Positions 1 through 64,000 of a DNA stretch of 64,000 nucleotides are shown here, piece after piece. Source of the stretch: Gemmatimonadaceae bacterium (GTDB lineage: Bacteria; Gemmatimonadota; Gemmatimonadetes; Gemmatimonadales; Gemmatimonadaceae); NCBI GenBank assembly GCA_035606695.1, contig DATNEW010000043.1:153621-217620 (forward strand), read 5' to 3'. The notes beneath the pieces were generated by a model that did no database searches, was not told the origin of the DNA, and saw only the letters and a list, made by a program, of their open reading frames with translations. The translations under genes were made by a program, and so were the position numbers. Within the stretch, counting starts at the first letter, position 1. Each line of letters starts with the position of its first letter.

Positions 1-288
1 GTAGCCCGGCAGATCGACGAGCACGAACGCGTCGTTGACCTTGAAGAAATTCACTTCGCGCGTGCGTCCCGGCGTGTTGCTGACGCGCGCGAACTTCTTG
101 CGATGAATGAGACGGTTGAGGAGCGACGACTTGCCGACGTTCGATCGTCCCGCGAAGGCGATCTCGGGCAGCGTCACTTCCGGACGCCAGCCGCCCAGAC
201 TCGCCATGCCGCCGATGAACTCGAGCGAGCGAATGACGAGCGGATCGCGCGTGCCCGCGACTGGGGCGTCGTCCGAGTCGTCCGACAT
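1..288 (-). CDS. engB: Ribosome biogenesis GTP-binding protein EngB/YsxC (partial, C-terminus outside window)
   Basis: Circularly ordinary TRAFAC GTPase needed for large-subunit ribosome assembly. Only the first 96 residues are in the window. They contain the G1 P-loop GRSNVGKS (about 47-54), the switch-I NTPGRT threonine (T72 region) and the start of G3, DLPGY (92-96), where the window ends. The order and spacing match EngB/YsxC rather than Era or Der. The ATG at 288 overlaps the TGA of the upstream lon gene by one base (TGATG), so the two are probably translationally coupled. Family assignment is firm; the length and C-terminal half cannot be judged. Confidence 0.93.
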
Positions 289-2699
289 CAGTTCGGCGCG
301 ATGGCGGGTGCGTCGGCGTCACCGCGCTCGAACGCCGTCCGCGCAAGCGCGATCGCCAGCACCTCGTCCATCGATCGCACGGGATGGAACGTCACGGCGG
401 TGCGCACTTCCTCGGGCAGCTCCTCGACGTCGCGCAAGTTCTGATGCGGAATGATGACGTGGCGAATCGCGTTGCGATGCGCCGCCACCGCCTTCTCCTT
501 GAGGCCGCCGATCGCGAGCACGCGGCCGCGCAGCGTGATCTCGCCCGTCATCGCCACGTCGCCACGAATCGGAATGCCGGTGAGCCCGCTGACGATCGCC
601 GTCGCGATGGCGATGCCCGCGGACGGTCCGTCTTTCGGCGTCGCGCCGGCGGGAATGTGGATGTGCAGATCGCGATTCTTGTGAAAATCGCGATCGATGC
701 CGAGCGCTCCGGCGCGCTGCCGCGCGTAGCTCAGCGCGGCGCTCGCCGACTCCTTCATCACGTCGCCGAGCGTGCCGGTGAGATTCAGCTTGCCGCGGCC
801 GGGAATGACGCTGACTTCGATCTCGAGCACGTCGCCGCCGACGCTCGTGTACGCGAGGCCGGTGGCGACGCCGACCTTCGCCTCGAGCGTGAGGAGCGAC
901 GGATCGTACGGGGGAATGCCGAGCAGGTCCTTGAGGTCCGACGCCCGAACGGCGGTGCTCGCGGGCGTACTCGCGGCCGTACTCACTGCCGCGCGGTGCT
1001 CCGCGCGCTTGCGGGCGAGCTTCCGCGCGATGCGTCCGAGCCGCCGTTCGAGCTCGCGAACGCCGGCCTCGCGGGTGTACCCCTGAACGATTGAGGGGAC
1101 GACGTCGCTGTCCCACTCGACGGTCGCCGGATCCAGCCCGTTCGCGCGCAGCTGGCGGGGCACCAAGAATTGCCGCGCGATAGAATACTTCTCCTGATCG
1201 AGATACCCCGACAGGCGAATGATCTCCATGCGGTCGCGGAGCGGCTCCGGCACCTGCGGCAGGTAGTTCGCCGTCGTCAGGAACAGCACCTGCGACAGGT
1301 CGTAATCAACCTCTAAATAGTGATCGTTAAAGGCCCGGTTCTGCTCGGGGTCGAGCACCTCGAGCAAGGCGGCCGCCGGATCGCCGCGATAGTCGGTGCC
1401 GAGCTTGTCGATCTCGTCGAGCAACACGACCGGATTCACCACTTCGGCCTTGCGCATCGCCTGAATGACGCGGCCGGGCATCGATCCGATGTACGTGCGG
1501 CGATGCCCGCGAATCTCCGCCTCGTCGCGCACGCCGCCCAACGACATCCGCACGAACTTGCGGCCGAGCGCGCGCGCGACCGAGCGGCCGAGCGACGTCT
1601 TGCCGACGCCCGGCGGCCCGACGAGGCAGAGAATCGGTCCTTCCATGCGCTCGACCAGCGACAACACGCCGATGTAGTCGAGAATGCGATCCTTCACTTC
1701 CTCGAGACCGTAGTGATCCTCATCGAGGATGCGCCGCGCGTGCGCGACGTCGAGGATGTCGTCGGTGCGTTCCGTCCACGGCAGCGCGACGATCCAATCG
1801 ACGAAGTTGCGCGCGACCGTCGACTCGGGAGAGAGCGGCGACATGCGCCGAAGCTTGCGCACTTCGCGCAGCACGCGCGTCTTCACCGCGTCGGGAAGCT
1901 TGCGGGCTTCCACTTGTCGCTCGAGCTCCAGCACGTCGTCCGTCTCGTCGTTGCCGAGCTCGCGATGAATGGCCTTGAGCTGCTCCTGCAGATAGAACTC
2001 GCGCTGATTCTGGAACAACGACCCGCGTACTTCCTCGTCGAGCTTTCGCTCGAGGCGCAGCAGCTCCGTCTCGCTGCCGAGCACCTGGCTCAGCGCGTCG
2101 AAGAGCGCGGTGATCGTAGGCGCCTCGAGCAGCGTTTGCCGCACCTCGACGCGCACCGCGAGATGCGCGGCGATACCGTACGCTTGCCGCACGATCGAGT
2201 CCGCGCCCTGCACGAGGGCGACGACTTCGTTCGGAATGCGCCGGTGCAGCGACACGTATTCCTCGAACAGCGCGAGCACGCGGCGCACGAGAATCTGGAG
2301 TGCTTCGGGATCCTCGATCTCCTGCTCGGGTTCGTCGGCAATCGACGCGCGCAGAATACCCGCTCCGGGGATGTATCGCGACACGCGCCCGCGCGACAAT
2401 CCCTCGACGAGCACGCGCGCGGTACCGTTGGCCTGCCGCGTCGCTTGCACGATGCGCGCGACGGTGCCGACCCGATGCAGATCGCCCGCCGCCGGTTCTT
2501 CAGTGTCCGCGCTGCGTTGCGTGACGAGAAACAGCATGCCGCCTTCCGCCGCCGCGGCTTCGATGGCGCCGAGCGACGCCTGGCGTCCGACGAGCAGCGG
2601 CATGGCCACGTAGGGAAACACGACGACGTCGCGCAGCGGCAGGACAGCGAGGCGCTTGAAATCCGGTGTGGCGGGGGTGTGGTCGGGCGCGGAAGGCAT
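288..2699 (-). CDS. lon: ATP-dependent protease La (first Lon copy)
   Basis: 803-aa cytoplasmic AAA+ serine protease that degrades misfolded and regulatory proteins. The order is canonical: N-terminal LON substrate domain (about 15-205), coiled-coil segment, AAA+ module with Walker [10 protein letters not shown], and a C-terminal protease domain. The catalytic pair is Ser693 in PKDGPSAG and Lys736 in GGLKEKA. A Thr/Ala/Ser-rich stretch near residues 590-612 sits between the AAA+ and protease domains and looks like a lineage-specific linker. The gene overlaps engB by one base downstream. A second, distinct full-length lon lies at 47597-50059. Start is the ATG at 2699, next to the [13 protein letters not shown] motif typical of Lon N-termini. 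Confidence 0.97.
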
Positions 2700-2805
2700 A
2701 CCTCAAAGATACGACCGATTCGCGGAGTGCGGGGCGTTCAGGCTGTGCTCCGGCCCCCTTCCGCACGCCGCTCGTCGGGCTGGCCATGGTGTATCCTGAG
2801 CGCGT

Positions 2806-2909
2806 GTCATTCCGAGCGCAGCGAGGAATCTGGCGTCCCGGCGGATTGGCCGGCCACGCGACCGGGACGTTGGATCCCTCGCCTTCGCTACGCTCCGGCT
2901 CGGGATGAC
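2806..2909. repeat. Dispersed palindromic element, GTCATCC family, copy 1
   Basis: The left arm starts GTCATTCCGAGCGCAGCGAG and the right arm ends GCTCGGGATGAC, an inverted pair separated by about 40 bases. The same arms recur near 41017, 43623, 47493 and 52612, always outside genes. It can fold into a long hairpin and is REP-like in organisation; no transposase is linked to it. Confidence 0.8.
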
Positions 2910-2955
2910 AACGGTGCGGTTTGGTCGCGCCGTTCGATACGCGGTACACACCCTC

Positions 2956-2990
2956 ATAAAAAAAGCCCCGAGCAACTCGCCCGGGGCTTT
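2956..2990 (-). terminator. Intrinsic terminator of clpX
   Basis: On the minus strand AAAGCCCCG and CGGGGCTTT form a GC-rich stem around a 12-base loop, followed by a run of seven T. It begins just after the clpX stop codon (2997), so it ends the clpX transcript. Confidence 0.85.
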
Positions 2991-2996
2991 CGAAGG

Positions 2997-4244
<1,248 letters not shown>

Positions 4245-4457
4245 GACAGCTCACTCAACAGGTGATGCGGTTGCCCAAGCGGCCGATATCCGTTCGTCCG
4301 GGATACCACCACGGGGAAGGGAAGAGCCCGGCAGGGTGGGGTCTGTCTAAGAGTTAAGGACCCGACACGAGCCAAGCAAGAGACGATCTATTCCAGGTCG
4401 GGAAACGGAGCCGCGAATCGGGGAATGAGCCCGCGATTCGCGGCTTCCGAATGCCGA

Positions 4458-5090
4458 TCATTTCGTGACGGCCGCCAGCGCGCTCGGCTCGACGATCTCG
4501 CCGCGATGCGTGATCACATTGTCCACGAGGCCGTACTCCTTGGCTTCCTCGGCGGACAGATACCGGTCGCGGTCGGTGTCGCGCTCGATGCGCTCGATCG
4601 ACTGCCCCGTGTGCTTGCTCAGGAGCTCGTTCATCTTCGCGCGGAGGTAGAGAATCTCCTTCGCTTGAATCTCGATGTCCGACGCCGTGCCGCCGCCGCC
4701 CGACTGCGACGGTTGGTGAATCATGATTCTCGAATGCGGCAGCGCCGATCGCTTGCCCTTGCGGCCGGCGCCGAGCAGGAACGCGCCCATGCTGGCCGCA
4801 AGTCCCATGCAGATCGTGTTCACCGGCGATTTCATGTACTGCATCGTGTCGTAGATCGCGAGCCCCGCCGACACGCTGCCGCCCGGGCTGTTGATGTACA
4901 GGAAAATGTCGCGATCCGGATTGTCCGCCTCGAGAAACAACATCTGCGCGATGATGATGTTCGCGACGTCATCGTTCACCGGCGTGCCGAGGAAAATGAT
5001 GCGATCCATCAGCAGGCGGCTGAAGATGTCGTAGCTTCGCTCGCCGCGCGGCGAGCGTTCGATCACATATGGAGGATAAATGGTGGGCAT
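4458..5090 (-). CDS. clpP: ATP-dependent Clp protease proteolytic subunit ClpP
   Basis: Serine peptidase (peptidase family S14) that forms the double-heptamer degradation chamber used by ClpX. The start chosen is the ATG at 5090 ([13 protein letters not shown]), giving 210 aa. An in-frame TTG at 5123 would add 11 residues with no family support. The catalytic triad is visible: Ser100 in GLAASMG, His125 in RIMIHQPS and Asp171 in ERDTDRD. A glycine-rich [10 protein letters not shown] stretch follows His125, as in other ClpP proteins. It lies 73 bases downstream of tig, probably in the same transcript. Confidence 0.97.
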
Positions 5091-5163
5091 CTCGGTAAGG
5101 GGTAGTCGATAGTCGGGAATCAATGATTGGAAAACAGGTGCTTGGCCGGCACTACTCCACGCC

Positions 5164-6402
5164 CTACTCCACCGTGTTTCGCTCCATCAACCATTTGAAG
5201 ACTTTCTCTTCGGTGATGCTTTGCTCGATCTCGCGCAGGCGTCCCGCCTTTTGCAGCGACGCATACACCTGACCCGGATCGGCCCCGCGCTGATTCGCGA
5301 CTTCGGCGACGCGATCGTCGATGTCCGCTTCCGTCGCCTTGAGACCTTCCTTCTCGGCAACCGTCTCGACGATGAGATCGCGGCGCACCTGCCGTTCGGC
5401 GATGGGACGGAATTCCTGGCGGAACTTCTCGCGATCCTCCTCAGGAACTTGATACGCCTGCATGTACCCGTCGATGAGCTGATTGACCCAGCTGGGCGGA
5501 ATGCCGAACGGGTTGGCTTCCGCGATCTGGTCGACGAGTTGCTGGCGCACCGCGGCTTCCGCTTCGCGCGACGCATGCTCCTGGAGATCCTTGCGCACCG
5601 TGGTGTGCAGCGCGTCGAGCGACTCGAAGTCGCCGACTTCGCGCGCGAACGCGTCGTCGAGCGTCGGCAGCGCCTTGCGCTTCACCTCGAGCAGATTGAC
5701 GCGCACGGGCTTCGTCTTGCCGCGCTGCGCTTCGTCGGGAAAGTCGTCGGGCCAGCGCACGGATTTCTCCGCGCTCGCTCCGGGCGTGAGCTCCATGATG
5801 AGCTCTTCGACGCCGGGAATCGCCTGGCCGGAGCCCAAGACGAGCGGATACTCGCGCGCCTCTGGGAACTCGCCGTTCTCTTCCGCCGTCGCCAGCTGCA
5901 CGCGCACCATGTCGCCCGGCGCGGGCTTGTCCTCGACGGGCATCCACGCCGCCTTCTGTTCGCGCATCTGTTCGACTTGCTCGCGCACGTTCTCGTCGGT
6001 GATCGCGCTCTGGGCGCGCGTCAACTTGAATCCCTGCACGCGGGCGAGATCGATTTCGGGCCGCACCTCGACGTGCAGCTCGAAGGACATCGGCTGGCCT
6101 TCCTCGAATTTGAGATCGTGAATGTGCGGCTGCGCGGCGACCTTCAGCTGCTCACGACTCATCACTTCCTGAAACGCTTCCTGGACGAGCGTCTCGATGA
6201 CCTGCTGCCGAATCGCATCGCGAAAACGCTTCTTGACCATGGCCGGCGGCGCCTTGCCCGGACGGAACCCGGGAAGCCGAACGCTGGTGGCGTACCGGCG
6301 TGCCGCCTGGTCTTCGGCATCGCGGACCGCCTCGACGGACACCTTGACCTCGATCAGGCGCTCGAGTCCGTCGGTCTTCTTGGGCGTGATTTCGATGTTC
6401 AT
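5164..6402 (-). CDS. tig: Trigger factor, ribosome-associated chaperone and peptidyl-prolyl isomerase
   Basis: Binds the ribosome exit tunnel and shields nascent chains. The start chosen is the ATG at 6402 ([12 protein letters not shown]), giving 412 aa; the open frame extends 84 codons further upstream but that part has no family character. The ribosome-docking signature GFRPGKAP lies near residue 50. The FKBP-like domain spans about 150-240 and the long helical C-terminal arm ends in [10 protein letters not shown]. No good Shine-Dalgarno precedes the ATG (the bases read CCTCC, the wrong sense). First gene of the tig-clpP-clpX cluster. Confidence 0.95.
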
Positions 6403-6542
6403 GGAGGTGAAAGCTAACGAGCCGATAGGCGCGAGACATCGTGCCCGGTAGTTCGTGTCCGCTTCTATTATTGAGGACCCCTTTTTATACGGCCCGTGTA
6501 TAGTTGGGCCTGCCAACGTACCGACCTTTTCCGGGTTACCGC

Positions 6543-7121
6543 ATGCGTTTGAAAAGTCTGATGGGCGCACTCGTGTTCGTGACGGCGGCGATCGTCGCAC
6601 CGGCGTCGTACGTTCAGGCGCAGGTACAGGCGTCGTCGCAGCCGCTCGTGCCAATTCCGTCGCGCACGTACATCGGCTTCAATCCGATCGGTTTGCCGGC
6701 CGACATCGGAACGCTGGAGGTCGAGACGGCGGTCGCCCCGGGGGTCACGCTCGGCGGCGTGGGCTCGTACATCGACGTGAGCGACAATCGTTTCACGACG
6801 TTCGAGATGAAAGGGCGATACTACCCGGCCGGTGTCGTGCTTCGCGGGGCGTCGGTGGGCGCGACGCTTGGGTACACGCGCTTTGCAAATCTCGTCGACA
6901 TCTTCAATGGCCAGACCAGCGAGCAAGAGCGGCGGACGTTGAGCGCGCCGACCTTGGGAATCATTGTCGACTACAACTGGATATATGGCCGGGACCAGCA
7001 CTTCCTCATCGGGACGGGGATTGGCGCCAAACGCGTCCTGGCGTCGTCCGCGGCGCGGGATTCGGCCAGCGTGGATCGCGCCGTAGTGACCGGGCGGCTG
7101 ATCATCGGGTTTGCGTTCTAG
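6543..7121 (+). CDS. Small outer-membrane beta-barrel protein, family not identified
   Basis: 192-aa protein beginning MRLKSLMGALVFVTAA, with a clear Sec signal peptide ending around ASYVQAQ (cleavage near residue 27). The mature part is made of alternating short strands (ETAVAPGVTLGGVGSY, GRYYPAGVVLRGASVG) and ends in GFAF, the terminal aromatic typical of BAM-assembled barrels. Length fits an 8- to 10-stranded OmpX/OmpW-like barrel, but no specific family could be recognised. Transcribed divergently from tig. The ATG at 6543 was preferred to the upstream in-frame GTG/TTG codons because the signal peptide starts there. Confidence 0.75.
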   Translation: MRLKSLMGALVFVTAAIVAPASYVQAQVQASSQPLVPIPSRTYIGFNPIGLPADIGTLEVETAVAPGVTLGGVGSYIDVSDNRFTTFEMKGRYYPAGVVLRGASVGATLGYTRFANLVDIFNGQTSEQERRTLSAPTLGIIVDYNWIYGRDQHFLIGTGIGAKRVLASSAARDSASVDRAVVTGRLIIGFAF

Positions 7122-7176
7122 GCAACAGGCCTCACGACGGTACCAAGGGTCCACGTACGACCACGACCAGCTTGAC

Positions 7177-7258
7177 GCGAGAGTGGCGGAACTGGCAGAC
7201 GCACTGGACTTAGGATCCAGCGCCGCAAGGCTTGGGGGTTCGAGTCCCCCCTCTCGCA
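7177..7258 (+). tRNA. tRNA-Leu, anticodon TAG
   Basis: Acceptor stem GCGAGAG (7177-7183) pairs with CTCTCGC (7251-7257), with discriminator A7258. The anticodon stem CTGGA/TCCAG encloses loop CTTAGGA, giving anticodon TAG. A class II variable arm (GCC-GCAA-GGC) and a perfect T arm (GGGGG/CCCCC around TTCGAGT) are present. The 3' CCA is not encoded. Confidence 0.97.
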
Positions 7259-7316
7259 TGTCTGTGTTTCCCGGTCCACTTTCCCGCCACCACCCTCTCA
7301 CCCCAAGGGCTCGGCC

Positions 7317-7751
7317 ATGCGCCGCTTCGTACTCATTCTCATCGCCAGCGCGTCACTCGCGGCGGTTGCCTGCACGCGGCAGACCGACGTCTTCACGCTG
7401 CCACAAACCGACGCCGACGTCACCGGCGCATTCAACCTGACCACGGCCAACGGCCGCACGCTGCCGTACACCGCGATCGTGACGCTCACCGAGCAGCAGG
7501 AGGTTGTCTCGGACCAGATCGTGATCCTGGCCAACAACACGTGGGTGGACAGCACCTCGTACATCAACACCTCGCTGGTCGACGGCTCGACCAGCACGAG
7601 CTCGACGGCGAGCGCCGGCACCTACAAGGTGGCCGACGGCAAGATCACGTTCATCATGACCCAGGGCGGCACGACGATCTTCGCCGGTGCGGTCACCGGC
7701 AGCACGCTGACGGTGCTCTTCAACGGCCAGCCGTTCGTCTACATGAAGTAG
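7317..7751 (+). CDS. Small secreted lipoprotein of unknown function
   Basis: 144 aa. The signal peptide MRRFVLILIASASLAAVAC ends in a lipobox (AVAC, Cys19), so it should be acylated and membrane-anchored. The mature part is rich in Thr, Ser and Val and reads as a beta-sandwich or lipocalin-like fold: it opens with DADVTGAFNLTTANGRTLP, continues with alternating strands and ends AVTGSTLTVLFNGQPFVYMK. This layout resembles other small lipocalin-type lipoproteins, but no named family was recognised. It starts 59 bases after the tRNA-Leu gene and ends before a strong bidirectional hairpin. Confidence 0.75.
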   Translation: MRRFVLILIASASLAAVACTRQTDVFTLPQTDADVTGAFNLTTANGRTLPYTAIVTLTEQQEVVSDQIVILANNTWVDSTSYINTSLVDGSTSTSSTASAGTYKVADGKITFIMTQGGTTIFAGAVTGSTLTVLFNGQPFVYMK

Positions 7752-7800
7752 GACAGCAGGAGCGGGCTCGCTCGGCGGGAACAATCGCCGACAGTGGCAC

Positions 7801-7840
7801 AAAAAAAGCGGGGCGTCGCGTAGCGACGCCCCGCTTTCCA
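7801..7840. terminator. Bidirectional intrinsic terminator
   Basis: A perfect stem of about 15 bp, AAAGCGGGGCGTCGC against GCGACGCCCCGCTTT with a GTA-type loop. There is a seven-base A run on the left and T-rich sequence on the right. It lies between the convergent lipoprotein gene and htrA and can end both transcripts; the left A run makes it strongest for htrA. Confidence 0.9.
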
Positions 7841-7883
7841 TTTCTGTAATACCCGAAAATTAATAGCCAAACAGTACTATTTC

Positions 7884-9479
7884 TTACTTGTCGACCTGGA
7901 TGCTCACCGCGTCCGTCTGGCAGGTGCCGTCCGGCGCGCACGCCGCGATCTTGAGCTCGATGACGTCCCCGCGCTTGAGCGATCCCACCGCCGCCTGCAG
8001 ATCGTCCACCGATTTGATGTCGCGCTTCGTCGGATACAACTCCCCGACGATGATGTAGTTCGGGAACAGTTTGCGATACGACGCACCGCTGCCCGCCACG
8101 CTCATGACGCGCACGCCGCTGCGATACATGCTCTTCAGGCGAAGCTGCTGCGCGAAGTCCGTCGACACCGGAGCGACCGTGATGCCAAGCTGATCGTTCT
8201 GCTTCGCCGCCGGCGTCGTGCGATCGGCGGTCGGCGGCGCGCCCGACTCCTCGTCGTTCGCCGCAACCGTCGTCGGCTGATCGGCCGCCTCGGTGAGCTT
8301 GATGTGGAATGACTTCTTGTCGTGGAAGCGCATGACGTCGAGATCCACGACGTCTCCCGGCTTGTAGCCGCGAATGATGCGCTGCAGCGTGTTCACCTGA
8401 TCGACCGGCTTGCCCGCCGCCGCGACGATGATGTCGCCGATCTCGATGCCGGCCTTCTGCGCCGGACTGTCGCCGCCGTCGGGGAACCCCGTGACCTTGG
8501 CGCCACCGACTTGCGCGAGACCAGCCGCCTTGGCGTCTTCGGGCGTGACGTCGAGCAGCGTCACGCCGACGACCGCGCGCTTGATCTTGCCGTACTTGAT
8601 CAGGTCGTCCATCACCTGCTTGGCGAGCGTGATGGGAATCGCGAAGCCGTAGCCGGCGTAGTAGCCCGTGCCGCTCGCGATCGCGCTGTTGATGCCGATC
8701 ACGTCACCGCGAATGTTGAGCAGTGGTCCGCCCGAGTTGCCTGGATTGATGGCGGCGTCGGTCTGGATGTAGTCGGTGATCGCGTATGGATTGGTGCCGT
8801 TCGGGTTGAGCAACCCGGCCTGGTTGCGTCCCTTCGCGCTCACGATGCCCGCGGTGACCGTGAAGTCGAGCTGCAGCGGATTGCCGATCGCCAGCACCCA
8901 CTGGCCGACGCGCGCTTTCGCGTCGTCGCCCAGGCTCAACGTCGGGAAGTTCGAGCCGTCGATCCTGATCACGGCGACGTCCGTCGTCGGATCGCGGCCG
9001 ACGACCTTCGCCGAATGGACGGTCTTGTCGAAGAGCGTCACCGTCACCTTGTCGGCATCAGCGACGACGTGGTTGTTCGTGAGGATGTAGCCGTCGGGCG
9101 AGACGATGAAGCCCGAGCCGCTCGCCTCCTCCGGCTGATCGGACGGCGACTGATCGAAGTTGCGGAAGAAATCCTCGATCCCTGGCGGCAGCGGCTGGCC
9201 GTTGCGGCCGCGCACGCGCGCGGGGCGCTGCTTCGCGAAGCGCTCGGTCTCGATCGAGACGACTGCTGGGCGCGCGTGATCGGCTACCGCCTCGAACGCC
9301 GACTCGAGATCCGCCGCCGGCGCGACCTGCGCCGCACTCGGCTTGTTGGATGTCGAGGAGACTCGACCCTGCGCCCAGCCGAAGCGCGTGAGGTCGAAGC
9401 CCGAGGCGAAGACGAGTCCACAGAGAAACGCGGTCACCACCGCCGCGATGAACCGCGCGCGTGAATATCTCGGATTCAT
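7884..9479 (-). CDS. htrA: Periplasmic serine protease, HtrA/DegP (Do) family
   Basis: 531-aa envelope quality-control protease. An N-terminal hydrophobic segment (about 8-28) anchors or exports it. The trypsin-like domain carries His137 (TNNHVV), Asp167 (TTDVAV) and Ser249 (NPGNSGGPL). Two PDZ-like regions follow (about 300-390 and 430-525), as in DegP/MucD. A low-complexity linker rich in Ala, Thr and Asp separates them. The start ATG has a good AGGTGA site six bases upstream. dnaK lies upstream on the same strand after a 513-base gap. DegP and MucD cannot be separated here, so the general symbol is used. Confidence 0.95.
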   Translation of the reverse strand: MNPRYSRARFIAAVVTAFLCGLVFASGFDLTRFGWAQGRVSSTSNKPSAAQVAPAADLESAFEAVADHARPAVVSIETERFAKQRPARVRGRNGQPLPPGIEDFFRNFDQSPSDQPEEASGSGFIVSPDGYILTNNHVVADADKVTVTLFDKTVHSAKVVGRDPTTDVAVIRIDGSNFPTLSLGDDAKARVGQWVLAIGNPLQLDFTVTAGIVSAKGRNQAGLLNPNGTNPYAITDYIQTDAAINPGNSGGPLLNIRGDVIGINSAIASGTGYYAGYGFAIPITLAKQVMDDLIKYGKIKRAVVGVTLLDVTPEDAKAAGLAQVGGAKVTGFPDGGDSPAQKAGIEIGDIIVAAAGKPVDQVNTLQRIIRGYKPGDVVDLDVMRFHDKKSFHIKLTEAADQPTTVAANDEESGAPPTADRTTPAAKQNDQLGITVAPVSTDFAQQLRLKSMYRSGVRVMSVAGSGASYRKLFPNYIIVGELYPTKRDIKSVDDLQAAVGSLKRGDVIELKIAACAPDGTCQTDAVSIQVDK

Positions 9480-9514
9480 GGAACGTCACCTGACCGGTTG
9501 AGAAAGACGCCACA

Positions 9515-9544
9515 TAAGACACGCCGAGCCCAGCCGAGGTTTCC
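9515..9544 (-). promoter_or_regulatory. Possible ECF-sigma-type promoter of htrA
   Basis: On the minus strand GGAAAC (9539-9544) is followed after 18 bases by GTCTTA (9515-9520), resembling the GGAAC/GTC pattern of extracytoplasmic-stress promoters. It lies about 35 bases upstream of the htrA ATG, a plausible leader length. It rests on short motifs only. Confidence 0.3.
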
Positions 9545-9748
9545 TGGCGGCGGGCGTCGTCGGGTCGCTTCTGCAAGTTGCACTGGTGGCCCGCGACCCA
9601 CCAGTCAGACGCGCACTGCGCGTGCCAGCCTGGCGTATGGGAACTGTCAGGCTGCGAGAAACTGCAACAGCATTTGGCGCGGACGCCACGGACACTGCAC
9701 GGGCACGGCACCGACGCGAGAGTGTCGTACACTCTCTATCCTCAAACG

Positions 9749-9843
9749 CCCAACGAGCCCAGAATTTTCTGAGGAACGGCCTCGAGACGCCTCGCGTGGC
9801 ACCCTGAGGTCGTTCGCAACGAACAAGTTCAGGGCTCGTTGGG
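9749..9843. repeat. Long inverted-repeat element
   Basis: CCCAACGAGCCC (9749-9760) is the exact complement of GGGCTCGTTGGG (9832-9843). A second, competing stem inside it pairs CCCTGA (9802-9807) with TCAGGG (9829-9834) and GTTCG with CGAAC. The element lies in a non-coding gap and has no U tract, so it is better read as a REP-like element than as a terminator. Confidence 0.7.
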
Positions 9844-9946
9844 AGCGGCGGCCGAGATGCCGTACACACTTTCCCGTCCGCGTGGTGTCAGTGCGGTGCC
9901 CGCGTGTGTCCGCGCGCGCACGCTGTTCCGCCGTTTTCAAAACGAA

Positions 9947-9977
9947 ATACGGCCCACGCCGCATGCGTGGGCCGTAT
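9947..9977 (-). terminator. Intrinsic terminator of dnaK
   Basis: A perfect 13-bp stem, ATACGGCCCACGC (9947-9959) with GCGTGGGCCGTAT (9965-9977), around a 5-base loop. On the minus strand it is followed by TTCGTTTTG. It begins 16 bases after the dnaK stop. Confidence 0.85.
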
Positions 9978-9992
9978 CCGCCAAATCAAATG

Positions 9993-11951
9993 CTACTTCT
10001 TTGAATCGTCGACGATCTCGTAATCCGCCTCGACGACGTCCTCATTGCCCGGTTGTGGACCGCCGGCCGCTGGGCCCTCGCCCCCGGTCGGGCCGCTAGC
10101 CGCCGGGCCGGGCTCACCGCCCGGCTGGCTCTGTGCCTGCGACTGCGCATAGAACGACTGGCCGGCTTCGCTGAACGTGCGATTCAGCTCTTCCTGCGCC
10201 GCGCGAATCTCGTTCATGTCGTCGCCGCGAAGCGCCTTGCGTGCACGCTCCACCGAGGCCTCGAGCTTCGACTTGAGCTCGGGCGACAGCTTGTCCGACC
10301 ACTCCTTCGAGTTCTTCTCGACTTCGTACGTCATGCTGTCGAGCCGGTTGCGCGTATCGATCTCCTCTCGGCGCTTCTTGTCTTCCTCCGCGTTCTTCTC
10401 GGCGTCCTTGACCATCTTGTCGATGTCGGAGTCCGACAGCCCGCTCGACGCTTCGATGCGGATCTTCTGCTCCTTCGACGTGGCCTTGTCCTTCGCGGAC
10501 ACATGGAGAATGCCGTTCGCGTCGATGTCGAACGTGACTTCGACCTGCGGCATGCCGCGCGGAGCGGGTGGAATGCCCGTGAGCTGGAATTTCCCGATCG
10601 TGCGATTGTCGCGCGCGAGCTCGCGCTCGCCCTGCAGCACGTGAATCTCGACCGTCGTCTGATTGTCGTCCGCCGTCGAGAACGTCTCCGACTTTTTCGT
10701 CGGAATGGTCGTGTTGCGCGGGATGAGCACCGTCGTGACGCCGCCGAGTGTCTCGATGCCGAGCGAGAGTGGGGTGACGTCGAGGAGCAGCACGTCCTTC
10801 TGCTCGCCGGTCAGCACCGCGCCCTGAATCGCCGCGCCGATCGCCACGACTTCATCGGGATTCACCGAGCGGTTCGGCTCCTTGCCGAAATAATTCTTTA
10901 CGACTTCCTGAATCTTCGGAATGCGCGTCGAGCCGCCGACGAGAATGACCTCGTCGATGTCCTTGGGCTCGAGGCCCGCGTCCTTGAGCGCCTTCTTCAT
11001 GGGCTCGAGTGTGCGCTGGATGAGATCATCCACGAGCTGCTCGAACTTCGCGCGGCTCAACGTATAGTTGAGGTGCTTGGGGCCGGACTGATCGGCGGTG
11101 ATGAACGGCAGATTGATGTCCGTCGAGTTCGTGCTCGACAACTCCATCTTCGCCTTCTCGGCCGCTTCCTTGAGGCGCTGGAGCGCCATCGGGTCCTTCG
11201 ACAGATCGATGCCCTGGTCGCGCTTGAACTCGCCGACGATCCAGTCGATGACGCGCTGATCGAAATCGTCGCCGCCCAGGTGCGTGTCGCCGTTCGTGGA
11301 CTTGACCTCGAACTGGCGCGAGCCTTCGACGTCGTACAGCTCGAGTACGGAGATGTCGTACGTGCCGCCGCCAAGGTCGAAGACCGCGACCTTTTCATCC
11401 TTCTTCTTGTCGAGACCGTAGGCGAGTGCGGCAGCCGTCGGCTCGTTGATGATGCGGAGCACGTCGAGACCGGCGATCTTGCCGGCGTCCTTGGTGGCTT
11501 GGCGCTGCGCGTCGTTGAAGTACGCGGGCACCGTGACGACGGCCTTCGTGACCGTGTTGCCGAGGTAGTCTTCGGCGGTCTGTTTCATCTTCTGGAGAAT
11601 CATCGCGGAGATTTCGGGCGGCGTGTAGCGCTTGCCCTGGACCTCGACGGCGGCGACGTCGTTCGGACCGGCGACGACTTTATATGGAACGCGCTTGGTT
11701 TCGTCCTGGACCTCGTTGACGCGGCGGCCCATGAAGCGCTTGATGGAAAAGACGGTGTTTTGCGGATTGGTGACGGCCTGGCGTTTGGCGACCTGGCCGA
11801 CGAGACGTTCGCCGTCTTTGGTGAATCCGACGACGGAGGGGGTCGTGCGACCGCCTTCGGCGTTCGGGATCACGATCGGGTCACCACCTTCCATGACCGC
11901 GACGACGGAGTTCGTCGTTCCGAGATCGATGCCAATGACTTTGTCGGCCAT
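9993..11951 (-). CDS. dnaK: Molecular chaperone DnaK (Hsp70)
   Basis: 652-aa cytoplasmic Hsp70. The start chosen is the ATG at 11951 ([15 protein letters not shown]), preceded by a good AGAGGA site; the open frame continues 19 codons further but that part is encoded by a repeat. The nucleotide-binding domain has the phosphate loops GIDLGTTNS and DLGGGTYD. The substrate-binding domain includes the [14 protein letters not shown] segment. The C-terminus is a Gly/Pro-rich tail ending [15 protein letters not shown], the usual bacterial form. No grpE, dnaJ or hrcA is adjacent and no CIRCE inverted repeat was seen upstream, so heat control is probably not through HrcA. Confidence 0.98.
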
Positions 11952-11964
11952 TGATTTCCTCTGT

Positions 11965-11999
11965 GAGCGATGGGCGTTGGGCGAAGGGCGCTGGGCGTG
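11965..11999. repeat. GGGCGAT/GGGCGTT heptamer repeat, copy 1
   Basis: The sequence GCGATGGGCGTTGGGCGA continues with GGGCGCTGGGCG: four or five heptamers sharing the core GGGCG. It lies in the dnaK 5' leader, ending about 14 bases from the ATG and leaving the Shine-Dalgarno site intact. Confidence 0.85.
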
Positions 12000-12134
12000 A
12001 CAAAACACCAGCGTTCTCGCGAACTGACCGTGGTAAGGGCAAGGACGGGACCCGCTTTTTGCGTCAAACTGGCAGCCAAACGCGGCCTGAACCTTGATCT
12101 GATCGGTAGCCTCCTGTCATCCGGTCAGGGCGCA

Positions 12135-12179
12135 CGCCCATCGCCCAACGCCCATCGCCCAACGCCCATCGCCCAACGC
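12135..12179. repeat. GGGCGAT/GGGCGTT heptamer repeat, copy 2
   Basis: Three exact copies of the 14-base unit CGCCCATCGCCCAA (12135-12148, 12149-12162, 12163-12176). They run directly into the ATG of the rhomboid gene at 12180. The orientation is opposite to copy 1, so the two sites flank the dnaK/rhomboid promoter region as a widely spaced inverted pair. Confidence 0.9.
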
Positions 12180-12962
12180 ATGATCCCGTTGTCCGACGAA
12201 AACCCGACGCTCCACACGCCCATCATGACGTGGATCATCCTCGGCGCCATGTTCGCGGTGTGGCTGGTCGTGCAGGGCGGCGGGCTGAACGACCTCCAGC
12301 TCGTGGCCAGCATTTGCAACTACGGCATGGTGCCTGGCGAGCTGACGCATCGCGTCCCGCTCGGCACGTCGATTCCGATCGCGCCCGGGCTGGCCTGCGT
12401 GATCGACAACAGCGCAGTCAACCTCTGGACGCCGCTGACGTCGATGTTTTTGCACGGAAGCTGGAGCCACATCCTGGGCAACGCGCTCTTCTTCTGGGTG
12501 TTCGGCAACAACATTGAAGACAGCATGGGCCCGGGCCGCTTTCTCTCGTTCTACCTGCTGTGCGGCTTGATCGCGGCGGCGACGCAGGTGCTCATCACGC
12601 CGACGTCGCCGGTGCCGACCGTTGGCGCGTCCGGCGCGATCTCGGGCGTGTTGGGCGCGTACCTGGTGCTCTACCCCAAGGTGCGCGTCAACATGTTCTT
12701 CTTCTTTCTGATCTTCTTCAAGGTGATTCCGATTCCCGCCTGGCTCGTGCTGATCTGGTGGTTCGGCGTGCAGGTGCTGACGGGATTGCCGGAGCTATCG
12801 ACCGTGCGGCCCGATGTATCGAGCGGCGTGGCGGTCTGGGCGCACATCGGCGGCTTCGTCGCCGGCATGCTGTTGATCAAGCTCTTCGAGAACCCGCGTC
12901 TCGTCGCGGCGCGGAACTCGATCCGCGATCAGCGCCGCTGGATGCTGCACCAGGGCGCGTGA
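12180..12962 (+). CDS. Rhomboid family intramembrane serine protease
   Basis: 260-aa polytopic membrane protease that cleaves substrates within the bilayer. Six or so hydrophobic segments are visible (for example TWIILGAMFAVWLVVQ and MFFFFLIFFKVIPIPAWLVL). The catalytic pair is Ser151 in VGASGAISG and His222 in WAHIGGFVAG, with the oxyanion-side HxxxN (HILGN, 97-101). The start is the ATG at 12180 (MIPLSDENPTLHTP). The bases upstream are the heptamer repeat, so no Shine-Dalgarno is visible. Translation of the longer open frame would read through the repeat and looks artefactual. Divergent from dnaK. Confidence 0.92.
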   Translation: MIPLSDENPTLHTPIMTWIILGAMFAVWLVVQGGGLNDLQLVASICNYGMVPGELTHRVPLGTSIPIAPGLACVIDNSAVNLWTPLTSMFLHGSWSHILGNALFFWVFGNNIEDSMGPGRFLSFYLLCGLIAAATQVLITPTSPVPTVGASGAISGVLGAYLVLYPKVRVNMFFFFLIFFKVIPIPAWLVLIWWFGVQVLTGLPELSTVRPDVSSGVAVWAHIGGFVAGMLLIKLFENPRLVAARNSIRDQRRWMLHQGA

Positions 12963-12989
12963 CCGCGATCAGAGTTTTCTAATAGACCG

Positions 12990-13457
12990 CTAATACGCGC
13001 GATGTTCGTCCCAGCGCGCGGTCCATTCGCCGCGGCCGGCCCAAGCGAGCATCGCGTCCCGCGTGACGTCGCGAAGTCCGGCGCGCAGCACGACGAGCGC
13101 GTCTTCGACGAATCCGGCGGCGGCGCCGCTCTGGCGCAGCACACATTCGATCGCGCACGCCAGCACCTCGACCTCGTACGCAATGTGCTCGGCGGTACAC
13201 TGCTGCGAGCGCCGGAATGCGCCATGGCTGCGAGCCACCGTGCGCAGCTGCTCGCGGCGGTGAACGCCGTCGGGCTGGCGCCCCTCATTGAACAGCTCGT
13301 GCAAGATGCCGCGGACGTCGCCGAACGCGTCGTCGAGCGGCATGGTGCGCCACGGGAGCTCGTTCTCGAGCATGCGGCGCCATGTACGAAGTACTGCGTC
13401 GAGGCGAATCGGAATGTCATCGCCCCACGCCCCAAACGCATCATTTCGATTGTGCAT
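12990..13457 (-). CDS. Unrecognised 155-aa protein, mostly helical
   Basis: The start chosen is the ATG at 13457 (MHNRNDAFGAWGDDIP), with GGTGGG a few bases upstream. The composition is soluble and alpha-helical, with a balanced charge pattern (EHIAYEVEVLACAIECVL and AAGFVEDALVVLRAGL segments) and no signal or membrane segment. Three cysteines are present. I do not recognise the family. The reading frame stays open for 136 further codons upstream, but that part is proline/arginine-rich and looks non-coding. Its partner upstream is another unknown gene at 13537-13938, and the two may form a small operon. Confidence 0.6.
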   Translation of the reverse strand: MHNRNDAFGAWGDDIPIRLDAVLRTWRRMLENELPWRTMPLDDAFGDVRGILHELFNEGRQPDGVHRREQLRTVARSHGAFRRSQQCTAEHIAYEVEVLACAIECVLRQSGAAAGFVEDALVVLRAGLRDVTRDAMLAWAGRGEWTARWDEHRAY

Positions 13458-13536
13458 GATCCCACCGTCGCCTACGGCGACGCAGCTGAAGTTCAGAGAG
13501 AACGCACGAGCAACGCGCTGCGTGCGCGAACCGAAC

Positions 13537-13938
13537 TCAGACGGTGCGCGGTGGGTGAAACGGTGGAGATGGCGCGACGCTCGCGGGGGCGGCATCGCGT
13601 CGATCGGCCGGCATCCGGGACGACCAGCCGTCATCGGCGGAGCCCGCGAGCGAGGGCAAGCCGGCGTTGACCAGGAATGCCGCGCGCCGTGCGCCGATGC
13701 GAATGGGGCGCGCCTCGTCGACCGACGGAATGCCGTCGTCGACCGACACGCCCGATTGCGTGGTGACGAATTCGGCGTTGGCGGCGTTCGCGGTGCGATG
13801 GCGAATGACGGGAAACGCCGCGCGCAGCAGACCGGCGACAAACCCCAGCAGCACGAGTGCGGCAAACGTGCGCCGCACCGCGGTCGCCGCGACGAGGCGC
13901 AGCAGAGTCAAGCGAGACCGGGCCGGATGAATTCCCAC
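13537..13938 (-). CDS. Possible single-pass membrane protein of unknown function
   Basis: 133 aa from a GTG at 13938. There is a basic N-terminus (HPARSRLTLLRLVAATAVRR) and one hydrophobic segment (TFAALVLLGFVAGLLRAAF, about 22-40). A soluble domain follows, with DDGIPSVDEARPIRIGARRA, and the tail is proline-rich. This is the pattern of a membrane-anchored periplasmic protein. An upstream ATG at 14055 is in frame but would overlap the arsR promoter and start. No family was recognised. Coding status is only moderately supported, by the membrane segment and by the order with the downstream gene. Confidence 0.45.
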   Translation of the reverse strand: MGIHPARSRLTLLRLVAATAVRRTFAALVLLGFVAGLLRAAFPVIRHRTANAANAEFVTTQSGVSVDDGIPSVDEARPIRIGARRAAFLVNAGLPSLAGSADDGWSSRMPADRRDAAPASVAPSPPFHPPRTV

Positions 13939-14018
13939 AGCGCGAATATACGTTCGTGCGGGCGGTGGATCAACGCGTGAGCTCCCAAGCTCCCCGCGTG
14001 TCCGTGGAAATTCCATCA

Positions 14019-14046
14019 TTGACACAACAATTTTCGTTGATATATT
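14019..14046 (+). promoter_or_regulatory. arsR promoter with overlapping operator
   Basis: Perfect -35 TTGACA (14019-14024) and -10 TATATT (14041-14046) with a 16-base spacer. Between them CAAC (14025-14028) and GTTG (14036-14039) form an imperfect inverted repeat where an ArsR dimer could block polymerase. Transcription should start at about 14053-14054, which is the ATG itself, so the arsR mRNA may be leaderless. Confidence 0.75.
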
Positions 14047-14053
14047 TTCGTTC

Positions 14054-14389
14054 ATGGCAGTGGCGATGCGAACCGGACCCGACGTCGATCGCGCGGTGGT
14101 GTTGTTTCACGCACTTTCCGACGCGACGCGACTCGGCATTCTCGACATGCTGAAGGATGGGGAGCGATGTGTGTGCGAGCTGCAAGACGAGCTCGACGCG
14201 GCCCAGTCGCGCCTGTCGTTTCACTTGCGCGTGCTGAAGGAGGCGGGACTGGTCACCGATCGACGCGAAGGCCGCTGGTCGTATTACACGATCGCGCCGA
14301 ACGCCTTGGCCGAGGTGCATGACATCGCTGTCGGGATGCAGCCGCGGCGAAACGGATTGCCGGTCCCGCGCCGTGCCTGTTGCGAGTAG
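14054..14389 (+). CDS. arsR: ArsR/SmtB-family metalloid-responsive repressor
   Basis: 111-aa winged helix-turn-helix repressor. HALSDATRLGILDML opens the DNA-binding domain and SRLSFHLRVLKEAGLV is the recognition helix. The metalloid site is the CVC pair in GERCVCELQ, the classic ArsR ELCVCDL position; another CC pair lies at the C-terminus (RRACCE). It starts the arsenic operon and is followed after 49 bases by arsM. Release from the operator on binding As(III) is known for the family; here it would derepress arsM and the genes that follow. Confidence 0.93.
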   Translation: MAVAMRTGPDVDRAVVLFHALSDATRLGILDMLKDGERCVCELQDELDAAQSRLSFHLRVLKEAGLVTDRREGRWSYYTIAPNALAEVHDIAVGMQPRRNGLPVPRRACCE

Positions 14390-14409
14390 GGTTTTGTCGT
14401 CTCCGATTC

Positions 14410-14425
14410 ATCAAATTTTATTGAT
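14410..14425 (+). promoter_or_regulatory. Second putative ArsR operator, upstream of arsM
   Basis: Perfect inverted repeat ATCAA (14410-14414) and TTGAT (14421-14425) around six A/T bases, in an AT-rich gap that stands out from its GC-rich surroundings. It resembles the TCAA-n6-TTGA core of ArsR-family boxes and could give arsM its own control point. Confidence 0.5.
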
Positions 14426-14438
14426 TGAGAGAATACTT

Positions 14439-15407
14439 ATGAATGCCGAAACGACCAAGGTTCCGATGACGCTGGAAGCGATTCGCGCGACGGTGCAGGC
14501 ACGCTACGGCGCGGCGGCCCAGCGTGTGGCTGACGGGGACACGAAGGGCGCATCGTGTTGCGGTCCCGCCGGCGACTCGAGCGGCTGTTGCGGCTCGACG
14601 AGCGAGTCGTGGGATCCGATCACGGCCGATCTCTACGAGGCGGGGGAGACGGCCGGCCTTCCCGCCGAGGCACTGCTGGCGTCGCTCGGCTGCGGGAATC
14701 CAACGGCGCTCGCCGAACTGCACGAGGGAGACGTGGTGCTCGATCTCGGCTCCGGCGGCGGCATCGACGTGCTGCTCAGCGCGAAGCGTGTCGGGCCGAC
14801 CGGAAAGGCGTACGGGCTGGACATGACCGACGAGATGCTCGCGCTCGCACTCGAGAACAAGGCGAAGGCCGGCGCGACGAACGTCGAGTTTCTCAAAGGG
14901 CACATCGAGTCGATTCCGCTCCCCTCGAGCACCGTCGACGTCATCATCTCCAATTGCGTGATCAACTTGTCGGGCGACAAGCCGCGCGCGCTGGCCGAGG
15001 CGTTTCGTGTGCTCAAACCGGGCGGGCGGTTCGCGGTGAGTGATGTGATCGTTCGCGAAGGATTGCCGGCCGCGGTGAAGGAGAGCATGGCGCTGTGGAC
15101 GGGCTGCGTCGCCGGGGCGCTCGAGGAGAACGAGTTCATCGCGATGCTTCGCGACGTTGGATTTGTCGACGCGAGCATTGAACCGACGCGCGTGTACACA
15201 CGCGACGATGCGGCGGCGCTGCTGCAAGGAACCGGGCTGGACGAATCGCTCGCCGATCAGGTGGACGGGAAGATCATGAGCGGGTTCGTCCGCGCAACGA
15301 AGCCGGGCGGATCGCCGCGCTCCGACAAGCCGCGCCGGAACCTCGCTGCACTGAGCGCAAGACAAGGTACACGCGAGTGTGGTTGCGACGACGGCTGCTG
15401 CACCTGA
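14439..15407 (+). CDS. arsM: Arsenite S-adenosylmethionine methyltransferase ArsM
   Basis: 322-aa cytoplasmic enzyme that methylates As(III) to mono-, di- and trimethylarsenicals. The class I SAM-binding loop is LDLGSGGGID (101-110). The three cysteines that bind arsenic in characterised ArsM proteins are present in their usual contexts: Cys85 (LGCGN), Cys173 (SNCVINL) and Cys223 (WTGCVAG). There are extra vicinal cysteines near the N-terminus (CC at 40-41 and 50-51) and a Cys-rich C-terminus (CGCDDGCC) that could help capture the metalloid. The start ATG is at 14439. It follows arsR and precedes an ArsN2-like acetyltransferase. Confidence 0.94.
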   Translation: MNAETTKVPMTLEAIRATVQARYGAAAQRVADGDTKGASCCGPAGDSSGCCGSTSESWDPITADLYEAGETAGLPAEALLASLGCGNPTALAELHEGDVVLDLGSGGGIDVLLSAKRVGPTGKAYGLDMTDEMLALALENKAKAGATNVEFLKGHIESIPLPSSTVDVIISNCVINLSGDKPRALAEAFRVLKPGGRFAVSDVIVREGLPAAVKESMALWTGCVAGALEENEFIAMLRDVGFVDASIEPTRVYTRDDAAALLQGTGLDESLADQVDGKIMSGFVRATKPGGSPRSDKPRRNLAALSARQGTRECGCDDGCCT

Positions 15408-15423
15408 CCATGAGGATATTGTG

Positions 15424-15918
15424 ATGACCACTTCGACGACGAGCGTTTCCGACTCCGCTTCGATTCGCGTCGCGACGCTCGACGATCTACCGGCGATCGA
15501 GCGACTGCTTCGCGCCGCCGAGCTGCCGACCGACGGCGTCGCTGGCATCGTGAAGCAGCACGCCGCCAACTTCGTCGTGGCCGAGGTCCGAGACGCTGAC
15601 ACCGATCGTCCGAGCCTGGTGGGCGTCGCGGGACTCGAGGTATGCTGCGACAACGCGCTGCTTCGATCGGTTGCGGTTCGCCCGGAGTGGCGCCAGCATG
15701 GCGTTGGCCGAACGCTCGTTCAGCGACTCGTCTGCGAGGCTGAATCGCGAGGCATTCACGCGCTCTTCCTGCTGACGATGACGGCGGAGCATTACTTCCC
15801 GCGGTTTGGATTCGAGCGAATCGAGCGCGGCGAGGTGCCGCCGGAGATCGCGGCGACGTTGGAATTCAAGTCGGCGTGTCCGGCGTCGGCGGTCGCCATG
15901 GTGAAGCCGCTCGGCTGA
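15424..15918 (+). CDS. arsN2: ArsN2-like GNAT acetyltransferase of the arsenic operon
   Basis: 164-aa GNAT-fold enzyme. The acetyl-CoA motif A is LLRSVAVRPEWRQHGVGRTL (Q/R-x-x-G-x-G/A type), followed by LFLLTMTAEHYFPRFGFERI. The EHYFPRFGF and SACPASAVAM segments are characteristic of the arsenic-linked ArsN2 group. ArsN1 acetylates organoarsenicals; the substrate of ArsN2 is not settled. The start chosen is the ATG at 15424, with AGGA nine bases upstream; a GTG one codon earlier is possible. The gap to arsM is 16 bases, so the genes are co-transcribed. Confidence 0.8.
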   Translation: MTTSTTSVSDSASIRVATLDDLPAIERLLRAAELPTDGVAGIVKQHAANFVVAEVRDADTDRPSLVGVAGLEVCCDNALLRSVAVRPEWRQHGVGRTLVQRLVCEAESRGIHALFLLTMTAEHYFPRFGFERIERGEVPPEIAATLEFKSACPASAVAMVKPLG

Positions 15919-15946
15919 ATCACCGAAACCCTGATCGCACCGACCG

Positions 15947-16705
15947 ATGCGAATCGCGCTCATCTCGGACATCCATGCGAACCTTCCGGCGCTCGAGGCG
16001 GTGCTCGATGACATCGATCGCGCGCACCTCGACGGCATCTATCATCTCGGGGATCTCGTTGGCTACGCGCCGTGGCCCAACGAAGTGGTCGCGATGATCG
16101 CGTCGCGCGGAATCGCCGGCGTCGCGGGAAATTACGACACGACCGTCGCCGCTGGATACAAGCACTGCGGATGCCGTTACGAGGATGCGCGACAGGAAGC
16201 ACTGTCCCATCTGTCATATGCGTGGACGCTGGAGAACACGTCAGCCGGCACGAAGGCGTTTCTTGGCGCGCTTCCGTTTCGCCTCGATCTGCGACCGAAC
16301 GGCGGCCACGTCTCCGGTCCGACCATCACGCTCCTGCACGGGAATCACGTGCTCAACACGGTCTACGTGACCGAAGATCGGTCGGACGACTTTCTCGCGA
16401 ACATGGCGGCTGGGGTCGGCGCACGCGCCGGCGACGTGGTTGCGTTTGGGCACACGCACAAGCCGTGGCATCGCGTCGTCGGCGACGTGCATTTCATCAA
16501 CACCGGCAGTGTCGGTCGGCCGAAGGATGGAGATTGGCGCGCGGGCTACGTCATCGTCGGCGTCGAACCGAATGGTGTCACCGTCGAATTTCGCCGGGTG
16601 GAATATGACGTCGAACGCGCCGCGGCGGCGGTTGTCGCGAGCACGCTGCCGAACGAGCTCGCTGAATTTCTGCGAACGGGTGGACAGCTGACCCCGAGCG
16701 TCTGA
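15947..16705 (+). CDS. Calcineurin-like metallophosphoesterase in the arsenic operon
   Basis: 252-aa binuclear metal phosphoesterase of the YfcE/Ap4A-phosphatase type. All metal-binding motifs are visible: SDIHAN (Asp8, His10), HLGDLVGY, GNYD, LLHGNH and GHTHKPW. A CGCRYED segment with two cysteines follows GNYD. No signal peptide, so cytoplasmic. It sits 28 bases after arsN2 and 3 bases before the aquaporin gene, so it belongs to the operon. Metallophosphatases recur in arsenic islands, but their substrate there is not established, and none is proposed here. Confidence 0.85.
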   Translation: MRIALISDIHANLPALEAVLDDIDRAHLDGIYHLGDLVGYAPWPNEVVAMIASRGIAGVAGNYDTTVAAGYKHCGCRYEDARQEALSHLSYAWTLENTSAGTKAFLGALPFRLDLRPNGGHVSGPTITLLHGNHVLNTVYVTEDRSDDFLANMAAGVGARAGDVVAFGHTHKPWHRVVGDVHFINTGSVGRPKDGDWRAGYVIVGVEPNGVTVEFRRVEYDVERAAAAVVASTLPNELAEFLRTGGQLTPSV

Positions 16706-16708
16706 CGC

Positions 16709-17413
16709 GTGCAATCACTCGCCCGTCGTTCGTTCGTCGAGGCACTCGGGACGTTCACGCTCGTCGCCGTTGGTCCGGGCGCGGCGATGGTGGCGGCGCG
16801 CACGCACGCGTTTGGGCCGGCTGGGATCGCGGCGGCGTTCGGGCTCGTCGTGACGTTGATCGTCGCATCGGCTGGACACTTGAGTGGCGCGCACGTGAAT
16901 CCGGCCGTGACGATCGGCTTCTGGTCGGTTCGTCGATTTCGCGCGCGCGAAGTTCCGGCGTATCTCGTCGCGCAGTGTATCGGCGCGGTCGCCGCATCGT
17001 TTCTGCTCGGCTGGCTATTGGGGCCCGTCGGAGACTTTGGCGTAACCGTTCCGGCGCTGCCGACCGCGCAGTCGTTCGTCGTCGAGATGGGATATTCGGG
17101 ACTGCTGGCGTTCGTCATCATGGCGGTCGCGACCGATCCGCGATCGCCGGCGTCGATTGCGCCGTTTGCGATCGGTCTCACCGTGGGCGCCGGTGCGTTG
17201 GTGACCGGGCCGCTGACGGGCGGCAGCTTCAATCCGGCGCGGTCGCTCGGCCCGGCGATGGCGTCGGGGATCTGGACCGCGCACTGGCTCTACTGGGCCG
17301 CGCCGATCCTCGGCATGATCGCGGGCATGCGCGTGTATGAGCTCGTGCGATCGGCGGATATGGGCCATGTGCCGACGGGAACCGAGGGGCCGATTGACGA
17401 GCGAGCAACGTAA
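16709..17413 (+). CDS. Aquaglyceroporin-like channel of the arsenic operon (AqpS-like)
   Basis: 234-aa MIP-family channel with about six membrane segments and two half-helix motifs, NPA at 64-66 (AHVNPAVTIG) and NPA at 175-177 (SFNPARSLGP). It starts with GTG at 16709, three bases after the preceding stop. In some bacteria an aquaporin (AqpS) replaces an ArsB pump and lets As(III) leave down its gradient. That role fits this operon, which has no pump, but selectivity cannot be read from the sequence alone; water or glycerol transport is the alternative. Confidence 0.85.
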   Translation: MQSLARRSFVEALGTFTLVAVGPGAAMVAARTHAFGPAGIAAAFGLVVTLIVASAGHLSGAHVNPAVTIGFWSVRRFRAREVPAYLVAQCIGAVAASFLLGWLLGPVGDFGVTVPALPTAQSFVVEMGYSGLLAFVIMAVATDPRSPASIAPFAIGLTVGAGALVTGPLTGGSFNPARSLGPAMASGIWTAHWLYWAAPILGMIAGMRVYELVRSADMGHVPTGTEGPIDERAT

Positions 17414-17518
17414 CTGACGCACGACGTTTCCGTCGCGATCGTGTATCGCTTGGACGGCGGGGAGGCGGGGGCTAACTTCGTTGGCGTTACGAATCGTGTC
17501 ACGCCCCCAGGGAGTCCC

Positions 17519-18136
17519 ATGCTCGGCCGTCTTCTGCCACGCGACGACCAGTTCTTCGAACTCTTCGACCTGCTCGCGGCGCATCTCGCCACCACGGCGC
17601 AGCGCCTCGACACGCTGTTCGGCGACGTGCAGAACGTCAATACGTACGTGAAGGAGATCAAGGACATCGAGCACAAGGCCGACCTCCTCACGGCCACGGT
17701 CAATCAGCGCATCGACAAGAGCTTCATCACGCCGATCGACCGCGAGGACATTCACACGCTCGCGTCGCGGCTGGACGACGTGATCGATCTGCTCGACGGC
17801 ACCGCGCGCCGCTTCGCGATGCTTCACATCACCGAGGTGCGGCCGCCGGCGAAGCACCTCACCAATGTGCTGTGCCGAGCGGCGGGGGAGATTCAGGCAG
17901 CGGTCGCCGGGATGCGCAAGCCGCGGCTCGTCAACGAGCATGTCGCGCTGATCAAGCATCTCGAGGAGGAAGGCGACGCGATCTATCACGAGGCGGTCGG
18001 TGCGCTCTTCGCGGGTTCGCCGGATCCGCTCGACGTGATCAAGTGGAAGGAGATGTACGACACGCTCGAGCGGGCGATCGACAGCTGCATGGGCGTCGCG
18101 CAGGTGCTGCAGAGCATCTCGCTCAAGAACGCGTGA
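17519..18136 (+). CDS. DUF47/PhoU-like protein paired with Pit
   Basis: 205-aa helical protein of the DUF47 (TIGR00153-like) family, distantly related to PhoU. It opens MLGRLLPRDDQFFELFDLLA and carries the KEIKDIEHKADLLT helix typical of this group. The start is the ATG at 17519 with AGGGAG upstream. DUF47 genes are usually found immediately upstream of low-affinity phosphate transporters, and here pit follows after 28 bases. A role in regulating Pit is the common inference from this linkage. Confidence 0.9.
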   Translation: MLGRLLPRDDQFFELFDLLAAHLATTAQRLDTLFGDVQNVNTYVKEIKDIEHKADLLTATVNQRIDKSFITPIDREDIHTLASRLDDVIDLLDGTARRFAMLHITEVRPPAKHLTNVLCRAAGEIQAAVAGMRKPRLVNEHVALIKHLEEEGDAIYHEAVGALFAGSPDPLDVIKWKEMYDTLERAIDSCMGVAQVLQSISLKNA

Positions 18137-18164
18137 TCCCGACTCCTCGCTCCGAGCGCCGCGC

Positions 18165-19202
18165 GTGATCGGTTACGTCCTCGCGATCATTCTGATCGCG
18201 TTTTGCTTCGACTTCTTCAACGGCTTTCACGATTCGGCGAACTCGATCGCCACGATCGTGGGTACGCGCGTGTTGAATCCACTCGCGGCCGTGATCTGGG
18301 CCGCGATCTTCAATTTCGCCGCGGCGTTCACGAGCTCGCTCGCGGTGGCGAAAGCGATCGGCGGCGGGATGATCAATCAACACGTCGTCACGCCGAACGT
18401 GATTCTCGCCGCGCTGCTCGGCGCGATCGCCTGGGATCTCATCACGTGGTGGTTTGGAATTCCCTCGAGCTCCTCGCACGCGCTGATCGGCGGATACGCC
18501 GGCGCGGCGATCGCGAAGGCGGGATTGATCGGCATCACGTGGGGAAAGCAGTGGGTCGAGACGCTGTCGTTCATCGTCGTCTCGCCGCTGATCGGCCTGG
18601 CGGCCGGGTTCACGCTGATGACGTCCGTGTATTGGATTTTCCAGCGTCTGCCGGCGCGGCGCGTGGACAAGTTGTTTCGTCCGGGCCAGCTCTTCAGCTC
18701 GGCGCTCTTGTCGTACTCGCACGGCAGCAATGATGCGCAGAAGACGATGGGCATCATCGTCGGACTGCTGGTATCGGTGAAGGACAAGTTCGCGATCCAG
18801 ACGGGCTTCCTGCACCATCTCTACCTGGCGAACAACGACACGGTGCCGGATTGGGTCCGGCTAGGCGCGTACAGCGCGATGGCGCTCGGGACGTTGTTCG
18901 GCGGCTGGCGCATCGTGCACACGATGGGGTCGCGCATCACGAAGCTGCGTCCGGTGGGCGGATTCTGCTCGGATACCGCGGGCGCGAGCGCCATTCTGTT
19001 GGCGACGCACTTTGGAATTCCGGTGAGCACCACGCACACGATTACGGGTTCGATCGTCGGCGTCGGCGCGACACAGCGGTTGTCGGCGGTGCGGTGGGGA
19101 ATCGCCGGGCGGATCGTGTGGGCGTGGGTCCTGACGATTCCGGCGTCCGCGCTCATGGCGGCGGTGTTGTACTTCATTCTTTCGCACGTCGTGCCGCTCT
19201 AG
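18165..19202 (+). CDS. pit: Low-affinity inorganic phosphate transporter, Pit family
   Basis: 345-aa inner-membrane symporter with about ten hydrophobic segments. The two family signatures are present: GFHDSANSIATIVGTR near the N-terminus and YSHGSNDAQKTMGI in the second half. Starts with GTG at 18165, 28 bases after the DUF47 gene. PiT carriers also take up arsenate, which gives functional sense to the arsenic operon just upstream. Confidence 0.95.
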   Translation: MIGYVLAIILIAFCFDFFNGFHDSANSIATIVGTRVLNPLAAVIWAAIFNFAAAFTSSLAVAKAIGGGMINQHVVTPNVILAALLGAIAWDLITWWFGIPSSSSHALIGGYAGAAIAKAGLIGITWGKQWVETLSFIVVSPLIGLAAGFTLMTSVYWIFQRLPARRVDKLFRPGQLFSSALLSYSHGSNDAQKTMGIIVGLLVSVKDKFAIQTGFLHHLYLANNDTVPDWVRLGAYSAMALGTLFGGWRIVHTMGSRITKLRPVGGFCSDTAGASAILLATHFGIPVSTTHTITGSIVGVGATQRLSAVRWGIAGRIVWAWVLTIPASALMAAVLYFILSHVVPL

Positions 19203-19232
19203 CGTTTCCCTGGCGCGCGACGACTGGCCATC

Positions 19233-19254
19233 GCCGATATACTACGATATCGGC
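19233..19254. promoter_or_regulatory. Perfect inverted repeat upstream of the acetyltransferase gene
   Basis: GCCGATAT (19233-19240) and ATATCGGC (19247-19254) around a six-base spacer, 14 bases before the ATG at 19269. There is no T run, so an operator is more likely than a terminator. The AT-rich centre may also overlap a -10 region. Confidence 0.4.
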
Positions 19255-19268
19255 AACCGGCGGGACGA

Positions 19269-19655
19269 ATGGAATCGAGCCAACACATTACGTTCGCGAA
19301 CGCGGAGGATGCGTCGCGATATGAGGCGCGCGTCGCGGGACACGACGAGGTGGCCATGGTGGCCTACGAGCACCGCGGCGACACGATCGTCTTCACGCAC
19401 ACCGCTGTCCCATCAACGTTAGAGGGGAAAGGCGTGGGCAGCGCGCTCGCGCATTACGTGTTGGAGGACGCGAAGCGGCAGGGGTTGCGCGTCGCGGTGA
19501 AGTGTCCGTTCATCACCGCGTATATCGGGCGGCATCCGGAGTATCGCGGGTTGATGTCGTCGGAGCCCAGTTTGGAGCGCGGCGACGACGCGGCTATCGA
19601 TGAGGCGGTGGACGAAACGTTCCCGGCCAGCGATCCGCCGGCGTGGATGCCGTAA
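19269..19655 (+). CDS. Short GNAT-like N-acyltransferase with an FPASDPPAW tail
   Basis: 128 aa. Residues 1-95 match the small GCN5-related family that includes E. coli YjdJ: TVVFTHTAVPSTLEGKGVG-type motif (here DTIVFTHTAVPSTLEGKGVG), SALAHYVLEDAKRQGLRV, and CPFITAYIGRHPEYRGL. After a charged linker the C-terminus reads DEAVDETFPASDPPAW, a short motif otherwise found in small stand-alone proteins. Substrate unknown. It follows pit by 66 bases with an inverted repeat between, so it is probably a separate unit. Confidence 0.8.
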   Translation: MESSQHITFANAEDASRYEARVAGHDEVAMVAYEHRGDTIVFTHTAVPSTLEGKGVGSALAHYVLEDAKRQGLRVAVKCPFITAYIGRHPEYRGLMSSEPSLERGDDAAIDEAVDETFPASDPPAWMP

Positions 19656-19723
19656 CGGCGACCGCGACGCATGGCGTCGGTCAATCGTTGGCCCAGCTTC
19701 GAAAGCGGAGAGCAAGGCATCCA

Positions 19724-20656
19724 CTACTCGTGCACGCCGGCGAGGCGCTCGGCGAAGTCCGTGGCGGCGGTCGCGAACGTCGCGAACTGTCCGTTCAGCC
19801 AATCCGCACGTGCGCGAGCGAATGCGCCGCGGGCATCTGCCCTCGCACGCTCGGCCAGGGCGAGGAGCCCGTCGCGCGCGTCGGGAGCGTCCGTCGAGGC
19901 GAGTTCGAGTGCGCGGCGCAGTTCGTGAATCATGACGTGCGCGTCGTGCAACGCGCCCAATTCGTCTTGCAGTGATTTGAGCCTCGCGAGCAGTTCGGCG
20001 CCGGCGGCGACTGAGTCGACGGCAGGTTCGGTGAGATAGCGCAGCCGCTTCGCGTCGATCCGCGCCTCGTGCACTTCAGATTCGTCGTGGACATTGTGAA
20101 CGTTCGACAGCTCGTCGCCGAGGGCATCGACGTGCGGCGCGATACGAAGCGCGATCGCGCGGGCCAGCGTCACGCCCCCATGCGGCGCTTCGAGCGGCTG
20201 CTCGAACACGGCGAGGCGTTCGACGAGCGAATGGCCGACCTTGTCGACAGACGCGAGCAGCGCGGTGTTCCCCTGTCCATCAGCGAGGGGATGCCGCGCG
20301 ATGAGATATTGCGCGAGCCAATCGGCGCCGCGCCGGCGCTTGACGCGAAATCCCTTCGCGGCACCGCCGAGCCAGGCGAGCTGCACCTCGATGTCACGCG
20401 CGGCGTTGGTCGCGTGCGCCAGGTCGCGCAGCCGGCGGCGATCCTTGCCTCGAACGGCATCTCCAAGCTCGTCGTCGAACGCGCGCAACCAGCTGCGGAG
20501 CCGCCGAACCGCGACGCGAAAGTCATGCAGCGCGTCCGGATCGGTCGCCGTGGCGATTCGCACGGCAGCCCCGTGCGCGTCCTCGAGCAGGCCGAGGGCC
20601 ACGAGGCGAATGCCCTGGGCGACTGGTGACGAGAGCGTAGCGAGGTCGACGCGCAT
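19724..20656 (-). CDS. CHAD-domain polyphosphate-binding protein
   Basis: 310-aa helical protein. Conserved CHAD histidine/arginine motifs occur in both halves: LHDFRVAVRRLRSWLRAF (about 43-60) and VHEARIDAKRLRYLTEP (about 195-212), with DARD/DAHV-type motifs after each. CHAD domains bind polyphosphate through these basic helices. The usual partner, a CYTH domain, is absent. It is the third gene of a minus-strand run pstS1-porin-CHAD, with 63 bases to the porin gene, which fits a role in phosphate storage. Confidence 0.9.
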   Translation of the reverse strand: MRVDLATLSSPVAQGIRLVALGLLEDAHGAAVRIATATDPDALHDFRVAVRRLRSWLRAFDDELGDAVRGKDRRRLRDLAHATNAARDIEVQLAWLGGAAKGFRVKRRRGADWLAQYLIARHPLADGQGNTALLASVDKVGHSLVERLAVFEQPLEAPHGGVTLARAIALRIAPHVDALGDELSNVHNVHDESEVHEARIDAKRLRYLTEPAVDSVAAGAELLARLKSLQDELGALHDAHVMIHELRRALELASTDAPDARDGLLALAERARADARGAFARARADWLNGQFATFATAATDFAERLAGVHE

Positions 20657-20719
20657 GCAATGAGAATCTATCGCGACCTCATGCGACGGTCCCCGCCACG
20701 ATAGTGAACTTTGATCTGA

Positions 20720-21964
20720 TTAGAAGTTCGCCTGGAAGTGCAGGAAGAGACTCGATGCATCCGCCGGCGCGCGCAGGTTCGTGGCGGTCGATGTGGGGAA
20801 GCTGACTCCGTGTTGCTTCTGCCAATCGAGTGCGAACGTCAGCTTCTGATTGAGATCATACGATGCGCCGAGAATCCAGAAGTTGAGCGAGGGTGTGGTG
20901 CCGGCGTAATTCGCGGCGGTCGGACTCGTGTTCGGCGTGAAGTGGTCGAAGCGGGCGATCAGCTGCAGACCCGACTTCTGCGACGCGTCGAACAATTCGA
21001 TGGGGCGGAAGACGACGAACCCGTCGAGCAGGCGGCCGGTGGAATCGTGTTCGACGCGGGGCGCAGCGATCGTATTGGCGTCCGTCTCGCTCGCGTCCTT
21101 ACGGACGGCCCATTCGGCGCCGGCATTCACGCGACGTTCCTTCACGCCGACGAAGATGCCGTAGCGGTCGCGCTGCAGACCGCCCGTGATCGCGCCGTTT
21201 GTGCCCGGTCCGACCTGACCCGCGCCGCCAGTCGCAAAGTTGCTCCCGACCCAACCTTTGTAGAACCAGGGCGAGATCGTGAACGACTTGACGATGGCGT
21301 TCATGTCCTTCTCGTTCCCGAGCGGCGTCAGCGAGAGGCGCAGGGCGAAATCTTTGAACCGGTCCTTCTCGAACGACGTGTATCCTGGGCCGTTCGTGAT
21401 CGTGCCGTAGATCTCGCCCATGTGGTTGCCGAGCGTCGCGAGACCCGCGACGCCGCCGTCGGCCGACGAGAAGAAGCCTGAACGCTCGATGGCCGTCTGC
21501 TGCAAGTACCGCGGCCAGGAGCCTTCCTCATGATCGATCACGACAGTGTGCAGGATACCGATGCGTCCGAGGAGACTCGAGCCCGTCCCGAACTCGTTGC
21601 GCAGGCCCGTGTACTGGAGGTACGCGTATTTGATGCGCACTGCCCAGCCCTGGTAATAGGCGTTCTGTGCGGCATTCGTGTTTTGAAATACGTCCGTGGT
21701 GACGCGAATCGCGCCGTTGTCGCCCGCGGGCATGCGAAACGTCAAGTACGCGCGGTCGAGACTGAACTGATTCACATGTTGGCCGCCATTCTGCGCCTGG
21801 CCGAGCGAGTCGAGTCGGTAGTTGTAGCTGCCGAAGATGACGCCTGAAAAATCAAAGGCCGGGGTGACCACGGTCGGTGCGGCTGGTTGCTGCGCAAACC
21901 CCGTTGTTGGCGCGAGCGCGACGACGATGGCCGTCGCAAGGAGTCGCAAGGAGCGATAGGTCAT
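20720..21964 (-). CDS. Outer-membrane porin, probably phosphate-induced (OprP/OprO-like)
   Basis: 414 aa. The start chosen is the ATG at 21964 (MTYRSLRLLATAIVVA), which opens a Sec signal peptide ending near GFAQQ. The mature protein is strand-rich, with GVIFGSYNYRLDS, FSLDRAYLTFRMP and LSLTPLGNEKD segments, and ends with LFLHFQANF, the terminal Phe of a beta-barrel. DRAYLTFR resembles the porin-family motif of phosphate-selective channels. It lies 53 bases downstream of pstS1. Phosphate selectivity is inferred from this position. Confidence 0.8.
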   Translation of the reverse strand: MTYRSLRLLATAIVVALAPTTGFAQQPAAPTVVTPAFDFSGVIFGSYNYRLDSLGQAQNGGQHVNQFSLDRAYLTFRMPAGDNGAIRVTTDVFQNTNAAQNAYYQGWAVRIKYAYLQYTGLRNEFGTGSSLLGRIGILHTVVIDHEEGSWPRYLQQTAIERSGFFSSADGGVAGLATLGNHMGEIYGTITNGPGYTSFEKDRFKDFALRLSLTPLGNEKDMNAIVKSFTISPWFYKGWVGSNFATGGAGQVGPGTNGAITGGLQRDRYGIFVGVKERRVNAGAEWAVRKDASETDANTIAAPRVEHDSTGRLLDGFVVFRPIELFDASQKSGLQLIARFDHFTPNTSPTAANYAGTTPSLNFWILGASYDLNQKLTFALDWQKQHGVSFPTSTATNLRAPADASSLFLHFQANF

Positions 21965-22017
21965 GAGTGTCTGGCGTGAGGGAAGGGAGTGGGGGATTCG
22001 CACTACTCTGAACTGCT

Positions 22018-23067
22018 CTACTTCGATGCGACGTTCTTCACCATGCCGAGGCGCTTGTCGAGCATCGCGACGATCGATTTCGGCAGCGGCGAATAATCGA
22101 GTCCCGGCGCGTCATTCTCGCCGTCGTGGATTGCCCACTTGATGAAGTCGATGAGCTTCTTGCCCTTGGCGGGATCGGCCTGCGTCTGGCTCACGAGCAG
22201 GTAGGTGAACGACGAGATCGGATACGCGGTCTTGCCCGGCGCATTGACGATCGAGACGCGGAAATCCGTGTTCGCCGGAAGCCTCGTGGCGATGCCCGCC
22301 GCCGCTTCGGTGACCGATTCGATCGAGGGCAGCACGAACGTGCCCGCGGAGTTCCTGATCGCGCCGTAGGGCAGTTTCTTCTGACGCGCGTACGCGAGCT
22401 CGATATAGCCGATCGCTCCCGGCACCTGCGCGACCTGACCCGCGACGCCGTCATTGCCCTTGCCGCCCAAACCGACGGGCCACTGGAGATCCTTGCCCCT
22501 GCCCGGGCCGGACTTCCACGCCGTGCTCACGTCGGTCAGATAATCAGAGAAGATGTACGTCGTGCCGCTGCCGTCCGAGCGATGCACGACGAGAATATCC
22601 TTATTCGGCAGCGTGACGCCTTTGTTGAGCGCGGCGATCTGCGAGTCGTTCCACTTGGTGATCTTGCCGAGGAAGATGTTGGCGATGAGATCGCCGGTGA
22701 AGTTCAGCGGCTTGCCGAGATTCGGCAGATTGTACGTGATGACGACCGCGCCGAGCACGGTCGGGATGTGATAGGCCGGCGTCTTGAGCTTCGAGATCTC
22801 TTCGTCGGTCATCGGCGCGTCGGAGGCGCCGAAATCGACTGTGCCTTCGGTGAACTGTTTGACGCCGCCGCCCGAGCCGATCGGCTGATAGTTGATCTGT
22901 ACGCCAGTCTTCGCCGCGTAGTCCTTGAACCACTTCGCGTAAAGCGGTGCCGGGAACGTGGCGCCGGCGCCGTTCAAATCCTGCGCGGAGAGCCGCGGGA
23001 CAAACGCCAGCGCGGTGAGCGCAGCCAGTCCGACGTATCTCGCGTAACTCGAAACGCGTGCGATCAC
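22018..23067 (-). CDS. pstS: Periplasmic phosphate-binding protein PstS, soluble copy
   Basis: 349 aa from a GTG at 23067 with AGGAG seven bases upstream. The signal peptide ends VPRLSAQ (signal peptidase I type, no lipobox), so this PstS should be free in the periplasm. Family motifs: DLNGAGATFPAPLYAKWF, INYQPIGSGGGVKQF, DFGASDAPM, VHRSDGSGTTYIFSDYL and LQWPVGLGGKGNDGVAG, together forming the phosphate cleft. It is transcribed away from a second PstS (23331-24425) with which it shares most of these motifs. First gene of pstS1-porin-CHAD. Confidence 0.95.
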   Translation of the reverse strand: MIARVSSYARYVGLAALTALAFVPRLSAQDLNGAGATFPAPLYAKWFKDYAAKTGVQINYQPIGSGGGVKQFTEGTVDFGASDAPMTDEEISKLKTPAYHIPTVLGAVVITYNLPNLGKPLNFTGDLIANIFLGKITKWNDSQIAALNKGVTLPNKDILVVHRSDGSGTTYIFSDYLTDVSTAWKSGPGRGKDLQWPVGLGGKGNDGVAGQVAQVPGAIGYIELAYARQKKLPYGAIRNSAGTFVLPSIESVTEAAAGIATRLPANTDFRVSIVNAPGKTAYPISSFTYLLVSQTQADPAKGKKLIDFIKWAIHDGENDAPGLDYSPLPKSIVAMLDKRLGMVKNVASK

Positions 23068-23205
23068 GAGGTGCTCCTGTTGTCGTTGTGGGGGTTGGTA
23101 GTGCGCCTCAACCTCCATGCGACTCGTAAAGGAGCCATGGATCGTGTGTAACGCTTGCGTCACTGGCTGTGCCGAATGAGAACGGCCGGCCTCGAGCCGA
23201 GCTCC

Positions 23206-23245
23206 GTTACATGGCCGTTACATGACGTTACCTGGACGGTTGCAC
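23206..23245. promoter_or_regulatory. Pho-box-like direct-repeat array between the divergent pstS genes
   Basis: GTTACAT (23206-23212), GTTACAT (23217-23223) and GTTACCT (23227-23233), followed by GGTTGC near 23238: heptamers at 11-, 10- and about 11-base intervals. This is the spacing of PhoB/PhoP boxes, which are direct repeats one helical turn apart. The array lies in the only gap between the two divergent phosphate operons, so one PhoB (gene at 35696-36409) could drive both. Confidence 0.7.
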
Positions 23246-23330
23246 GATGCGGCGAGCGTTCGGCAAGGCTTTGACGGCGCATTCCGCGCCTGTGCCGAGC
23301 AAAGAAAACCATCCGCTGCCGGAGTGATTC

Positions 23331-24425
23331 GTGAGACGTTGGCCGATCGTCGCGCTTGTTTGCGTTGCCTGGGCCTGTGGCTCGAACGCCGACAACACAA
23401 AGACAACGGGCGATAGCTCGAAGGTCGCGGCGTCGACCACGGGCGGCGCGTCGGGTGCGGACCTGAACGGTGCGGGTGCGACCTTCCCGTACCCGATCTA
23501 TGACAAGTGGTTCAAGGAATACTCATCGAAAGCGAACGTGAACATCAACTATCAGCCGATCGGCTCGGGTGGCGGTGTCAAGCAGCTGCAAGAGCAAACG
23601 GTTGATTTCGGCGCGTCCGACGCGCCGATGTCCGACGCCGAGCTGCAAGCGGCGAAAGGCGGACCGGTAGTTCATTTTCCGACGGTGATCGGCGCCGTCG
23701 CGATCGCGTACAATCTTCCGGGTGTGACGCAGCCGATCAGGCTCACCGGTCCGGTGCTCGCCGACATTTTTCTCGGCACGATCAACAAGTGGAACGACAC
23801 GCGCATCGCCGCGCTCAACGCCGGTGTGAGGCTGCCTGCCACTGACGTACTCGTCGCGCATCGCTCGGATGGCAGCGGCACGACATTCATGTTCTCTGAT
23901 TATCTGAGCACGGTGAGTCCGGCGTGGAAGACGGGTCCGGGAAAGGGCAAAGACCTGCAATGGCCCGTTGGTCTCGGCGGCAAAGGCAACGATGGAGTGG
24001 CGGGTGTCATCAAGCAGACCGCGGGCGGCGTGGGATACGTCGAGCTCGCGTACGCCAAGCAAAACAATCTTCCGACTGCACTGCTGCAGAATGCGGCCGG
24101 CCAATTCGTGGCACCGTCAGTCGAAGGTGCGACAGCAGCGGCGGCGGGCGCCGCGGAGAAACTCGGCGCGAATACGGACTATCGCATCTCGATCGTGAAT
24201 GCGCCCGGCGCCCAGGCGTATCCGATCGCATCGATGACGTGGCTCCTCGTGTACAAGACCATGCCGAACGCGGCCAAGGCGAAGAAGCTCACCGATTTCA
24301 TGAAGTGGATGTATTTGACGGGCGAGCAGGAGGTGTCGACGCTCTTCTACGCGCCGCTGCCGCCGTCGCTCGTATCGCGGTTGACGGCGCGCGTGGACTC
24401 GCTCGCCGCCGGAAGCCCGAAGTGA
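23331..24425 (+). CDS. pstS: Phosphate-binding protein PstS, lipoprotein copy
   Basis: 364 aa from a GTG at 23331 with GGAG upstream. The signal peptide MRRWPIVALVCVAWAC ends in a lipobox (AWAC, Cys16), so this PstS is lipid-anchored. A Thr/Ser/Gly-rich linker (about 20-42) precedes the binding domain with DLNGAGATFPYPIYDKWF, YQPIGSGGGVKQL, DFGASDAPM and AHRSDGSGTTFMFSDYL. Its TGA overlaps the GTG start of pstC by four bases. It is the high-affinity receptor of the pstSCAB-phoU operon. Confidence 0.95.
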   Translation: MRRWPIVALVCVAWACGSNADNTKTTGDSSKVAASTTGGASGADLNGAGATFPYPIYDKWFKEYSSKANVNINYQPIGSGGGVKQLQEQTVDFGASDAPMSDAELQAAKGGPVVHFPTVIGAVAIAYNLPGVTQPIRLTGPVLADIFLGTINKWNDTRIAALNAGVRLPATDVLVAHRSDGSGTTFMFSDYLSTVSPAWKTGPGKGKDLQWPVGLGGKGNDGVAGVIKQTAGGVGYVELAYAKQNNLPTALLQNAAGQFVAPSVEGATAAAAGAAEKLGANTDYRISIVNAPGAQAYPIASMTWLLVYKTMPNAAKAKKLTDFMKWMYLTGEQEVSTLFYAPLPPSLVSRLTARVDSLAAGSPK

Positions 24426-25408
24426 CCTACGGCTCCGTCTCGCCGATCACGCCGCCGCCCAGCGCGGCGGTGCAGCCCAGGGTACGAATCGAGGGTTCGT
24501 CGACGGGCGATCGCGTCTATCGCGCCGTGACGACCGGAATGGCGCTCGTTGTACCGGTGCTGCTCGTGCTCATCGCATGGGTGGTGTTCAAGGCGGGTTG
24601 GCCCGCGCTTCGCGCGTTCGGTCTCGGCTTCTTCACCGACAGTGGATGGGACGCGGTCAATGGCCATTTCGGCGCGGCGCCTGCCGTCTTCGGAACGATC
24701 GTTTCCTCGCTTGTCGCGCTGATCATCGCGACGCCGCTTGCGGTCGGAGTGGCAATCTTTCTGTCCGAGTTTGCGCCGCGGTGGATTCGCCAACCGATCG
24801 CGTTCTTCGTGGATCTTCTCGCGGCGATTCCCAGCGTCGTCTACGGGCTGTGGGGCATTCTGGTGCTCGTGCCGGCGATTCGCGCGCACTTCATGCCCTT
24901 CGTGAAAGACACGCTGCATCTCGGCGACTTTCCGCTGTTCTCCGGTCCCGCGTACGGTCCGAGCATGTTCGCCGCCGGCGTGATCCTCGCCATCATGATT
25001 TTGCCATACATCTCCGCGGTGACGCGCGAGGTATTGATGGCGGTGCCGCGCTCGCAGCGCGAAGCCGCGCTCGCACTCGGTGCGACGCGATGGGAGATGA
25101 TCTGGGATGCCGTGCTGCCGTATGCGCGCTCCGGCATCATCGGCGGGATCATTCTCGGGCTGGGGCGAGCGCTGGGTGAGACGATGGCGGTGACGATGGT
25201 GATCGGCAATCGCCATGAGATCAGCGCATCCCTGTTTCAGCCGGGCTATACGATGGCCTCGCTCATCGCGAACGAGTTCAGCGAGGCGACGAGTGATTTG
25301 CACATGGCGTCGTTGATGGCGGTCGGTGCGGGGCTGTTCGTGATCACGGTGATCGTGAACGCGATCGCGCGCTGGCTCGTGTGGCGTACCGCGCGAGCCG
25401 GCGCATGA
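24422..25408 (+). CDS. pstC: Phosphate ABC transporter permease PstC
   Basis: 328-aa inner-membrane permease. The start chosen is the GTG at 24422, overlapping the pstS stop by four bases; the reading frame is open far upstream but only inside pstS. Six membrane segments are visible, beginning GMALVVPVLLVLIAWVVF, with a long periplasmic section and the EAA loop [21 protein letters not shown] that contacts PstB. Overlaps pstA at its 3' end. Confidence 0.94.
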   Translation: MTYGSVSPITPPPSAAVQPRVRIEGSSTGDRVYRAVTTGMALVVPVLLVLIAWVVFKAGWPALRAFGLGFFTDSGWDAVNGHFGAAPAVFGTIVSSLVALIIATPLAVGVAIFLSEFAPRWIRQPIAFFVDLLAAIPSVVYGLWGILVLVPAIRAHFMPFVKDTLHLGDFPLFSGPAYGPSMFAAGVILAIMILPYISAVTREVLMAVPRSQREAALALGATRWEMIWDAVLPYARSGIIGGIILGLGRALGETMAVTMVIGNRHEISASLFQPGYTMASLIANEFSEATSDLHMASLMAVGAGLFVITVIVNAIARWLVWRTARAGA

Positions 25409-26325
25409 CCGCGGCTGCCCTGCCGACGGGGCGACGCCCTGCGCGCTCGTACCGCGACATGCTCGCGGCGGGCACGGCGCGTACGCTGCGGCGCCGGCAC
25501 TTCACGAGCCGTGTCATGATCGCGCTGACGTATGCTGCGGCGGCTGTGGCGATTCTTCCGCTCATTCTGATCGTGTGGCATTTGATGCGGGAAGGTGCGT
25601 CGTCGGTGAACTGGGATTTCTTCACGAGGATTCCGGCTGCACCGGGCGACGCACACGGCGGAATGGCGAACGCGATCGTCGGCACCGGGATCATCGTGCT
25701 GCTCGCATCGGCGATTGGATTGCCGGTGGGGATTGGCGCCGGGTTGTATCTCGCGGAGCAGCGGAATGGAAAGTTGGCGACGGTCGTTCGCTTTCTCTCC
25801 GACGTGTTGAACGGATTGCCGTCGATCGTGCTTGGCATCTTCGCCTGGGGCCTGCTCGTCAAACCGTTCAAGCATTTCTCCGCGTTAGCGGGTGGTATCG
25901 CCCTCGCGGGAATGATGATTCCGCTCGTGACGCGCACGACGGAAGAGATGATTCGGCTCGTGCCAGTGTCGATGCGCGAGGCGGCGCTGGCGTTGGGGTA
26001 CACGCGCTGGCGTACGTCGCTCGCGGTGGTGTTGCGTACCGCGCTGCCGGGGATCGTCACCGGCGCGCTCGTGGCGGTGGCGCGCATCGCGGGCGAGACC
26101 GCACCACTGATTTTCACGGCGTTCGGCAATCAATTCTGGTCGCTGTCGCCGACGCAGCCGATCGCTGCGTTACCCATGCAGATCTACAACTATGCAATTT
26201 CTCCCTACGACGACTGGCACGCGCAAGCCTGGGCGGGGGCGCTCGTCCTCCTCGGTCTCGTCCTCGTCATCAGCCTCGCGGCCCGCTTCGCTACCCGTTC
26301 CCGCTTTGGACCCGGCGGCGACTGA
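25405..26325 (+). CDS. pstA: Phosphate ABC transporter permease PstA
   Basis: 306-aa permease from the ATG at 25405, a 4-nt ATGA overlap with pstC. A basic N-terminal tail ([20 protein letters not shown]) precedes six membrane segments. The EAA loop is [20 protein letters not shown] and the [14 protein letters not shown] motif is typical of PstA. Partner of PstC in the membrane channel. Confidence 0.94.
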
Positions 26326-26335
26326 GCCGGCGCAG

Positions 26336-27100
26336 GTGCCGGCGATCGGTGTCGACGCGCTCGATGCGTACTTCGGTGCGTCGCGCGTCGTGCGCGATGT
26401 GAGGTTCGCCGTGCCGACGGGAGAGGTCACCGCGATCATCGGACCGTCGGGCTGTGGAAAGTCGACGTTGTTGCGGTGCTTGAATCGCATGCACGAGACA
26501 GTCGCCGGCGCGCGTGTCGAAGGCGAAGTGCGCTTCGACGGGCGCGACATCTATGAGCACGGCGTGAGCGCGATCAGCGTGCGCCGGCACATCGGCATGG
26601 TGTTTCAACGGCCGACGCCGTTTCCCACGATGTCGATTCGCGGCAATGTCGCGGCAGGGCTCAAGGTGTTGCCGCGCGGTGAGCGGCCATCGCGGCGCGA
26701 CACCGACGGCGTCGTCGAGCAGGCGCTGCGCCGCGCGGCCCTGTGGGACGAAGTGAAAGATCGTTTGCACACGAGCGCGGTTGCGCTGTCGGGCGGACAG
26801 CAGCAGCGACTGTGCATCGCGCGTGCGCTTGCGACGTCGCCGCGCGTGCTGCTGCTCGATGAGCCGACCGCGTCGCTCGATCCGATCAGCACACAGCGCG
26901 TCGAAGAGCTCGTCTACGAGCTGCGCTCGCAGGTGACGATCATCATCGTGACGCACAACATGCAACAGGCGGCGCGCATGTCCGATCGCACGGCGTTCAT
27001 GCTCGCCGGAGAATTGATCGAGTACGCCCCGACGAACTCGATGTTCACGACGCCAAAAGATTCGCGCACGGAAGCGTACGTGACGGGGAGGTTCGGATGA
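26336..27100 (+). CDS. pstB: Phosphate ABC transporter ATP-binding protein PstB, first copy
   Basis: 254 aa from a GTG at 26336, ten bases after pstA; the in-frame extension upstream overlaps pstA and is serine/proline-rich non-family sequence. Walker [10 protein letters not shown], signature [15 protein letters not shown], Walker [14 protein letters not shown] and the H-loop VTHNM are intact. The tail [20 protein letters not shown] is the PstB-specific C-terminus. It overlaps the second pstB by four bases. It differs enough from that copy to be an old duplicate. Confidence 0.93.
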
Positions 27101-27915
27101 CCGCGGTGGGCGTTGGGCGATCGGCGCCGGGCGAAAACGGCGCGAACGACGGAGCCACTGAGCGCGGAGCCGTGTCGGCTGACAACTTCTCGTTCTGGTA
27201 CGGGCCCAAGCAGGCGCTGCACGGTATCACCCTGTCGATGGAACCGCGGAGCGTCACGGCGCTGATCGGACCGTCGGGCTGCGGCAAGTCGACGTTTCTG
27301 CGATCGATTAATCGCATGAACGCGCTGTTGCCCGGCGTTCGGCACGAAGGCACGATCTGTCTCGACGAGACCGACGTGTACACGGGCGATATCGACCCGG
27401 TGACACTGCGCCGCCGCGTGGGCATGGTGTTTCAGCGCTGGAATCCGTTTCCGAAATCGATTTACGACAACGTTGCGTACGGGCCGAAGATCAACGGAAT
27501 TCGCAATCGAGCCGATCTCGACGCGATCGTCGAATCGGCGTTGCAGCGCGCGGCGCTGTGGGACGAGGTGAAGGATCGTCTGCGCCAGAGCGCGCTCGGA
27601 CTTTCGGGTGGGCAACAGCAACGCATGTGCATCGCGCGGACGCTGGCGAACGAGCCCGAGGTGTTGCTCCTCGACGAACCGGCGAGCGCGCTCGACCCGA
27701 TCGCGACGCAAAAGATCGAAGAGCTGGTCTACGAGCTGAAACGCGACCTCACGATCATCATCGTCACGCACAATCTGCAGCAGGCGGCGCGCGTATCGGA
27801 TTCGACCGCGTTCTTCTATCTGGGTCAGCTCATCGAAGTCGGGCCGACCGATCGCATGTTCACGAGCCCGGTCAACGAACGGACCGAGGCATACATCACC
27901 GGGAGGTTCGGATGA
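27097..27915 (+). CDS. pstB: Phosphate ABC transporter ATP-binding protein PstB, second copy
   Basis: 272-aa ATPase with Walker [25 protein letters not shown] (the PstB Q-loop), [28 protein letters not shown] and [13 protein letters not shown]. The ATG at 27097 overlaps the first pstB by four bases. The first 28 residues are unlike PstB and include [12 protein letters not shown], encoded by a GGGCGTT/GGGCGAT heptamer repeat that has entered the reading frame. The conserved domain begins around residue 29 (DNFSFWYG). The Q-loop here is more canonical than in copy one, so this is likely the main ATPase. Confidence 0.94.
27104..27136. repeat. GGGCGAT/GGGCGTT heptamer repeat, copy 3, inside pstB2
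   Basis: GGTGGGCGTTGGGCGATCGG continuing to CGCCGGGCGAA, the same heptamers as in the intergenic copies, lying within codons 3-14 of the second pstB. It is translated in frame. Confidence 0.75.
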
Positions 27916-28631
27916 CACCCGCCGAAAGTACCGCGGCCGTTGGCTTCCGGCATTTTCACGATCAACTGGCGCATCTCAAGCAGCGCCTCCTCGACATGTC
28001 GGACCTCGCAACGTCATTGCTCGATCTGTCGGTCGACGCGTTGCTCAGTCGCGACGCGAACATGGCGGAAGCCGTGCTCGCCGGCGACAAGGAGCTCGAC
28101 ATGCTCGAGGTGGAAGTCGAGGATCAGGCAATTGGATTGCTCGCGCTGCAGCAGCCCATGGCGCGCGACCTCCGCTTCATCATTTCCTCGATCAAGGTCA
28201 CGAACGATCTTGAGCGCGTCGGCGACCACGCGGTCAACATCGCGCAAAGCGCCATGCGCCTGGCCGCGACGACGACGGTGATCACGCCAGATCCCGAGAT
28301 CGCCGAGATGGCACGGCGCGCGCGGCAGATGTTACGCGACGCGCTCACCGCGTTCGTGAGAGCCGACGGCACACTCGGACGTCAGGTCTGCCGCGCCGAC
28401 GACGAAGTGGATGCGATGCACAACTCCGTCTTTCGCATTCTGGTAACCCACATGATGGAAGACGCGCGGACGATCACGCCGTCGCTGGAGTTGTTTCTCG
28501 TCAGCCGCAACCTCGAGCGCGTGGCCGACCTCGCGACGAACATCGGCGAAGACGCGGTATTTCTTGCCGAGGGCAAGCAGATCAAGCATCACGCCGAGGA
28601 GAGCGTGCCGGTCAGTGGTGCCGGGAGGTGA
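27912..28631 (+). CDS. phoU: Phosphate transport regulator PhoU
   Basis: 239-aa all-helical protein with two PhoU repeats. Each carries the metal-binding E/DxxxD motif: [18 protein letters not shown] (repeat 1) and [20 protein letters not shown] (repeat 2). PhoU links Pst occupancy to the PhoR kinase and represses the Pho regulon when phosphate is plentiful. The start ATG at 27912 overlaps the pstB2 stop (ATGA). Last gene of the operon. Confidence 0.96.
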
Positions 28632-28685
28632 GCACTGAAGCGCCTGGAGGCCCTCGCCGCGCGACGCACCGTTTGTCAAGTACCG

Positions 28686-28703
28686 TTGTGACGTGCTCGT
28701 GAC
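28686..28703 (+). promoter_or_regulatory. Possible Pho-box-like repeats upstream of ppk
   Basis: TTGTGAC (28686-28692) and TCGTGAC (28697-28703) are spaced 11 bases apart in the gap before ppk. The heptamers differ from those at the pstS promoters, so this is a weak candidate. Confidence 0.25.
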
Positions 28704-28787
28704 GTGAATCATCACGAAGGGGCTGGTGAGCGACCGCGCAAACGCGCTATTAGTAAAAGAGACGTTCTCTGCCCGACTGGCCCCTTC

Positions 28788-30914
28788 ATGACCGAGAAAA
28801 TCACCGGCGCCTCGCTGTATTTGAATCGCGAGCTCAGCTGGCTTGCGTTCAATGCTCGCGTGCTGCACCAGGCGCTCGATTCGCGCGTGCCGCTGCTCGA
28901 GCGCGTCAAGTTCCTCGGGATCTTCAGCGCGAACCTCGACGAGTTCTACATGGTTCGCGTCGCGGGCCTGCGGCGGCAGGTCGCGGCCGGAGTCGCCAAG
29001 ACGCCGCCCGACGGTCTCACACCCCAGGAACAACTCGACGCGATCGCGGCCGAAATCGCGCGACTCACCTCGCTGCAACGGCGCTGTCTCGTTGACCTGC
29101 TCGATGAGCTGGCACCCGCCGGCGTAAAGTTGCTTGCGGTCAAGGATCTCACGCCGAGCGAATGGGGAGAGATCGACGAGTACTTCGAGTCGCAGATCTT
29201 TCCCGTGTTGACGCCGCTCGCGGTCGATCCCGGGCATCCATTTCCGTACATCTCGAATCTCTCGCTGTCGCTGGCGGTCGAGATTAGAGATCCGGAAAGC
29301 GGCGCGGTGCGCTTCGCGCGCGTGAAGGTGCCGCGCAGCTTGCCGCGTTGGATTCCCGTCGGCGGTCGCCCGTCGCACTTCGTTCCGCTCGAGCAGGTGA
29401 TTGGCGCCAACCTCAGTTCGCTGTTCTCGGGGATGGACATCGTCGCGTGGTACGCCTTCCGCCTCACGCGCTACTCCGATCTCGAGATTCCGGTCGAAGA
29501 GCCGGAAGATCTGCTGGCGACGATCGAGGAGCAGGTCTACAATCGCCGATTCGGCGAAGTCGTGCGGCTCGAGGTGCAGGAGGACATGCCCTCGCATCTG
29601 CGCACGCTGCTGCTGGACGAATTGCGCGAAGAGAACGTGCCCGAGGCGGCGCGACTCACCGACCGCGACGTCCACGAGGTTGGCACGTTGCTCGATCTGA
29701 GCGAGTTGATGACGCTGGCCGCGCTCGACATTCCCGCGCTGCACGACCCGCCGTTCTCGCCGATCATCCCCGCCGAGCTGCGCGACGGACAGAGCATCTT
29801 CGACATCGTTCGTGAGAGCGACGTGTTGCTGCATCATCCGTTCGATTCCTTCACCGCGTCCGTCGAGCGATTCCTGCAGGAAGCCGCCGAAGATCCACAG
29901 GTGCTGGCGATCAAGCTCACCCTGTATCGAACCTCCGGCGACACGGCGCTGGTCGATGCGCTCGTCGAAGCGGCGCAGCGCGGCAAGCAGGTCGCCGTCA
30001 TCGTCGAGCTCAAGGCGCGGTTCGATGAAGCCAACAACATCACGTGGGCGCGGCAGCTCGAAGATGCCGGCGTGCACGTGGCGTTCGGGTCAGCGACGCT
30101 CAAGACCCACGTCAAAACCGCTCTCGTGGTTCGACGCGAGGCGGACGGTATGCGCCGCTACATCCACCTGGGCAGCGGCAACTACAATTCGAAGACGGCC
30201 CGTCTCTACACCGACGTCGGATTGATTACGTGCAGTCCATCGATCGGTGCGGACGTGAGCGACTTGTTCAACTCGCTCACCGGCTACTCGCGCCAGCGCT
30301 TGTATCGCAAGCTGTTCGTGGCGCCGCTCAACTTGCGTGACCGGTTCATCGAGCTGATCCGGCGTGAGACCGATCACGCGCTCGCGGGGCGGCCGGCTCG
30401 CATCATCGGAAAGATGAACGCGCTGGTCGACGCGGAAATCATCGACGAGTTGTATCGCGCGTCGCAGGCGGGAGTCGACATCGATCTCATCGTGCGCGGC
30501 ATCTGCTGTCTGCGGCCGGGGCTCGATGGCGTGAGCGACCGCATTCGCGTGACGAGCATCATCGGCCGTTTCCTTGAACATTCCCGGCTCTGGTACTTCC
30601 AGAATGCGGGCGCCGAAGAGTTCTATGTCGGGTCTTCGGATTGGATGCCGCGCAACTTCGATCGGCGCGTGGAAGCCGTTGCGCCGGTCGAGAGTCGCGC
30701 ATCGCACGAACGGTTGCGTGCACTGCTGACCACGTATCTGCAGGACAATCGCCAGGCGTGGGAACTGAATTGCGACGGCGAGTGGACACAGCGTCAGCCG
30801 AACGGCCAAGTGCGCGCGTCGCACGAGCGGCTCCTGCGCAATTCGTGGGGCGGCCTGCGGGAGTCGTTCCCAGCGCGTGACGAAGTCGAGAGCGCGCCGT
30901 CCGCGGGCGATTGA
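28788..30914 (+). CDS. ppk: Polyphosphate kinase Ppk1
   Basis: 708-aa enzyme that reversibly builds polyphosphate from ATP. The start chosen is the ATG at 28788 (MTEKITGASLYLNRELSWLAF); YLNRELSWL and FSANLDEFYMVR are N-domain signatures. The autophosphorylated histidine is His441 (LKTHVKT) and the second catalytic histidine is His598 (GRFLEHSR), both in phospholipase-D-like domains. HLGSGNYNSKTARLYTD is intact. It follows phoU by about 156 bases and converges with ppx, pairing synthesis and breakdown of polyphosphate. Confidence 0.96.
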   Translation: MTEKITGASLYLNRELSWLAFNARVLHQALDSRVPLLERVKFLGIFSANLDEFYMVRVAGLRRQVAAGVAKTPPDGLTPQEQLDAIAAEIARLTSLQRRCLVDLLDELAPAGVKLLAVKDLTPSEWGEIDEYFESQIFPVLTPLAVDPGHPFPYISNLSLSLAVEIRDPESGAVRFARVKVPRSLPRWIPVGGRPSHFVPLEQVIGANLSSLFSGMDIVAWYAFRLTRYSDLEIPVEEPEDLLATIEEQVYNRRFGEVVRLEVQEDMPSHLRTLLLDELREENVPEAARLTDRDVHEVGTLLDLSELMTLAALDIPALHDPPFSPIIPAELRDGQSIFDIVRESDVLLHHPFDSFTASVERFLQEAAEDPQVLAIKLTLYRTSGDTALVDALVEAAQRGKQVAVIVELKARFDEANNITWARQLEDAGVHVAFGSATLKTHVKTALVVRREADGMRRYIHLGSGNYNSKTARLYTDVGLITCSPSIGADVSDLFNSLTGYSRQRLYRKLFVAPLNLRDRFIELIRRETDHALAGRPARIIGKMNALVDAEIIDELYRASQAGVDIDLIVRGICCLRPGLDGVSDRIRVTSIIGRFLEHSRLWYFQNAGAEEFYVGSSDWMPRNFDRRVEAVAPVESRASHERLRALLTTYLQDNRQAWELNCDGEWTQRQPNGQVRASHERLLRNSWGGLRESFPARDEVESAPSAGD

Positions 30915-30923
30915 GAGATTGCT

Positions 30924-30944
30924 GATCGCGGTGTCGACGCGATC
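30924..30944. terminator. Hairpin between convergent ppk and ppx
   Basis: GATCGCG (30924-30930) pairs with CGCGATC (30938-30944) around a 7-base loop in the 34-base gap between the two stop codons. There is no T tract, so termination here would be weak or Rho-assisted. Confidence 0.4.
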
Positions 30945-30948
30945 GGTG

Positions 30949-32580
30949 CTACTCCAGCTCGCCGGACTCGATGGTCTCCGACGACAGCACGGCGCCGTCG
31001 GGCGCGACAATCTCGACCGGCGCGCCGATCACGTCCGCGAGCAGCGCCGACTTGCGATTCGCCCCCCACATCTCGAGGCGCATCGATGCGCGGGCATGCG
31101 CCGGCATCGGCGTGACGCGCAGCGCGCGCTGCATCCACCGGACCTTGAGTCCCTTCACCGCGCTCACGTGCCCGCGGTCGAACCCGTCGGCCACACGCAA
31201 CATGGCCGAGAGCAGCTTGATGCGCCGGCGCAGCGCCTTGTCGAGCATGCCGTAATTGCGATGCTTTTTCTTCGGCGGTGCGCCCCGGTGGTAGCGTGCG
31301 ACATTGGCGATCACCACCTGCTCTGATGGTGGCATGCCAAGCAGGTCGGCGTGCAGCACCAGATGGTACGAATGCTTGTGATGCCGCTCGTAGCTGATGT
31401 GATATCCCGAGTCGTGGAGCAGCGCCGCGTCGGAGAGCGCATCGCGATCGTCGGGCGTGCAGCCGATGCGCGGACCGATCGCGTCGAACAACATCAGCGC
31501 CAGCTCCTGCACGTGTGACGAGTGCGGCTGCTCGACGTGACAGCGCTGCGCGAACTCGGTGACGGATCGGGCGCGCGCTTCGCCGGGATCGGCGATGGTC
31601 GGCACCACGCGCGCGGCCTCGAGCAAAATCCCTTCACGAATTCCGTAGCGCGACACCACGATCTCGCGTCCCTCGACACGCCGCAGCACTTCGGCGGCCG
31701 TGGCGACGCCGGCAACGATGATGTCGGCGCGCTCGGGATTGAGCCCGGGCAATTCGCGCCGTTCCTCGGGCGGCAAATCCGCGAGCGTGTCGAGAATGTG
31801 CTCGAGATCCGCCCGCGGGATGTGTGCCGCGTGCACCGATCGCGCGGTGAGAATGCCTTGTCGCGAGAGATAGATGCCGGCGAGGTTCGTGAACGTGCCG
31901 CCGGATCCAATGATCTGCGCGCCGCGCCAGTCGCGCCGCGGCAACTCGTCCTTGATGCCGTCGGCGACGGCGCGCCGCAGCTTGCGAACTGCCTTCGGCG
32001 TCACACCGTCGCTGAAGAACTCTTCGGTGAGGCGAATTGCGCCGAAGGGCAGGGACGTGAGCCGTTCGATCACACCTTCGGCTGTCAGCGCCAACTCGAG
32101 CGAGCCGCCGCCAATGTCCATCACGACCGTGCGACCGACGCCCATGTCGAAATGCGCGACGGCGCTGCGAAAGCTGAGCCGCGCTTCCTCGTCGCCGGAG
32201 AGGACGCGCACCTTGAGTCCGGTGACGCGATGAATGTGCGCGAGAAACGCCGCGGCGTTGCTCGCCTCGCGCACCGCGCTCGTCGCGACGGCGTCGATGC
32301 GTTCGGCGCCGAGCTGTCGCGCGAGCGTCGCCATGCGTTCGATGGCGTCGAGCGCGGCGGTCATCGAGGTATCGGAGATGGCGCCGGTTGCCGCGAGGCC
32401 GGACGCGAGACGCGGCGCCGCCTTCATTTCGTCGACGACCTGAATGGCGCCTTCGGCCGACACGTCGGCCACGATCTGGCGAATCGAATTCGATCCGATG
32501 TCGATCGCGGCGACACGCCGATGACCCGGTGCTACACCGCCGCGCGGCGCGTCACGCGCCAGGGAAATGGCCGACGACAT
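30949..32580 (-). CDS. ppx: Exopolyphosphatase / pppGpp phosphatase (Ppx/GppA) with C-terminal HD domain
   Basis: 543 aa. The N-terminal half is an ASKHA-fold phosphatase: AAIDIGSNSIRQIVADV (phosphate-1), VMDIGGGSLELAL (phosphate-2) and IIGSGGTFTNLAGI. The C-terminal half is an HD-type domain with LLHDSGYHISYERHHKHSYH. The length matches the long Ppx class with an HD extension. It would degrade polyphosphate and possibly pppGpp. Transcribed towards ppk. The start ATG at 32580 is slightly ahead of the conserved domain. Confidence 0.93.
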   Translation of the reverse strand: MSSAISLARDAPRGGVAPGHRRVAAIDIGSNSIRQIVADVSAEGAIQVVDEMKAAPRLASGLAATGAISDTSMTAALDAIERMATLARQLGAERIDAVATSAVREASNAAAFLAHIHRVTGLKVRVLSGDEEARLSFRSAVAHFDMGVGRTVVMDIGGGSLELALTAEGVIERLTSLPFGAIRLTEEFFSDGVTPKAVRKLRRAVADGIKDELPRRDWRGAQIIGSGGTFTNLAGIYLSRQGILTARSVHAAHIPRADLEHILDTLADLPPEERRELPGLNPERADIIVAGVATAAEVLRRVEGREIVVSRYGIREGILLEAARVVPTIADPGEARARSVTEFAQRCHVEQPHSSHVQELALMLFDAIGPRIGCTPDDRDALSDAALLHDSGYHISYERHHKHSYHLVLHADLLGMPPSEQVVIANVARYHRGAPPKKKHRNYGMLDKALRRRIKLLSAMLRVADGFDRGHVSAVKGLKVRWMQRALRVTPMPAHARASMRLEMWGANRKSALLADVIGAPVEIVAPDGAVLSSETIESGELE

Positions 32581-32716
32581 GCTTCAATATATGGTGAGGC
32601 TCGTCAGAGTATGATGAGACGCGTCAGAACGCCCGGCCCCAGACCGCGCGGATGTCGAGACGGACGACCCGCGGCCGGCCGCCTCGCTGGCGTCGAATTT
32701 GTAAACACATCGGATC

Positions 32717-34021
32717 GTGCCACTCATTTCCGGCGCCGACCAAGCTCGGCCGCTACAGGCGCGTGTCCTCGTCACCGACGGCGAGCAACGCGCCGCGCTC
32801 GCCATCGTGCGCTCCCTCGGCCGCACGGGCCATCGGGTGTTCGTGCAGTCGTCGAATGCGCGATCGTTGGCCGGTGTCTCGCGATTCACCGCGCGCGAGC
32901 TCGTGATGCCCGGTGCGCGCGATGATCCGACGGCGTTCGCGACCCGAGTCGCCGACGAAGTGCGCCGAAACCAGATCGACGTCATTATCCCGGTCACCGA
33001 TGCCGCGCTCCAGACGCTCTTGCCGGCGCGCGATGCATTCTTACCGGCGACGATTCCGTTCGGATCAGCTGAAAGCCACGCGCAACTCTCCGACAAGTCG
33101 CGCGTCATCGAATGCGCGGCGTCGTTCGGCATCACGGTGCCGGAACAGCGTTACGTCACGCGCCGCGAAGAACTCGTCGGTGCCGTAACCGGCGCGCTCC
33201 GTTTTCCGGTCGTGCTCAAGCCATCGTGCTCAGTGCGCATGCAGAACGGCCGCCTGTGCAAGCTCGACGTCGTGTACGCCAATGACCGCAAGTCGCTCGA
33301 GCGACTCGCCGCGACGCTCGACGACGCGGCGTTTCCATTGCTCGCGCAGGAGCGGATTGTCGGCAGCGGTCTGGCTGCGCTGTTCCTGATGTGGGATGGC
33401 CGCGCGATCGCGCGATTCGCGCATCGACGGATTCGCGAGCGTCCGCCGTCCGGCGGCGAGATGACCTACGGCACGAGCGCTTCACTCGATCCGCAACTGG
33501 CCGAGCAATCCGAGGCGTTGCTGCGCGCCGCGGATTGGCGCGGGCCGGCGATGGTGGAATTCAAGATCGATAATCGCACGGGCGTTCCGTATTTGATGGA
33601 AGTGAACGCGCGATTTTGGGGCGGGCTGCAGCTGGCGATCGATTCGGGTGTCGACTTTCCCGGCTTGCTCGTGCGCGCCGCACTGGGGGACGCGCGACGC
33701 GATCAGCCTGAATACGCTATTGGCAGACGCATGCGCTGGTTCTGGGGAGACGTCGATCACCTCGCCGTGCGCATGCGACATTCAGCCGAGCGGTTGAATC
33801 TTCAGGGCGGTCGAATGAGCCGCGCGCGGTCGGTTGCGGCTTTCGTCGCAACCACGCTGCGCGCGGAGACCGACGCTGTGTTTCGTCTCGACGATCCGCG
33901 GCCGTTCGCGCGTGAATCGCGGGAGTGGCTGTCGTCGCGGCGCACGCTGTTCGAGCGTGCGCTGCGAGAACGCCTCGCAATCAGGCCGGCGGCGAGCGCC
34001 GCGCGGGAAAGTGCACGGTGA
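32717..34021 (+). CDS. ATP-grasp family ligase of unknown substrate
   Basis: 434 aa from a GTG at 32717. The layout is that of PylC/carbamoyl-phosphate-synthase-like ATP-grasp enzymes. There is a Rossmann-like N-terminal part (ARVLVTDGEQRAALAIVRSL, IDVIIPVTDAALQTLLP), an ATP-binding lysine in FPVVLKPSCSVR, and the metal-binding MVEFKID ... LMEVNARFWGG block. ATP-grasp proteins of this type often modify peptides, cell-surface polymers or cofactors; nothing here fixes the substrate. Its last 41 bases overlap the 3' end of phoR on the other strand. Confidence 0.82.
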   Translation: MPLISGADQARPLQARVLVTDGEQRAALAIVRSLGRTGHRVFVQSSNARSLAGVSRFTARELVMPGARDDPTAFATRVADEVRRNQIDVIIPVTDAALQTLLPARDAFLPATIPFGSAESHAQLSDKSRVIECAASFGITVPEQRYVTRREELVGAVTGALRFPVVLKPSCSVRMQNGRLCKLDVVYANDRKSLERLAATLDDAAFPLLAQERIVGSGLAALFLMWDGRAIARFAHRRIRERPPSGGEMTYGTSASLDPQLAEQSEALLRAADWRGPAMVEFKIDNRTGVPYLMEVNARFWGGLQLAIDSGVDFPGLLVRAALGDARRDQPEYAIGRRMRWFWGDVDHLAVRMRHSAERLNLQGGRMSRARSVAAFVATTLRAETDAVFRLDDPRPFARESREWLSSRRTLFERALRERLAIRPAASAARESAR

Positions 34022-35699
34022 TGGTCGTGCCCTGACCCACGACACTCTCGGCGCGCACCGCACCGCCGTGCGCTTCGACGAGGTGCCGAACGATCGCGAG
34101 CCCGAGTCCCGTTCCGCCTTCACCGCGCGAACGCGCGGGATCGACGCGATAGAAGCGTTCGAAGATGCGGCCAATGTGCTCCGTCGGAATTCCGCTGCCC
34201 GTATCGCGCACGCTGATCGTCGTACCGCCGGCCGCGGGGGCTTCGGCGCGAACGGTGATGCCGCCGCTACTCGTATGCCGCACCGCGTTCTCGACGAGGT
34301 TCGTGAGCACCTGCCGCAACGCCGTTGAATCCGCATCGACCCGGCGCGCTTCGGCCGGCGCTTGGAACGCGAGCGCGAGTCCTTTTGAATCGGCGGCGCG
34401 ATGCACGCTCGTGAAGACGTCCTGTACCACGCCCGCCAGATCATTTGACGCGATGTTCGGCACCCAGTTGCCGGACTCGTAGCGCGAGAGATCGAGCAGA
34501 TCATCGACGATGCGTTGCATGCGGCGCGTGTTCGCTTCGATGGTATCGATGAAGCGAAGCCGGTCTGCGTCGTCGAGCTCGCGATCGCGCAGCGTCTCGG
34601 CGAAGCCACCGATGACGGTGAGCGGTGTCTTGAGCTCGTGCGACACGTTCGCGACGAAATCACGGCGAATGGTCTCGAGACGGCGCTGCGTCGTGAGATC
34701 GGCAATCGCGAGCACCGCACCGCCGTCGGCGAGCGGACGTGCCGTGATGAGTAAATTGCGATGCTCGAGCGCCAGCTCGGTCGGCTCCGTCGCGACCCCG
34801 GACGTCGCGCCGCGAATCGCCTCGCGAATGAGACGTTCGGGCGGCAAGAGATCGGTGGAGAACGGCACGGCCGCGGACAAGGCGAGCAAGCGCCGCGCGC
34901 TCGAGTTGAGTCGCGCGACGTCGCCGCGCGCATTCACCGCTACAATGCCTTCGTCGAGCGATTCGATCACGGCGTTGAGCAGTGCATCCTCCGACTCGAG
35001 CGCGGACAATCGCGAGGCGAGTTGCTCGGTCATGCGATGCAGCGCCATCGCGAGATCGCCGATTTCGCCCGGCGCCGACAGCGCGGGCCGGCGTTCGAGC
35101 TCGCCGGCGGCGATGGCCTTCGCGACGTCGCGCAGCTCGATGATTGGCCGCGAGACGCTGCGCGAGAACGCATACGCAAGAATGATCGCGCCCAGCAGCG
35201 CGATGAGGCCGGAGATGATGACGTCGCGCTGCGCGCCGGCGACGATCTCGCGAAACTTGGCCGTGGTCACCGACACGCGGGTGTAGCCCAGCGGGTGCTT
35301 CACAGCGACGTAGACTTCATCGTCGCCGGCCGATGGACTGATGCGCATCGAGTGCCCGACGCCATGCAGCCTCGCCGCGGCGACCTCTACTCGATTGTAG
35401 TGATTCTGCAGGTGATGCAACGCCTCGCCATCGAACTCCGAGTCGCCTTCGACGACGCCGCTCGAATCGATCAGCGTCACGCGCCGGCCGAGGGCCGCGC
35501 CCGCGGCATTGGCGAGTGAGTCGACGTCGATGCCGCGCACCCACGAGATGCCGACGAGCCGCGCCTCGCGCTCGAGCTCGCGCTGCGTTTCTTCCGCGAG
35601 GCGCGTTCGCAACCGGCTGCCGGCGATCGCACCGATGCCCGCGATCAGGACGACGACGATGACGAGCGACCCGACGAGCAGCCGTTTGGCGAGCGTCAC
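33981..35699 (-). CDS. phoR: Phosphate-regulon sensor histidine kinase PhoR
   Basis: 572 aa from a GTG at 35699 that overlaps the phoB stop by four bases. Two membrane segments (about 6-27 and 160-181) bracket a periplasmic domain of about 130 residues. HAMP (about 180-232) and a PAS-like domain (about 236-340) follow. The HisKA box has His354 in FVANVSHELKTPL, then NLVENAVRH (N box), DTGSGIP (G1) and GGTGLGLAIV (G2). The large periplasmic domain is longer than in E. coli PhoR. Assignment as PhoR rests on its operon with phoB and on the surrounding phosphate genes. Confidence 0.9.
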   Translation of the reverse strand: MTLAKRLLVGSLVIVVVLIAGIGAIAGSRLRTRLAEETQRELEREARLVGISWVRGIDVDSLANAAGAALGRRVTLIDSSGVVEGDSEFDGEALHHLQNHYNRVEVAAARLHGVGHSMRISPSAGDDEVYVAVKHPLGYTRVSVTTAKFREIVAGAQRDVIISGLIALLGAIILAYAFSRSVSRPIIELRDVAKAIAAGELERRPALSAPGEIGDLAMALHRMTEQLASRLSALESEDALLNAVIESLDEGIVAVNARGDVARLNSSARRLLALSAAVPFSTDLLPPERLIREAIRGATSGVATEPTELALEHRNLLITARPLADGGAVLAIADLTTQRRLETIRRDFVANVSHELKTPLTVIGGFAETLRDRELDDADRLRFIDTIEANTRRMQRIVDDLLDLSRYESGNWVPNIASNDLAGVVQDVFTSVHRAADSKGLALAFQAPAEARRVDADSTALRQVLTNLVENAVRHTSSGGITVRAEAPAAGGTTISVRDTGSGIPTEHIGRIFERFYRVDPARSRGEGGTGLGLAIVRHLVEAHGGAVRAESVVGQGTTITVHFPARRSPPA

Positions 35700-36409
35700 A
35701 CGGAGGTGCGCTGCGGGGGACTCTTCATGCGGTAGCCGAACCCACGCACCGTCTCGATCGCATCGCCCGCCGGCCCAAGCTTCGCGCGCAAGCGCTGCAC
35801 GTGCATGTCCACGGTGCGCGTCTGAATGTCGGGCGCGGCATCCCACACCGTTTCGAGCAGATGCGCCCGGCTCTGCACCCGGCCCCGCCGCTCGGCAAGA
35901 ATGAGGAGGAGCTTGTATTCCGTCGGCGTGAGGTCGATCAATCGTCCTTCGACGGTCACGCGATGCTCCGCGCGGTCGATGGTGACGGGGCCGAACGTGA
36001 TGATGTCGGCGGGCCCGACGCCGCCGGCACTCATGCGGCGCAGGATGGCGCCGACGCGAAGCACCAGCTCTTGCGGGCTGAACGGCTTCGTCAGATAGTC
36101 ATCTGCGCCGAGTGAGAGTCCTCTAATACGATCTTGCTCTTCGCGGCGAGCGGTGAGCATGAGCACCGCAATGTCGCGCGTGGCGGGATTGGCGCGGAGC
36201 AGCTCGAGCACTTCGTAGCCGGACGCGCCGGGAAGCATGAGGTCGAGTACGATCAGCGCCGGCCGCTCCTGCCGCGCCGCGGCGACGGCATCCGGACCGG
36301 TCGACGCCGTCGAGACTCGATAGCCCGCCTTCACGAGATGGAATGCCACCAACGCGACGATGTCCGCTTCGTCGTCGACGACGAGCACGCGCTCGCCGGT
36401 TGTGGTCAT
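35696..36409 (-). CDS. phoB: Phosphate-regulon response regulator PhoB
   Basis: 237-aa OmpR/PhoB-family regulator. The receiver domain has the acidic pair VDDEAD, phospho-acceptor Asp56 (IVLDLMLPG), a TARREE switch and LTKPFSPQEL. The winged-helix domain has TPTEYKLLLIL and TRTVDMHVQRLRAKLG. It overlaps udk upstream and phoR downstream by four bases each. It would bind the direct-repeat array between the pstS genes. Confidence 0.92.
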   Translation of the reverse strand: MTTTGERVLVVDDEADIVALVAFHLVKAGYRVSTASTGPDAVAAARQERPALIVLDLMLPGASGYEVLELLRANPATRDIAVLMLTARREEQDRIRGLSLGADDYLTKPFSPQELVLRVGAILRRMSAGGVGPADIITFGPVTIDRAEHRVTVEGRLIDLTPTEYKLLLILAERRGRVQSRAHLLETVWDAAPDIQTRTVDMHVQRLRAKLGPAGDAIETVRGFGYRMKSPPQRTSV

Positions 36410-37083
36410 AATTGCTCACCTGGGCGCTTCGCATCTTCGCTCGAAAGTCCGCCTGGAGCCGAACGCGTTTGCGCGATGCGCCGCTGAATCTTCGCGACGA
36501 TCATCTCGATGGCCACCGCGTTGTGTCCGCCGCGAGGCACGATCAGATCGGCGTAGCGTTTGGAGGGTTCAACGAATTGAAGATGCATCGGTTGCACGGT
36601 GGTGAGATACTGTTCGATCACTTCATCGAGCGGACGGCCCCGCTTCTTGATGTCGCGGCGAATCCGCCGAATGAGCCGGATGTCCGCGTCGGCGTCGACA
36701 AACACTTTTACGTCGCAGAGATCACGGACGCGTGCGTCGCTGAACAACAGAATGCCGTCGATCACCACGACCTGCGCCGGCGGCACGACGACCGTTTTGT
36801 CGCTGCGCGTATGCGTCACGAAGTCGTACACCGGCTTCTCGATCGACTCCCCCGAGGCGAGTCGGCCCAGCTGGTCGATCAATAGCTCCCAATCGAACGC
36901 GTCCGGGTGGTCCCAGTTGATCTTGCGCCGCTCATCCAACGTCAGGGTCGCGTAGTTCCGGTAGTAGGCGTCCATGTCGATGAAGGCGACCGTCTCCGTG
37001 TGCAGCGCCTGGGCGACGTTCCGGGCCACCGTGGACTTGCCCGATCCCGATCCGCCCGCGATGCCGATGATGAACGGTTTCAT
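36406..37083 (-). CDS. udk: Uridine kinase
   Basis: 225-aa nucleoside kinase that phosphorylates uridine and cytidine in pyrimidine salvage. The P-loop is GGSGSGKST (10-18), followed by FIDMDAYYRN, NWDHPDAFDW and DIKKRGRPLDEVIEQY, all typical of Udk. Its TGA overlaps the ATG of phoB (ATGA), so it is the first gene of a udk-phoB-phoR operon. The open frames on the other strand here are shadows. Confidence 0.95.
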   Translation of the reverse strand: MKPFIIGIAGGSGSGKSTVARNVAQALHTETVAFIDMDAYYRNYATLTLDERRKINWDHPDAFDWELLIDQLGRLASGESIEKPVYDFVTHTRSDKTVVVPPAQVVVIDGILLFSDARVRDLCDVKVFVDADADIRLIRRIRRDIKKRGRPLDEVIEQYLTTVQPMHLQFVEPSKRYADLIVPRGGHNAVAIEMIVAKIQRRIAQTRSAPGGLSSEDAKRPGEQL

Positions 37084-37205
37084 CGCACCACCACCGCTTG
37101 CGGACTGGTCACGCAGGGAGAAAGCTCGTGGTCCCGCTGGGCGAAAAAAAGGCGTGGGAGTGTCACAATCTGGTATCGGACCGCGCGCGGCGACTAGGTT
37201 GGAAG

Positions 37206-38861
37206 ATGCGAAGATTCTGGAGCGTCGCCGCCTGCCTTTTGTGCGCGGCGTGCACGGGCGTGAGCCCGTTGCAAGGTAACGGATCCGTCGATCTGGTCGT
37301 TGCGGCGACCACCGATGTGCACGGGCGCGTGCGCGGGTGGGACTATTACGCCGATGCCCCCGATTCGCTGCGCGGTCTGGCGCGCGTCGCGACCGTCGTC
37401 GACTCGCTGCGCCGGGTGTCGGTGACGTACCCCATCGTCGTGGACGCGGGCGACATCATTCAGGGCAGTCCACTGGCGTATGTGGCGGCTCGAGTCGACA
37501 CCACGATGCGGAATCCCGTCATCGCCGCGATGAACGCCATTCAGTACGACGCGGCCGCGATCGGCAATCACGAGTTCAACTACGGCGTGGCGTATCTCGA
37601 TCGCGCGATCGCCGAAGCGAGCTTCCCGCTGCTCGCGACGAATGCGTATTCGCCCGATGGCCGCCGGCGGTTTCGCGGCTGGGCGCTCTCGACGCGACGC
37701 GGCGTGCGCGTCGCGTTGGTGGGCGCGACGACGCCCGGTTCAATGGTCTGGGATCGCGACAACCTCGCTGGGCGGGTGGTGATTCGCGACATCGTGCCCG
37801 AAGTGCGCGATGCCGTGCGCGACGCGCGGAACTCAGGCGCCGACGTGGTCATCGTGTTGTTGCACTCGGGGCTCGACGAGCCGTCGAGCTACGACACCGT
37901 GTCGACTGGCGTTCCGAGCGAGAACGTCGCGGCGCGCGTCGCGCACGAGGTGCGCGGCATCGATCTCATCGTGTACGGGCATTCTCATAAGGAAATGCGG
38001 GACACGCTCATCGGCACCACGCTCCTGATGCAACCGAAGAACTGGGCGCAGAGCGTCGGCGTCGCGCATCTCGTCGTCGAGCGTCGCAACGGACGGTATC
38101 AGGTTGTGTCCCGCCGAAGCACCACCGTGCAGATGCTGCATCATCGCGAGAGTCCGGCGGTGCTTGCGGTGACGGCGGAAGGGCATCGCGCGACGCTCCG
38201 CTATGCGACGGCCGCCATCGGTAACACGCCGGTGGCCTGGCGCGCCGATTCGGCGCGCGTGATCGATTCGCCGATCACCGACTTCGTGCTCGAGGTGGAG
38301 CGCAAGATCTCCGGGGCGCAGCTCGCGTCGACGGCGGTGTTCGAGACGAGCGCATCGATGGGACCGGGCCCGATCACGGTCGCACGGCTCGCGGCGCTCT
38401 ATCCCTACGACAACACGCTGCGCGCCGTGAAGATCTCCGGCGCGCAGCTGCGCGCGTACCTCGAGCAGAGCGCCCGCTATTTCCGCCGGCGCGACGACGG
38501 GACGGTGGACGTCGATCCGCAGATTCCCGGCTTCAACTACGATGTTGTCGCGGGCGTGGATTACACGCTCGATGTGTCGCGACCGGTGGGCGAGCGCGTG
38601 ACGCAGCTCGAGTACAACGGCCGGCCCGTCGCGGCGACGGACAGCTTCACGATGGCGCTCAACAACTATCGGCAGACGGGCGGCGGCGGCTTCTCGATGC
38701 TGCGTGGTGCGCCGGTGGTGTACGACCGGCAGCTCGAGATCCGGCAGTTGCTGATCGACGAGGTGCGCAACCGCGGCACCATTCACCCGAGTGATTATTT
38801 TCATCGGAACTGGAAGATCGTGCCGGCCGAGGCGATTCCCAGGCTCTTGCGCGCGCCGTAG
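37206..38861 (+). CDS. Lipoprotein 5'-nucleotidase / 2',3'-cyclic phosphodiesterase family
   Basis: 551 aa from the ATG at 37206. The signal peptide ends in a lipobox (LCAAC, Cys16). The metallophosphoesterase domain has TTDVHGR, DAGDIIQGS, GNHEFNYG, LLHSGL and GHSHKE, all metal ligands. The C-terminal 5'-nucleotidase domain has LYPYDNTLRAVKISG and NNYRQTGGGGFSML, which stack the base. It should hydrolyse nucleotides outside the cytoplasmic membrane, releasing phosphate and nucleosides. The next genes (add, punA) process those nucleosides. Exact substrate (UshA-, CpdB- or YfkN-like) not resolved. Confidence 0.9.
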   Translation: MRRFWSVAACLLCAACTGVSPLQGNGSVDLVVAATTDVHGRVRGWDYYADAPDSLRGLARVATVVDSLRRVSVTYPIVVDAGDIIQGSPLAYVAARVDTTMRNPVIAAMNAIQYDAAAIGNHEFNYGVAYLDRAIAEASFPLLATNAYSPDGRRRFRGWALSTRRGVRVALVGATTPGSMVWDRDNLAGRVVIRDIVPEVRDAVRDARNSGADVVIVLLHSGLDEPSSYDTVSTGVPSENVAARVAHEVRGIDLIVYGHSHKEMRDTLIGTTLLMQPKNWAQSVGVAHLVVERRNGRYQVVSRRSTTVQMLHHRESPAVLAVTAEGHRATLRYATAAIGNTPVAWRADSARVIDSPITDFVLEVERKISGAQLASTAVFETSASMGPGPITVARLAALYPYDNTLRAVKISGAQLRAYLEQSARYFRRRDDGTVDVDPQIPGFNYDVVAGVDYTLDVSRPVGERVTQLEYNGRPVAATDSFTMALNNYRQTGGGGFSMLRGAPVVYDRQLEIRQLLIDEVRNRGTIHPSDYFHRNWKIVPAEAIPRLLRAP

Positions 38862-38904
38862 CGTCCCTTCGGCGGGTGCATGGATTCCATGATGATTCTC
38901 GCAC

Positions 38905-39147
38905 ATGCCTGATACCATTCGAGTATTCGTAAATGCCTCTGGAGTCGACGTCCCGCGCGACGCGAGCGCCTTGGACGCAGTGCGCGCGTTCGACGGCGCC
39001 GCGGCCGACGAGGTCGTGGACGGACGCCGCCTCATTACCGATAGTCGCGGACTGCCGATCGACACGTCGACGCCCATGAGCGCCGGCTCGATTCTTCGCC
39101 TCATCGCCAACCGCGACCGCGCCGCGTCGTCTGACGTGGAGAGCTGA
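38905..39147 (+). CDS. 80-aa small protein with possible ubiquitin-like (ThiS/MoaD-type) fold, function unknown
   Basis: Starts MPDTIRVFVNASGVDVPRD. The pattern of an opening hydrophobic strand (IRVFVNA), a helix (ASALDAVRAF), a GRRLITDSRG turn and a final ILRLIANRD strand fits a beta-grasp fold. The C-terminal Gly-Gly needed by ThiS or MoaD sulphur carriers is absent; the tail is DRAASSDVES. It lies 43 bases after the nucleotidase gene and 5 bases before add, so it is very likely co-transcribed. The fold is a guess from the pattern. Confidence 0.6.
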   Translation: MPDTIRVFVNASGVDVPRDASALDAVRAFDGAAADEVVDGRRLITDSRGLPIDTSTPMSAGSILRLIANRDRAASSDVES

Positions 39148-39152
39148 CCCTC

Positions 39153-40193
39153 GTGACGCTCATCCACTCGGAGCTCCTTCGGCGCTTGCCGAAGGCGGAG
39201 TTGCACTGTCACCTCGACGGATCCGTACGTCCGGCGACGTTGCTCGACCTCGGCACGGAATACAAGGTCGCCATGCCGCGGGACGACGTGGACTCGCTGC
39301 GCGAGTACATGCGCGTCGATGACGCGCGGAGCCTGGAAGATTATCTCGCGCGCTTCGACGTGACGTTGTCGGTGATGCAAACCGCCGACGCGCTCGAGCG
39401 GATCGCATACGAGCTGTCGATCGACGCGGCGAAGGATGGCGTGCGGTACATCGAGGTGCGGTACGCACCGGTGCTCAACGTGCGTAAGGGATTGTCGCTC
39501 GGTGAAGCGGTCGAGGCGCCGCTGCGCGGATTGGAGCGCGCCGAGCGTGAGGGCGGGGCGATGGCGCGCGTGATCGTCTGCGGGTTGCGTCATCTGTCGC
39601 CCGACGTGTCGATGGAACTGTCGCGGTTGGCCGTGGCGTACAAGCGGCGCGGCGTCGTCGCGTTCGACCTCGCGGGCGGAGAGCTGGGCAATCCAGCCTC
39701 GGCACATGCGGCGGCGTTCGCCTACGCGCGCGAGAACGATCTCGCGTGCACCTGTCACGCCGGCGAAGGCGCGGACGCGTCGTACGTCCGCGACGCAGTG
39801 CACGTTTGCGGCGCGCATCGCATCGGTCACGCGACTCGGCTGTACGAAGACGAATCGCTCACGCAGTATGTGAACGACCGGCGCATCGCGCTCGAGATCT
39901 GTCTCACCAGCAACGTACAGACGCACGCCGTGGAGTCGTACGAGAAGCACCCGCTGCGCCGCTACTTCGACGCCGGCATGAACGTCGTGCTCAACACCGA
40001 CAATCGCTTGATGAGCGGTACGACGCTCACCGACGAGTACGTGCTCGCCGCCACGAAGATGGGGTTTGACTTCGATGAATTGTGCGCGATCGCGCTCAAC
40101 TCGTTCGAGAGTGCGTTTCTGCCCTGGGCGGAACGCGAGACGCTGCTCACCGCCGCGCAGCAGGAAATCGACGGACTGCGGGGCGCGGTATGA
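39153..40193 (+). CDS. add: Adenosine deaminase
   Basis: 346-aa TIM-barrel zinc enzyme converting adenosine or deoxyadenosine to inosine or deoxyinosine. Metal ligands are His18 and His20 (AELHCHLDG), the histidine in CHAGEG and the aspartate in LNTDN. HRIGHATRL carries the catalytic histidine. The usual NTDDP is NTDN here, a small departure. GTG start at 39153. The ATGA overlap with punA makes the pair a purine-salvage unit. Confidence 0.93.
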   Translation: MTLIHSELLRRLPKAELHCHLDGSVRPATLLDLGTEYKVAMPRDDVDSLREYMRVDDARSLEDYLARFDVTLSVMQTADALERIAYELSIDAAKDGVRYIEVRYAPVLNVRKGLSLGEAVEAPLRGLERAEREGGAMARVIVCGLRHLSPDVSMELSRLAVAYKRRGVVAFDLAGGELGNPASAHAAAFAYARENDLACTCHAGEGADASYVRDAVHVCGAHRIGHATRLYEDESLTQYVNDRRIALEICLTSNVQTHAVESYEKHPLRRYFDAGMNVVLNTDNRLMSGTTLTDEYVLAATKMGFDFDELCAIALNSFESAFLPWAERETLLTAAQQEIDGLRGAV

Positions 40194-41014
40194 GTGAGTT
40201 TGGTACGAGTGCGGCGCGCACCGCGGCGGAGATGCTGCACGCGAAAGTCGGGGCCAGGACACCCGCCGCCGCCATCGTGCTCGGCTCCGGGCTTGGCGGA
40301 CTCGCGAACGAGATCGACGCAGTCGCACGCGTACCGTACGCCGAGATTCCAGGCTTTCCGAACGCCACCGTTGCGGGGCATGCGGGTGCAATGATCGCCG
40401 GCACCCTCGCCGGGAAGTTCGTCGTCGCGCTCGCGGGACGCTTCCATTTATACGAGGGGCACGACGTTCGCCTCGCCGCGTTTCCCGCGCGCGTGCTCGA
40501 CGCGCTTGGCGTGCGGACGCTGATCGTGTCGAATGCGGCCGGTGGGGTGAATCGCCTGTGGCAGCCGGGCGATCTGATGCTGATTCGCGATCACATCAAT
40601 CTGATGTTCCAGAATCCGCTGATCGGCGCGGTGGAGGAGGGCGACATCCGCTTTCCCGACATGTCCGAGCCGTACGACCGCGGTCTCTCGGACATCGCGC
40701 GCGCGGTCGCGGCGGAGCAGGGGATCAACTTGCGCGAGGGCGTCTACGCCGCGCTGACCGGTCCTGCGTACGAGACGCAGGCCGAGGTGCGGATGCTGGC
40801 GCTGCTCGGCGCGGATGCCACGGGCATGTCCACGGTCCCCGAAGTGCTCGTGGCCCGCGCGCGGGGCATGCGGGTGCTCGGATTCAGCTGTATTACAAAT
40901 CTGGCATGTGGATTATCTAATAATCCTATTACGCATGCCGAGGTGCTGGAGACCACCGAGCGGGTGGCGGGGAAGTTCAAGGCGCTGGTGCGGGGGGTGG
41001 TGGGGCGGCTCTAG
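40190..41014 (+). CDS. punA: Purine nucleoside phosphorylase (trimeric type)
   Basis: 274-aa enzyme that splits inosine or guanosine with phosphate to free base and ribose-1-phosphate. The start is the ATG at 40190 overlapping add by four bases. IVLGSGLGGLAN forms the phosphate loop, GRFHLYEGHD and SNAAGGVN are substrate motifs, and TGPAYETQAEVRML is the family signature. Acts just after adenosine deaminase. A palindromic element follows the stop codon directly. Confidence 0.95.
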   Translation: MSEFGTSAARTAAEMLHAKVGARTPAAAIVLGSGLGGLANEIDAVARVPYAEIPGFPNATVAGHAGAMIAGTLAGKFVVALAGRFHLYEGHDVRLAAFPARVLDALGVRTLIVSNAAGGVNRLWQPGDLMLIRDHINLMFQNPLIGAVEEGDIRFPDMSEPYDRGLSDIARAVAAEQGINLREGVYAALTGPAYETQAEVRMLALLGADATGMSTVPEVLVARARGMRVLGFSCITNLACGLSNNPITHAEVLETTERVAGKFKALVRGVVGRL

Positions 41015-41016
41015 CA

Positions 41017-41073
41017 CTCGTCATCCCGAGCGGAGGCGCGCAGCGACTCGCTTCGCTCGCTCGGGATGACGAG
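41017..41073. repeat. Dispersed palindromic element, GTCATCC family, copy 2 (terminator-like)
   Basis: Perfect 16-base arms CTCGTCATCCCGAGCG (41017-41032) and CGCTCGGGATGACGAG (41058-41073), between the convergent stop codons of punA (41014) and the M48 protease (41081). The hairpin fills the whole gap and probably works as a bidirectional terminator. Confidence 0.85.
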
Positions 41074-41080
41074 CGTATCT

Positions 41081-41890
41081 CTACCTCGCCCGCGTCTGCG
41101 GCGGCGCCGGCAACGTTCTTACGCGCTGCTTGAACTGCTGGAACGCCGGCGAGTCCGTCGTCAGCGTCCGGATGATCGCCGGGTTCACCTTCGCCACCTG
41201 GTCGCGCGACGCCGTGATGCGATCCTCCTCCAGCGGGTGATCCGCGAAGAACGCGTCCAGCGCCCCGGGTTGCGACTGCCGCTCAGCCAACAGCTTCTCG
41301 AACATCTGCGGCATGCCGTTCGGGTTGATGCCCGCCCGTACCAGCTCATCCACGCCCGCCGCATCAGCCTGCGCTTCGTCCGTTCGGCTGAACTTCGCGA
41401 ATACCGCCGCGCCGCCCACTTGAATACCCGCCTGCGCGATGCCCGAGTTGCAAATGCTCGTGAGCACACAGAGCGCCGTTGCGCCCAGGTTGGCGCCCTG
41501 CATCTGCTCCATCTGCTTGACGGAATGGCGCAGCACGACGTGGCCGATCTCGTGCGCGATCACCGACGCGAACTGGTCCATGGTGTCCGACCGCTCGGCC
41601 ACGCCACGATTCACGTAGATGTAGCCGCCCGGCAGCGCGAACGCGTTGAAATCGTTCGTGTTCACCATGTAGAAGTGCCAGTCGAGATCCGCGCGCGACG
41701 TGACGTGCGCAATCGAGTCGCCCAGCGTGTTCAGATACCGGTTGACCGCCGGATCCTGCACGATAGGCAGCTGCGAGTTGACCTGCTGCGCCTGCTCCGC
41801 GCCGATCTGCACTTCCTGTTGCTGCGAGATTGCGCATCCCGCCAGTCCCATGGCGGCGGTCATTGCCGCGCCAGCCAACAATCGTCTCAT
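41081..41890 (-). CDS. M48-family zinc metalloprotease, lipoprotein
   Basis: 269 aa from the ATG at 41890. The signal peptide MRRLLAGAAMTAAMGLAGC ends in a lipobox (Cys19). The zinc site is His113, Glu114, His117 (HEIGH), with a third ligand probably Glu172 (RTDEAQAD). The LNTLG and ALPGGYIYVNRG motifs are typical of periplasmic M48B/M48C peptidases such as YcaL and BepA/YfgC, without TPR repeats. It probably clears misfolded envelope proteins. The open frame runs on upstream, but only across the divergent rRNA methylase gene. Confidence 0.92.
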   Translation of the reverse strand: MRRLLAGAAMTAAMGLAGCAISQQQEVQIGAEQAQQVNSQLPIVQDPAVNRYLNTLGDSIAHVTSRADLDWHFYMVNTNDFNAFALPGGYIYVNRGVAERSDTMDQFASVIAHEIGHVVLRHSVKQMEQMQGANLGATALCVLTSICNSGIAQAGIQVGGAAVFAKFSRTDEAQADAAGVDELVRAGINPNGMPQMFEKLLAERQSQPGALDAFFADHPLEEDRITASRDQVAKVNPAIIRTLTTDSPAFQQFKQRVRTLPAPPQTRAR

Positions 41891-41983
41891 AGGTTGGTGC
41901 CCCGTCACCGAGTGGCTTCTACCGCCGGCAATGCATGTTTCGCGCTCTGCCTGGCTTGCCTGATTCTTCGTACCCCGTTCCTC

Positions 41984-42742
41984 ATGAAACTGCTCACCCT
42001 CGCCCGCGATCTCCGCCGCCGAAAAGCGAGGGAACGCCAAGGGCTGTTCATCGCGGAAGGTATCCGAACCGTCGAGGAATTGTCGCGCTCGTCGCTCGAG
42101 ATCCGGGGACTCCTCACCGGTCCGGGGCTGGCCGACAACTCGCGCGGTACTGCCCTCGTTGAAGACCTCAAAGCCAAAGGCATTCCAGTCGACGAGGTCG
42201 ACCACCGCGAGTTCGAAAGTGCGGCTGAGACCGAGTCGCCGCAGGGGATCCTGGCGGTCGCGGTCATTCCCGGCGGCACCCTGGCCGAGCTGACGCCGGC
42301 TGAGTCGATGAGGCTCCTCGTTCTGGACGCCGTGCAGGATCCCGGCAACGTCGGGACGATACTTCGTACGGCGGCGGCCCTGGGAGCCTCGGCAACTTTT
42401 TCCCTGCCGGGAACGGTTGACCTCTGGAACTCCAAAGTCGTCCGTAGCGCGATGGGGGCGCACTTCCACCATCCCTGTTTCTCCGGCACCTGGGACGATC
42501 TCGATACGTTCCGCCGGGCGCACGGCCTGGCGATCTGGGCCGCTGACGCCTCCGGCGAATCGATCGAGGCCCAAGCCGCACCACTGCGGCTCGGACTCGT
42601 CGTGGGGAACGAGGGCGGCGGGCTTTCCACCCAAACACGGGATCGCGCGGACAAGCTGGTCGCGCTTCCCATCGCTTCGACGGTCGAATCACTCAACGTG
42701 GCCGTCGCGGCGGGCATCCTTCTCTACGAGCTCCGTCGGTGA
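41984..42742 (+). CDS. SpoU/TrmH-family RNA methyltransferase
   Basis: 252 aa from the ATG at 41984. The N-terminal substrate-binding domain (KARERQGLFIAEGIRTVEEL) precedes the knotted SPOUT methyltransferase domain. That domain has LDAVQDPGNVGTILRTAAALGA (motif 1), LVVGNEGGGLS (motif 2) and LPIASTVESLNVAVAAGILLYEL (motif 3). It 2'-O-methylates a ribose in rRNA or tRNA; the site (RlmB-, TrmH- or TsnR-like) is not resolved. It overlaps the prepilin peptidase gene by four bases (GTGA). Confidence 0.92.
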   Translation: MKLLTLARDLRRRKARERQGLFIAEGIRTVEELSRSSLEIRGLLTGPGLADNSRGTALVEDLKAKGIPVDEVDHREFESAAETESPQGILAVAVIPGGTLAELTPAESMRLLVLDAVQDPGNVGTILRTAAALGASATFSLPGTVDLWNSKVVRSAMGAHFHHPCFSGTWDDLDTFRRAHGLAIWAADASGESIEAQAAPLRLGLVVGNEGGGLSTQTRDRADKLVALPIASTVESLNVAVAAGILLYELRR

Positions 42743-43620
42743 CCAACGCCGTTTCTCTCGTTCCACTCGTCCCACTGGTTCCCCCAGTCCTCGCGCAGAT
42801 GTACGCGTTCCTCCTCGGGGCGTGCGCCGGTTCGTTCCTGAACGTCTGCATCGTGCGCTGGCCGCGCGAGAAGTCGATCATCAAGCCACGATCGCGCTGT
42901 CCGCGATGCGGCAATCAGCTCGCCTGGTTCGAGAACGTCCCCATCCTGAGCTGGGTCGCGTTGCGCGGCCGCTGCCGCTGCTGCGACGAGCCAATTTCGG
43001 TGATGTACCCGGCGATCGAGCTCATCGTCGCGATCGGCTGGTTGCTCATCGCCCGCTACTACGGCTTCACGTTCACCGCGCTGCGCGTCGGCGTGTTCTC
43101 CACCGTGCTGCTGGGCGTCGCGATGACGGATGCGCAGCACTATCTCATCCCCGACGGCTTTACGCTGTTCGGTTTAATGTTCGCCCTCGTGACGTCCGTG
43201 CTCGCGTTCTTCCTTGGCGAAACCCAGGTGTTTGCCACGCCGTACGATGCACTGGTCGGTGCATGCGCCGGCGCGGGAATGATCGCCATCGTCGGCTGGC
43301 TTGGCGAGGTGATGACGAAGCGCGAAGCAATGGGCTTGGGCGATGTGACGCTCATGGCGTTCGTCGGTGCGGCACTCGGACCGACGCGCGCGTTGATCAC
43401 CGTGTTCCTGGGCGCCACGCTTGGTGCGGTGGCGTTCGCCGGCGTCGTGATTCCGGTGGCGTTGCTGCGCCGTGGGCACGCGCGCGAGCAGACGGAGCTC
43501 GCGCTCGGCTCGCCGCCGTTCGAGACGCCGTTGGTGCCGTTCGGGGTATTTTTAGCACCGGCGGCTTTATTGACGTTGTTTTGGGGAGACGCCCTGTTGG
43601 CGTGGTTGACCCGAGCCTGA
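42739..43620 (+). CDS. pilD: Type IV prepilin peptidase / N-methyltransferase
   Basis: 293-aa polytopic aspartic protease that cleaves and methylates type IV prepilins and pseudopilins. The cytoplasmic loop has two CxxC pairs (Cys54/Cys57 in CPRCGNQ and Cys79/Cys82 in CRCCDEP). The catalytic aspartates are Asp131 (MTDAQHYLIPD) and Asp202 (GLGDVTLM). The N-terminus has a repetitive LVPLVPLVPP run before the first membrane segment. No pilin or pilus-assembly gene is in the window. GTG start overlapping the methylase gene. Confidence 0.94.
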   Translation: MTNAVSLVPLVPLVPPVLAQMYAFLLGACAGSFLNVCIVRWPREKSIIKPRSRCPRCGNQLAWFENVPILSWVALRGRCRCCDEPISVMYPAIELIVAIGWLLIARYYGFTFTALRVGVFSTVLLGVAMTDAQHYLIPDGFTLFGLMFALVTSVLAFFLGETQVFATPYDALVGACAGAGMIAIVGWLGEVMTKREAMGLGDVTLMAFVGAALGPTRALITVFLGATLGAVAFAGVVIPVALLRRGHAREQTELALGSPPFETPLVPFGVFLAPAALLTLFWGDALLAWLTRA

Positions 43621-43622
43621 CT

Positions 43623-43715
43623 GTCATCCCGAGCGAAGCGAGGGATCTGCTGTACAGGTCCGAGTGGCCAGTCCCTCTATCGTGATGCCAGATCTCTCGC
43701 TACGCTCGGGATGAC
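43623..43715. repeat. Dispersed palindromic element, GTCATCC family, copy 3
   Basis: The left arm GTCATCCCGAGCGAAGCGAG and the right arm CTCGCTACGCTCGGGATGAC are separated by a loop of about 50 bases. It starts two bases after the prepilin peptidase stop codon and ends 19 bases before the next gene. Confidence 0.85.
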
Positions 43716-43734
43716 CCTATGCTCGCGTTGACCA

Positions 43735-44919
43735 ATGATCGGTGAATATCTCCGCAACGAGTCCGCCGGTGGCTCACTCGCGCGATTCACCCGCGACCTG
43801 ACCGCCGACGCGCGTGCCGGACGGCTCGAGCCGGTCCGCTGCCGCGACAACGAAGTCGCGCGCGTCATCGACATTCTGCTGCGCCACGGCAAGAACAACC
43901 CGACGCTCGTCGGGCCGGCGGGCGTCGGCAAGACAGCCATCGCCGAAGGCCTGGCGCAGCGCATCGCGGCCGAGAGCGTTCCGCTCGTATTGCGCCAGGC
44001 GCGGCTGCTTTCGCTGGACCACATGGCCTTGCTCGCCGGTACGACGTATCGCGGCCAGTACGAGGAGCGCGTTCGCGCGATCGTGGCCGAGGCGACGTCG
44101 GCGGCCGACGTGATCCTGTTCATCGACGAGCTGCACAATCTCATCGGGCAGGGAACGGCGATCGGCACCGCGATGGATGCCGCCAACATGCTCAAGCCCG
44201 CGCTCGTGCGCGGCGATTTCCGCGTCATCGGCGCGACGACCAGCGGCGAATACGAGAAATGGGTCGAGGGCGATCCGGCCCTGGAGCGCCGCTTCCAGAA
44301 GGTGGTCGTCCGCGAGCTCGGCGAGCTCGAGACGATGGAAATTCTCGAGGCGCGGAAGGAGCGGTTGGAGCGGCATCACAATGTGCTCATTTCCGACGAA
44401 GCGCTGCGCGCCGCGGTCAAGCTCACCGACCGCCACGTCAAAGACCGCATGCGCCCCGACAAGGCGATCGACGCGATCGACGAAGCGTGCGCGCACCTGC
44501 AGGCCGTCACCGAGTATTCGCCGGCCACCGGAGAGCTGATTCGCCAGCGCGTGGAGCTCCTCAAACAGCTCGCTCGCGACGAGCGTGTCCGCGAAGCGGA
44601 AGAGAAGAAACAGGCGAGCGAACGGCGCGAGCGCGAGTCACGCGAATCGCGCGAGTCTCCGAGCGCGTTCGAGCGCTTCGGCGCCGAGCTCGAGGCGTTG
44701 TTCGTCGGCGCGCCCGCGCCGGTCGGCGGTCCCGCCGAGGGCGTGCCGGCCGAGGCCACGACACGCGCGTCGCGACCGGGTGCGTTGGCGCCGCTCGAGT
44801 CGGATCTCGCCCATCGCCTGATGGAGGAAGGCATCGTGATTCGCGGGCATGACATCGCGCGCGTCGTCGGGCTCATGGCCGGCGTCGAGGTGGCGTGGGA
44901 GGAAAGTCCCGCCGCATGA
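43735..44919 (+). CDS. Single-AAA ClpA/ClpB-like ATPase (first ATPase half only)
   Basis: 394 aa. It matches the first AAA+ domain of ClpB/ClpC: RDNEVARVIDILLRHGKNNP, Walker A GPAGVGKT (60-67), TYRGQYEERVRAIV, VILFIDELHN (Walker B), TTSGEYEKW and DPALERRFQ. The small alpha domain, a short charged coiled-coil (about 265-305) and the IVIRGHDIARVVGLMAGVEV segment that normally leads into the second AAA+ domain follow. The protein then stops. No second Walker A, no ClpP-binding loop and no Clp N-domain are present. It is followed after 7 bases by the HELIH-motif lipoprotein gene. Role inferred only as an unfoldase or adaptor. Confidence 0.88.
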   Translation: MIGEYLRNESAGGSLARFTRDLTADARAGRLEPVRCRDNEVARVIDILLRHGKNNPTLVGPAGVGKTAIAEGLAQRIAAESVPLVLRQARLLSLDHMALLAGTTYRGQYEERVRAIVAEATSAADVILFIDELHNLIGQGTAIGTAMDAANMLKPALVRGDFRVIGATTSGEYEKWVEGDPALERRFQKVVVRELGELETMEILEARKERLERHHNVLISDEALRAAVKLTDRHVKDRMRPDKAIDAIDEACAHLQAVTEYSPATGELIRQRVELLKQLARDERVREAEEKKQASERRERESRESRESPSAFERFGAELEALFVGAPAPVGGPAEGVPAEATTRASRPGALAPLESDLAHRLMEEGIVIRGHDIARVVGLMAGVEVAWEESPAA

Positions 44920-44926
44920 GGACCGC

Positions 44927-46180
44927 ATGATGCGCCGGCACGTACTGTTCGCGGTCATCGCGCTCGCCGCCACCGCATGCCGCGAGCGCGCGAACGTCGG
45001 AAACGGTCCCTTCGCCGACAAAGTCGCCGACGACATTCCGCAGATCGAGAACGCGCTCGGCGTGAAGTTCAAGGCGCCGCCCAAGCTCGAGCTGCGCACG
45101 CGTGACCAGGTCCGCGAATTCCTCCTGCAGCGCATGCAGGATACGGCGGTGAAGAAAGACCTCGCCAACCAGGAAGCGGTCTTCAGGGTGCTCGGCCTGA
45201 TTCCCGACACCATGAATCTGACCAACCTGTACGTGAAGCTCCTCACCGAGCAGATCATCGGATACTACGATCCGAAGACGAAGGTCTTGTACGTCGTGAA
45301 CAACGCGCCGGACGAGTACACCGGCATCACGATCATGCACGAGCTGATTCACGCGCTGCAGGATCAGTACACGAATCTCGATTCGCTCGAACACATTACC
45401 GGCGACGACGATCGCGCCGCGGCGGCATCGGCGGTCGTCGAGGGACAGGCGACGTACGAGTCCTTGTATTTGCTCTCGGGTGGCAGCGGCAACATCGCCG
45501 CGCAGTTCCCCGGCGGCTGGGACGCCATTCGCCAGACGATTCGCGAGAACATGAAGACGCAGCCGGTCTTCTCGTCGGCACCGCTGGCGATTCAGGAGTC
45601 GATGCTCTTTCCGTACATCAACGGCGCCGACTTCGTGCGCCGCTTCAAGGCGCACGAAGGCAAAAAGATGCCCTTCGACAGCCTGCCGATCTCGACCAAG
45701 CAGCTGATGCACGATTCGGCCTACTTCGCCAAGACGCGCGACGTGCCGAGCACGATCGTGCTGCCGCCCATTCCGGGCACCGTCGATCAGAATGATTTCG
45801 GCGAATTCGGCACGCGCATTTATCTGTATGCGCACACGCGCAACCAGGACATGTCGATTCGCGCATCGAACGGCTGGGACGGCGATCGATATGCGCTCGT
45901 GAAAACGCCCAAAGGCGACGCGCTCGTCTGGGCCACGGTGTGGGATACGCGCCAGGACGGCGTCGAGTTCATCGACGCCGTCGATCAGGTCATGCGCGAG
46001 CGATTCAATCGCCTGCCGCGCATCACCGCCGAGCTGCGCCACTTCGAGTCGCCGACGCGCACCATCGACGTCGACGTGCGTGAGATCAACGGGCGGCCCG
46101 TCGTCCTGTACGTCGACGTGCCGGCGGGCGAGAGCACGAACCTCGTCGACTTCGCGAAAGTGCACGTGACACCGCGGTGA
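44927..46180 (+). CDS. Lipoprotein with HExxH zinc-protease motif, family unnamed
   Basis: 417 aa from the ATG at 44927. The signal peptide ends in a lipobox (ATAC, Cys18). A zincin-like motif HELIHALQDQY places His138, Glu139 and His142 as a metal site, preceded by YYDPKTKVLYVVN as in gluzincins. A likely third ligand is a glutamate in VVEGQATYESLY about 25-30 residues later. The remainder (about 210-417) has no named domain. Sits between the ClpB-like ATPase and a DUF445 gene, overlapping the latter by four bases. Envelope protease activity is inferred from the motif. Confidence 0.78.
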   Translation: MMRRHVLFAVIALAATACRERANVGNGPFADKVADDIPQIENALGVKFKAPPKLELRTRDQVREFLLQRMQDTAVKKDLANQEAVFRVLGLIPDTMNLTNLYVKLLTEQIIGYYDPKTKVLYVVNNAPDEYTGITIMHELIHALQDQYTNLDSLEHITGDDDRAAAASAVVEGQATYESLYLLSGGSGNIAAQFPGGWDAIRQTIRENMKTQPVFSSAPLAIQESMLFPYINGADFVRRFKAHEGKKMPFDSLPISTKQLMHDSAYFAKTRDVPSTIVLPPIPGTVDQNDFGEFGTRIYLYAHTRNQDMSIRASNGWDGDRYALVKTPKGDALVWATVWDTRQDGVEFIDAVDQVMRERFNRLPRITAELRHFESPTRTIDVDVREINGRPVVLYVDVPAGESTNLVDFAKVHVTPR

Positions 46181-47481
46181 GCGAGCCGCTTCGCTTGGCC
46201 GGCGGCTCGCCGTCTGCCGCGGTGACGCGGCTCGAGCCGGTCGCGATGCACGACGAGGCTGATCGCCAGGCGCGCCTCGATCGAATGAAGCGCTTCGCGA
46301 CGCTGCTGCTCGTCGCGGCGACGGCGCTGTTCGTCGTCGCGCGGCTCCTCGAATCGCGGTATCCGTGGCTTGGCATCGTGCGCGCGACGGCCGAGGCGGC
46401 GATGGTCGGCGGCATAGCGGACTGGTTCGCGGTCACCGCGCTGTTCCGTCACCCACTCGGCATTCCGATCCCGCACACGGCCATCGTGCCGGCGAAGAAA
46501 GATCGCGTGGGCCGCACACTCGGCGCCTTCGTGCAGCGCAATTTTCTCACGCGCGACGTCATCGAGCATCGCTTTCGTTCGCTGCGCGTCGGCGAGCGCC
46601 TGGCCGAATGGCTGGCCGATTCACAGAACGCGCGCACGATCTCGCGCAGTGCGGCGAGCGCGTTGAGCTCCGCGGCGCAAATGCTGCGCGACGAGGACGT
46701 GCAGGACGTGCTCGACCGGACGCTCGCTCAACGCATGCGCACGATGCACCTGGCGCCGCTGCTCGGGAAAGTGCTGACGGTGATGACCGAGGACGACCGC
46801 CATCAGGAAGTGCTGGACGAAGTGATTCAGCTTGCGTCGGTCACGGTGAATGAGAATGCCGACGTCATTCGCGAGCGGATCGAGCGCGAGACGCCGTGGT
46901 GGGTGCCGTCGTCCGTCGACAACAAGATCTTCAAGCGCGTGCTCGGGGCGATTCAACGATTGCTCGCCGAGCTGGCCGCCGATCGCAATCATGCGCTGCG
47001 GCAGCGCTTCGACGTGGCGCTGGACAACTTCGTCGAGCGGCTGAATACGTCGCCGGAGTTCGCGGCGCGCGTCGACGCGTGGAAGGAAGACTTCCTCGAC
47101 AACGATGCGGCGCGCCGATTCTCGGCGACGCTGTGGGACGAGGCGAAGGAAGCGCTCGCGCGCCATGCCGAGAAGCCCGAGGGGTCGGCGCCGAACGTGA
47201 TCGAGCATGCGCTGACCACGTTCGGGCAGAAGGCGCTGCAGGATCCCGAGCTGCTCGCGAAGATGGACGACTTCGCGGTCGACATCGCGGCGTTCCTGGT
47301 GTCGCGGTATCAGGATGAAGTGGCGGACCTGATCGCGTCGACCGTGGCGGCGTGGGATCCGGATCTGACGTCGCGTCGCGTGGAGCTGGCGATCGGGCGT
47401 GACTTGCAATTCATCCGCATCAACGGGACGATCGTTGGCGGGTTGGTGGGGCTGCTCCTCTATCTGATTTCGCGGGCGTAA
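46177..47481 (+). CDS. DUF445-family membrane protein
   Basis: 434 aa from a GTG overlapping the preceding stop by four bases. One membrane segment at the N-terminus (FATLLLVAATALFVVARLLE), the family signature GGIADWFAVTALFRHPLGIPIPHTAIVPAKKDRVG, a long helical cytoplasmic or periplasmic section, and a second membrane segment at the end (TIVGGLVGLLLYLISRA). This is the DUF445/YjiN layout. No biochemical role is established for the family. Confidence 0.9.
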   Translation: MSEPLRLAGGSPSAAVTRLEPVAMHDEADRQARLDRMKRFATLLLVAATALFVVARLLESRYPWLGIVRATAEAAMVGGIADWFAVTALFRHPLGIPIPHTAIVPAKKDRVGRTLGAFVQRNFLTRDVIEHRFRSLRVGERLAEWLADSQNARTISRSAASALSSAAQMLRDEDVQDVLDRTLAQRMRTMHLAPLLGKVLTVMTEDDRHQEVLDEVIQLASVTVNENADVIRERIERETPWWVPSSVDNKIFKRVLGAIQRLLAELAADRNHALRQRFDVALDNFVERLNTSPEFAARVDAWKEDFLDNDAARRFSATLWDEAKEALARHAEKPEGSAPNVIEHALTTFGQKALQDPELLAKMDDFAVDIAAFLVSRYQDEVADLIASTVAAWDPDLTSRRVELAIGRDLQFIRINGTIVGGLVGLLLYLISRA

Positions 47482-47492
47482 CACACAACGCT

Positions 47493-47595
47493 GTCATCCT
47501 CGCGAGCCGAAGGCGAGTCGAGGATCTGCTCCTGCGAACGGCGTTCCCAAGAGCAGGTCCTCGTCTTCCTCGCTTCGCTCGTTCGCGAGGATGAC
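47493..47595. repeat. Dispersed palindromic element, GTCATCC family, copy 4
   Basis: GTCATCCTCGCGAGCCGAAG at the left and TTCGCTCGTTCGCGAGGATG running to GAC at the right. It fills the gap between the convergent DUF445 gene and the second lon, ending two bases before the lon stop codon. The arm core is CGAGG rather than the CCGAG of other copies, so it is a sub-type. Confidence 0.8.
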
Positions 47596-47596
47596 G

Positions 47597-50059
47597 TTAA
47601 AGCGCCGCCTCCGCCTCCGCGCGATCCGCCGGCGTCGTCGCGCCCGCGAGGCCCGGCGACGGCTCCGGCTGCACCGCATCCGCCAACTCCTCGGGCACCG
47701 GCGGCAAGAGCGCGAGATGGAGCACCTCGTCCATCTTGTCGACGAACGTGAACGCCATGTTCTTGCGCACCTCTTCGGGCACGTCGCGCAAATCCTTCTC
47801 GTTCGACTTGGGCATGATCACTTCACGCAGCCCCGAACGATATGCCGCGAGCACCTTCTCCTTCACGCCGCCGATTTCGAGCACCTTGCCGCGCAGCGTG
47901 ACTTCGCCGGTCATCGCCACGTCGCGCCGCACGGGCCGTCCGCTGAGCGCGCTCGCGATGGCAAGCGTGAGCGTGATGCCCGCGCTCGGCCCGTCTTTCG
48001 GAATGGCGCCGGCCGGCAAGTGAATGTGCAGATCCGCCTCGCGGAACGTCGACTCGTCGATGCCGAGCTGCGTCGCGCGCGAGCGCACGTACGAGTATGC
48101 CGCGTCGACCGACTCGCGCATCACGTCGCCGAGCTGCCCCGTGACCGTCATGCGACCCTGACCCGGCATCTTGAGCGCTTCGATCAGCATGATGTCGCCG
48201 CCCGTCGACGTCCACGCGAGACCGGTCACCACGCCGACCTCCGGCACCTTCTCGGCTTCTTCGACCGCGTAGCGCGGAATGCCGAGCACTTCCTCGACCT
48301 TGTCGACGTCGACGATCCACGCGCCCTCTTCGCCTTCGGCCTTCTTGCGCGCGCGCTTGCGCATGATCGCCGCGAGGTTGCGTTCAAAGTTTCGTAATCC
48401 CGCCTCGCGCGAATAGCGGTTCGAGATGAACGACAGCGACTCGTCGGTGAACTGGAGGTCCTTGTCGCCGATGCCGTGCTCCTCGAGCAGCCGCGGCAGC
48501 AGGTACCGCCAGGCGATCTCGACTTTCTCCTCGACCGTGTAGCCGGCGATCTTGATGATCTCCATGCGGTCGCGGAGCGGAGCGGGGACGTCGAAGATGT
48601 TGTTCGCCGTGCAGATGAACAGGCACTGCGACAGATCGAACGGCAGGTTCAGGTAGTGATCGACGAACGAGTTGTTCTGGCTGGGATCGAGCACTTCGAG
48701 CATCGCCGCGGTGGGATCCCCCGACGGGCCGCCTCCCGACATCTTGTCGATTTCATCGATCATTAATACCGGATCTTTAACAGCCACGCGCCGCAGCGCC
48801 TGGATGATGAGCCCCGGCATCGCGCCCACGTACGTCCGCCGGTGGCCGCGAATCTCGGCCTCGTCGCGCACGCCGCCCACGGAAATTCGGTAGAACTCTC
48901 GTCCAATGGATTTGCCGATCGCTTCGCCGAGCGACGTCTTGCCGGTGCCCGGCGGCCCGACGAAGCAGAGGATGGGCCCGTGCGGATCGCCGCCTCGCAG
49001 TTTTCTCACCGCGAGGTACTCGATGATGCGCTCCTTCGCTTCATCGAGCCCGTAGTGCCGCTCGTCGAGCGCCGCTTCGACGCTCTTCAGGTCGATTTCT
49101 TCCTGCCCCGATTTCTTGTTCCACGGCAGCGACAGCACCCAATCGAGATACGTGCGCACGACCTGATACTCGCTCGACGCCGGCGAGAGCATCCGCATGC
49201 GCTCCGTCTCGCGCCGCGCTTCCTGGCCGACTTTCTCCGGCAGTTTCGCGTCGTCGATCTTGCGCAGGATGTCGATCGCTTCCTTCTCGCCCGGATCGGC
49301 TTCGCCCAGCTCGGCCTGGATCGCGCGCAGCTGCTGGCGCAGATAGAACTCGCGCTGGTGCTGCTCGATCTTGATCTCGGTCTGACGCTTCACGTCTTCC
49401 ATCACGCGCGCGCGGGCGACTTCGCGCTCGAGCCGCGTGAGGATGAAGCGCAGCCGCTGCCCGACGTCGAGGCGCTGCAGCACCTCGTCCTTGTCGGCGA
49501 TGCGGAAATTCATATTCGTCGCGGCGAGATCGGCGAAGCGGCCCGGATCGCTGACGTTCATCTTGAGAATCGCCGGCACTTCATCCGGAATGCGATCCAC
49601 GAGCTCGGCCAGCGTCTCGGCGGACGAGACGACGCGGCTTATGAGGTCGTCGAGCTCGTCGGGCGCCGGCGGCGTCTCGCGCGCGGCGCGCACGTTCGCG
49701 ATCGGATAGGGCTCGGTCTGCACCATCTCGTCGATGACGATGCGCCTGAGTCCCTGTAGCGTGATCTGCACGGTATCGCCCGGCAGATTGATGCGCTCGT
49801 GGACGCGCGCCGCGACGCCGACGCGTCCGTGAAACCGCGACGAGTCGATCGGTTCGTCGTGATCGCCGCTCGCCACGACCAGCGCGACGATGAGCCCAGG
49901 CTCTTCGTGCGCGCGCAGCAGCGAGAGGTTTTCCGGAGCGCCCATCTGCACCGCGATCGTCCCCAAGGGGTAGACGATCGTGGAGCGCAGCGCCATGAGC
50001 GGCAGGGTCGGAGGAAGCTCCGACTTGAGGATGTCGTCCTTGCGTTGAGCTTTCGCCAT
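47597..50059 (-). CDS. lon: ATP-dependent protease La (second Lon copy)
   Basis: 820 aa from the ATG at 50059, with a GAGG site upstream. It has the full set of Lon parts: N-domain with LPLMALRSTIVYPLG, QREFYLRQQLRAIQAELGE coiled-coil, Walker A GPPGTGKTS, and a protease domain with Ser692 (PKDGPSAGI) and Lys735 (GGVKEKVLAAY). The tail adds about 25 residues rich in Ala/Glu/Pro. It differs from the first Lon through its N-domain, AAA+ linker and tail, so the two are ancient paralogues. It has its own promoter region towards ffh. Confidence 0.97.
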   Translation of the reverse strand: MAKAQRKDDILKSELPPTLPLMALRSTIVYPLGTIAVQMGAPENLSLLRAHEEPGLIVALVVASGDHDEPIDSSRFHGRVGVAARVHERINLPGDTVQITLQGLRRIVIDEMVQTEPYPIANVRAARETPPAPDELDDLISRVVSSAETLAELVDRIPDEVPAILKMNVSDPGRFADLAATNMNFRIADKDEVLQRLDVGQRLRFILTRLEREVARARVMEDVKRQTEIKIEQHQREFYLRQQLRAIQAELGEADPGEKEAIDILRKIDDAKLPEKVGQEARRETERMRMLSPASSEYQVVRTYLDWVLSLPWNKKSGQEEIDLKSVEAALDERHYGLDEAKERIIEYLAVRKLRGGDPHGPILCFVGPPGTGKTSLGEAIGKSIGREFYRISVGGVRDEAEIRGHRRTYVGAMPGLIIQALRRVAVKDPVLMIDEIDKMSGGGPSGDPTAAMLEVLDPSQNNSFVDHYLNLPFDLSQCLFICTANNIFDVPAPLRDRMEIIKIAGYTVEEKVEIAWRYLLPRLLEEHGIGDKDLQFTDESLSFISNRYSREAGLRNFERNLAAIMRKRARKKAEGEEGAWIVDVDKVEEVLGIPRYAVEEAEKVPEVGVVTGLAWTSTGGDIMLIEALKMPGQGRMTVTGQLGDVMRESVDAAYSYVRSRATQLGIDESTFREADLHIHLPAGAIPKDGPSAGITLTLAIASALSGRPVRRDVAMTGEVTLRGKVLEIGGVKEKVLAAYRSGLREVIMPKSNEKDLRDVPEEVRKNMAFTFVDKMDEVLHLALLPPVPEELADAVQPEPSPGLAGATTPADRAEAEAAL

Positions 50060-50112
50060 AGACCTCGAGGTCGCGCAACAGTCGTTCCGGGGGGCACGGT
50101 CCCCGGCCTCAA

Positions 50113-50128
50113 TCACGTAAGTATAACA
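50113..50128 (-). promoter_or_regulatory. Extended -10 promoter of the second lon
   Basis: On the minus strand TGTTATACT (50120-50128) is a TGn-TATACT extended -10 motif. The start would be near 50113, about 54 bases before the ATG. No TTGACA-like -35 is at the right distance, as is common with extended -10 promoters. Confidence 0.5.
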
Positions 50129-50195
50129 CCGATTAGCCTTTAGCTAGTAGCGCCGTCTTGAATTGCCTCGGCGCATCCGCTACCTTTCCTGGTCT

Positions 50196-51536
50196 ATGTT
50201 CGACGAGCTGTCAGAGAAACTCGAAGCCACCTTCGCGCGCCTTCGCGGCCGCGGCGTCCTCAACGAAGCCGACATCAAGGAAGGCCTTCGCGAAGTCCGC
50301 CGCGTGTTGCTCGAGGCGGACGTCAACTTCCAGTTGACGCGCGAGTTCCTCGAGCGCGTGGAGAAGAAGGCCGTCGGCGTCGCGCAGCTGCGCACGGTTT
50401 CGCCCGGCCAGCAGCTCGTCAAGATCGTCTACGACGAGCTCACCACCATGCTCGGCGAGCAGCGCGAGGCGCTCAAGCTCAGCTCGGTGCCGCCAACCGT
50501 CGTGATGATGGTCGGACTTCAAGGTTCTGGAAAGACGACGACGGCCGCCAAGCTCGCGCGCAAGCTCAAGCTCGAGAATCGTCCGACGCGGTTGGTGGCG
50601 GCCGACGTCTATAGGCCGGCGGCTATCGATCAGCTCGAGACGCTGGGGCAGCAGCTCGACGTACCCGTGTATGCCGATCGCGGAACGCAGGACGTCGTGA
50701 AGATCGCGAAGGCCGGCATCGAAGACGCCAAGCGTGCGCGCGACCGTGTCGTGATCGTCGACACCGCGGGCCGCCTGCAGATCGACGACGACATGATGCA
50801 GGAGCTGGAGCGGCTCAAGGCCGCCATCCATCCGGATGAGATCCTGCTCGTCGCCGACGGCATGACCGGCCAGGACGCGGTGAAGATCGCGCAAGGCTTC
50901 GATCAGCGCCTGCACGTCACCGGTGTCATCCTGACGAAGATGGACGGCGATGCCCGCGGCGGCGCGGCGCTGTCGATTTACGGTGTCACGAAGAAGCCGA
51001 TCAAATACATCGGCGTCGGTGAAAAGCCCGATGCGCTCGAGGAGTTTTATCCGGAGCGCATGGCGGGGCGCATTCTCCAGCAGGGCGACATCGTCACGCT
51101 CGTCGAGAAAGCACAGACGGCATTCGATGCCGACGAAGCGAAGCGCCTGGAAAAGAAGGTCCGCAAGGAAGGCATGGACTTGACCGACTTCCTGGCGGCG
51201 ATGAAGCAGATCGAGCGCCTCGGACCGCTCGAGGGCTTGCTCAAGATGCTCCCGGGCGTCAATGCGAAAATGCTCAAGCAGGTCAAGGCGGCCGATCCCA
51301 AGCGCATGAAGCACGTGGAAGCGATCGTGCTGTCGATGACGCTCGAGGAGCGGAAGCGTCCGGAAATGATGAACGGCTCGCGCCGGGCGCGGGTCGCGAA
51401 GGGCGCGGGGCGGCCGATCAGCGAGGTGAATCGTTTGCTCGAGCAGTTCCGCGAGATGCAGAAGATGATGAAGAAGGCGTCGGGCGCCGCCCAGAGCGGC
51501 GGGAAGTTCCGGCCGAATATGTTTGGGATGCGATGA
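50196..51536 (+). CDS. ffh: Signal recognition particle protein Ffh
   Basis: 446-aa SRP GTPase that targets nascent membrane proteins. The start chosen is the ATG at 50196 (MFDELSEKLEATFARLRGRG). The N domain has the LLEADVN signature. G1 is GLQGSGKTTT and DTAGRLQ, TKMDGDARGG and GVGEKPDALEEF follow. The methionine-rich M domain spans about 300-446, ending GGKFRPNMFGMR. First gene of the ffh-rpsP-rimM-trmD-rplS run. Its stop codon overlaps the edge of a heptamer-repeat hairpin. Confidence 0.97.
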   Translation: MFDELSEKLEATFARLRGRGVLNEADIKEGLREVRRVLLEADVNFQLTREFLERVEKKAVGVAQLRTVSPGQQLVKIVYDELTTMLGEQREALKLSSVPPTVVMMVGLQGSGKTTTAAKLARKLKLENRPTRLVAADVYRPAAIDQLETLGQQLDVPVYADRGTQDVVKIAKAGIEDAKRARDRVVIVDTAGRLQIDDDMMQELERLKAAIHPDEILLVADGMTGQDAVKIAQGFDQRLHVTGVILTKMDGDARGGAALSIYGVTKKPIKYIGVGEKPDALEEFYPERMAGRILQQGDIVTLVEKAQTAFDADEAKRLEKKVRKEGMDLTDFLAAMKQIERLGPLEGLLKMLPGVNAKMLKQVKAADPKRMKHVEAIVLSMTLEERKRPEMMNGSRRARVAKGAGRPISEVNRLLEQFREMQKMMKKASGAAQSGGKFRPNMFGMR

Positions 51537-51611
51537 GCGCTGGGCGCTGGGCGATGGGCAGTGCAAACTGCGCCGTTTCACGCCCAACGCCCATCGTCCA
51601 CCGCCCAGCGC
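51533..51611. repeat. GGGCGAT/GGGCGTT heptamer repeat, copy 4, inverted pair
   Basis: The left arm GAGCGCTGGGCGCTGGGCGA (51535 on) and the right arm CGCCCAACGCCCATCGTCCA then CCGCCCAGCGC (ending 51611) face each other across about 18 bases. The left arm includes the ffh stop codon. It could fold into a strong hairpin between ffh and rpsP. Confidence 0.85.
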
Positions 51612-51689
51612 AGACCCGGGTGCGGTCGATCGGTTGGTCGACGCGCGAGGAGCCCGGAAGCACCACGAAACCTGAATGAGGATTTACTA

Positions 51690-52007
51690 ATGGCAGTCAA
51701 GCTTCGCCTCCGTCGGACCGGCCGCAAGAAGCAGCCGAGCTACCGCATCGTCGTCGCCGACTCGAGGAGCCCGCGCGACGGCAAGTTCATCGAGATCGTC
51801 GGCCAGTACGCTCCTCGTTCGGGCGAGCAGGCGCTCAATCTCAAGAGCGACCGCGTCAATTACTGGCTCGACAACGGCGCGCAGCCCACGGACACCGTCC
51901 GCTCGCTGCTCCGCAAAGCCGGCATTCTCAAGTCGCGTCACGAAGCGCGCCTCGGCCGCAAGCTCACCGCGGCCGCCGTGCCGGTCGGAGAGACGCCCGC
52001 GGAGTAA
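51690..52007 (+). CDS. rpsP: 30S ribosomal protein S16
   Basis: 105 aa from the ATG at 51690 ([20 protein letters not shown]), with GAGGAT upstream. [20 protein letters not shown] and the LKAGIL-type end are S16 signatures. The C-terminus carries a short Ala/Pro extension. Between ffh and rimM in the usual order. Confidence 0.98.
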
Positions 52008-52009
52008 CG

Positions 52010-52083
52010 TGATGGGCGATAGGCGTTGGGCGTGGGCGACACGATCGCACGCCCATCGCCCATCGCCCACCGCCCATCGCGAC
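52010..52083. repeat. GGGCGAT/GGGCGTT heptamer repeat, copy 5, inverted pair
   Basis: The left arm GATGGGCGATAGGCGTTGGG (52011 on) and the right arm GCCCATCGCCCATCGCCCAC then CGCCCATCGC (ending near 52080) face each other across about ten bases. It fills the whole gap between rpsP and rimM and ends at the rimM ATG. Confidence 0.88.
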
Positions 52084-52605
52084 ATGGATCTCGTCATCGT
52101 TGGACGCGTTCGCAAAGCCCACGGCATTCGCGGCGATCTCGTCGTCGAGGCAATCACCGACGAGCCGGACGCGGTCTTCGCGCCCGGCCGTCGCGTTTTT
52201 GCGGGTACCCCAAGCGGCGATCGTGCCAAGGACGGCAAGGAATTGCACGTCGCCAGCGCCACGCCGTTCAAGGGTGGTTACATCGTGCACTTCGAGGAGA
52301 TCGACGATCGCTCGGTCGCCGACACCTGGCGCGAACGATTCCTCCTCCTGCCCGCTGACGAGCTTCAACCGCTCGGCGACGACGAAGTGTACGTCCACGA
52401 ACTGCCCGGCATGCGCGTGGAGATGGAAAACGGCGATGTCATCGGCACCGTCGTCGCGACGTACGAGCTGCCGCAGGGACTCACGCTCGACGTCGAGCGC
52501 GAGCCCGGCCGCACCGTGCTCATTCCGTACGACCGCATCGTGACGAGCCTCGATCGCGAGGCGCGGCGCATCGTGATCGACCCACCGGTCGGCCTGCTCG
52601 ATTAA
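52084..52605 (+). CDS. rimM: Ribosome maturation factor RimM
   Basis: 173-aa 16S rRNA processing factor. The start chosen is the ATG at 52084 (MDLVIVGRVRKAHGIRGDLV); the RVRKAHGIRG motif is the RimM N-domain signature. A PRC-barrel domain follows (about 100-173), with LPGMRVEMENGDVIGTVV and IPYDRIV. The frame stays open upstream, but only through the heptamer repeat. No Shine-Dalgarno is visible between the repeat and the ATG, so translation may depend on coupling to rpsP or on the repeat structure. Confidence 0.95.
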   Translation: MDLVIVGRVRKAHGIRGDLVVEAITDEPDAVFAPGRRVFAGTPSGDRAKDGKELHVASATPFKGGYIVHFEEIDDRSVADTWRERFLLLPADELQPLGDDEVYVHELPGMRVEMENGDVIGTVVATYELPQGLTLDVEREPGRTVLIPYDRIVTSLDREARRIVIDPPVGLLD

Positions 52606-52611
52606 CGCGCT

Positions 52612-52661
52612 GTCATCCTGAGCGATTTACGCACTGTCATCCTGAGCGAAGCGAAGGATCT
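52612..52661. repeat. Dispersed palindromic element, GTCATCC family, copy 5 (two tandem left arms)
   Basis: GTCATCCTGAGCGATTTACG (52612 on) and GTCATCCTGAGCGAAGCGAA (52636 on) are two left arms in direct orientation, with no right arm. The second ends AAGGATCT immediately upstream of the trmD start. Confidence 0.85.
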
Positions 52662-52667
52662 CTTTCT

Positions 52668-53351
52668 GTGCTCCGAATCAACGTCGTCACGATCTTCCCC
52701 GAGTTCTTCACGACACCGCTCGGCTTGAGCATTCCGTCGAAGGCGAAGGAAGCGGGCAGCGTCGAATACAACGTGGTCGATCTGCGCGACTACACGCACG
52801 ACCGGCATCGCACCGTCGACGATTACCCGTACGGCGGCGGGGCCGGCATGGTCATGAAGCCCGGCCCGTTCTTCGAGGCCGTCGAGGCACTCGGCGCCAC
52901 GTCGCCGATCGTGCTGATGTCGGCGCGGGGCAGAACGTTCACGCATGCCGATGCGGTGCGGTTCGCGGCGGGCAGCGAGCTGACCCTGTTGTGTGGCCAT
53001 TACAAGGATGTCGACCAGCGCGTTGCCGACCACCTCGCCACCGAAGAGATCTCACTCGGCGACTTCGTGCTGAGCGGCGGCGAACCAGCCGCGCTCGCCA
53101 TCATCGACGCGGCGGTGCGCCTGCTGCCGGGCGCGATGTCCGACCACGACAGCGCGCGCACGGACTCGTTCTTCGAACGCGAGCTGAGCGCGCCGAGCTA
53201 TACGAGGCCGCCCGAGTATCGGGGCCTGACGGTGCCCGGCGTGCTCTTGTCAGGCGACCACAAGAAGATCGACGAGTGGCGCCGGGCCGAGGGCGACCGC
53301 CTGACGCGCGAACGCAGCAAGCGGGGCGCACGTAAGCCGGCCGAGGAGTAA
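52668..53351 (+). CDS. trmD: tRNA (guanine-37-N1)-methyltransferase TrmD
   Basis: 227-aa SPOUT-knot enzyme that methylates G37 of tRNAs with a G36 and keeps the reading frame. Starts with GTG at 52668 (LRINVVTIFPEFF). DYPYGGGAGMVMKPGPFFEA, LLCGHYKDVDQRV and EISLGDFVLSGGEPAALAII form the knot and SAM pocket. The nearest purine-rich site is AAGGAT, supplied by the palindromic repeat just upstream. Followed by rplS as usual. Confidence 0.96.
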   Translation: MLRINVVTIFPEFFTTPLGLSIPSKAKEAGSVEYNVVDLRDYTHDRHRTVDDYPYGGGAGMVMKPGPFFEAVEALGATSPIVLMSARGRTFTHADAVRFAAGSELTLLCGHYKDVDQRVADHLATEEISLGDFVLSGGEPAALAIIDAAVRLLPGAMSDHDSARTDSFFERELSAPSYTRPPEYRGLTVPGVLLSGDHKKIDEWRRAEGDRLTRERSKRGARKPAEE

Positions 53352-53354
53352 CGC

Positions 53355-53386
53355 CGCCCATCGCCCAACGCCCATCGCCCAACGCC
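53355..53386. repeat. GGGCGAT/GGGCGTT heptamer repeat, copy 6
   Basis: Two exact copies of the 14-base unit CGCCCATCGCCCAA (53355-53368 and 53369-53382), starting just after the trmD stop codon, without an inverted partner. Confidence 0.9.
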
Positions 53387-53482
53387 AAGCCCCCACTAGA
53401 CTTCGGCCACTCCGGCGCCTAATATCCTAGGTCTCTATCCGACAACTTGAACTACCCCTGAGCCGTCGCTCGAGAGCGTCAT

Positions 53483-53863
53483 ATGCATGCATTCATCGAA
53501 ACCCAGAAAGAGTGGCTCCGCAATGTTCCCCCGTTCCGTCCGGGTGACACCCTTCGCGTGAACGTGCGCGTGAAGGAAGGCGAAAAGGAGCGCATTCAGG
53601 CGTTCGAGGGCGTGTGCATCTCGCGTCGCGGCTCCGGCGTGAGCGAGACGTTCACGGTGCGGAAGATCTCGAACGGCGTTGGGGTGGAGCGCATCTTCCC
53701 GGTGCACAGCCCCATGCTGGCCGAAGTGGCGGTGGTTCGCCGCGGCCGCGTTCGCCGCGCGAAGCTCTACTACCTTCGCAACCTCACCGGCAAGGCGACG
53801 CGCATCCGCGAGAAGAAGACGCGCGTGGCGGTGCCGGAGACCGGCGGAGCGGCGGCCGAGTAG
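53483..53863 (+). CDS. rplS: 50S ribosomal protein L19
   Basis: 126 aa from the ATG at 53483 ([20 protein letters not shown]). [40 protein letters not shown] and [17 protein letters not shown] are L19 motifs at the intersubunit bridge. A short Ala/Glu tail is added. Between trmD and rnhB. Confidence 0.98.
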
Positions 53864-53907
53864 CGAGCGTAGCGAGAGCAACGGTTTAGTCGCCGGGCAC
53901 GGGTTCC

Positions 53908-54666
53908 GTGACGGTTCGGTGGAAGCCCATCGAGCGCGAGCTTCGGAAAACCGCGGGCCCGTTGATCGCCGGAGTTGACGAGGTAGGACGGGGCCCCCTG
54001 GCGGGCCCCGTTGTCGCATGCGCCGTGATCATGCCGCCCGAGCAGCGCGCCATTGCGGGCGTGGACGACTCCAAGCGGTTGACCGCCAACGCGCGAATGC
54101 GGCTCGCTGAGAAGATCCGGGAGCGCGCGGTGGCGTACGGCATTGGCGCCGCGTCGGTGCGCGAGATCGACCGTCACAACATCTATCAGGCGACGGTCAT
54201 CGCCATGCGGCGCGCGCTCGTGCGCATGACCCGCTCCGGCGTGGCGCCGCATCACGTGCTGGTCGACGGCCGGCCGTTCCGGACGTTAGAGATTCCTCAT
54301 AGCGCGATCGTGGATGGCGACGATTGCTGCTATACGATCGCGTGCGCGTCGATTCTGGCGAAGGTGACGCGCGACCGCCTGATGCACGCGTTGGCCGGCC
54401 GATATCCGAACTATCTGTGGGATCGGAACGTGGGCTATTCGACCGCGGCGCATTTGCAGGGCCTGGCCGCGCACGGCGTCACGGCGCATCATCGGCGCTC
54501 GTTCATTCCGGTGTCGCAGCTGTCGCTCGATTTGTCCGGCGGTGCGCGCGCCGGCGGCGCGCCGCTCGATGCCGCCGCGTTGGCGTCCCTGGCGGCATTG
54601 ATCGATGCACATGGGAGCCCCGAGGCGATCTCGGACGAATCGGTCCAGGGCGACCTGCGGGCGTAA
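53908..54666 (+). CDS. rnhB: Ribonuclease HII
   Basis: 252-aa enzyme that removes RNA primers and single ribonucleotides from RNA/DNA hybrids. GTG start at 53908. The catalytic Asp24 and Glu25 lie in AGVDEVGRGPLAGPVV. VLVDGRP and DCCYTIACASILAKVTRDRLM supply the other acidic residues. The tail after about residue 210 (GGARAGGAPLDAAALASLAA) is an extension beyond the usual RNase HII length. Last gene of the translation operon. Confidence 0.95.
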   Translation: MTVRWKPIERELRKTAGPLIAGVDEVGRGPLAGPVVACAVIMPPEQRAIAGVDDSKRLTANARMRLAEKIRERAVAYGIGAASVREIDRHNIYQATVIAMRRALVRMTRSGVAPHHVLVDGRPFRTLEIPHSAIVDGDDCCYTIACASILAKVTRDRLMHALAGRYPNYLWDRNVGYSTAAHLQGLAAHGVTAHHRRSFIPVSQLSLDLSGGARAGGAPLDAAALASLAALIDAHGSPEAISDESVQGDLRA

Positions 54667-54686
54667 GGACCGACGCTCATCGTCCG

Positions 54687-54773
54687 AGCCAACGGGCACC
54701 AACGAGACCCAACCAGAACAACCGGAACCAACGAGAACCCGCGAGCACCAACGAACCGATTGGGAGCAAACGG
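54687..54773. repeat. A/C-rich imperfect repeat
   Basis: The phrase ACCAACGAG recurs with small changes (for example ACCAACGAGACCCAACC, AACCAACGAGAACCC, CACCAACGAACC) at irregular 12- to 30-base intervals. Not related to the two dispersed families. Confidence 0.5.
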
Positions 54774-54864
54774 GTTTGCTTCGTCGGGCGGCGGTTTAAG
54801 GCGGCTCGCGGCGGGGTTGAGAAAGCTTAATCCGGGAACAGATGAAGCGGCCCACCACGGTGAC

Positions 54865-54893
54865 TTGCGCGTCCGTCCCGCCCCGGATACAAT
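54865..54893 (+). promoter_or_regulatory. Possible sigma-70 promoter of the first susC
   Basis: TTGCGC (54865-54870) and TACAAT (54888-54893) with a 17-base spacer. The -10 is good and the -35 weak. It implies a 5' leader of about 200 bases. Confidence 0.35.
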
Positions 54894-55101
54894 CGGTCCC
54901 ACCTTCCGAATTCCCAGCGACTTAGCCATTCAGCGGTCTACTGTTCCGCGTCGCACCATCGTGTGACGAGGCGGCCGCATGCTGGAGTTCAAGCGTCGGG
55001 ACCTACCCGAATGCAGAACAAGCTGGTGCTCGAAACGCGGCGCCCACCCGGACGCTGCGTGACGTCGTGAACGTTTTGCCCACCTTTAGGGGGAGAACCA
55101 C

Positions 55102-58100
55102 ATGCGATTGATCGGGTCAAGGAACGCCGGCAGTTTCCTGCGTTCCGCGCTGGCCACGGTCGCTCTGTCGGCGCTGCCGCTGGCTGCGCACGCGCAACAG
55201 GCGACTATCACGGGACGCGTCACCGCGGTTGGAACGAACGAGCCGCTGGCGGATGCGCGCGTGATGGTGGTGAATACGAGTATTGCGGCGCCCACGAACA
55301 GCGACGGGCGTTACACGTTGCGCGGCGTCCCCACCGGAACGGTGGAAGTGCGCGTGCTGCGTGTGGGGTATCAGGAGCAGAAAAAGCCGGTCGCGGTGAG
55401 CGGCGGCGCCAGCGTCACGCTCGATTTTTCGCTGACGCAGGCGATCGTGCAGCTGCAGGAAATCGTCACGACCGCGACGGGCGAACAGCGGCGCGTCGAA
55501 ATCGGCAATGCCGTGACCACGCTCGGCGACGTCAGCAAGCGCGTCGAGACGACGCCGGTTGCCGACCTCGCGCAGCTCATGGTCGCGAAGTCCGCCGGCG
55601 TCACCGTGCTTCCGGGCGCCATGACCGGCGCCGCCCCGACGATTCGCATTCGTGGCATCAGCTCGCTCGCCACGCCGGGATCGGGTATCTCGAACAACCC
55701 GATCTACGTCGTGGACGGCGTGCGTATGAACACGAACAACCTGGGCTTCGGATTCACCGGCACGAACGTGAGCCTGATCAACGACATCGATCCGAACGAG
55801 ATCGAGGACGTCGAGATCGTGAAAGGCCCGTCGGCCGCGACGCTGTACGGCACCGACGCGGCGAACGGCGTGGTCGTCATCACCACGAGAAAGGGCCACG
55901 CGGGCTCCACCCGCTGGACCTGGTACGGTGAAGAGGGCGCGGTGGACGATCGGAACACGTATCCGACGGACTACGCGATTTGGGGACACGTCACCCCGGC
56001 GGCGGCAACGGCTACGCGTCCGGCCGGCAGCCCCTCCCGCTGCACGCTCGTGACGATCGGCCAGGGCTTGTGCGCGCAGGACAGCCTCACGTCGTTCAAC
56101 GTGCTGATGAATCCCGCGACGACGCCGAACCATCTCGGTCACCGCGATCAGTACGGCATGAACGCCGCCGGCGGCTCGGATGCGGTGCGCTTCTTCGTCA
56201 GCGGCGACATCCAGAACGAGATCGGCCCAGTGCAGATGCCGAAATTCGCGCAGGCGACGCTCGATACGATGGGCACGCCGGCTCGCGACGAGTGGATTCA
56301 CCCGGAAGCGTTCCAGTCCTACGGCTTCCGCACCAACCTCAGCGCGGCCTTCTCGCCGAAGTTCGACTTCAACGGCAATGCGGGTTTCTCGAACACGAAC
56401 CAGCGGCTGCCGCAGGTCGACAACAACACGTTCAGCTACATCTTCAGCGCGCTGAACAACCCGGGCTTCAACCACAGCAACACGTGCGTGGCGCCGTGCT
56501 CGGGTCTTGGCTTCAACGAAATCGGCAACCTCGGTGAGTTCAAGAACGGGTACGGCGGCTTCAGCCCCGCGCAGATCATGCAGGTGAACAACGAGAACGG
56601 CACGCAGCGCTTCATCGGCTCGGCCGACGCCAACTGGCGTCCTTTCTCGTGGATGCAGAACCAGGGAACGGCCGGTGTCGACCTGGCGAACAACGTCTTC
56701 ACGAGCATCTGCCGCTTCGGCGAGTGTCCGAACTCGGGTACGCAGCGCCAAGGCGTCGTCAGTGAGACGAACAACAACTTCCGCAACTTCTCGGCGAAGA
56801 TCGTCAGCAACATGACCTGGCAGGCGCGCCAGAACCTGAACCTGAAGACGACGGTCGGAAGCGACTACACCAATCAGGAAAACGATGGCATCAACGCGCG
56901 CGGCACGCAGCTTCCGCCGGGTGCGCAGACCATCAACGCGGCCGCGGTGCAGACGGCCGGTCAGACGCTGCAGACCGTGAACAAGACGCTGGGCCTGTAC
57001 GCGCAGGAGCAGGCGTCGTTCCGCGATCGCATGTTCGTCACCGGCGCGGTGCGCACGGACCAGAACAGCTCGTTCGGTACGCAGTTCCAGCGGGTGTTCT
57101 ATCCGAAGGCGAGTCTCTCGTGGATTCTGTCCGACGAGCCGTTCTTCCCCAAGTACGAGTGGCTGAATCAGTTCCGTCTCCGTACGGCGTACGGCGCCTC
57201 CGGTGTGCAGCCGGGCGGCACGGTGGCGCTGCAGACGTTCAACGCGCAGACCTCGAACGTCGTGACGACCACGCCGGGTGCCACCGGCGGCACGGACACG
57301 CCGGGCCTCGTCGCCAACGCGTTGGGCAACCCGAAGCTCAAGCCCGAGCGGTCGACGGAGTTCGAGGGCGGGTTCGAGTCGAACGTGTGGAACAACCGCA
57401 TGCACATCGACGCGACGTACTATCGCAAGCACACGAATGACGCGCTGATCAGCCTTCCGATCGCCACGTCGTCGGGCGCGTCGAACACGTCGGTGCTGGC
57501 GAACCTCGCCTCGACGCAGAACACGGGCTGGGAGCTCACGATCAACACGACGCTGCTCGATCGCCGGTATCTCGGATGGGACGTGACGGTCGCCGGCTCG
57601 CACAACAGCAACAAGCTGCTCTCGTTGGGCACCGACCTCGCCGGCAAGCCGGTGGCGGCCATCGTCAGCGGTTCGACGCGCGACACCGTGGGCATGCCGA
57701 TCAACGCGTGGTTCCTCCATCCGTACACGTTCGCCGACACGGCGGGCGGCAAGGCAGACGGCATCATCACGCCGAACGAAGTCACGGTCGGATCGGGCTT
57801 CTCGTACTTCGGCTATTCGCAGCCGCGCGACATCGTCTCGATCACGAACGGTTTCGACCTGTTGAACCGCAAGCTCCGCATTCAGGTCCTCACGGACTAC
57901 AAGGGCGGCTTCGGCATCTTCAACTCGACGGCGCAGTTCTACGCGACGAACTTCACGACGTGGTCTTCAGAAAACCTGGCGAACACGCCGCTGTGGGATC
58001 AGGCGCGCAACGTCGCCGCGTCGAGCGCCAAGAACCCGAACACGTCGGCCGGCTACGTCGAGAACGGCCAGTTCTGGAAGCTGCGCGAAGTGTCGGCCGC

Positions 58101-58302
58101 GCTCACGATGCCGCAGTCGCTCGCGAATCGCCTTCGCGCTCGCGATGCCCAGCTCGTGTTCTCGGCGCGCAATCTTCACACGTGGACCAAGTACACCGGT
58201 CAGGATCCCGAGGCGAATTACTCCACGGGTGACGTGCAGACCGACTTCTCGACCACGGCGCCGCGGACGTACTTCATCGTGCGCGCCAACCTCCACTACT
58301 AA
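55102..58302 (+). CDS. SusC/RagA-family TonB-dependent outer-membrane receptor, first copy
   Basis: 1066-aa receptor. Signal peptide 1-31 (PLAAHAQQ), a carboxypeptidase-regulatory-like domain (about 36-112, TITGRVTAVGTNEPLADARV), then a plug domain with TTATGEQRR, IRIRGISSLA, PIYVVDGVR and the SusC-specific VEIVKGPSAATLYGTDAANG. The beta-barrel follows and ends in YFIVRANLHY. The ATG has GGGGAGA upstream. It is followed after 17 bases by a SusD-type lipoprotein, the usual partner. Substrate unknown: no glycosidase or peptidase is linked. Confidence 0.95.
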   Translation: MRLIGSRNAGSFLRSALATVALSALPLAAHAQQATITGRVTAVGTNEPLADARVMVVNTSIAAPTNSDGRYTLRGVPTGTVEVRVLRVGYQEQKKPVAVSGGASVTLDFSLTQAIVQLQEIVTTATGEQRRVEIGNAVTTLGDVSKRVETTPVADLAQLMVAKSAGVTVLPGAMTGAAPTIRIRGISSLATPGSGISNNPIYVVDGVRMNTNNLGFGFTGTNVSLINDIDPNEIEDVEIVKGPSAATLYGTDAANGVVVITTRKGHAGSTRWTWYGEEGAVDDRNTYPTDYAIWGHVTPAAATATRPAGSPSRCTLVTIGQGLCAQDSLTSFNVLMNPATTPNHLGHRDQYGMNAAGGSDAVRFFVSGDIQNEIGPVQMPKFAQATLDTMGTPARDEWIHPEAFQSYGFRTNLSAAFSPKFDFNGNAGFSNTNQRLPQVDNNTFSYIFSALNNPGFNHSNTCVAPCSGLGFNEIGNLGEFKNGYGGFSPAQIMQVNNENGTQRFIGSADANWRPFSWMQNQGTAGVDLANNVFTSICRFGECPNSGTQRQGVVSETNNNFRNFSAKIVSNMTWQARQNLNLKTTVGSDYTNQENDGINARGTQLPPGAQTINAAAVQTAGQTLQTVNKTLGLYAQEQASFRDRMFVTGAVRTDQNSSFGTQFQRVFYPKASLSWILSDEPFFPKYEWLNQFRLRTAYGASGVQPGGTVALQTFNAQTSNVVTTTPGATGGTDTPGLVANALGNPKLKPERSTEFEGGFESNVWNNRMHIDATYYRKHTNDALISLPIATSSGASNTSVLANLASTQNTGWELTINTTLLDRRYLGWDVTVAGSHNSNKLLSLGTDLAGKPVAAIVSGSTRDTVGMPINAWFLHPYTFADTAGGKADGIITPNEVTVGSGFSYFGYSQPRDIVSITNGFDLLNRKLRIQVLTDYKGGFGIFNSTAQFYATNFTTWSSENLANTPLWDQARNVAASSAKNPNTSAGYVENGQFWKLREVSAALTMPQSLANRLRARDAQLVFSARNLHTWTKYTGQDPEANYSTGDVQTDFSTTAPRTYFIVRANLHY

Positions 58303-58319
58303 TCGAGGCCGATTCCAAG

Positions 58320-59726
58320 ATGATCAAGCATTCTCATCGTGCTCGAGGGACGATGGCCGCGACAGCGGCCATCGTCGGAGGACTTGTCCTCGGCGCGTGC
58401 AACCCCAAGCAGGAGCTGCTGTCGCCGCAGCAGCCGGGCGTCGTCAGCCCGACGGCGGTGAATAGTCCCACCGCCGCGGACGCGGTGTACGTGGGCGCGC
58501 TCAACCGCCTCAAGCAGTCGATGAACGGCGGTGGCAACAACACCGAGGCATTGTGGAACTGGGAGGCCCTGTTCACCGACGAGCTGCGGTCCTCGGACAC
58601 CTTCTCCCAGCGGAACGACGCCGATCAGCGCAACACGCAGTCGAACGACACGGTGCTGCTGCCGATCTACAACGCGGTCCAGCAGGCTCGCGGCCGTGCG
58701 CGCGATGCCATCAACGCGGAGCTCGCGTTCAATAACACCGCGGCGGGCAAGACCCACGTCGGCGAGATGTACATGGCGATGGGCTACGAGGAAGAGCAGC
58801 TCGCCGAAGCCTTCTGCAACGGCATTTCGCTCGGTGAAACGGTGGGCGGCGTGCCGCAGTACACGGCGCAGCTCTCCGGAGTGGACGTGTCGAAGACGGC
58901 GATCACCCGCTTCGATTCGGCGCTCACGTTCCTCACCGGCACGGATGCCGCGACGATCGCCGTGAAGAATGCGGTGTTGATCGCCAAGGGCCGTGCCCAG
59001 GTGAACGCCGGCGACTTCGCTGGTGCCGCCGCCACGGTCGCGTCAGTCCCGACAGGCTTCAATTACAATTTCGACTACTCGCAGACGACGTCGGACAACG
59101 AGTGGTGGATCATGGGCTTCAGCGTGAAGCGCTACGATCCCGGCGACAGCATCTCGTTCGCCAACACGCCGATCAACAACGCCATTCCGTTCGCGCGTTT
59201 GAACGATCCGCGGGTCGTCGTCGTTGATCTGAAGACCAAGGCGGAAGACGTCATCTCGCCCTATCTGGACATTCAGAACTATGGCCGCGATGATCCCGTT
59301 CCGGCGCTCAGCGGCATCGACGCGCGCTTGATCGAAGCCGAAGCCAAGCTGCAGGCGAAGGACATCGCGGGAATGATGACGATCGTGAATGCACTGCGCA
59401 CCTCGGCCCAGACGCTCGGGACGTTCAAGGTTGCGGCGATGGCCGCGTTGCCGACGCCGCCCGACCAGGCCAGCGCGACGAAGCTGTTCTTCCGTGAAAA
59501 AGCGCTGTGGCAGTTCGAGCGCGGCTGGCGCATGGGCGATCTTCGCCGCTTGGTCCGCCAGTACGGCTTCACGCAGGATCAGGTGTATCCGACCGGTCAG
59601 TTTGCTCGGAACACCTCGCCGTCGGGCAATTACGGAACCGAAGTCGCGTTCCCGATTCCGGACGCAGGTCTGGGCAGCGAAATCAGCAACCCGAACTTCC
59701 ACGGTTGCCTGGACACGAAGGCGTAA
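58320..59726 (+). CDS. SusD/RagB-family nutrient-binding lipoprotein
   Basis: 468-aa surface lipoprotein. The lipobox is VLGAC (Cys27). The helical, TPR-like SusD fold is visible: TAADAVYVGALNRLKQS, EMYMAMGYEEEQLAEAFCNG and GIDARLIEAEAKLQ. The C-terminal FFREKALWQFERGWRMGDLRR is the family signature. It should sit as a lid on the SusC barrel encoded just upstream. A strong terminator follows. Confidence 0.93.
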   Translation: MIKHSHRARGTMAATAAIVGGLVLGACNPKQELLSPQQPGVVSPTAVNSPTAADAVYVGALNRLKQSMNGGGNNTEALWNWEALFTDELRSSDTFSQRNDADQRNTQSNDTVLLPIYNAVQQARGRARDAINAELAFNNTAAGKTHVGEMYMAMGYEEEQLAEAFCNGISLGETVGGVPQYTAQLSGVDVSKTAITRFDSALTFLTGTDAATIAVKNAVLIAKGRAQVNAGDFAGAAATVASVPTGFNYNFDYSQTTSDNEWWIMGFSVKRYDPGDSISFANTPINNAIPFARLNDPRVVVVDLKTKAEDVISPYLDIQNYGRDDPVPALSGIDARLIEAEAKLQAKDIAGMMTIVNALRTSAQTLGTFKVAAMAALPTPPDQASATKLFFREKALWQFERGWRMGDLRRLVRQYGFTQDQVYPTGQFARNTSPSGNYGTEVAFPIPDAGLGSEISNPNFHGCLDTKA

Positions 59727-59747
59727 GCACGTCGAAGGGCAGTGACG

Positions 59748-59782
59748 AAAAGGGCCGCGCATTCGCGCGGCCCTTTTCTTTT
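59748..59782 (+). terminator. Intrinsic terminator of the susC-susD operon
   Basis: Perfect 13-bp stem AAAAGGGCCGCGC (59748-59760) with GCGCGGCCCTTTT (59765-59777), loop ATTC, then CTTTT. It begins 22 bases after the susD stop. Confidence 0.92.
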
Positions 59783-59801
59783 GCACACTCTAATGAACAC
59801 T

Positions 59802-62030
59802 CTAGCGCGCCGGCTTCGGCGCCCCTTCGAGCTGCGCCAGCGCGCTGCGCGCAGCTTCATCATTCGGAGCCACGCTGACGACGCGCCGCAACAGGCGCAG
59901 CGCCTCCTCGCGATCGCCGCGCTGCGCTTTGGTGATGCCAAGCCACGTCATCGGTCGTGGATCGTTCGGCGCGGCCCGGAGCGCGGCGGTGAGATACATG
60001 TCAGCTTCCGGCAGATGGCGCGACACGAGCATCGCCCGCCCGGCGAAGACCGCGGTACCGACGTCCGCGCCGCGCATCGACACGGCGCGCGCCGCCAGCT
60101 GCGAGGCATCGGCGAACCGTCCCGCCTGCGCGAGCGCCAGGCTCTCGACCGCGACGTCGAACGCCGCCGCACTGGAGTCGGCCGCGACGCGCTCGAGGTA
60201 GGGAAGCGCCTCGGCGCCGCGGTTCTGCTCCACGAGCGCGCCGCCGAGGTAGCGCATGGCGTCGACGCGCGACGAATCGAGCGCGATCGCGCGAACGAGC
60301 GGCGCGACCGCGGAGTCGACTCGCCCCGACGTGAGATACGCCGAGCCGAGGTCGACGTACGCGTCCGCGCCGGGGTCGGCGCGCACGACTCGCTGGAGCA
60401 ACGGAATGGCCTTCTCCGGGTCGCCCTGCGCGATGAGAACTTTTGAATAGCGGGCAGTCGCCGCTTCGTCGTCGGGCGACGTGCGCAGCGCGCGCTCGAG
60501 GAGCCCTCGTGCCGCGGCGAGATCGTTGTGCTCGATCGCGATCGACGCGGCGCGCACCAGCGACGGCGTGTACGCCGAATCGACCGCAAGCGCGATTCGG
60601 AGCACACTGTCCGCGGCACGCAGGTCCGGCGGATCGGTGCGCATGTACGCGGCGGCGAGATTGTCGTATGCGCGTACGTTCCGCGGCCGCTTGTGGATGG
60701 TGTCGCGCCAGAGCGCGACCGGTTCGGCGTAGAGCGCGCTTCGCTGGAAGGTGATCGTCGCGAAGGCCGCGACGAGCAGCGCGAGAAGAGCGGCCGGCGC
60801 CGCGCGCGGAAGGCGATTCATCCACGGCAGTCGCTGCATTCGCCGCGCGAGCGCGACGACCGCCACGACGATCACGAGAATCACCGGCGCGAGGGCCAGA
60901 TAGATGCGACGTTCCGCGGCGATCTCCGTGTAGATCGGAACGATGCTCGACGACGGCGCGAGCACGAGAAAGAACCACGTGCCGAAGAATGCGAGCCAGC
61001 GCGTCGTGGATTTGATCCACGCGACGATGACGCCTGCCGCGAACGCGACGAGAAGCACGGGGCCGGGAATGCCCGCGGTTCCGGCGACCGGCGTCGTCCC
61101 ATAGTCAAGTGTAAGTCCAGTAGGCCAGATGGCGAGCCGGAGATAGTGCGCCACCGCCCATGCCTGCGAGTACAGATAGCGGTACCACGGAATCGGCCCG
61201 CCGAATCCGGCAGACGTCGATCGCCCTCCGGTGACGACGAGCGCGATGCAGATGCCTGCTGACACGAACAACCCAGCATAAAGCGCGCGACGTAGCGAGC
61301 TCGTCTGTTCGCCAAAGGATCGCCACCAAAGCTTGAAGAATGCGACGTCGAACAACAACACCGCGACGGGCGCCGTGATCATGACTTCCTTCGACGCCAT
61401 GCCGATCGCGCTCGATGCGACCGCGAGAACCGCCCAGCGACCCGCTCGGCCGCGCGAGTCGTGTTCAGCCAGCCGCGACCGGAGCGCCGCCCAGAGCGTC
61501 GTCAGATAGCACGCGGAGACCAGAAGCTCCGTGCGCTGGCTGATGTAATCGACCGCTTCCGTTTGCAGCGGATGAACGAGCCAGATCGCCGTCGTCGCCA
61601 TCGCCACGAGTGTCGCGCGCTGGCGGATCAGCGGCGTCACGCCGTCCAGGCGCAGGGCGGCGCTCAAAAAGAGATAGAGCAGCAGAGCGGTGCCCAGGTG
61701 GAGCGCGACATTGACGACGTGGTAGCCGACGGGCGCGCGTGGCGACGGGGCGATGAGCGTTTGTGAAATGCCGAGCGCGCGGTTCGCGGCGTAGTTGAGC
61801 GCGAACGAGTAGTTGGCGACGGGCCGGCCGGATGCGGGCGTACCGAGCGGCGGGGTGTGAATGAGCGCCGACGGAGGCCAGGCCGACCGGATGGTCGGGT
61901 TGTTCACGATCGCCGGGAAGTCGTCGAAGTCGAAGGGGGCGGCGACCGCGGGGGCGAAGGCCAGGACGGCGACGATCGCGAGGATGACGCCAAGGACGGC
62001 AGGGCCGAGGACGGCGGGTCGGTGAGCCAT
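59802..62030 (-). CDS. TMTC-like membrane protein with C-terminal TPR repeats
   Basis: 742 aa from the ATG at 62030. The N-terminal 430 or so residues hold about ten membrane segments with a GT-C-like layout. An acidic pair lies in the first loop (FDFDDFPAIVNN, Asp36/Asp37), and SGRPVANYSFALNYA and LVHPLQTEAVDYISQRTELL match the TMTC/PMT-like family. After a short linker, about eight TPR units run from residue 460 to the end (EKAIPLLQRVVRADPGADAYVDLGSAYLTSG). Family members in eukaryotes are O-mannosyltransferases; the bacterial role is unknown. Converges with susD. Confidence 0.82.
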   Translation of the reverse strand: MAHRPAVLGPAVLGVILAIVAVLAFAPAVAAPFDFDDFPAIVNNPTIRSAWPPSALIHTPPLGTPASGRPVANYSFALNYAANRALGISQTLIAPSPRAPVGYHVVNVALHLGTALLLYLFLSAALRLDGVTPLIRQRATLVAMATTAIWLVHPLQTEAVDYISQRTELLVSACYLTTLWAALRSRLAEHDSRGRAGRWAVLAVASSAIGMASKEVMITAPVAVLLFDVAFFKLWWRSFGEQTSSLRRALYAGLFVSAGICIALVVTGGRSTSAGFGGPIPWYRYLYSQAWAVAHYLRLAIWPTGLTLDYGTTPVAGTAGIPGPVLLVAFAAGVIVAWIKSTTRWLAFFGTWFFLVLAPSSSIVPIYTEIAAERRIYLALAPVILVIVVAVVALARRMQRLPWMNRLPRAAPAALLALLVAAFATITFQRSALYAEPVALWRDTIHKRPRNVRAYDNLAAAYMRTDPPDLRAADSVLRIALAVDSAYTPSLVRAASIAIEHNDLAAARGLLERALRTSPDDEAATARYSKVLIAQGDPEKAIPLLQRVVRADPGADAYVDLGSAYLTSGRVDSAVAPLVRAIALDSSRVDAMRYLGGALVEQNRGAEALPYLERVAADSSAAAFDVAVESLALAQAGRFADASQLAARAVSMRGADVGTAVFAGRAMLVSRHLPEADMYLTAALRAAPNDPRPMTWLGITKAQRGDREEALRLLRRVVSVAPNDEAARSALAQLEGAPKPAR

Positions 62031-62398
62031 GGCGGATCGGAACTTCGCGCGGCCGTCCGTCCGGCGCAAAGCGGTAAGTACTCTGTAAACTCTGTGCAGA
62101 GAACGTACAAGAGGCGATTTGCGGCTGTCCAAAAACCCGGCGAGCCCCCAGAATTGGCCTTACGAAGTCCGCAAGAAGTCCTTGTGACCATGCGCGCGAT
62201 CGGCGAGTTTTTTCGTTCGGGCGACCATCTAACGATGCGTGGTCATCCCGGTTACCTGCCCGCTCGTCGCTGAACGAAATGTCCGGCGGCGGTCTTTACT
62301 GGTTCAGGCTGGCCCGTAGTCGGGTTCATTTCTGTGCGCGCGTCCCCCACCCCCCAAGGCACGCGCGGACACCCGGTTCACTCATTGAGGAACAGCAC
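62031..62398. other. 368-base divergent gap between the TMTC-like gene and the second susC
   Basis: No gene is supported. Near the TMTC side, ACTCTGTAA and ACTCTGTGC are tandem, and CTCTGTGCAGAG (62090-62101) is a palindrome that might be an operator. Before susC, GAGGAACAG supplies a ribosome site. No clear promoter was found. Confidence 0.45.
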
Positions 62399-64000
62399 AT
62401 GAGATTGCTAGGGTCTTGGAGTATTTCCGGTGTACGGCGCGCGCTAGGCGTGGCCGTCACCGCAGTGGCGGTGCCGCTCGCGGCGCATGCTCAAGGCACC
62501 ATCACCGGTCGCGTGACCGCGGTCGGAACAGGCGAACCGCTCGCCGATGCTCGCGTGATGGTGGTCAACTCCAGTCTCGCGACACAGACAGGCTCGGACG
62601 GCCGGTACACGCTCCGCGGCGTACCGACGGGCAATCTCGACGTGCGCGTGCTGCGCGTCGGTTACACCGAGCAGAAAAAGCCGGTGCAGGTGACCGCCGG
62701 CGTGGCGGCGACGCTCGACTTCTCGATGGCGCAGGCGATCGTCCAGTTGCAGGAAATCGTGACCACGGCCACGGGCGATCAGCGCAAGGTCGAGCTGGGC
62801 AACTCGCTCTCGACGATCAACGCCGCGCAGCAGGTCGAGACGAAGCCGATCAACGGCCTTGCCGATCTGCTGACGGCGAAAGCGCCGGGCGTCATCGTGC
62901 AGCCGCCCAACATGACGGGCGCGGCGCCGGTGGTACGCATTCGCGGCGCGAACTCGCTGTCGCTCAACAACGATCCGATCTACATCGTCGACGGCATTCG
63001 CATCAACTCCAGCACGATCGGCGCGAACCTCGGCGGCACGAACTGGAGCTTCCTCAACACGCTCTCGCCGGAAGAGATCGAAGACATCGAGATCGTGAAG
63101 GGTCCGTCGGCGGCGACGCTGTACGGAACCGACGCGACCAACGGCGTCATCGTCGTCACGACCAAGAAGGGTCGGGTCGGCAATGCGCGCTGGACCTGGT
63201 TCGGCGAAGGCGGGACGATCCAGGACAAGGCGCACTATCCGGACACCTGGGCCATCTGGGGTCACCGCCCCAACGCGACGGCCACCGTCCGCTGCTTGAC
63301 GCGTGAGCTGCCGTCGGGCGGCTGCATCAAGGACAGCGTCACGGAGCTGAACATCATCAATCGCTCCGACCTGACGCCGGTGCACACCGGCAACAGGAAT
63401 CAGTACGGTGGACAGATCAGCGGCGGCTCGGAGACCATTCGGTACTTCGTCAGCGGCGATCTCCAGAACGAGACGGGACCGATCCAGATGCCCAACATCG
63501 AGTTCCCGCGCTTCGACTCGCTCAAGACGCCAATGCGCGACGAGTGGAAGTACCCGGAGTTCCTCCAGGGGCAATCGGCGCGCGCCAACATCAACGTGTC
63601 GCCGAGTTCCAAATTCGATATCAGCGTCAACACCGGCTTCACCAAGTTGAACCAGCGCTTCGCCGAGACCGACAACAACTTCAACAGCGTCTTCTACCAG
63701 GCGATGATGAGCCCGGGATTCGTCGGCGCGGGGCTCGGCAACACCGGTAAGGACTCACGCGGCCAGAACCTCTACGGCAACAACTCGTTCACCTACGGCG
63801 ACGTCTTCCAGCGTCTGGCGCGAGAAGACGTGCAACGCCTCGTCGGGACGACGCAGGCGAGCTGGCGTCCATTCGCGTGGCTGCAGAATGACGGAACCGT
63901 CGGTCTCGATCTCGCGAGCCGCTACAGCTACGGCCTGTGCCGGTTCGGTGAGTGCCCCGACTTCTCGTCCTGGCGCCTCGGACAGGTGGCCGATCGCCAT
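62399..64000 (+). CDS. SusC/RagA-family TonB-dependent receptor, second copy (partial, C-terminus outside window)
   Basis: The first 534 residues from the ATG at 62399 (MRLLGSWSISGVRRALGV), with GAGG about nine bases upstream. Signal peptide to AAHAQ, carboxypeptidase-regulatory-like domain (TITGRVTAVGTGEPLADARV), plug with VRIRGANSLS, PIYIVDGIRI and VEIVKGPSAATLYGTDA-type motif (here IEIVKGPSAATLYGTDATNG), then the beginning of the barrel. The plug region is strikingly similar to the first copy; the barrel has diverged. The frame is open to the window end, so the gene continues, and a SusD gene may follow beyond. Confidence 0.93.
   Translation, partial: MRLLGSWSISGVRRALGVAVTAVAVPLAAHAQGTITGRVTAVGTGEPLADARVMVVNSSLATQTGSDGRYTLRGVPTGNLDVRVLRVGYTEQKKPVQVTAGVAATLDFSMAQAIVQLQEIVTTATGDQRKVELGNSLSTINAAQQVETKPINGLADLLTAKAPGVIVQPPNMTGAAPVVRIRGANSLSLNNDPIYIVDGIRINSSTIGANLGGTNWSFLNTLSPEEIEDIEIVKGPSAATLYGTDATNGVIVVTTKKGRVGNARWTWFGEGGTIQDKAHYPDTWAIWGHRPNATATVRCLTRELPSGGCIKDSVTELNIINRSDLTPVHTGNRNQYGGQISGGSETIRYFVSGDLQNETGPIQMPNIEFPRFDSLKTPMRDEWKYPEFLQGQSARANINVSPSSKFDISVNTGFTKLNQRFAETDNNFNSVFYQAMMSPGFVGAGLGNTGKDSRGQNLYGNNSFTYGDVFQRLAREDVQRLVGTTQASWRPFAWLQNDGTVGLDLASRYSYGLCRFGECPDFSSWRLGQVADRH

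Follow-up and report, generated by a model that had tools for sequence, protein, structure and literature searches.

The tandem GGGCGNT arrays of a 64,000-nt window (the whole stretch analysed) from a Gemmatimonadaceae bacterium (GCA_035606695.1, contig DATNEW010000043.1, 153,621-217,620, forward strand) are part of a family dispersed through the 5.9-Mb genome to which the window belongs (G000), and the counts support its being dispersed, mainly intergenic and lineage-specific. A new finding is that congeners spell such arrays with different, almost mutually exclusive units, mostly at different sites. A three-unit 19-base pattern, built on a heptamer unit that contains GGG and recurs in tandem, has 188 matches (74 + 114) in G000, with at least 57 separate arrays among the matches listed, and 0 + 0 when reversed. 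Within 1.22 Mb of contiguous G000 sequence, 9.9% of which is intergenic, 43 arms were detected against 2 in one Markov-1 simulation, the chance expectation being a single simulated sequence per unit; 27 of these 43 arms are intergenic and 16 lie in called genes, a 6-fold enrichment. Because of this genome-wide excess and intergenic concentration, neither base composition nor equal density inside genes, the two grounds on which an earlier sequence-only reading would have given up the family, describes the arrays.

Sites in the window and architecture of the cassette

All six sites of heptamer runs claimed by that reading were recovered (Table 1), including two perfect 14-bp arrays (12134-12179, 3.3 copies; 53355-53386, 2.3 copies), two inverted pairs (51530-51611 and 52011-52080) and an in-gene arm near 27104, which is degenerate and lies in an ABC ATPase gene. 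The sites at 11965 and 12135, which it had counted as separate, are both present; together they make a further inverted pair that spans the dnaK-rhomboid gap. Allowing at most one mismatch, GGGCGNTGGGCG has 33 matches in the window (shuffle mean 5.4; 0 of 100 shuffles reach 33).

Table 1. Heptamer arms and neighbouring genes, in positions of the window
Feature	Position	Strand	Basis
Arm upstream of dnaK, GCGNT(GGGCGNT)3GGGCG type	11967..11997	+	pattern matches
Six-tract arm, three perfect 14-mers	12135..12179	-	tandem-repeat and pattern matches
Degenerate arm within ABC ATPase gene	27103..27133	+	pattern matches, Pfam
Left arm of inverted pair, ffh-rpsP gap	51530..51559	+	pattern matches
Right arm of inverted pair, ffh-rpsP gap	51581..51611	-	pattern matches; fold z -4.9
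Left arm of inverted pair, short and imperfect	52011..52032	+	pattern matches
Right arm of inverted pair, rpsP-rimM gap	52050..52080	-	pattern matches; fold z -5.3
Single arm after trmD	53355..53395	-	tandem-repeat and pattern matches
dnaK	9993..11951	-	Pfam PF00012 (Hsp70)
Rhomboid protease gene	12180..12962	+	Pfam PF01694
ffh (SRP54) open reading frame, start provisional	50163..51536	+	Pfam PF00448
rpsP (S16)	51690..52007	+	Pfam PF00886
rimM (RimM)	52084..52605	+	Pfam
trmD (TrmD)	52668..53351	+	Pfam PF01746
rplS (L19)	53483..53863	+	Pfam PF01245

The six-tract arm abuts the rhomboid ATG (12180); at its inverted partner the sense strand of dnaK is C-rich, and a likely SD (AGAGGAA, judged by eye) lies between this partner and the dnaK ATG. 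In the ffh-rpsP gap, the first bases of the left arm fall on the final codon and stop of ffh, and the next pair begins 3 bp past the rpsP stop and ends 3 bp short of the rimM ATG. The arm after trmD starts 3 bp past the stop. The degenerate arm lies right after the start codon of an ABC ATPase gene, in the part that encodes the N-terminal tail; this gene, the second of an adjacent pair, we take to be PstB-like. The rimM N-terminus of G000 appears shorter than that of two congeners.

Most often a copy takes the form GCGNT(GGGCGNT)3GGGCG, a cassette of 31 bp whose ends are fixed. The arm set (n=85) joins the 43 arms of the 1.22 Mb to 42 arms from 31 loci picked by exact matches, and unbiased counts are therefore restricted to the former. 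Arms start in the phase GCGNT in 59 of 85 cases and end in the phase GGGCG in 51 of 85, measure exactly 31 bp in 17 of the 43 unbiased arms, and carry most often four GGG tracts (43/85; 18/43 unbiased). Six positions of the unit are near-constant (94.5-99.3%), a constancy that is inflated because the arm scan scored them, and one, which went unscored, is free (A141, C103, T89, G55). Among the six, all scored alike, the loop positions C4 (96.3%), G5 (99.3%) and T7 (95.6%) compare with 94.5-97.5% for the G tract. Free-position strings are unrelated across loci (among 40 arms, 7 pairs are identical where 6.0 would be expected), and neighbouring units carry equal free bases in 48 of 120 cases, versus 29% expected.

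With gene edges taken from a home-made codon-usage caller that prefers ATG and SD-like starts, 18 of the 27 intergenic G000 arms lie within 6 bp of an edge (6.5 expected) and 21 within 12 bp (9.5 expected); the latter figure is 8/8 in the congener G176 (2.9 expected), 12/18 in G300 (7.7) and 5/8 in G254 (1.3). The G-strand tends to read inward, into the gap, in 23/27 arms of G000 and in 8/8, 12/18 and 7/8 of the others, a total of 50/61 (p 2e-7) that counts each arm of paired arms separately; for unpaired arms it does so in 21/28 (p 0.006). The rule is weak in G300 (12/18, p 0.12; unpaired 6/10), and the arm after trmD, with its G-strand toward that gene, is an exception in the window.

Different spellings in congeners

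Across six congeners, GGAGNNT occurs 97 times in G176, twice in G298 and not in the other four; GGTGGACN occurs 284 times in G300 and AGGGTNT 20 times in G254, each with 0 in the remaining five. GGGCGNT is not fully private, as the 19-base pattern has 6 matches at 3 places in G254 and 5 in G044, a genome of the same order. Arms measure 30-33 bp in 8 of 13 GGAGNNT cases and 32-33 bp in 6 of 10 AGGGTNT cases; lengths in G300 are bimodal, with 17-27 bp in 9 of 19. Of 300 ortholog gap comparisons, made between partial genomes with the main unit of each species and with some gaps recurring in two genome comparisons, 23 show a main-family array on at least one side and a single one on both sides, there with differing units. 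The sequence-only reading had asked whether empty orthologous sites exist; the G176 gaps orthologous to the window sites indeed lack an array and are shorter (G000 versus G176: ffh-rpsP 153 versus 89 bp, rpsP-rimM 76 versus 13, trmD-rplS 131 versus 95, dnaK-rhomboid 228 versus 182).

More widely, an excess of period 7 recurs with many units across 80 Gemmatimonadaceae loci picked by trmD similarity, one of which (L212) is very probably G176 itself. A GGG unit is present in 8 of 26 intergenic 7/8-bp arrays of these loci, in 0 of 10 of the G176 sample and in 0 of 11 of the G298 sample. In the 80 loci the inward rule holds when strands are assigned by G over C (17 to 6 with 2 ties, p 0.017) and is not clear when they are assigned by purines (16 to 9). 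One locus, L266 of Roseisolibacter sp. H3M3-2, an organism whose record carries no MAG label and which is presumably cultured, has inverted arrays of GAGCGTC type near trmD. Intergenic tandem repeats in all samples comprise 64 of period 7 versus 3 with the periods typical of slippage, 2-6; a 50-kb stretch of E. coli K-12, too short to serve well for comparison, gave one TRF row each for periods 6, 10, 12 and 21.

Known repeats and competing explanations

Literature searches for the exact sequence returned three unrelated papers only. Searches on heptamer repeats, aimed at this phylum or at spellings that differ by species, brought up two papers on heptamers, and none of the papers listed dealt with such repeats in the phylum. 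Cyanobacterial STRR heptamers, as in Calothrix, comprise several tandem heptamers per genome and are in that respect, by description, like the present arrays. The opinion that no known element is of this type was mistaken, since the architecture is published for the G-rich heptameric intergenic repeats GGGAATC of Xanthomonas and GGGGA(C/T)T of Nostoc (Rehm et al. 2015, PMC4692102); the GGGAATC arrays resemble ours in unit length, in the favoured number of units, in forming inverted pairs and in their geometry at gene edges. The present family has the dispersed tandem unit, the four-unit preference and the convergent pairs (17 among 85 arms), and the closer ORF is the one 5' of the G-strand, irrespective of ORF orientation (23/27 in G000, 50/61 in four species). 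It differs in a lower intergenic share (27/43, versus 89% and 93% reported for Xanthomonas) and in contexts that are mostly not shared between congeners (1 of 23 array-bearing gap comparisons, versus 83% in the same gene contexts between Xcc and Xac). It also differs in spelling and phylum, in the quantified ends and length of its arms, in its many relatives with GGG-less units and in the terminator-like cores beside some arms. The TAACTGA direct repeats of Beggiatoaceae, cyanobacteria and Bacteroidetes, with a patchy phylogeny and a suggested binding protein, mostly end or lie within several nucleotides of a start codon on its upstream side, in some cases by ribosomal protein genes, and number 169 direct-repeat sets and one indirect in the main genome (MacGregor 2015, PMC4679880). 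They are heptamer direct repeats as here, but use one AT-rich unit across distant taxa, whereas each of four congeners here has its own spelling and inverted pairs are many.

Quadruplex formation was considered for the GGGAATC repeats (PMC4692102), and four GGG tracts with CGNT loops might likewise fold into a quadruplex, as DNA or as RNA, and modulate how the neighbouring gene is transcribed or translated. The tract count peaking at exactly four and a geometry like that of the published G-rich repeats, oligonucleotides of which fold in vitro (PMC4692102), speak for this reading, and the quadruplex-related feature of the arms here is the G3N4 spacing in their sequence. We nevertheless consider it unlikely: loop positions match the G tract in constancy, the cassette has fixed ends and a span of 31 bp although 24 bp would be enough, and G176 and G298 use GGG-less units; with a GGG unit in only 8 of the 26 arrays of the 80 loci, quadruplexes are improbable as the shared basis. 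A palindromic terminator or mRNA-end hairpin of no special origin, whose long post-stop stem would end transcription or guard the 3' end, is suggested by strong predicted pair folds (-69.2 kcal/mol and z -12.7 for one element with core; z -4.9 and -5.3 in the window). It is also suggested by a bidirectional terminator-like core, GGCGACGG..CCGTCGCC, present at 20 places in G000 and flanked by arms on one or both sides at 11 of the 12 viewed, and by a core of its own in G254 (13 exact copies). Yet in the scan only 34 of the 85 arms (17 pairs) have a partner no more than 250 bp away, and a strict terminator-like scan is passed by only 4/20 array-bearing gaps in G000, 0/14 in G300 and 0/6 in G176. 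Free positions are equal between the arms of the 17 pairs in 17 of 67 cases, versus 30% expected, which gives no hint that a perfect hairpin is selected for. As the single genome-wide spelling per species and the fixed arm ends are also left unexplained, we hold this account to be quite unlikely. A known RNA family as the identity of the elements was ruled out, as no Rfam match reached the gathering threshold in six loci holding or surrounding composite elements and the window gave tRNA only.

The sequence-only reading had suggested a small mobile or slippage-prone element; the array-less, shorter G176 gaps bear out a small dispersing element, and slippage as main driver was not upheld. A REP/MITE-like palindrome moved by a transposase, its arms being terminal repeats with no host role, would agree with the lineage-specific sites and with the core, often 47-49 bp long, that separates arms at several loci. 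REP/BIME elements, which with their RAYT transposases are dispersed extragenic palindromes near gene ends and sometimes act on terminators or mRNA ends, differ in that the arms here are 7-bp direct repeats; moreover, the Y1 transposase (PF01797, RAYT), the one transposase family searched, was not found in G000 or in 4 of 5 congeners, in a search whose 14-genome control was positive in 5. Six constant positions and one free are unlike the copying of a master, no target-site duplication was seen by eye at arm outer ends, and the one composite element tested had no match in 72,556 plasmid and 50,697 phage records, which set aside a plasmid or phage origin for it; transposase-driven movement is accordingly given a low probability. 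TA at several outer ends was rejected as a target duplication, being the start of TAG stop codons. A functionless growth of local seeds by polymerase slippage, each at its own site, would fit the perfect arrays at 12135 and 53355, which suggest some local duplication, the surplus of neighbouring units that share a free base and the 7-mer and 8-mer arms that flank the same core. Simple slippage fits poorly, however, with one spelling throughout the many separate arrays and a preferred phase at both arm ends; given the fixed ends, the modal 31 bp and the near absence of intergenic periods 2-6, it is not supported as the main driver and we rate it very improbable. Two further ideas were also discarded. 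A diversity-generating or telomerase-like reverse transcriptase was rejected as common writer, since RVT_1 has one gene each in G000 and G254 and none was found in the other four congeners (the G000 locus examined, L338, holds no arms), and A was rejected as the randomised base, being constant in GGAG units, where the scan scored it.

A possible mark of gene boundaries

We infer that a sequence-specific reader combined with lineage-specific dispersal fits best. Because of their position at gene edges and the differently spelled blocks of sister species, the blocks are likely to be gene-boundary marks recognised by a putative species-specific factor. The whole reading, held tentatively and at somewhat less than even confidence, is that of a nearly species-private direct-repeat cassette, concentrated between genes, which would act at the DNA level as a boundary mark bound by a sequence-specific candidate factor, and whose facing copies are predicted to fold into a hairpin that would aid the closing of transcripts. 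Something that reads the six constant positions would keep them, and this reader may vary by species, which would be why the spelling differs while the 7-8-bp period and the usual arm length stay; an arm of about 32 bp would correspond to three helical turns, retained across species. Cassettes would have spread into new gaps in each lineage after the species split, and paired arms with a core may stop or insulate transcription.

A bolder, doubtful proposal is a "boundary code" of the Gemmatimonadaceae, in which a gene-edge direct-repeat site of about 32 bp and period 7 (or 8) would have a fixed architecture and a spelling replaced wholesale per species, quadruplexes and terminators being by-products and the heptamers of Xanthomonas, Nostoc and Beggiatoa further spellings; fixed architecture with wholesale respelling would then imply that the 7-bp repeats are read or written by something species-specific that evolves fast. 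At least four species in one genus, with different spellings, the same period and placement and mostly the same arm length, amount to a natural experiment in which the conserved features (period, gene edge, orientation) can be told apart from the GGG tracts, which are not conserved. Such a comparison within a genus allows the quadruplex and slippage explanations to be put to the test, and it points to recognition that has a species-specific step.

The GGGCGNT family and its arms

Heptamer arrays of the type GGGCGNT are present at all six places named for the window by the sequence-only reading, three of them, as it had noted, inside the ffh-rpsP-rimM-trmD-rplS operon. Rather than being separate sites, the 11967 arm and the 12135 array form one inverted pair spanning the dnaK-rhomboid gap. 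A genome-wide count supports the proposed dispersed family: in the 5.9-Mb genome of this bacterium (G000), where the window occupies C43:153621-217620, GGGCGNTGGGCGNTGGGCG has 188 matches versus 0 for the reversed pattern, with at least 57 arrays among the matches listed. Any match occurs in 15 of the 298 genomes of a phylum sample, G000 included, the runners-up being G254 (same genus, 6) and G044 (same order, 5). The shorter GGGCGNTGGGCG matches 368 times in G000 and 41, 16, 13, 10 and 5 times in its congeners G254, G299, G176, G300 and G298 (reversed control: 11 in G000; 10, 8, 7, 12 and 4), and a gapless scan of 1.22 Mb of contiguous G000 sequence yields 43 arms (single arrays) versus 2 in one Markov-1 simulation. 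The reversed pattern (GCGGGTN units) has matches in three genomes of the same family (G016, 11; G127, 2; G245, 5), hinting at more private heptamer families; a palindromic 10-bp repeat around GATCTGACCA, a separate family, recurs in short intergenic arrays on several G000 contigs.

Together with arms of 31 further fetched loci, these 43 unbiased arms make a full set of 85, of which 59 start in phase GCGNT, 51 end in phase GGGCG and 32 (17 of the unbiased 43) measure exactly 31 bp, so that the commonest arm is GCGNT(GGGCGNT)3GGGCG, in which GCG cores number five and GGG tracts four. Constancy at the six scored unit positions is 94.5-99.3%, a figure inflated by the scan scoring those positions; the unscored N is A, C, T or G in 141, 103, 89 and 55 cases. 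N-letter strings are not shared across loci (7 identical pairs vs 6.0 expected, 40 arms), nor do the two arms of an inverted pair agree in their N letters (17/67 vs 30% expected, 17 pairs). Within arms, an excess of adjacent N positions carry the same letter (48/120 vs 29% expected), which, with the perfect 14-mers at 12135 and 53355, suggests some local duplication.

Gene edges and composite elements

As the expected intergenic enrichment would have it, 27 of the 43 arms lie between genes, versus 9.9% intergenic DNA in the sample, and 16 inside called genes. Eighteen of the 27 are at most 6 bp from a gene end (6.5 expected by random placement in the same gaps), and by eye many start on a stop codon (TA-GCG, TGA-GCG) or finish at ATG (CGC-ATG). 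The G-rich strand begins at the nearer gene edge and heads into the gap (inward) in 23/27, at gene starts and stops alike, and in 11/13 unpaired arms; the array at 53355 breaks this orientation. The rimM product begins, by eye and provided that translation starts at the first ATG, with MATLPPELIIVGR and MAIPTPELIIVGR in two congeners; it begins with MDLVIVGR in G000, where the array seems to have replaced N-terminal codons plus preceding bases.

Some arms stand beside a palindromic core that resembles a terminator, AAAGGGCGACGG..CCGTCGCCCTTT, with A/T edges. G000 has 20 places with the motif GGCGACGG-N(3-16)-CCGTCGCC, and each congener 0 to 3. Among the 12 G000 places whose surroundings were viewed, GGGCGNT arms stand on one or both sides of the core at seven, GGGCGTAT-like octamer arms at two, GGCGTCGR-like octamers, on one side or both, at two, and no repeat arms at one (locus L321). 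Octamer arms of both kinds on the same core (loci L317, L322, L325 and L323) thus indicate that 7- and 8-bp units coexist around it. One 146-base composite element folds as DNA at -69.2 kcal/mol (z -12.7). In a strict scan, terminator-like sites fall in 4/20 array gaps of G000 (23/638 gaps overall) and in 3/5, 0/14 and 0/6 array gaps of G254, G300 and G176, which confines terminators to a minority of array gaps. A search of the G000 genome for a Y1 transposase found none, and the one composite element tested had no match in plasmid and phage collections.

Coordinates of individual features and accompanying repeats
Location	Feature	Observation
Window 52606-52668	rimM-trmD gap	Filled by two copies of GTCATCCTGAGCG(AAGCGAAGGATCT) sequence; matches elsewhere: dozens in G254, more than 20 in G299
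G000 C1:128605-129487	Gene, product beginning MRPIWTGALTFGLVNIPVRL (by eye), presumably Ku-like	One array upstream, another near 3' end
G000 C43:126262	Terminator-like core	One heptamer arm, one octamer arm
Window 22018-24425	Two divergent reading frames, apparently a paralogous pair	Two shared stretches (402 and 184 nt), 73-76% complementary
Window 448-2012 and 47811-49363	Apparently two paralogous long genes	About 47.3 kb apart; several common stretches at 73-81% identity
G254 C1:6-105	CCACGCC heptamer array at contig end	14 copies, near-perfect

Other spellings in relatives

Congeners show the same architecture in other spellings. GGAGNNT has 97 matches in G176 (reversed control 14), 2 in G298 and none in the other four genomes of the genus; the octamer GGTGGACN has 284 in G300 (reversed control 21) and AGGGTNT 20 in G254, each with none in the other five, and a private G254 core, GGGCGCGCCCACGGCGCGCCC, has 13 exact copies. 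Arms run inward in 8/8 cases in G176, 12/18 in G300 and 7/8 in G254, or 50/61 over the four species with G000 (21/28 for unpaired arms alone). Lengths again lie near 32 bp in G176 (8/13 at 30-33) and G254 (6/10 at 32-33) and are bimodal in G300 (5/19 at 31-34, 9/19 at 17-27). In 300 orthologous adjacent gene-pair comparisons from fetched samples, a main-family array is present in at least one genome in 23 and in both in one, where the units differ (GGGCGNT in G000, AGGGTNT in G254). By eye, the ffh-rpsP gap holds GGGCGNT arms in G000, CTCTCTG heptamers with a partner in G254, CCGGTGA-like heptamers in G300, a short GA run in G299 and no array in G176. Because the 14-copy CCACGCC array sits at a contig end, assemblies may break at long arrays and counts of these be too low.

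Across the family, a tandem-repeat scan of 80 loci around trmD, each up to 6.7 kb, detected 26 arrays between genes, 21 with period 7 and 5 with period 8, spread over 16 loci, none of period 2-6, and 2 period-7 arrays inside genes. An inverted partner shares the gap with fifteen of the 26, and eight have a GGG-containing unit; spellings include GCGAGAT, GCGAACT, GGCATCA and GGGAGAT. GGGAATC, the unit of Xanthomonas, is present in locus L224 as well. Orientation is inward by 17 to 6 with 2 ties when judged by the G-over-C strand, and less clearly (16 to 9) by the purine strand. Periods 9-12 are also common between G000 genes (period 10, for instance, in 38 cases), most arrays having two or three copies, but they keep less closely to gene edges: in genus samples, 41/147 arrays of period 9-13 lie within 12 bp of a gene edge, versus 50/68 of period 7/8.

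Known relatives and possible mode of action

Although the sequence-only reading named no known element of this exact type, the family agrees in its main features with G-rich heptamer repeats known from Xanthomonas and Nostoc, as described in excerpts of PMC4692102. There, two Xanthomonas genomes have 186 and 183 arrays and 70 and 75 inverted pairs, the arrays favour four units and lie nearer the ORF at their 5' side whatever its orientation, and their function is given as unknown. Excerpts of PMC4679880 add the Beggiatoaceae TAACTGA repeats as a second relative in kind. Whereas units are replaced between the congeners studied here, 83% of Xcc repeats are found again in Xac (PMC4692102, excerpts); no report of heptamer unit replacement between congeners was found among the open-licence papers listed.

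The suggestion of a slippage-prone element fares poorly, since free slippage would leave the ends random, favour short periods and make spellings local, and what is seen is preferred ends, a period-7 excess and one spelling across scores of gaps. A need for quadruplexes would conserve G tracts and leave loops free, but loop positions are as constant as G tracts in G000, and units with GGG are missing from many relatives; a need for hairpins would give matching, paired arms, but most arms are neither matched nor paired. We infer instead a putative sequence-specific factor that recognises the arms. Such a reader would account for six constant positions and one free, for a footprint that is usually close to three helical turns and for independence from transcription direction, and a reader differing between species would account for the turnover of spellings.
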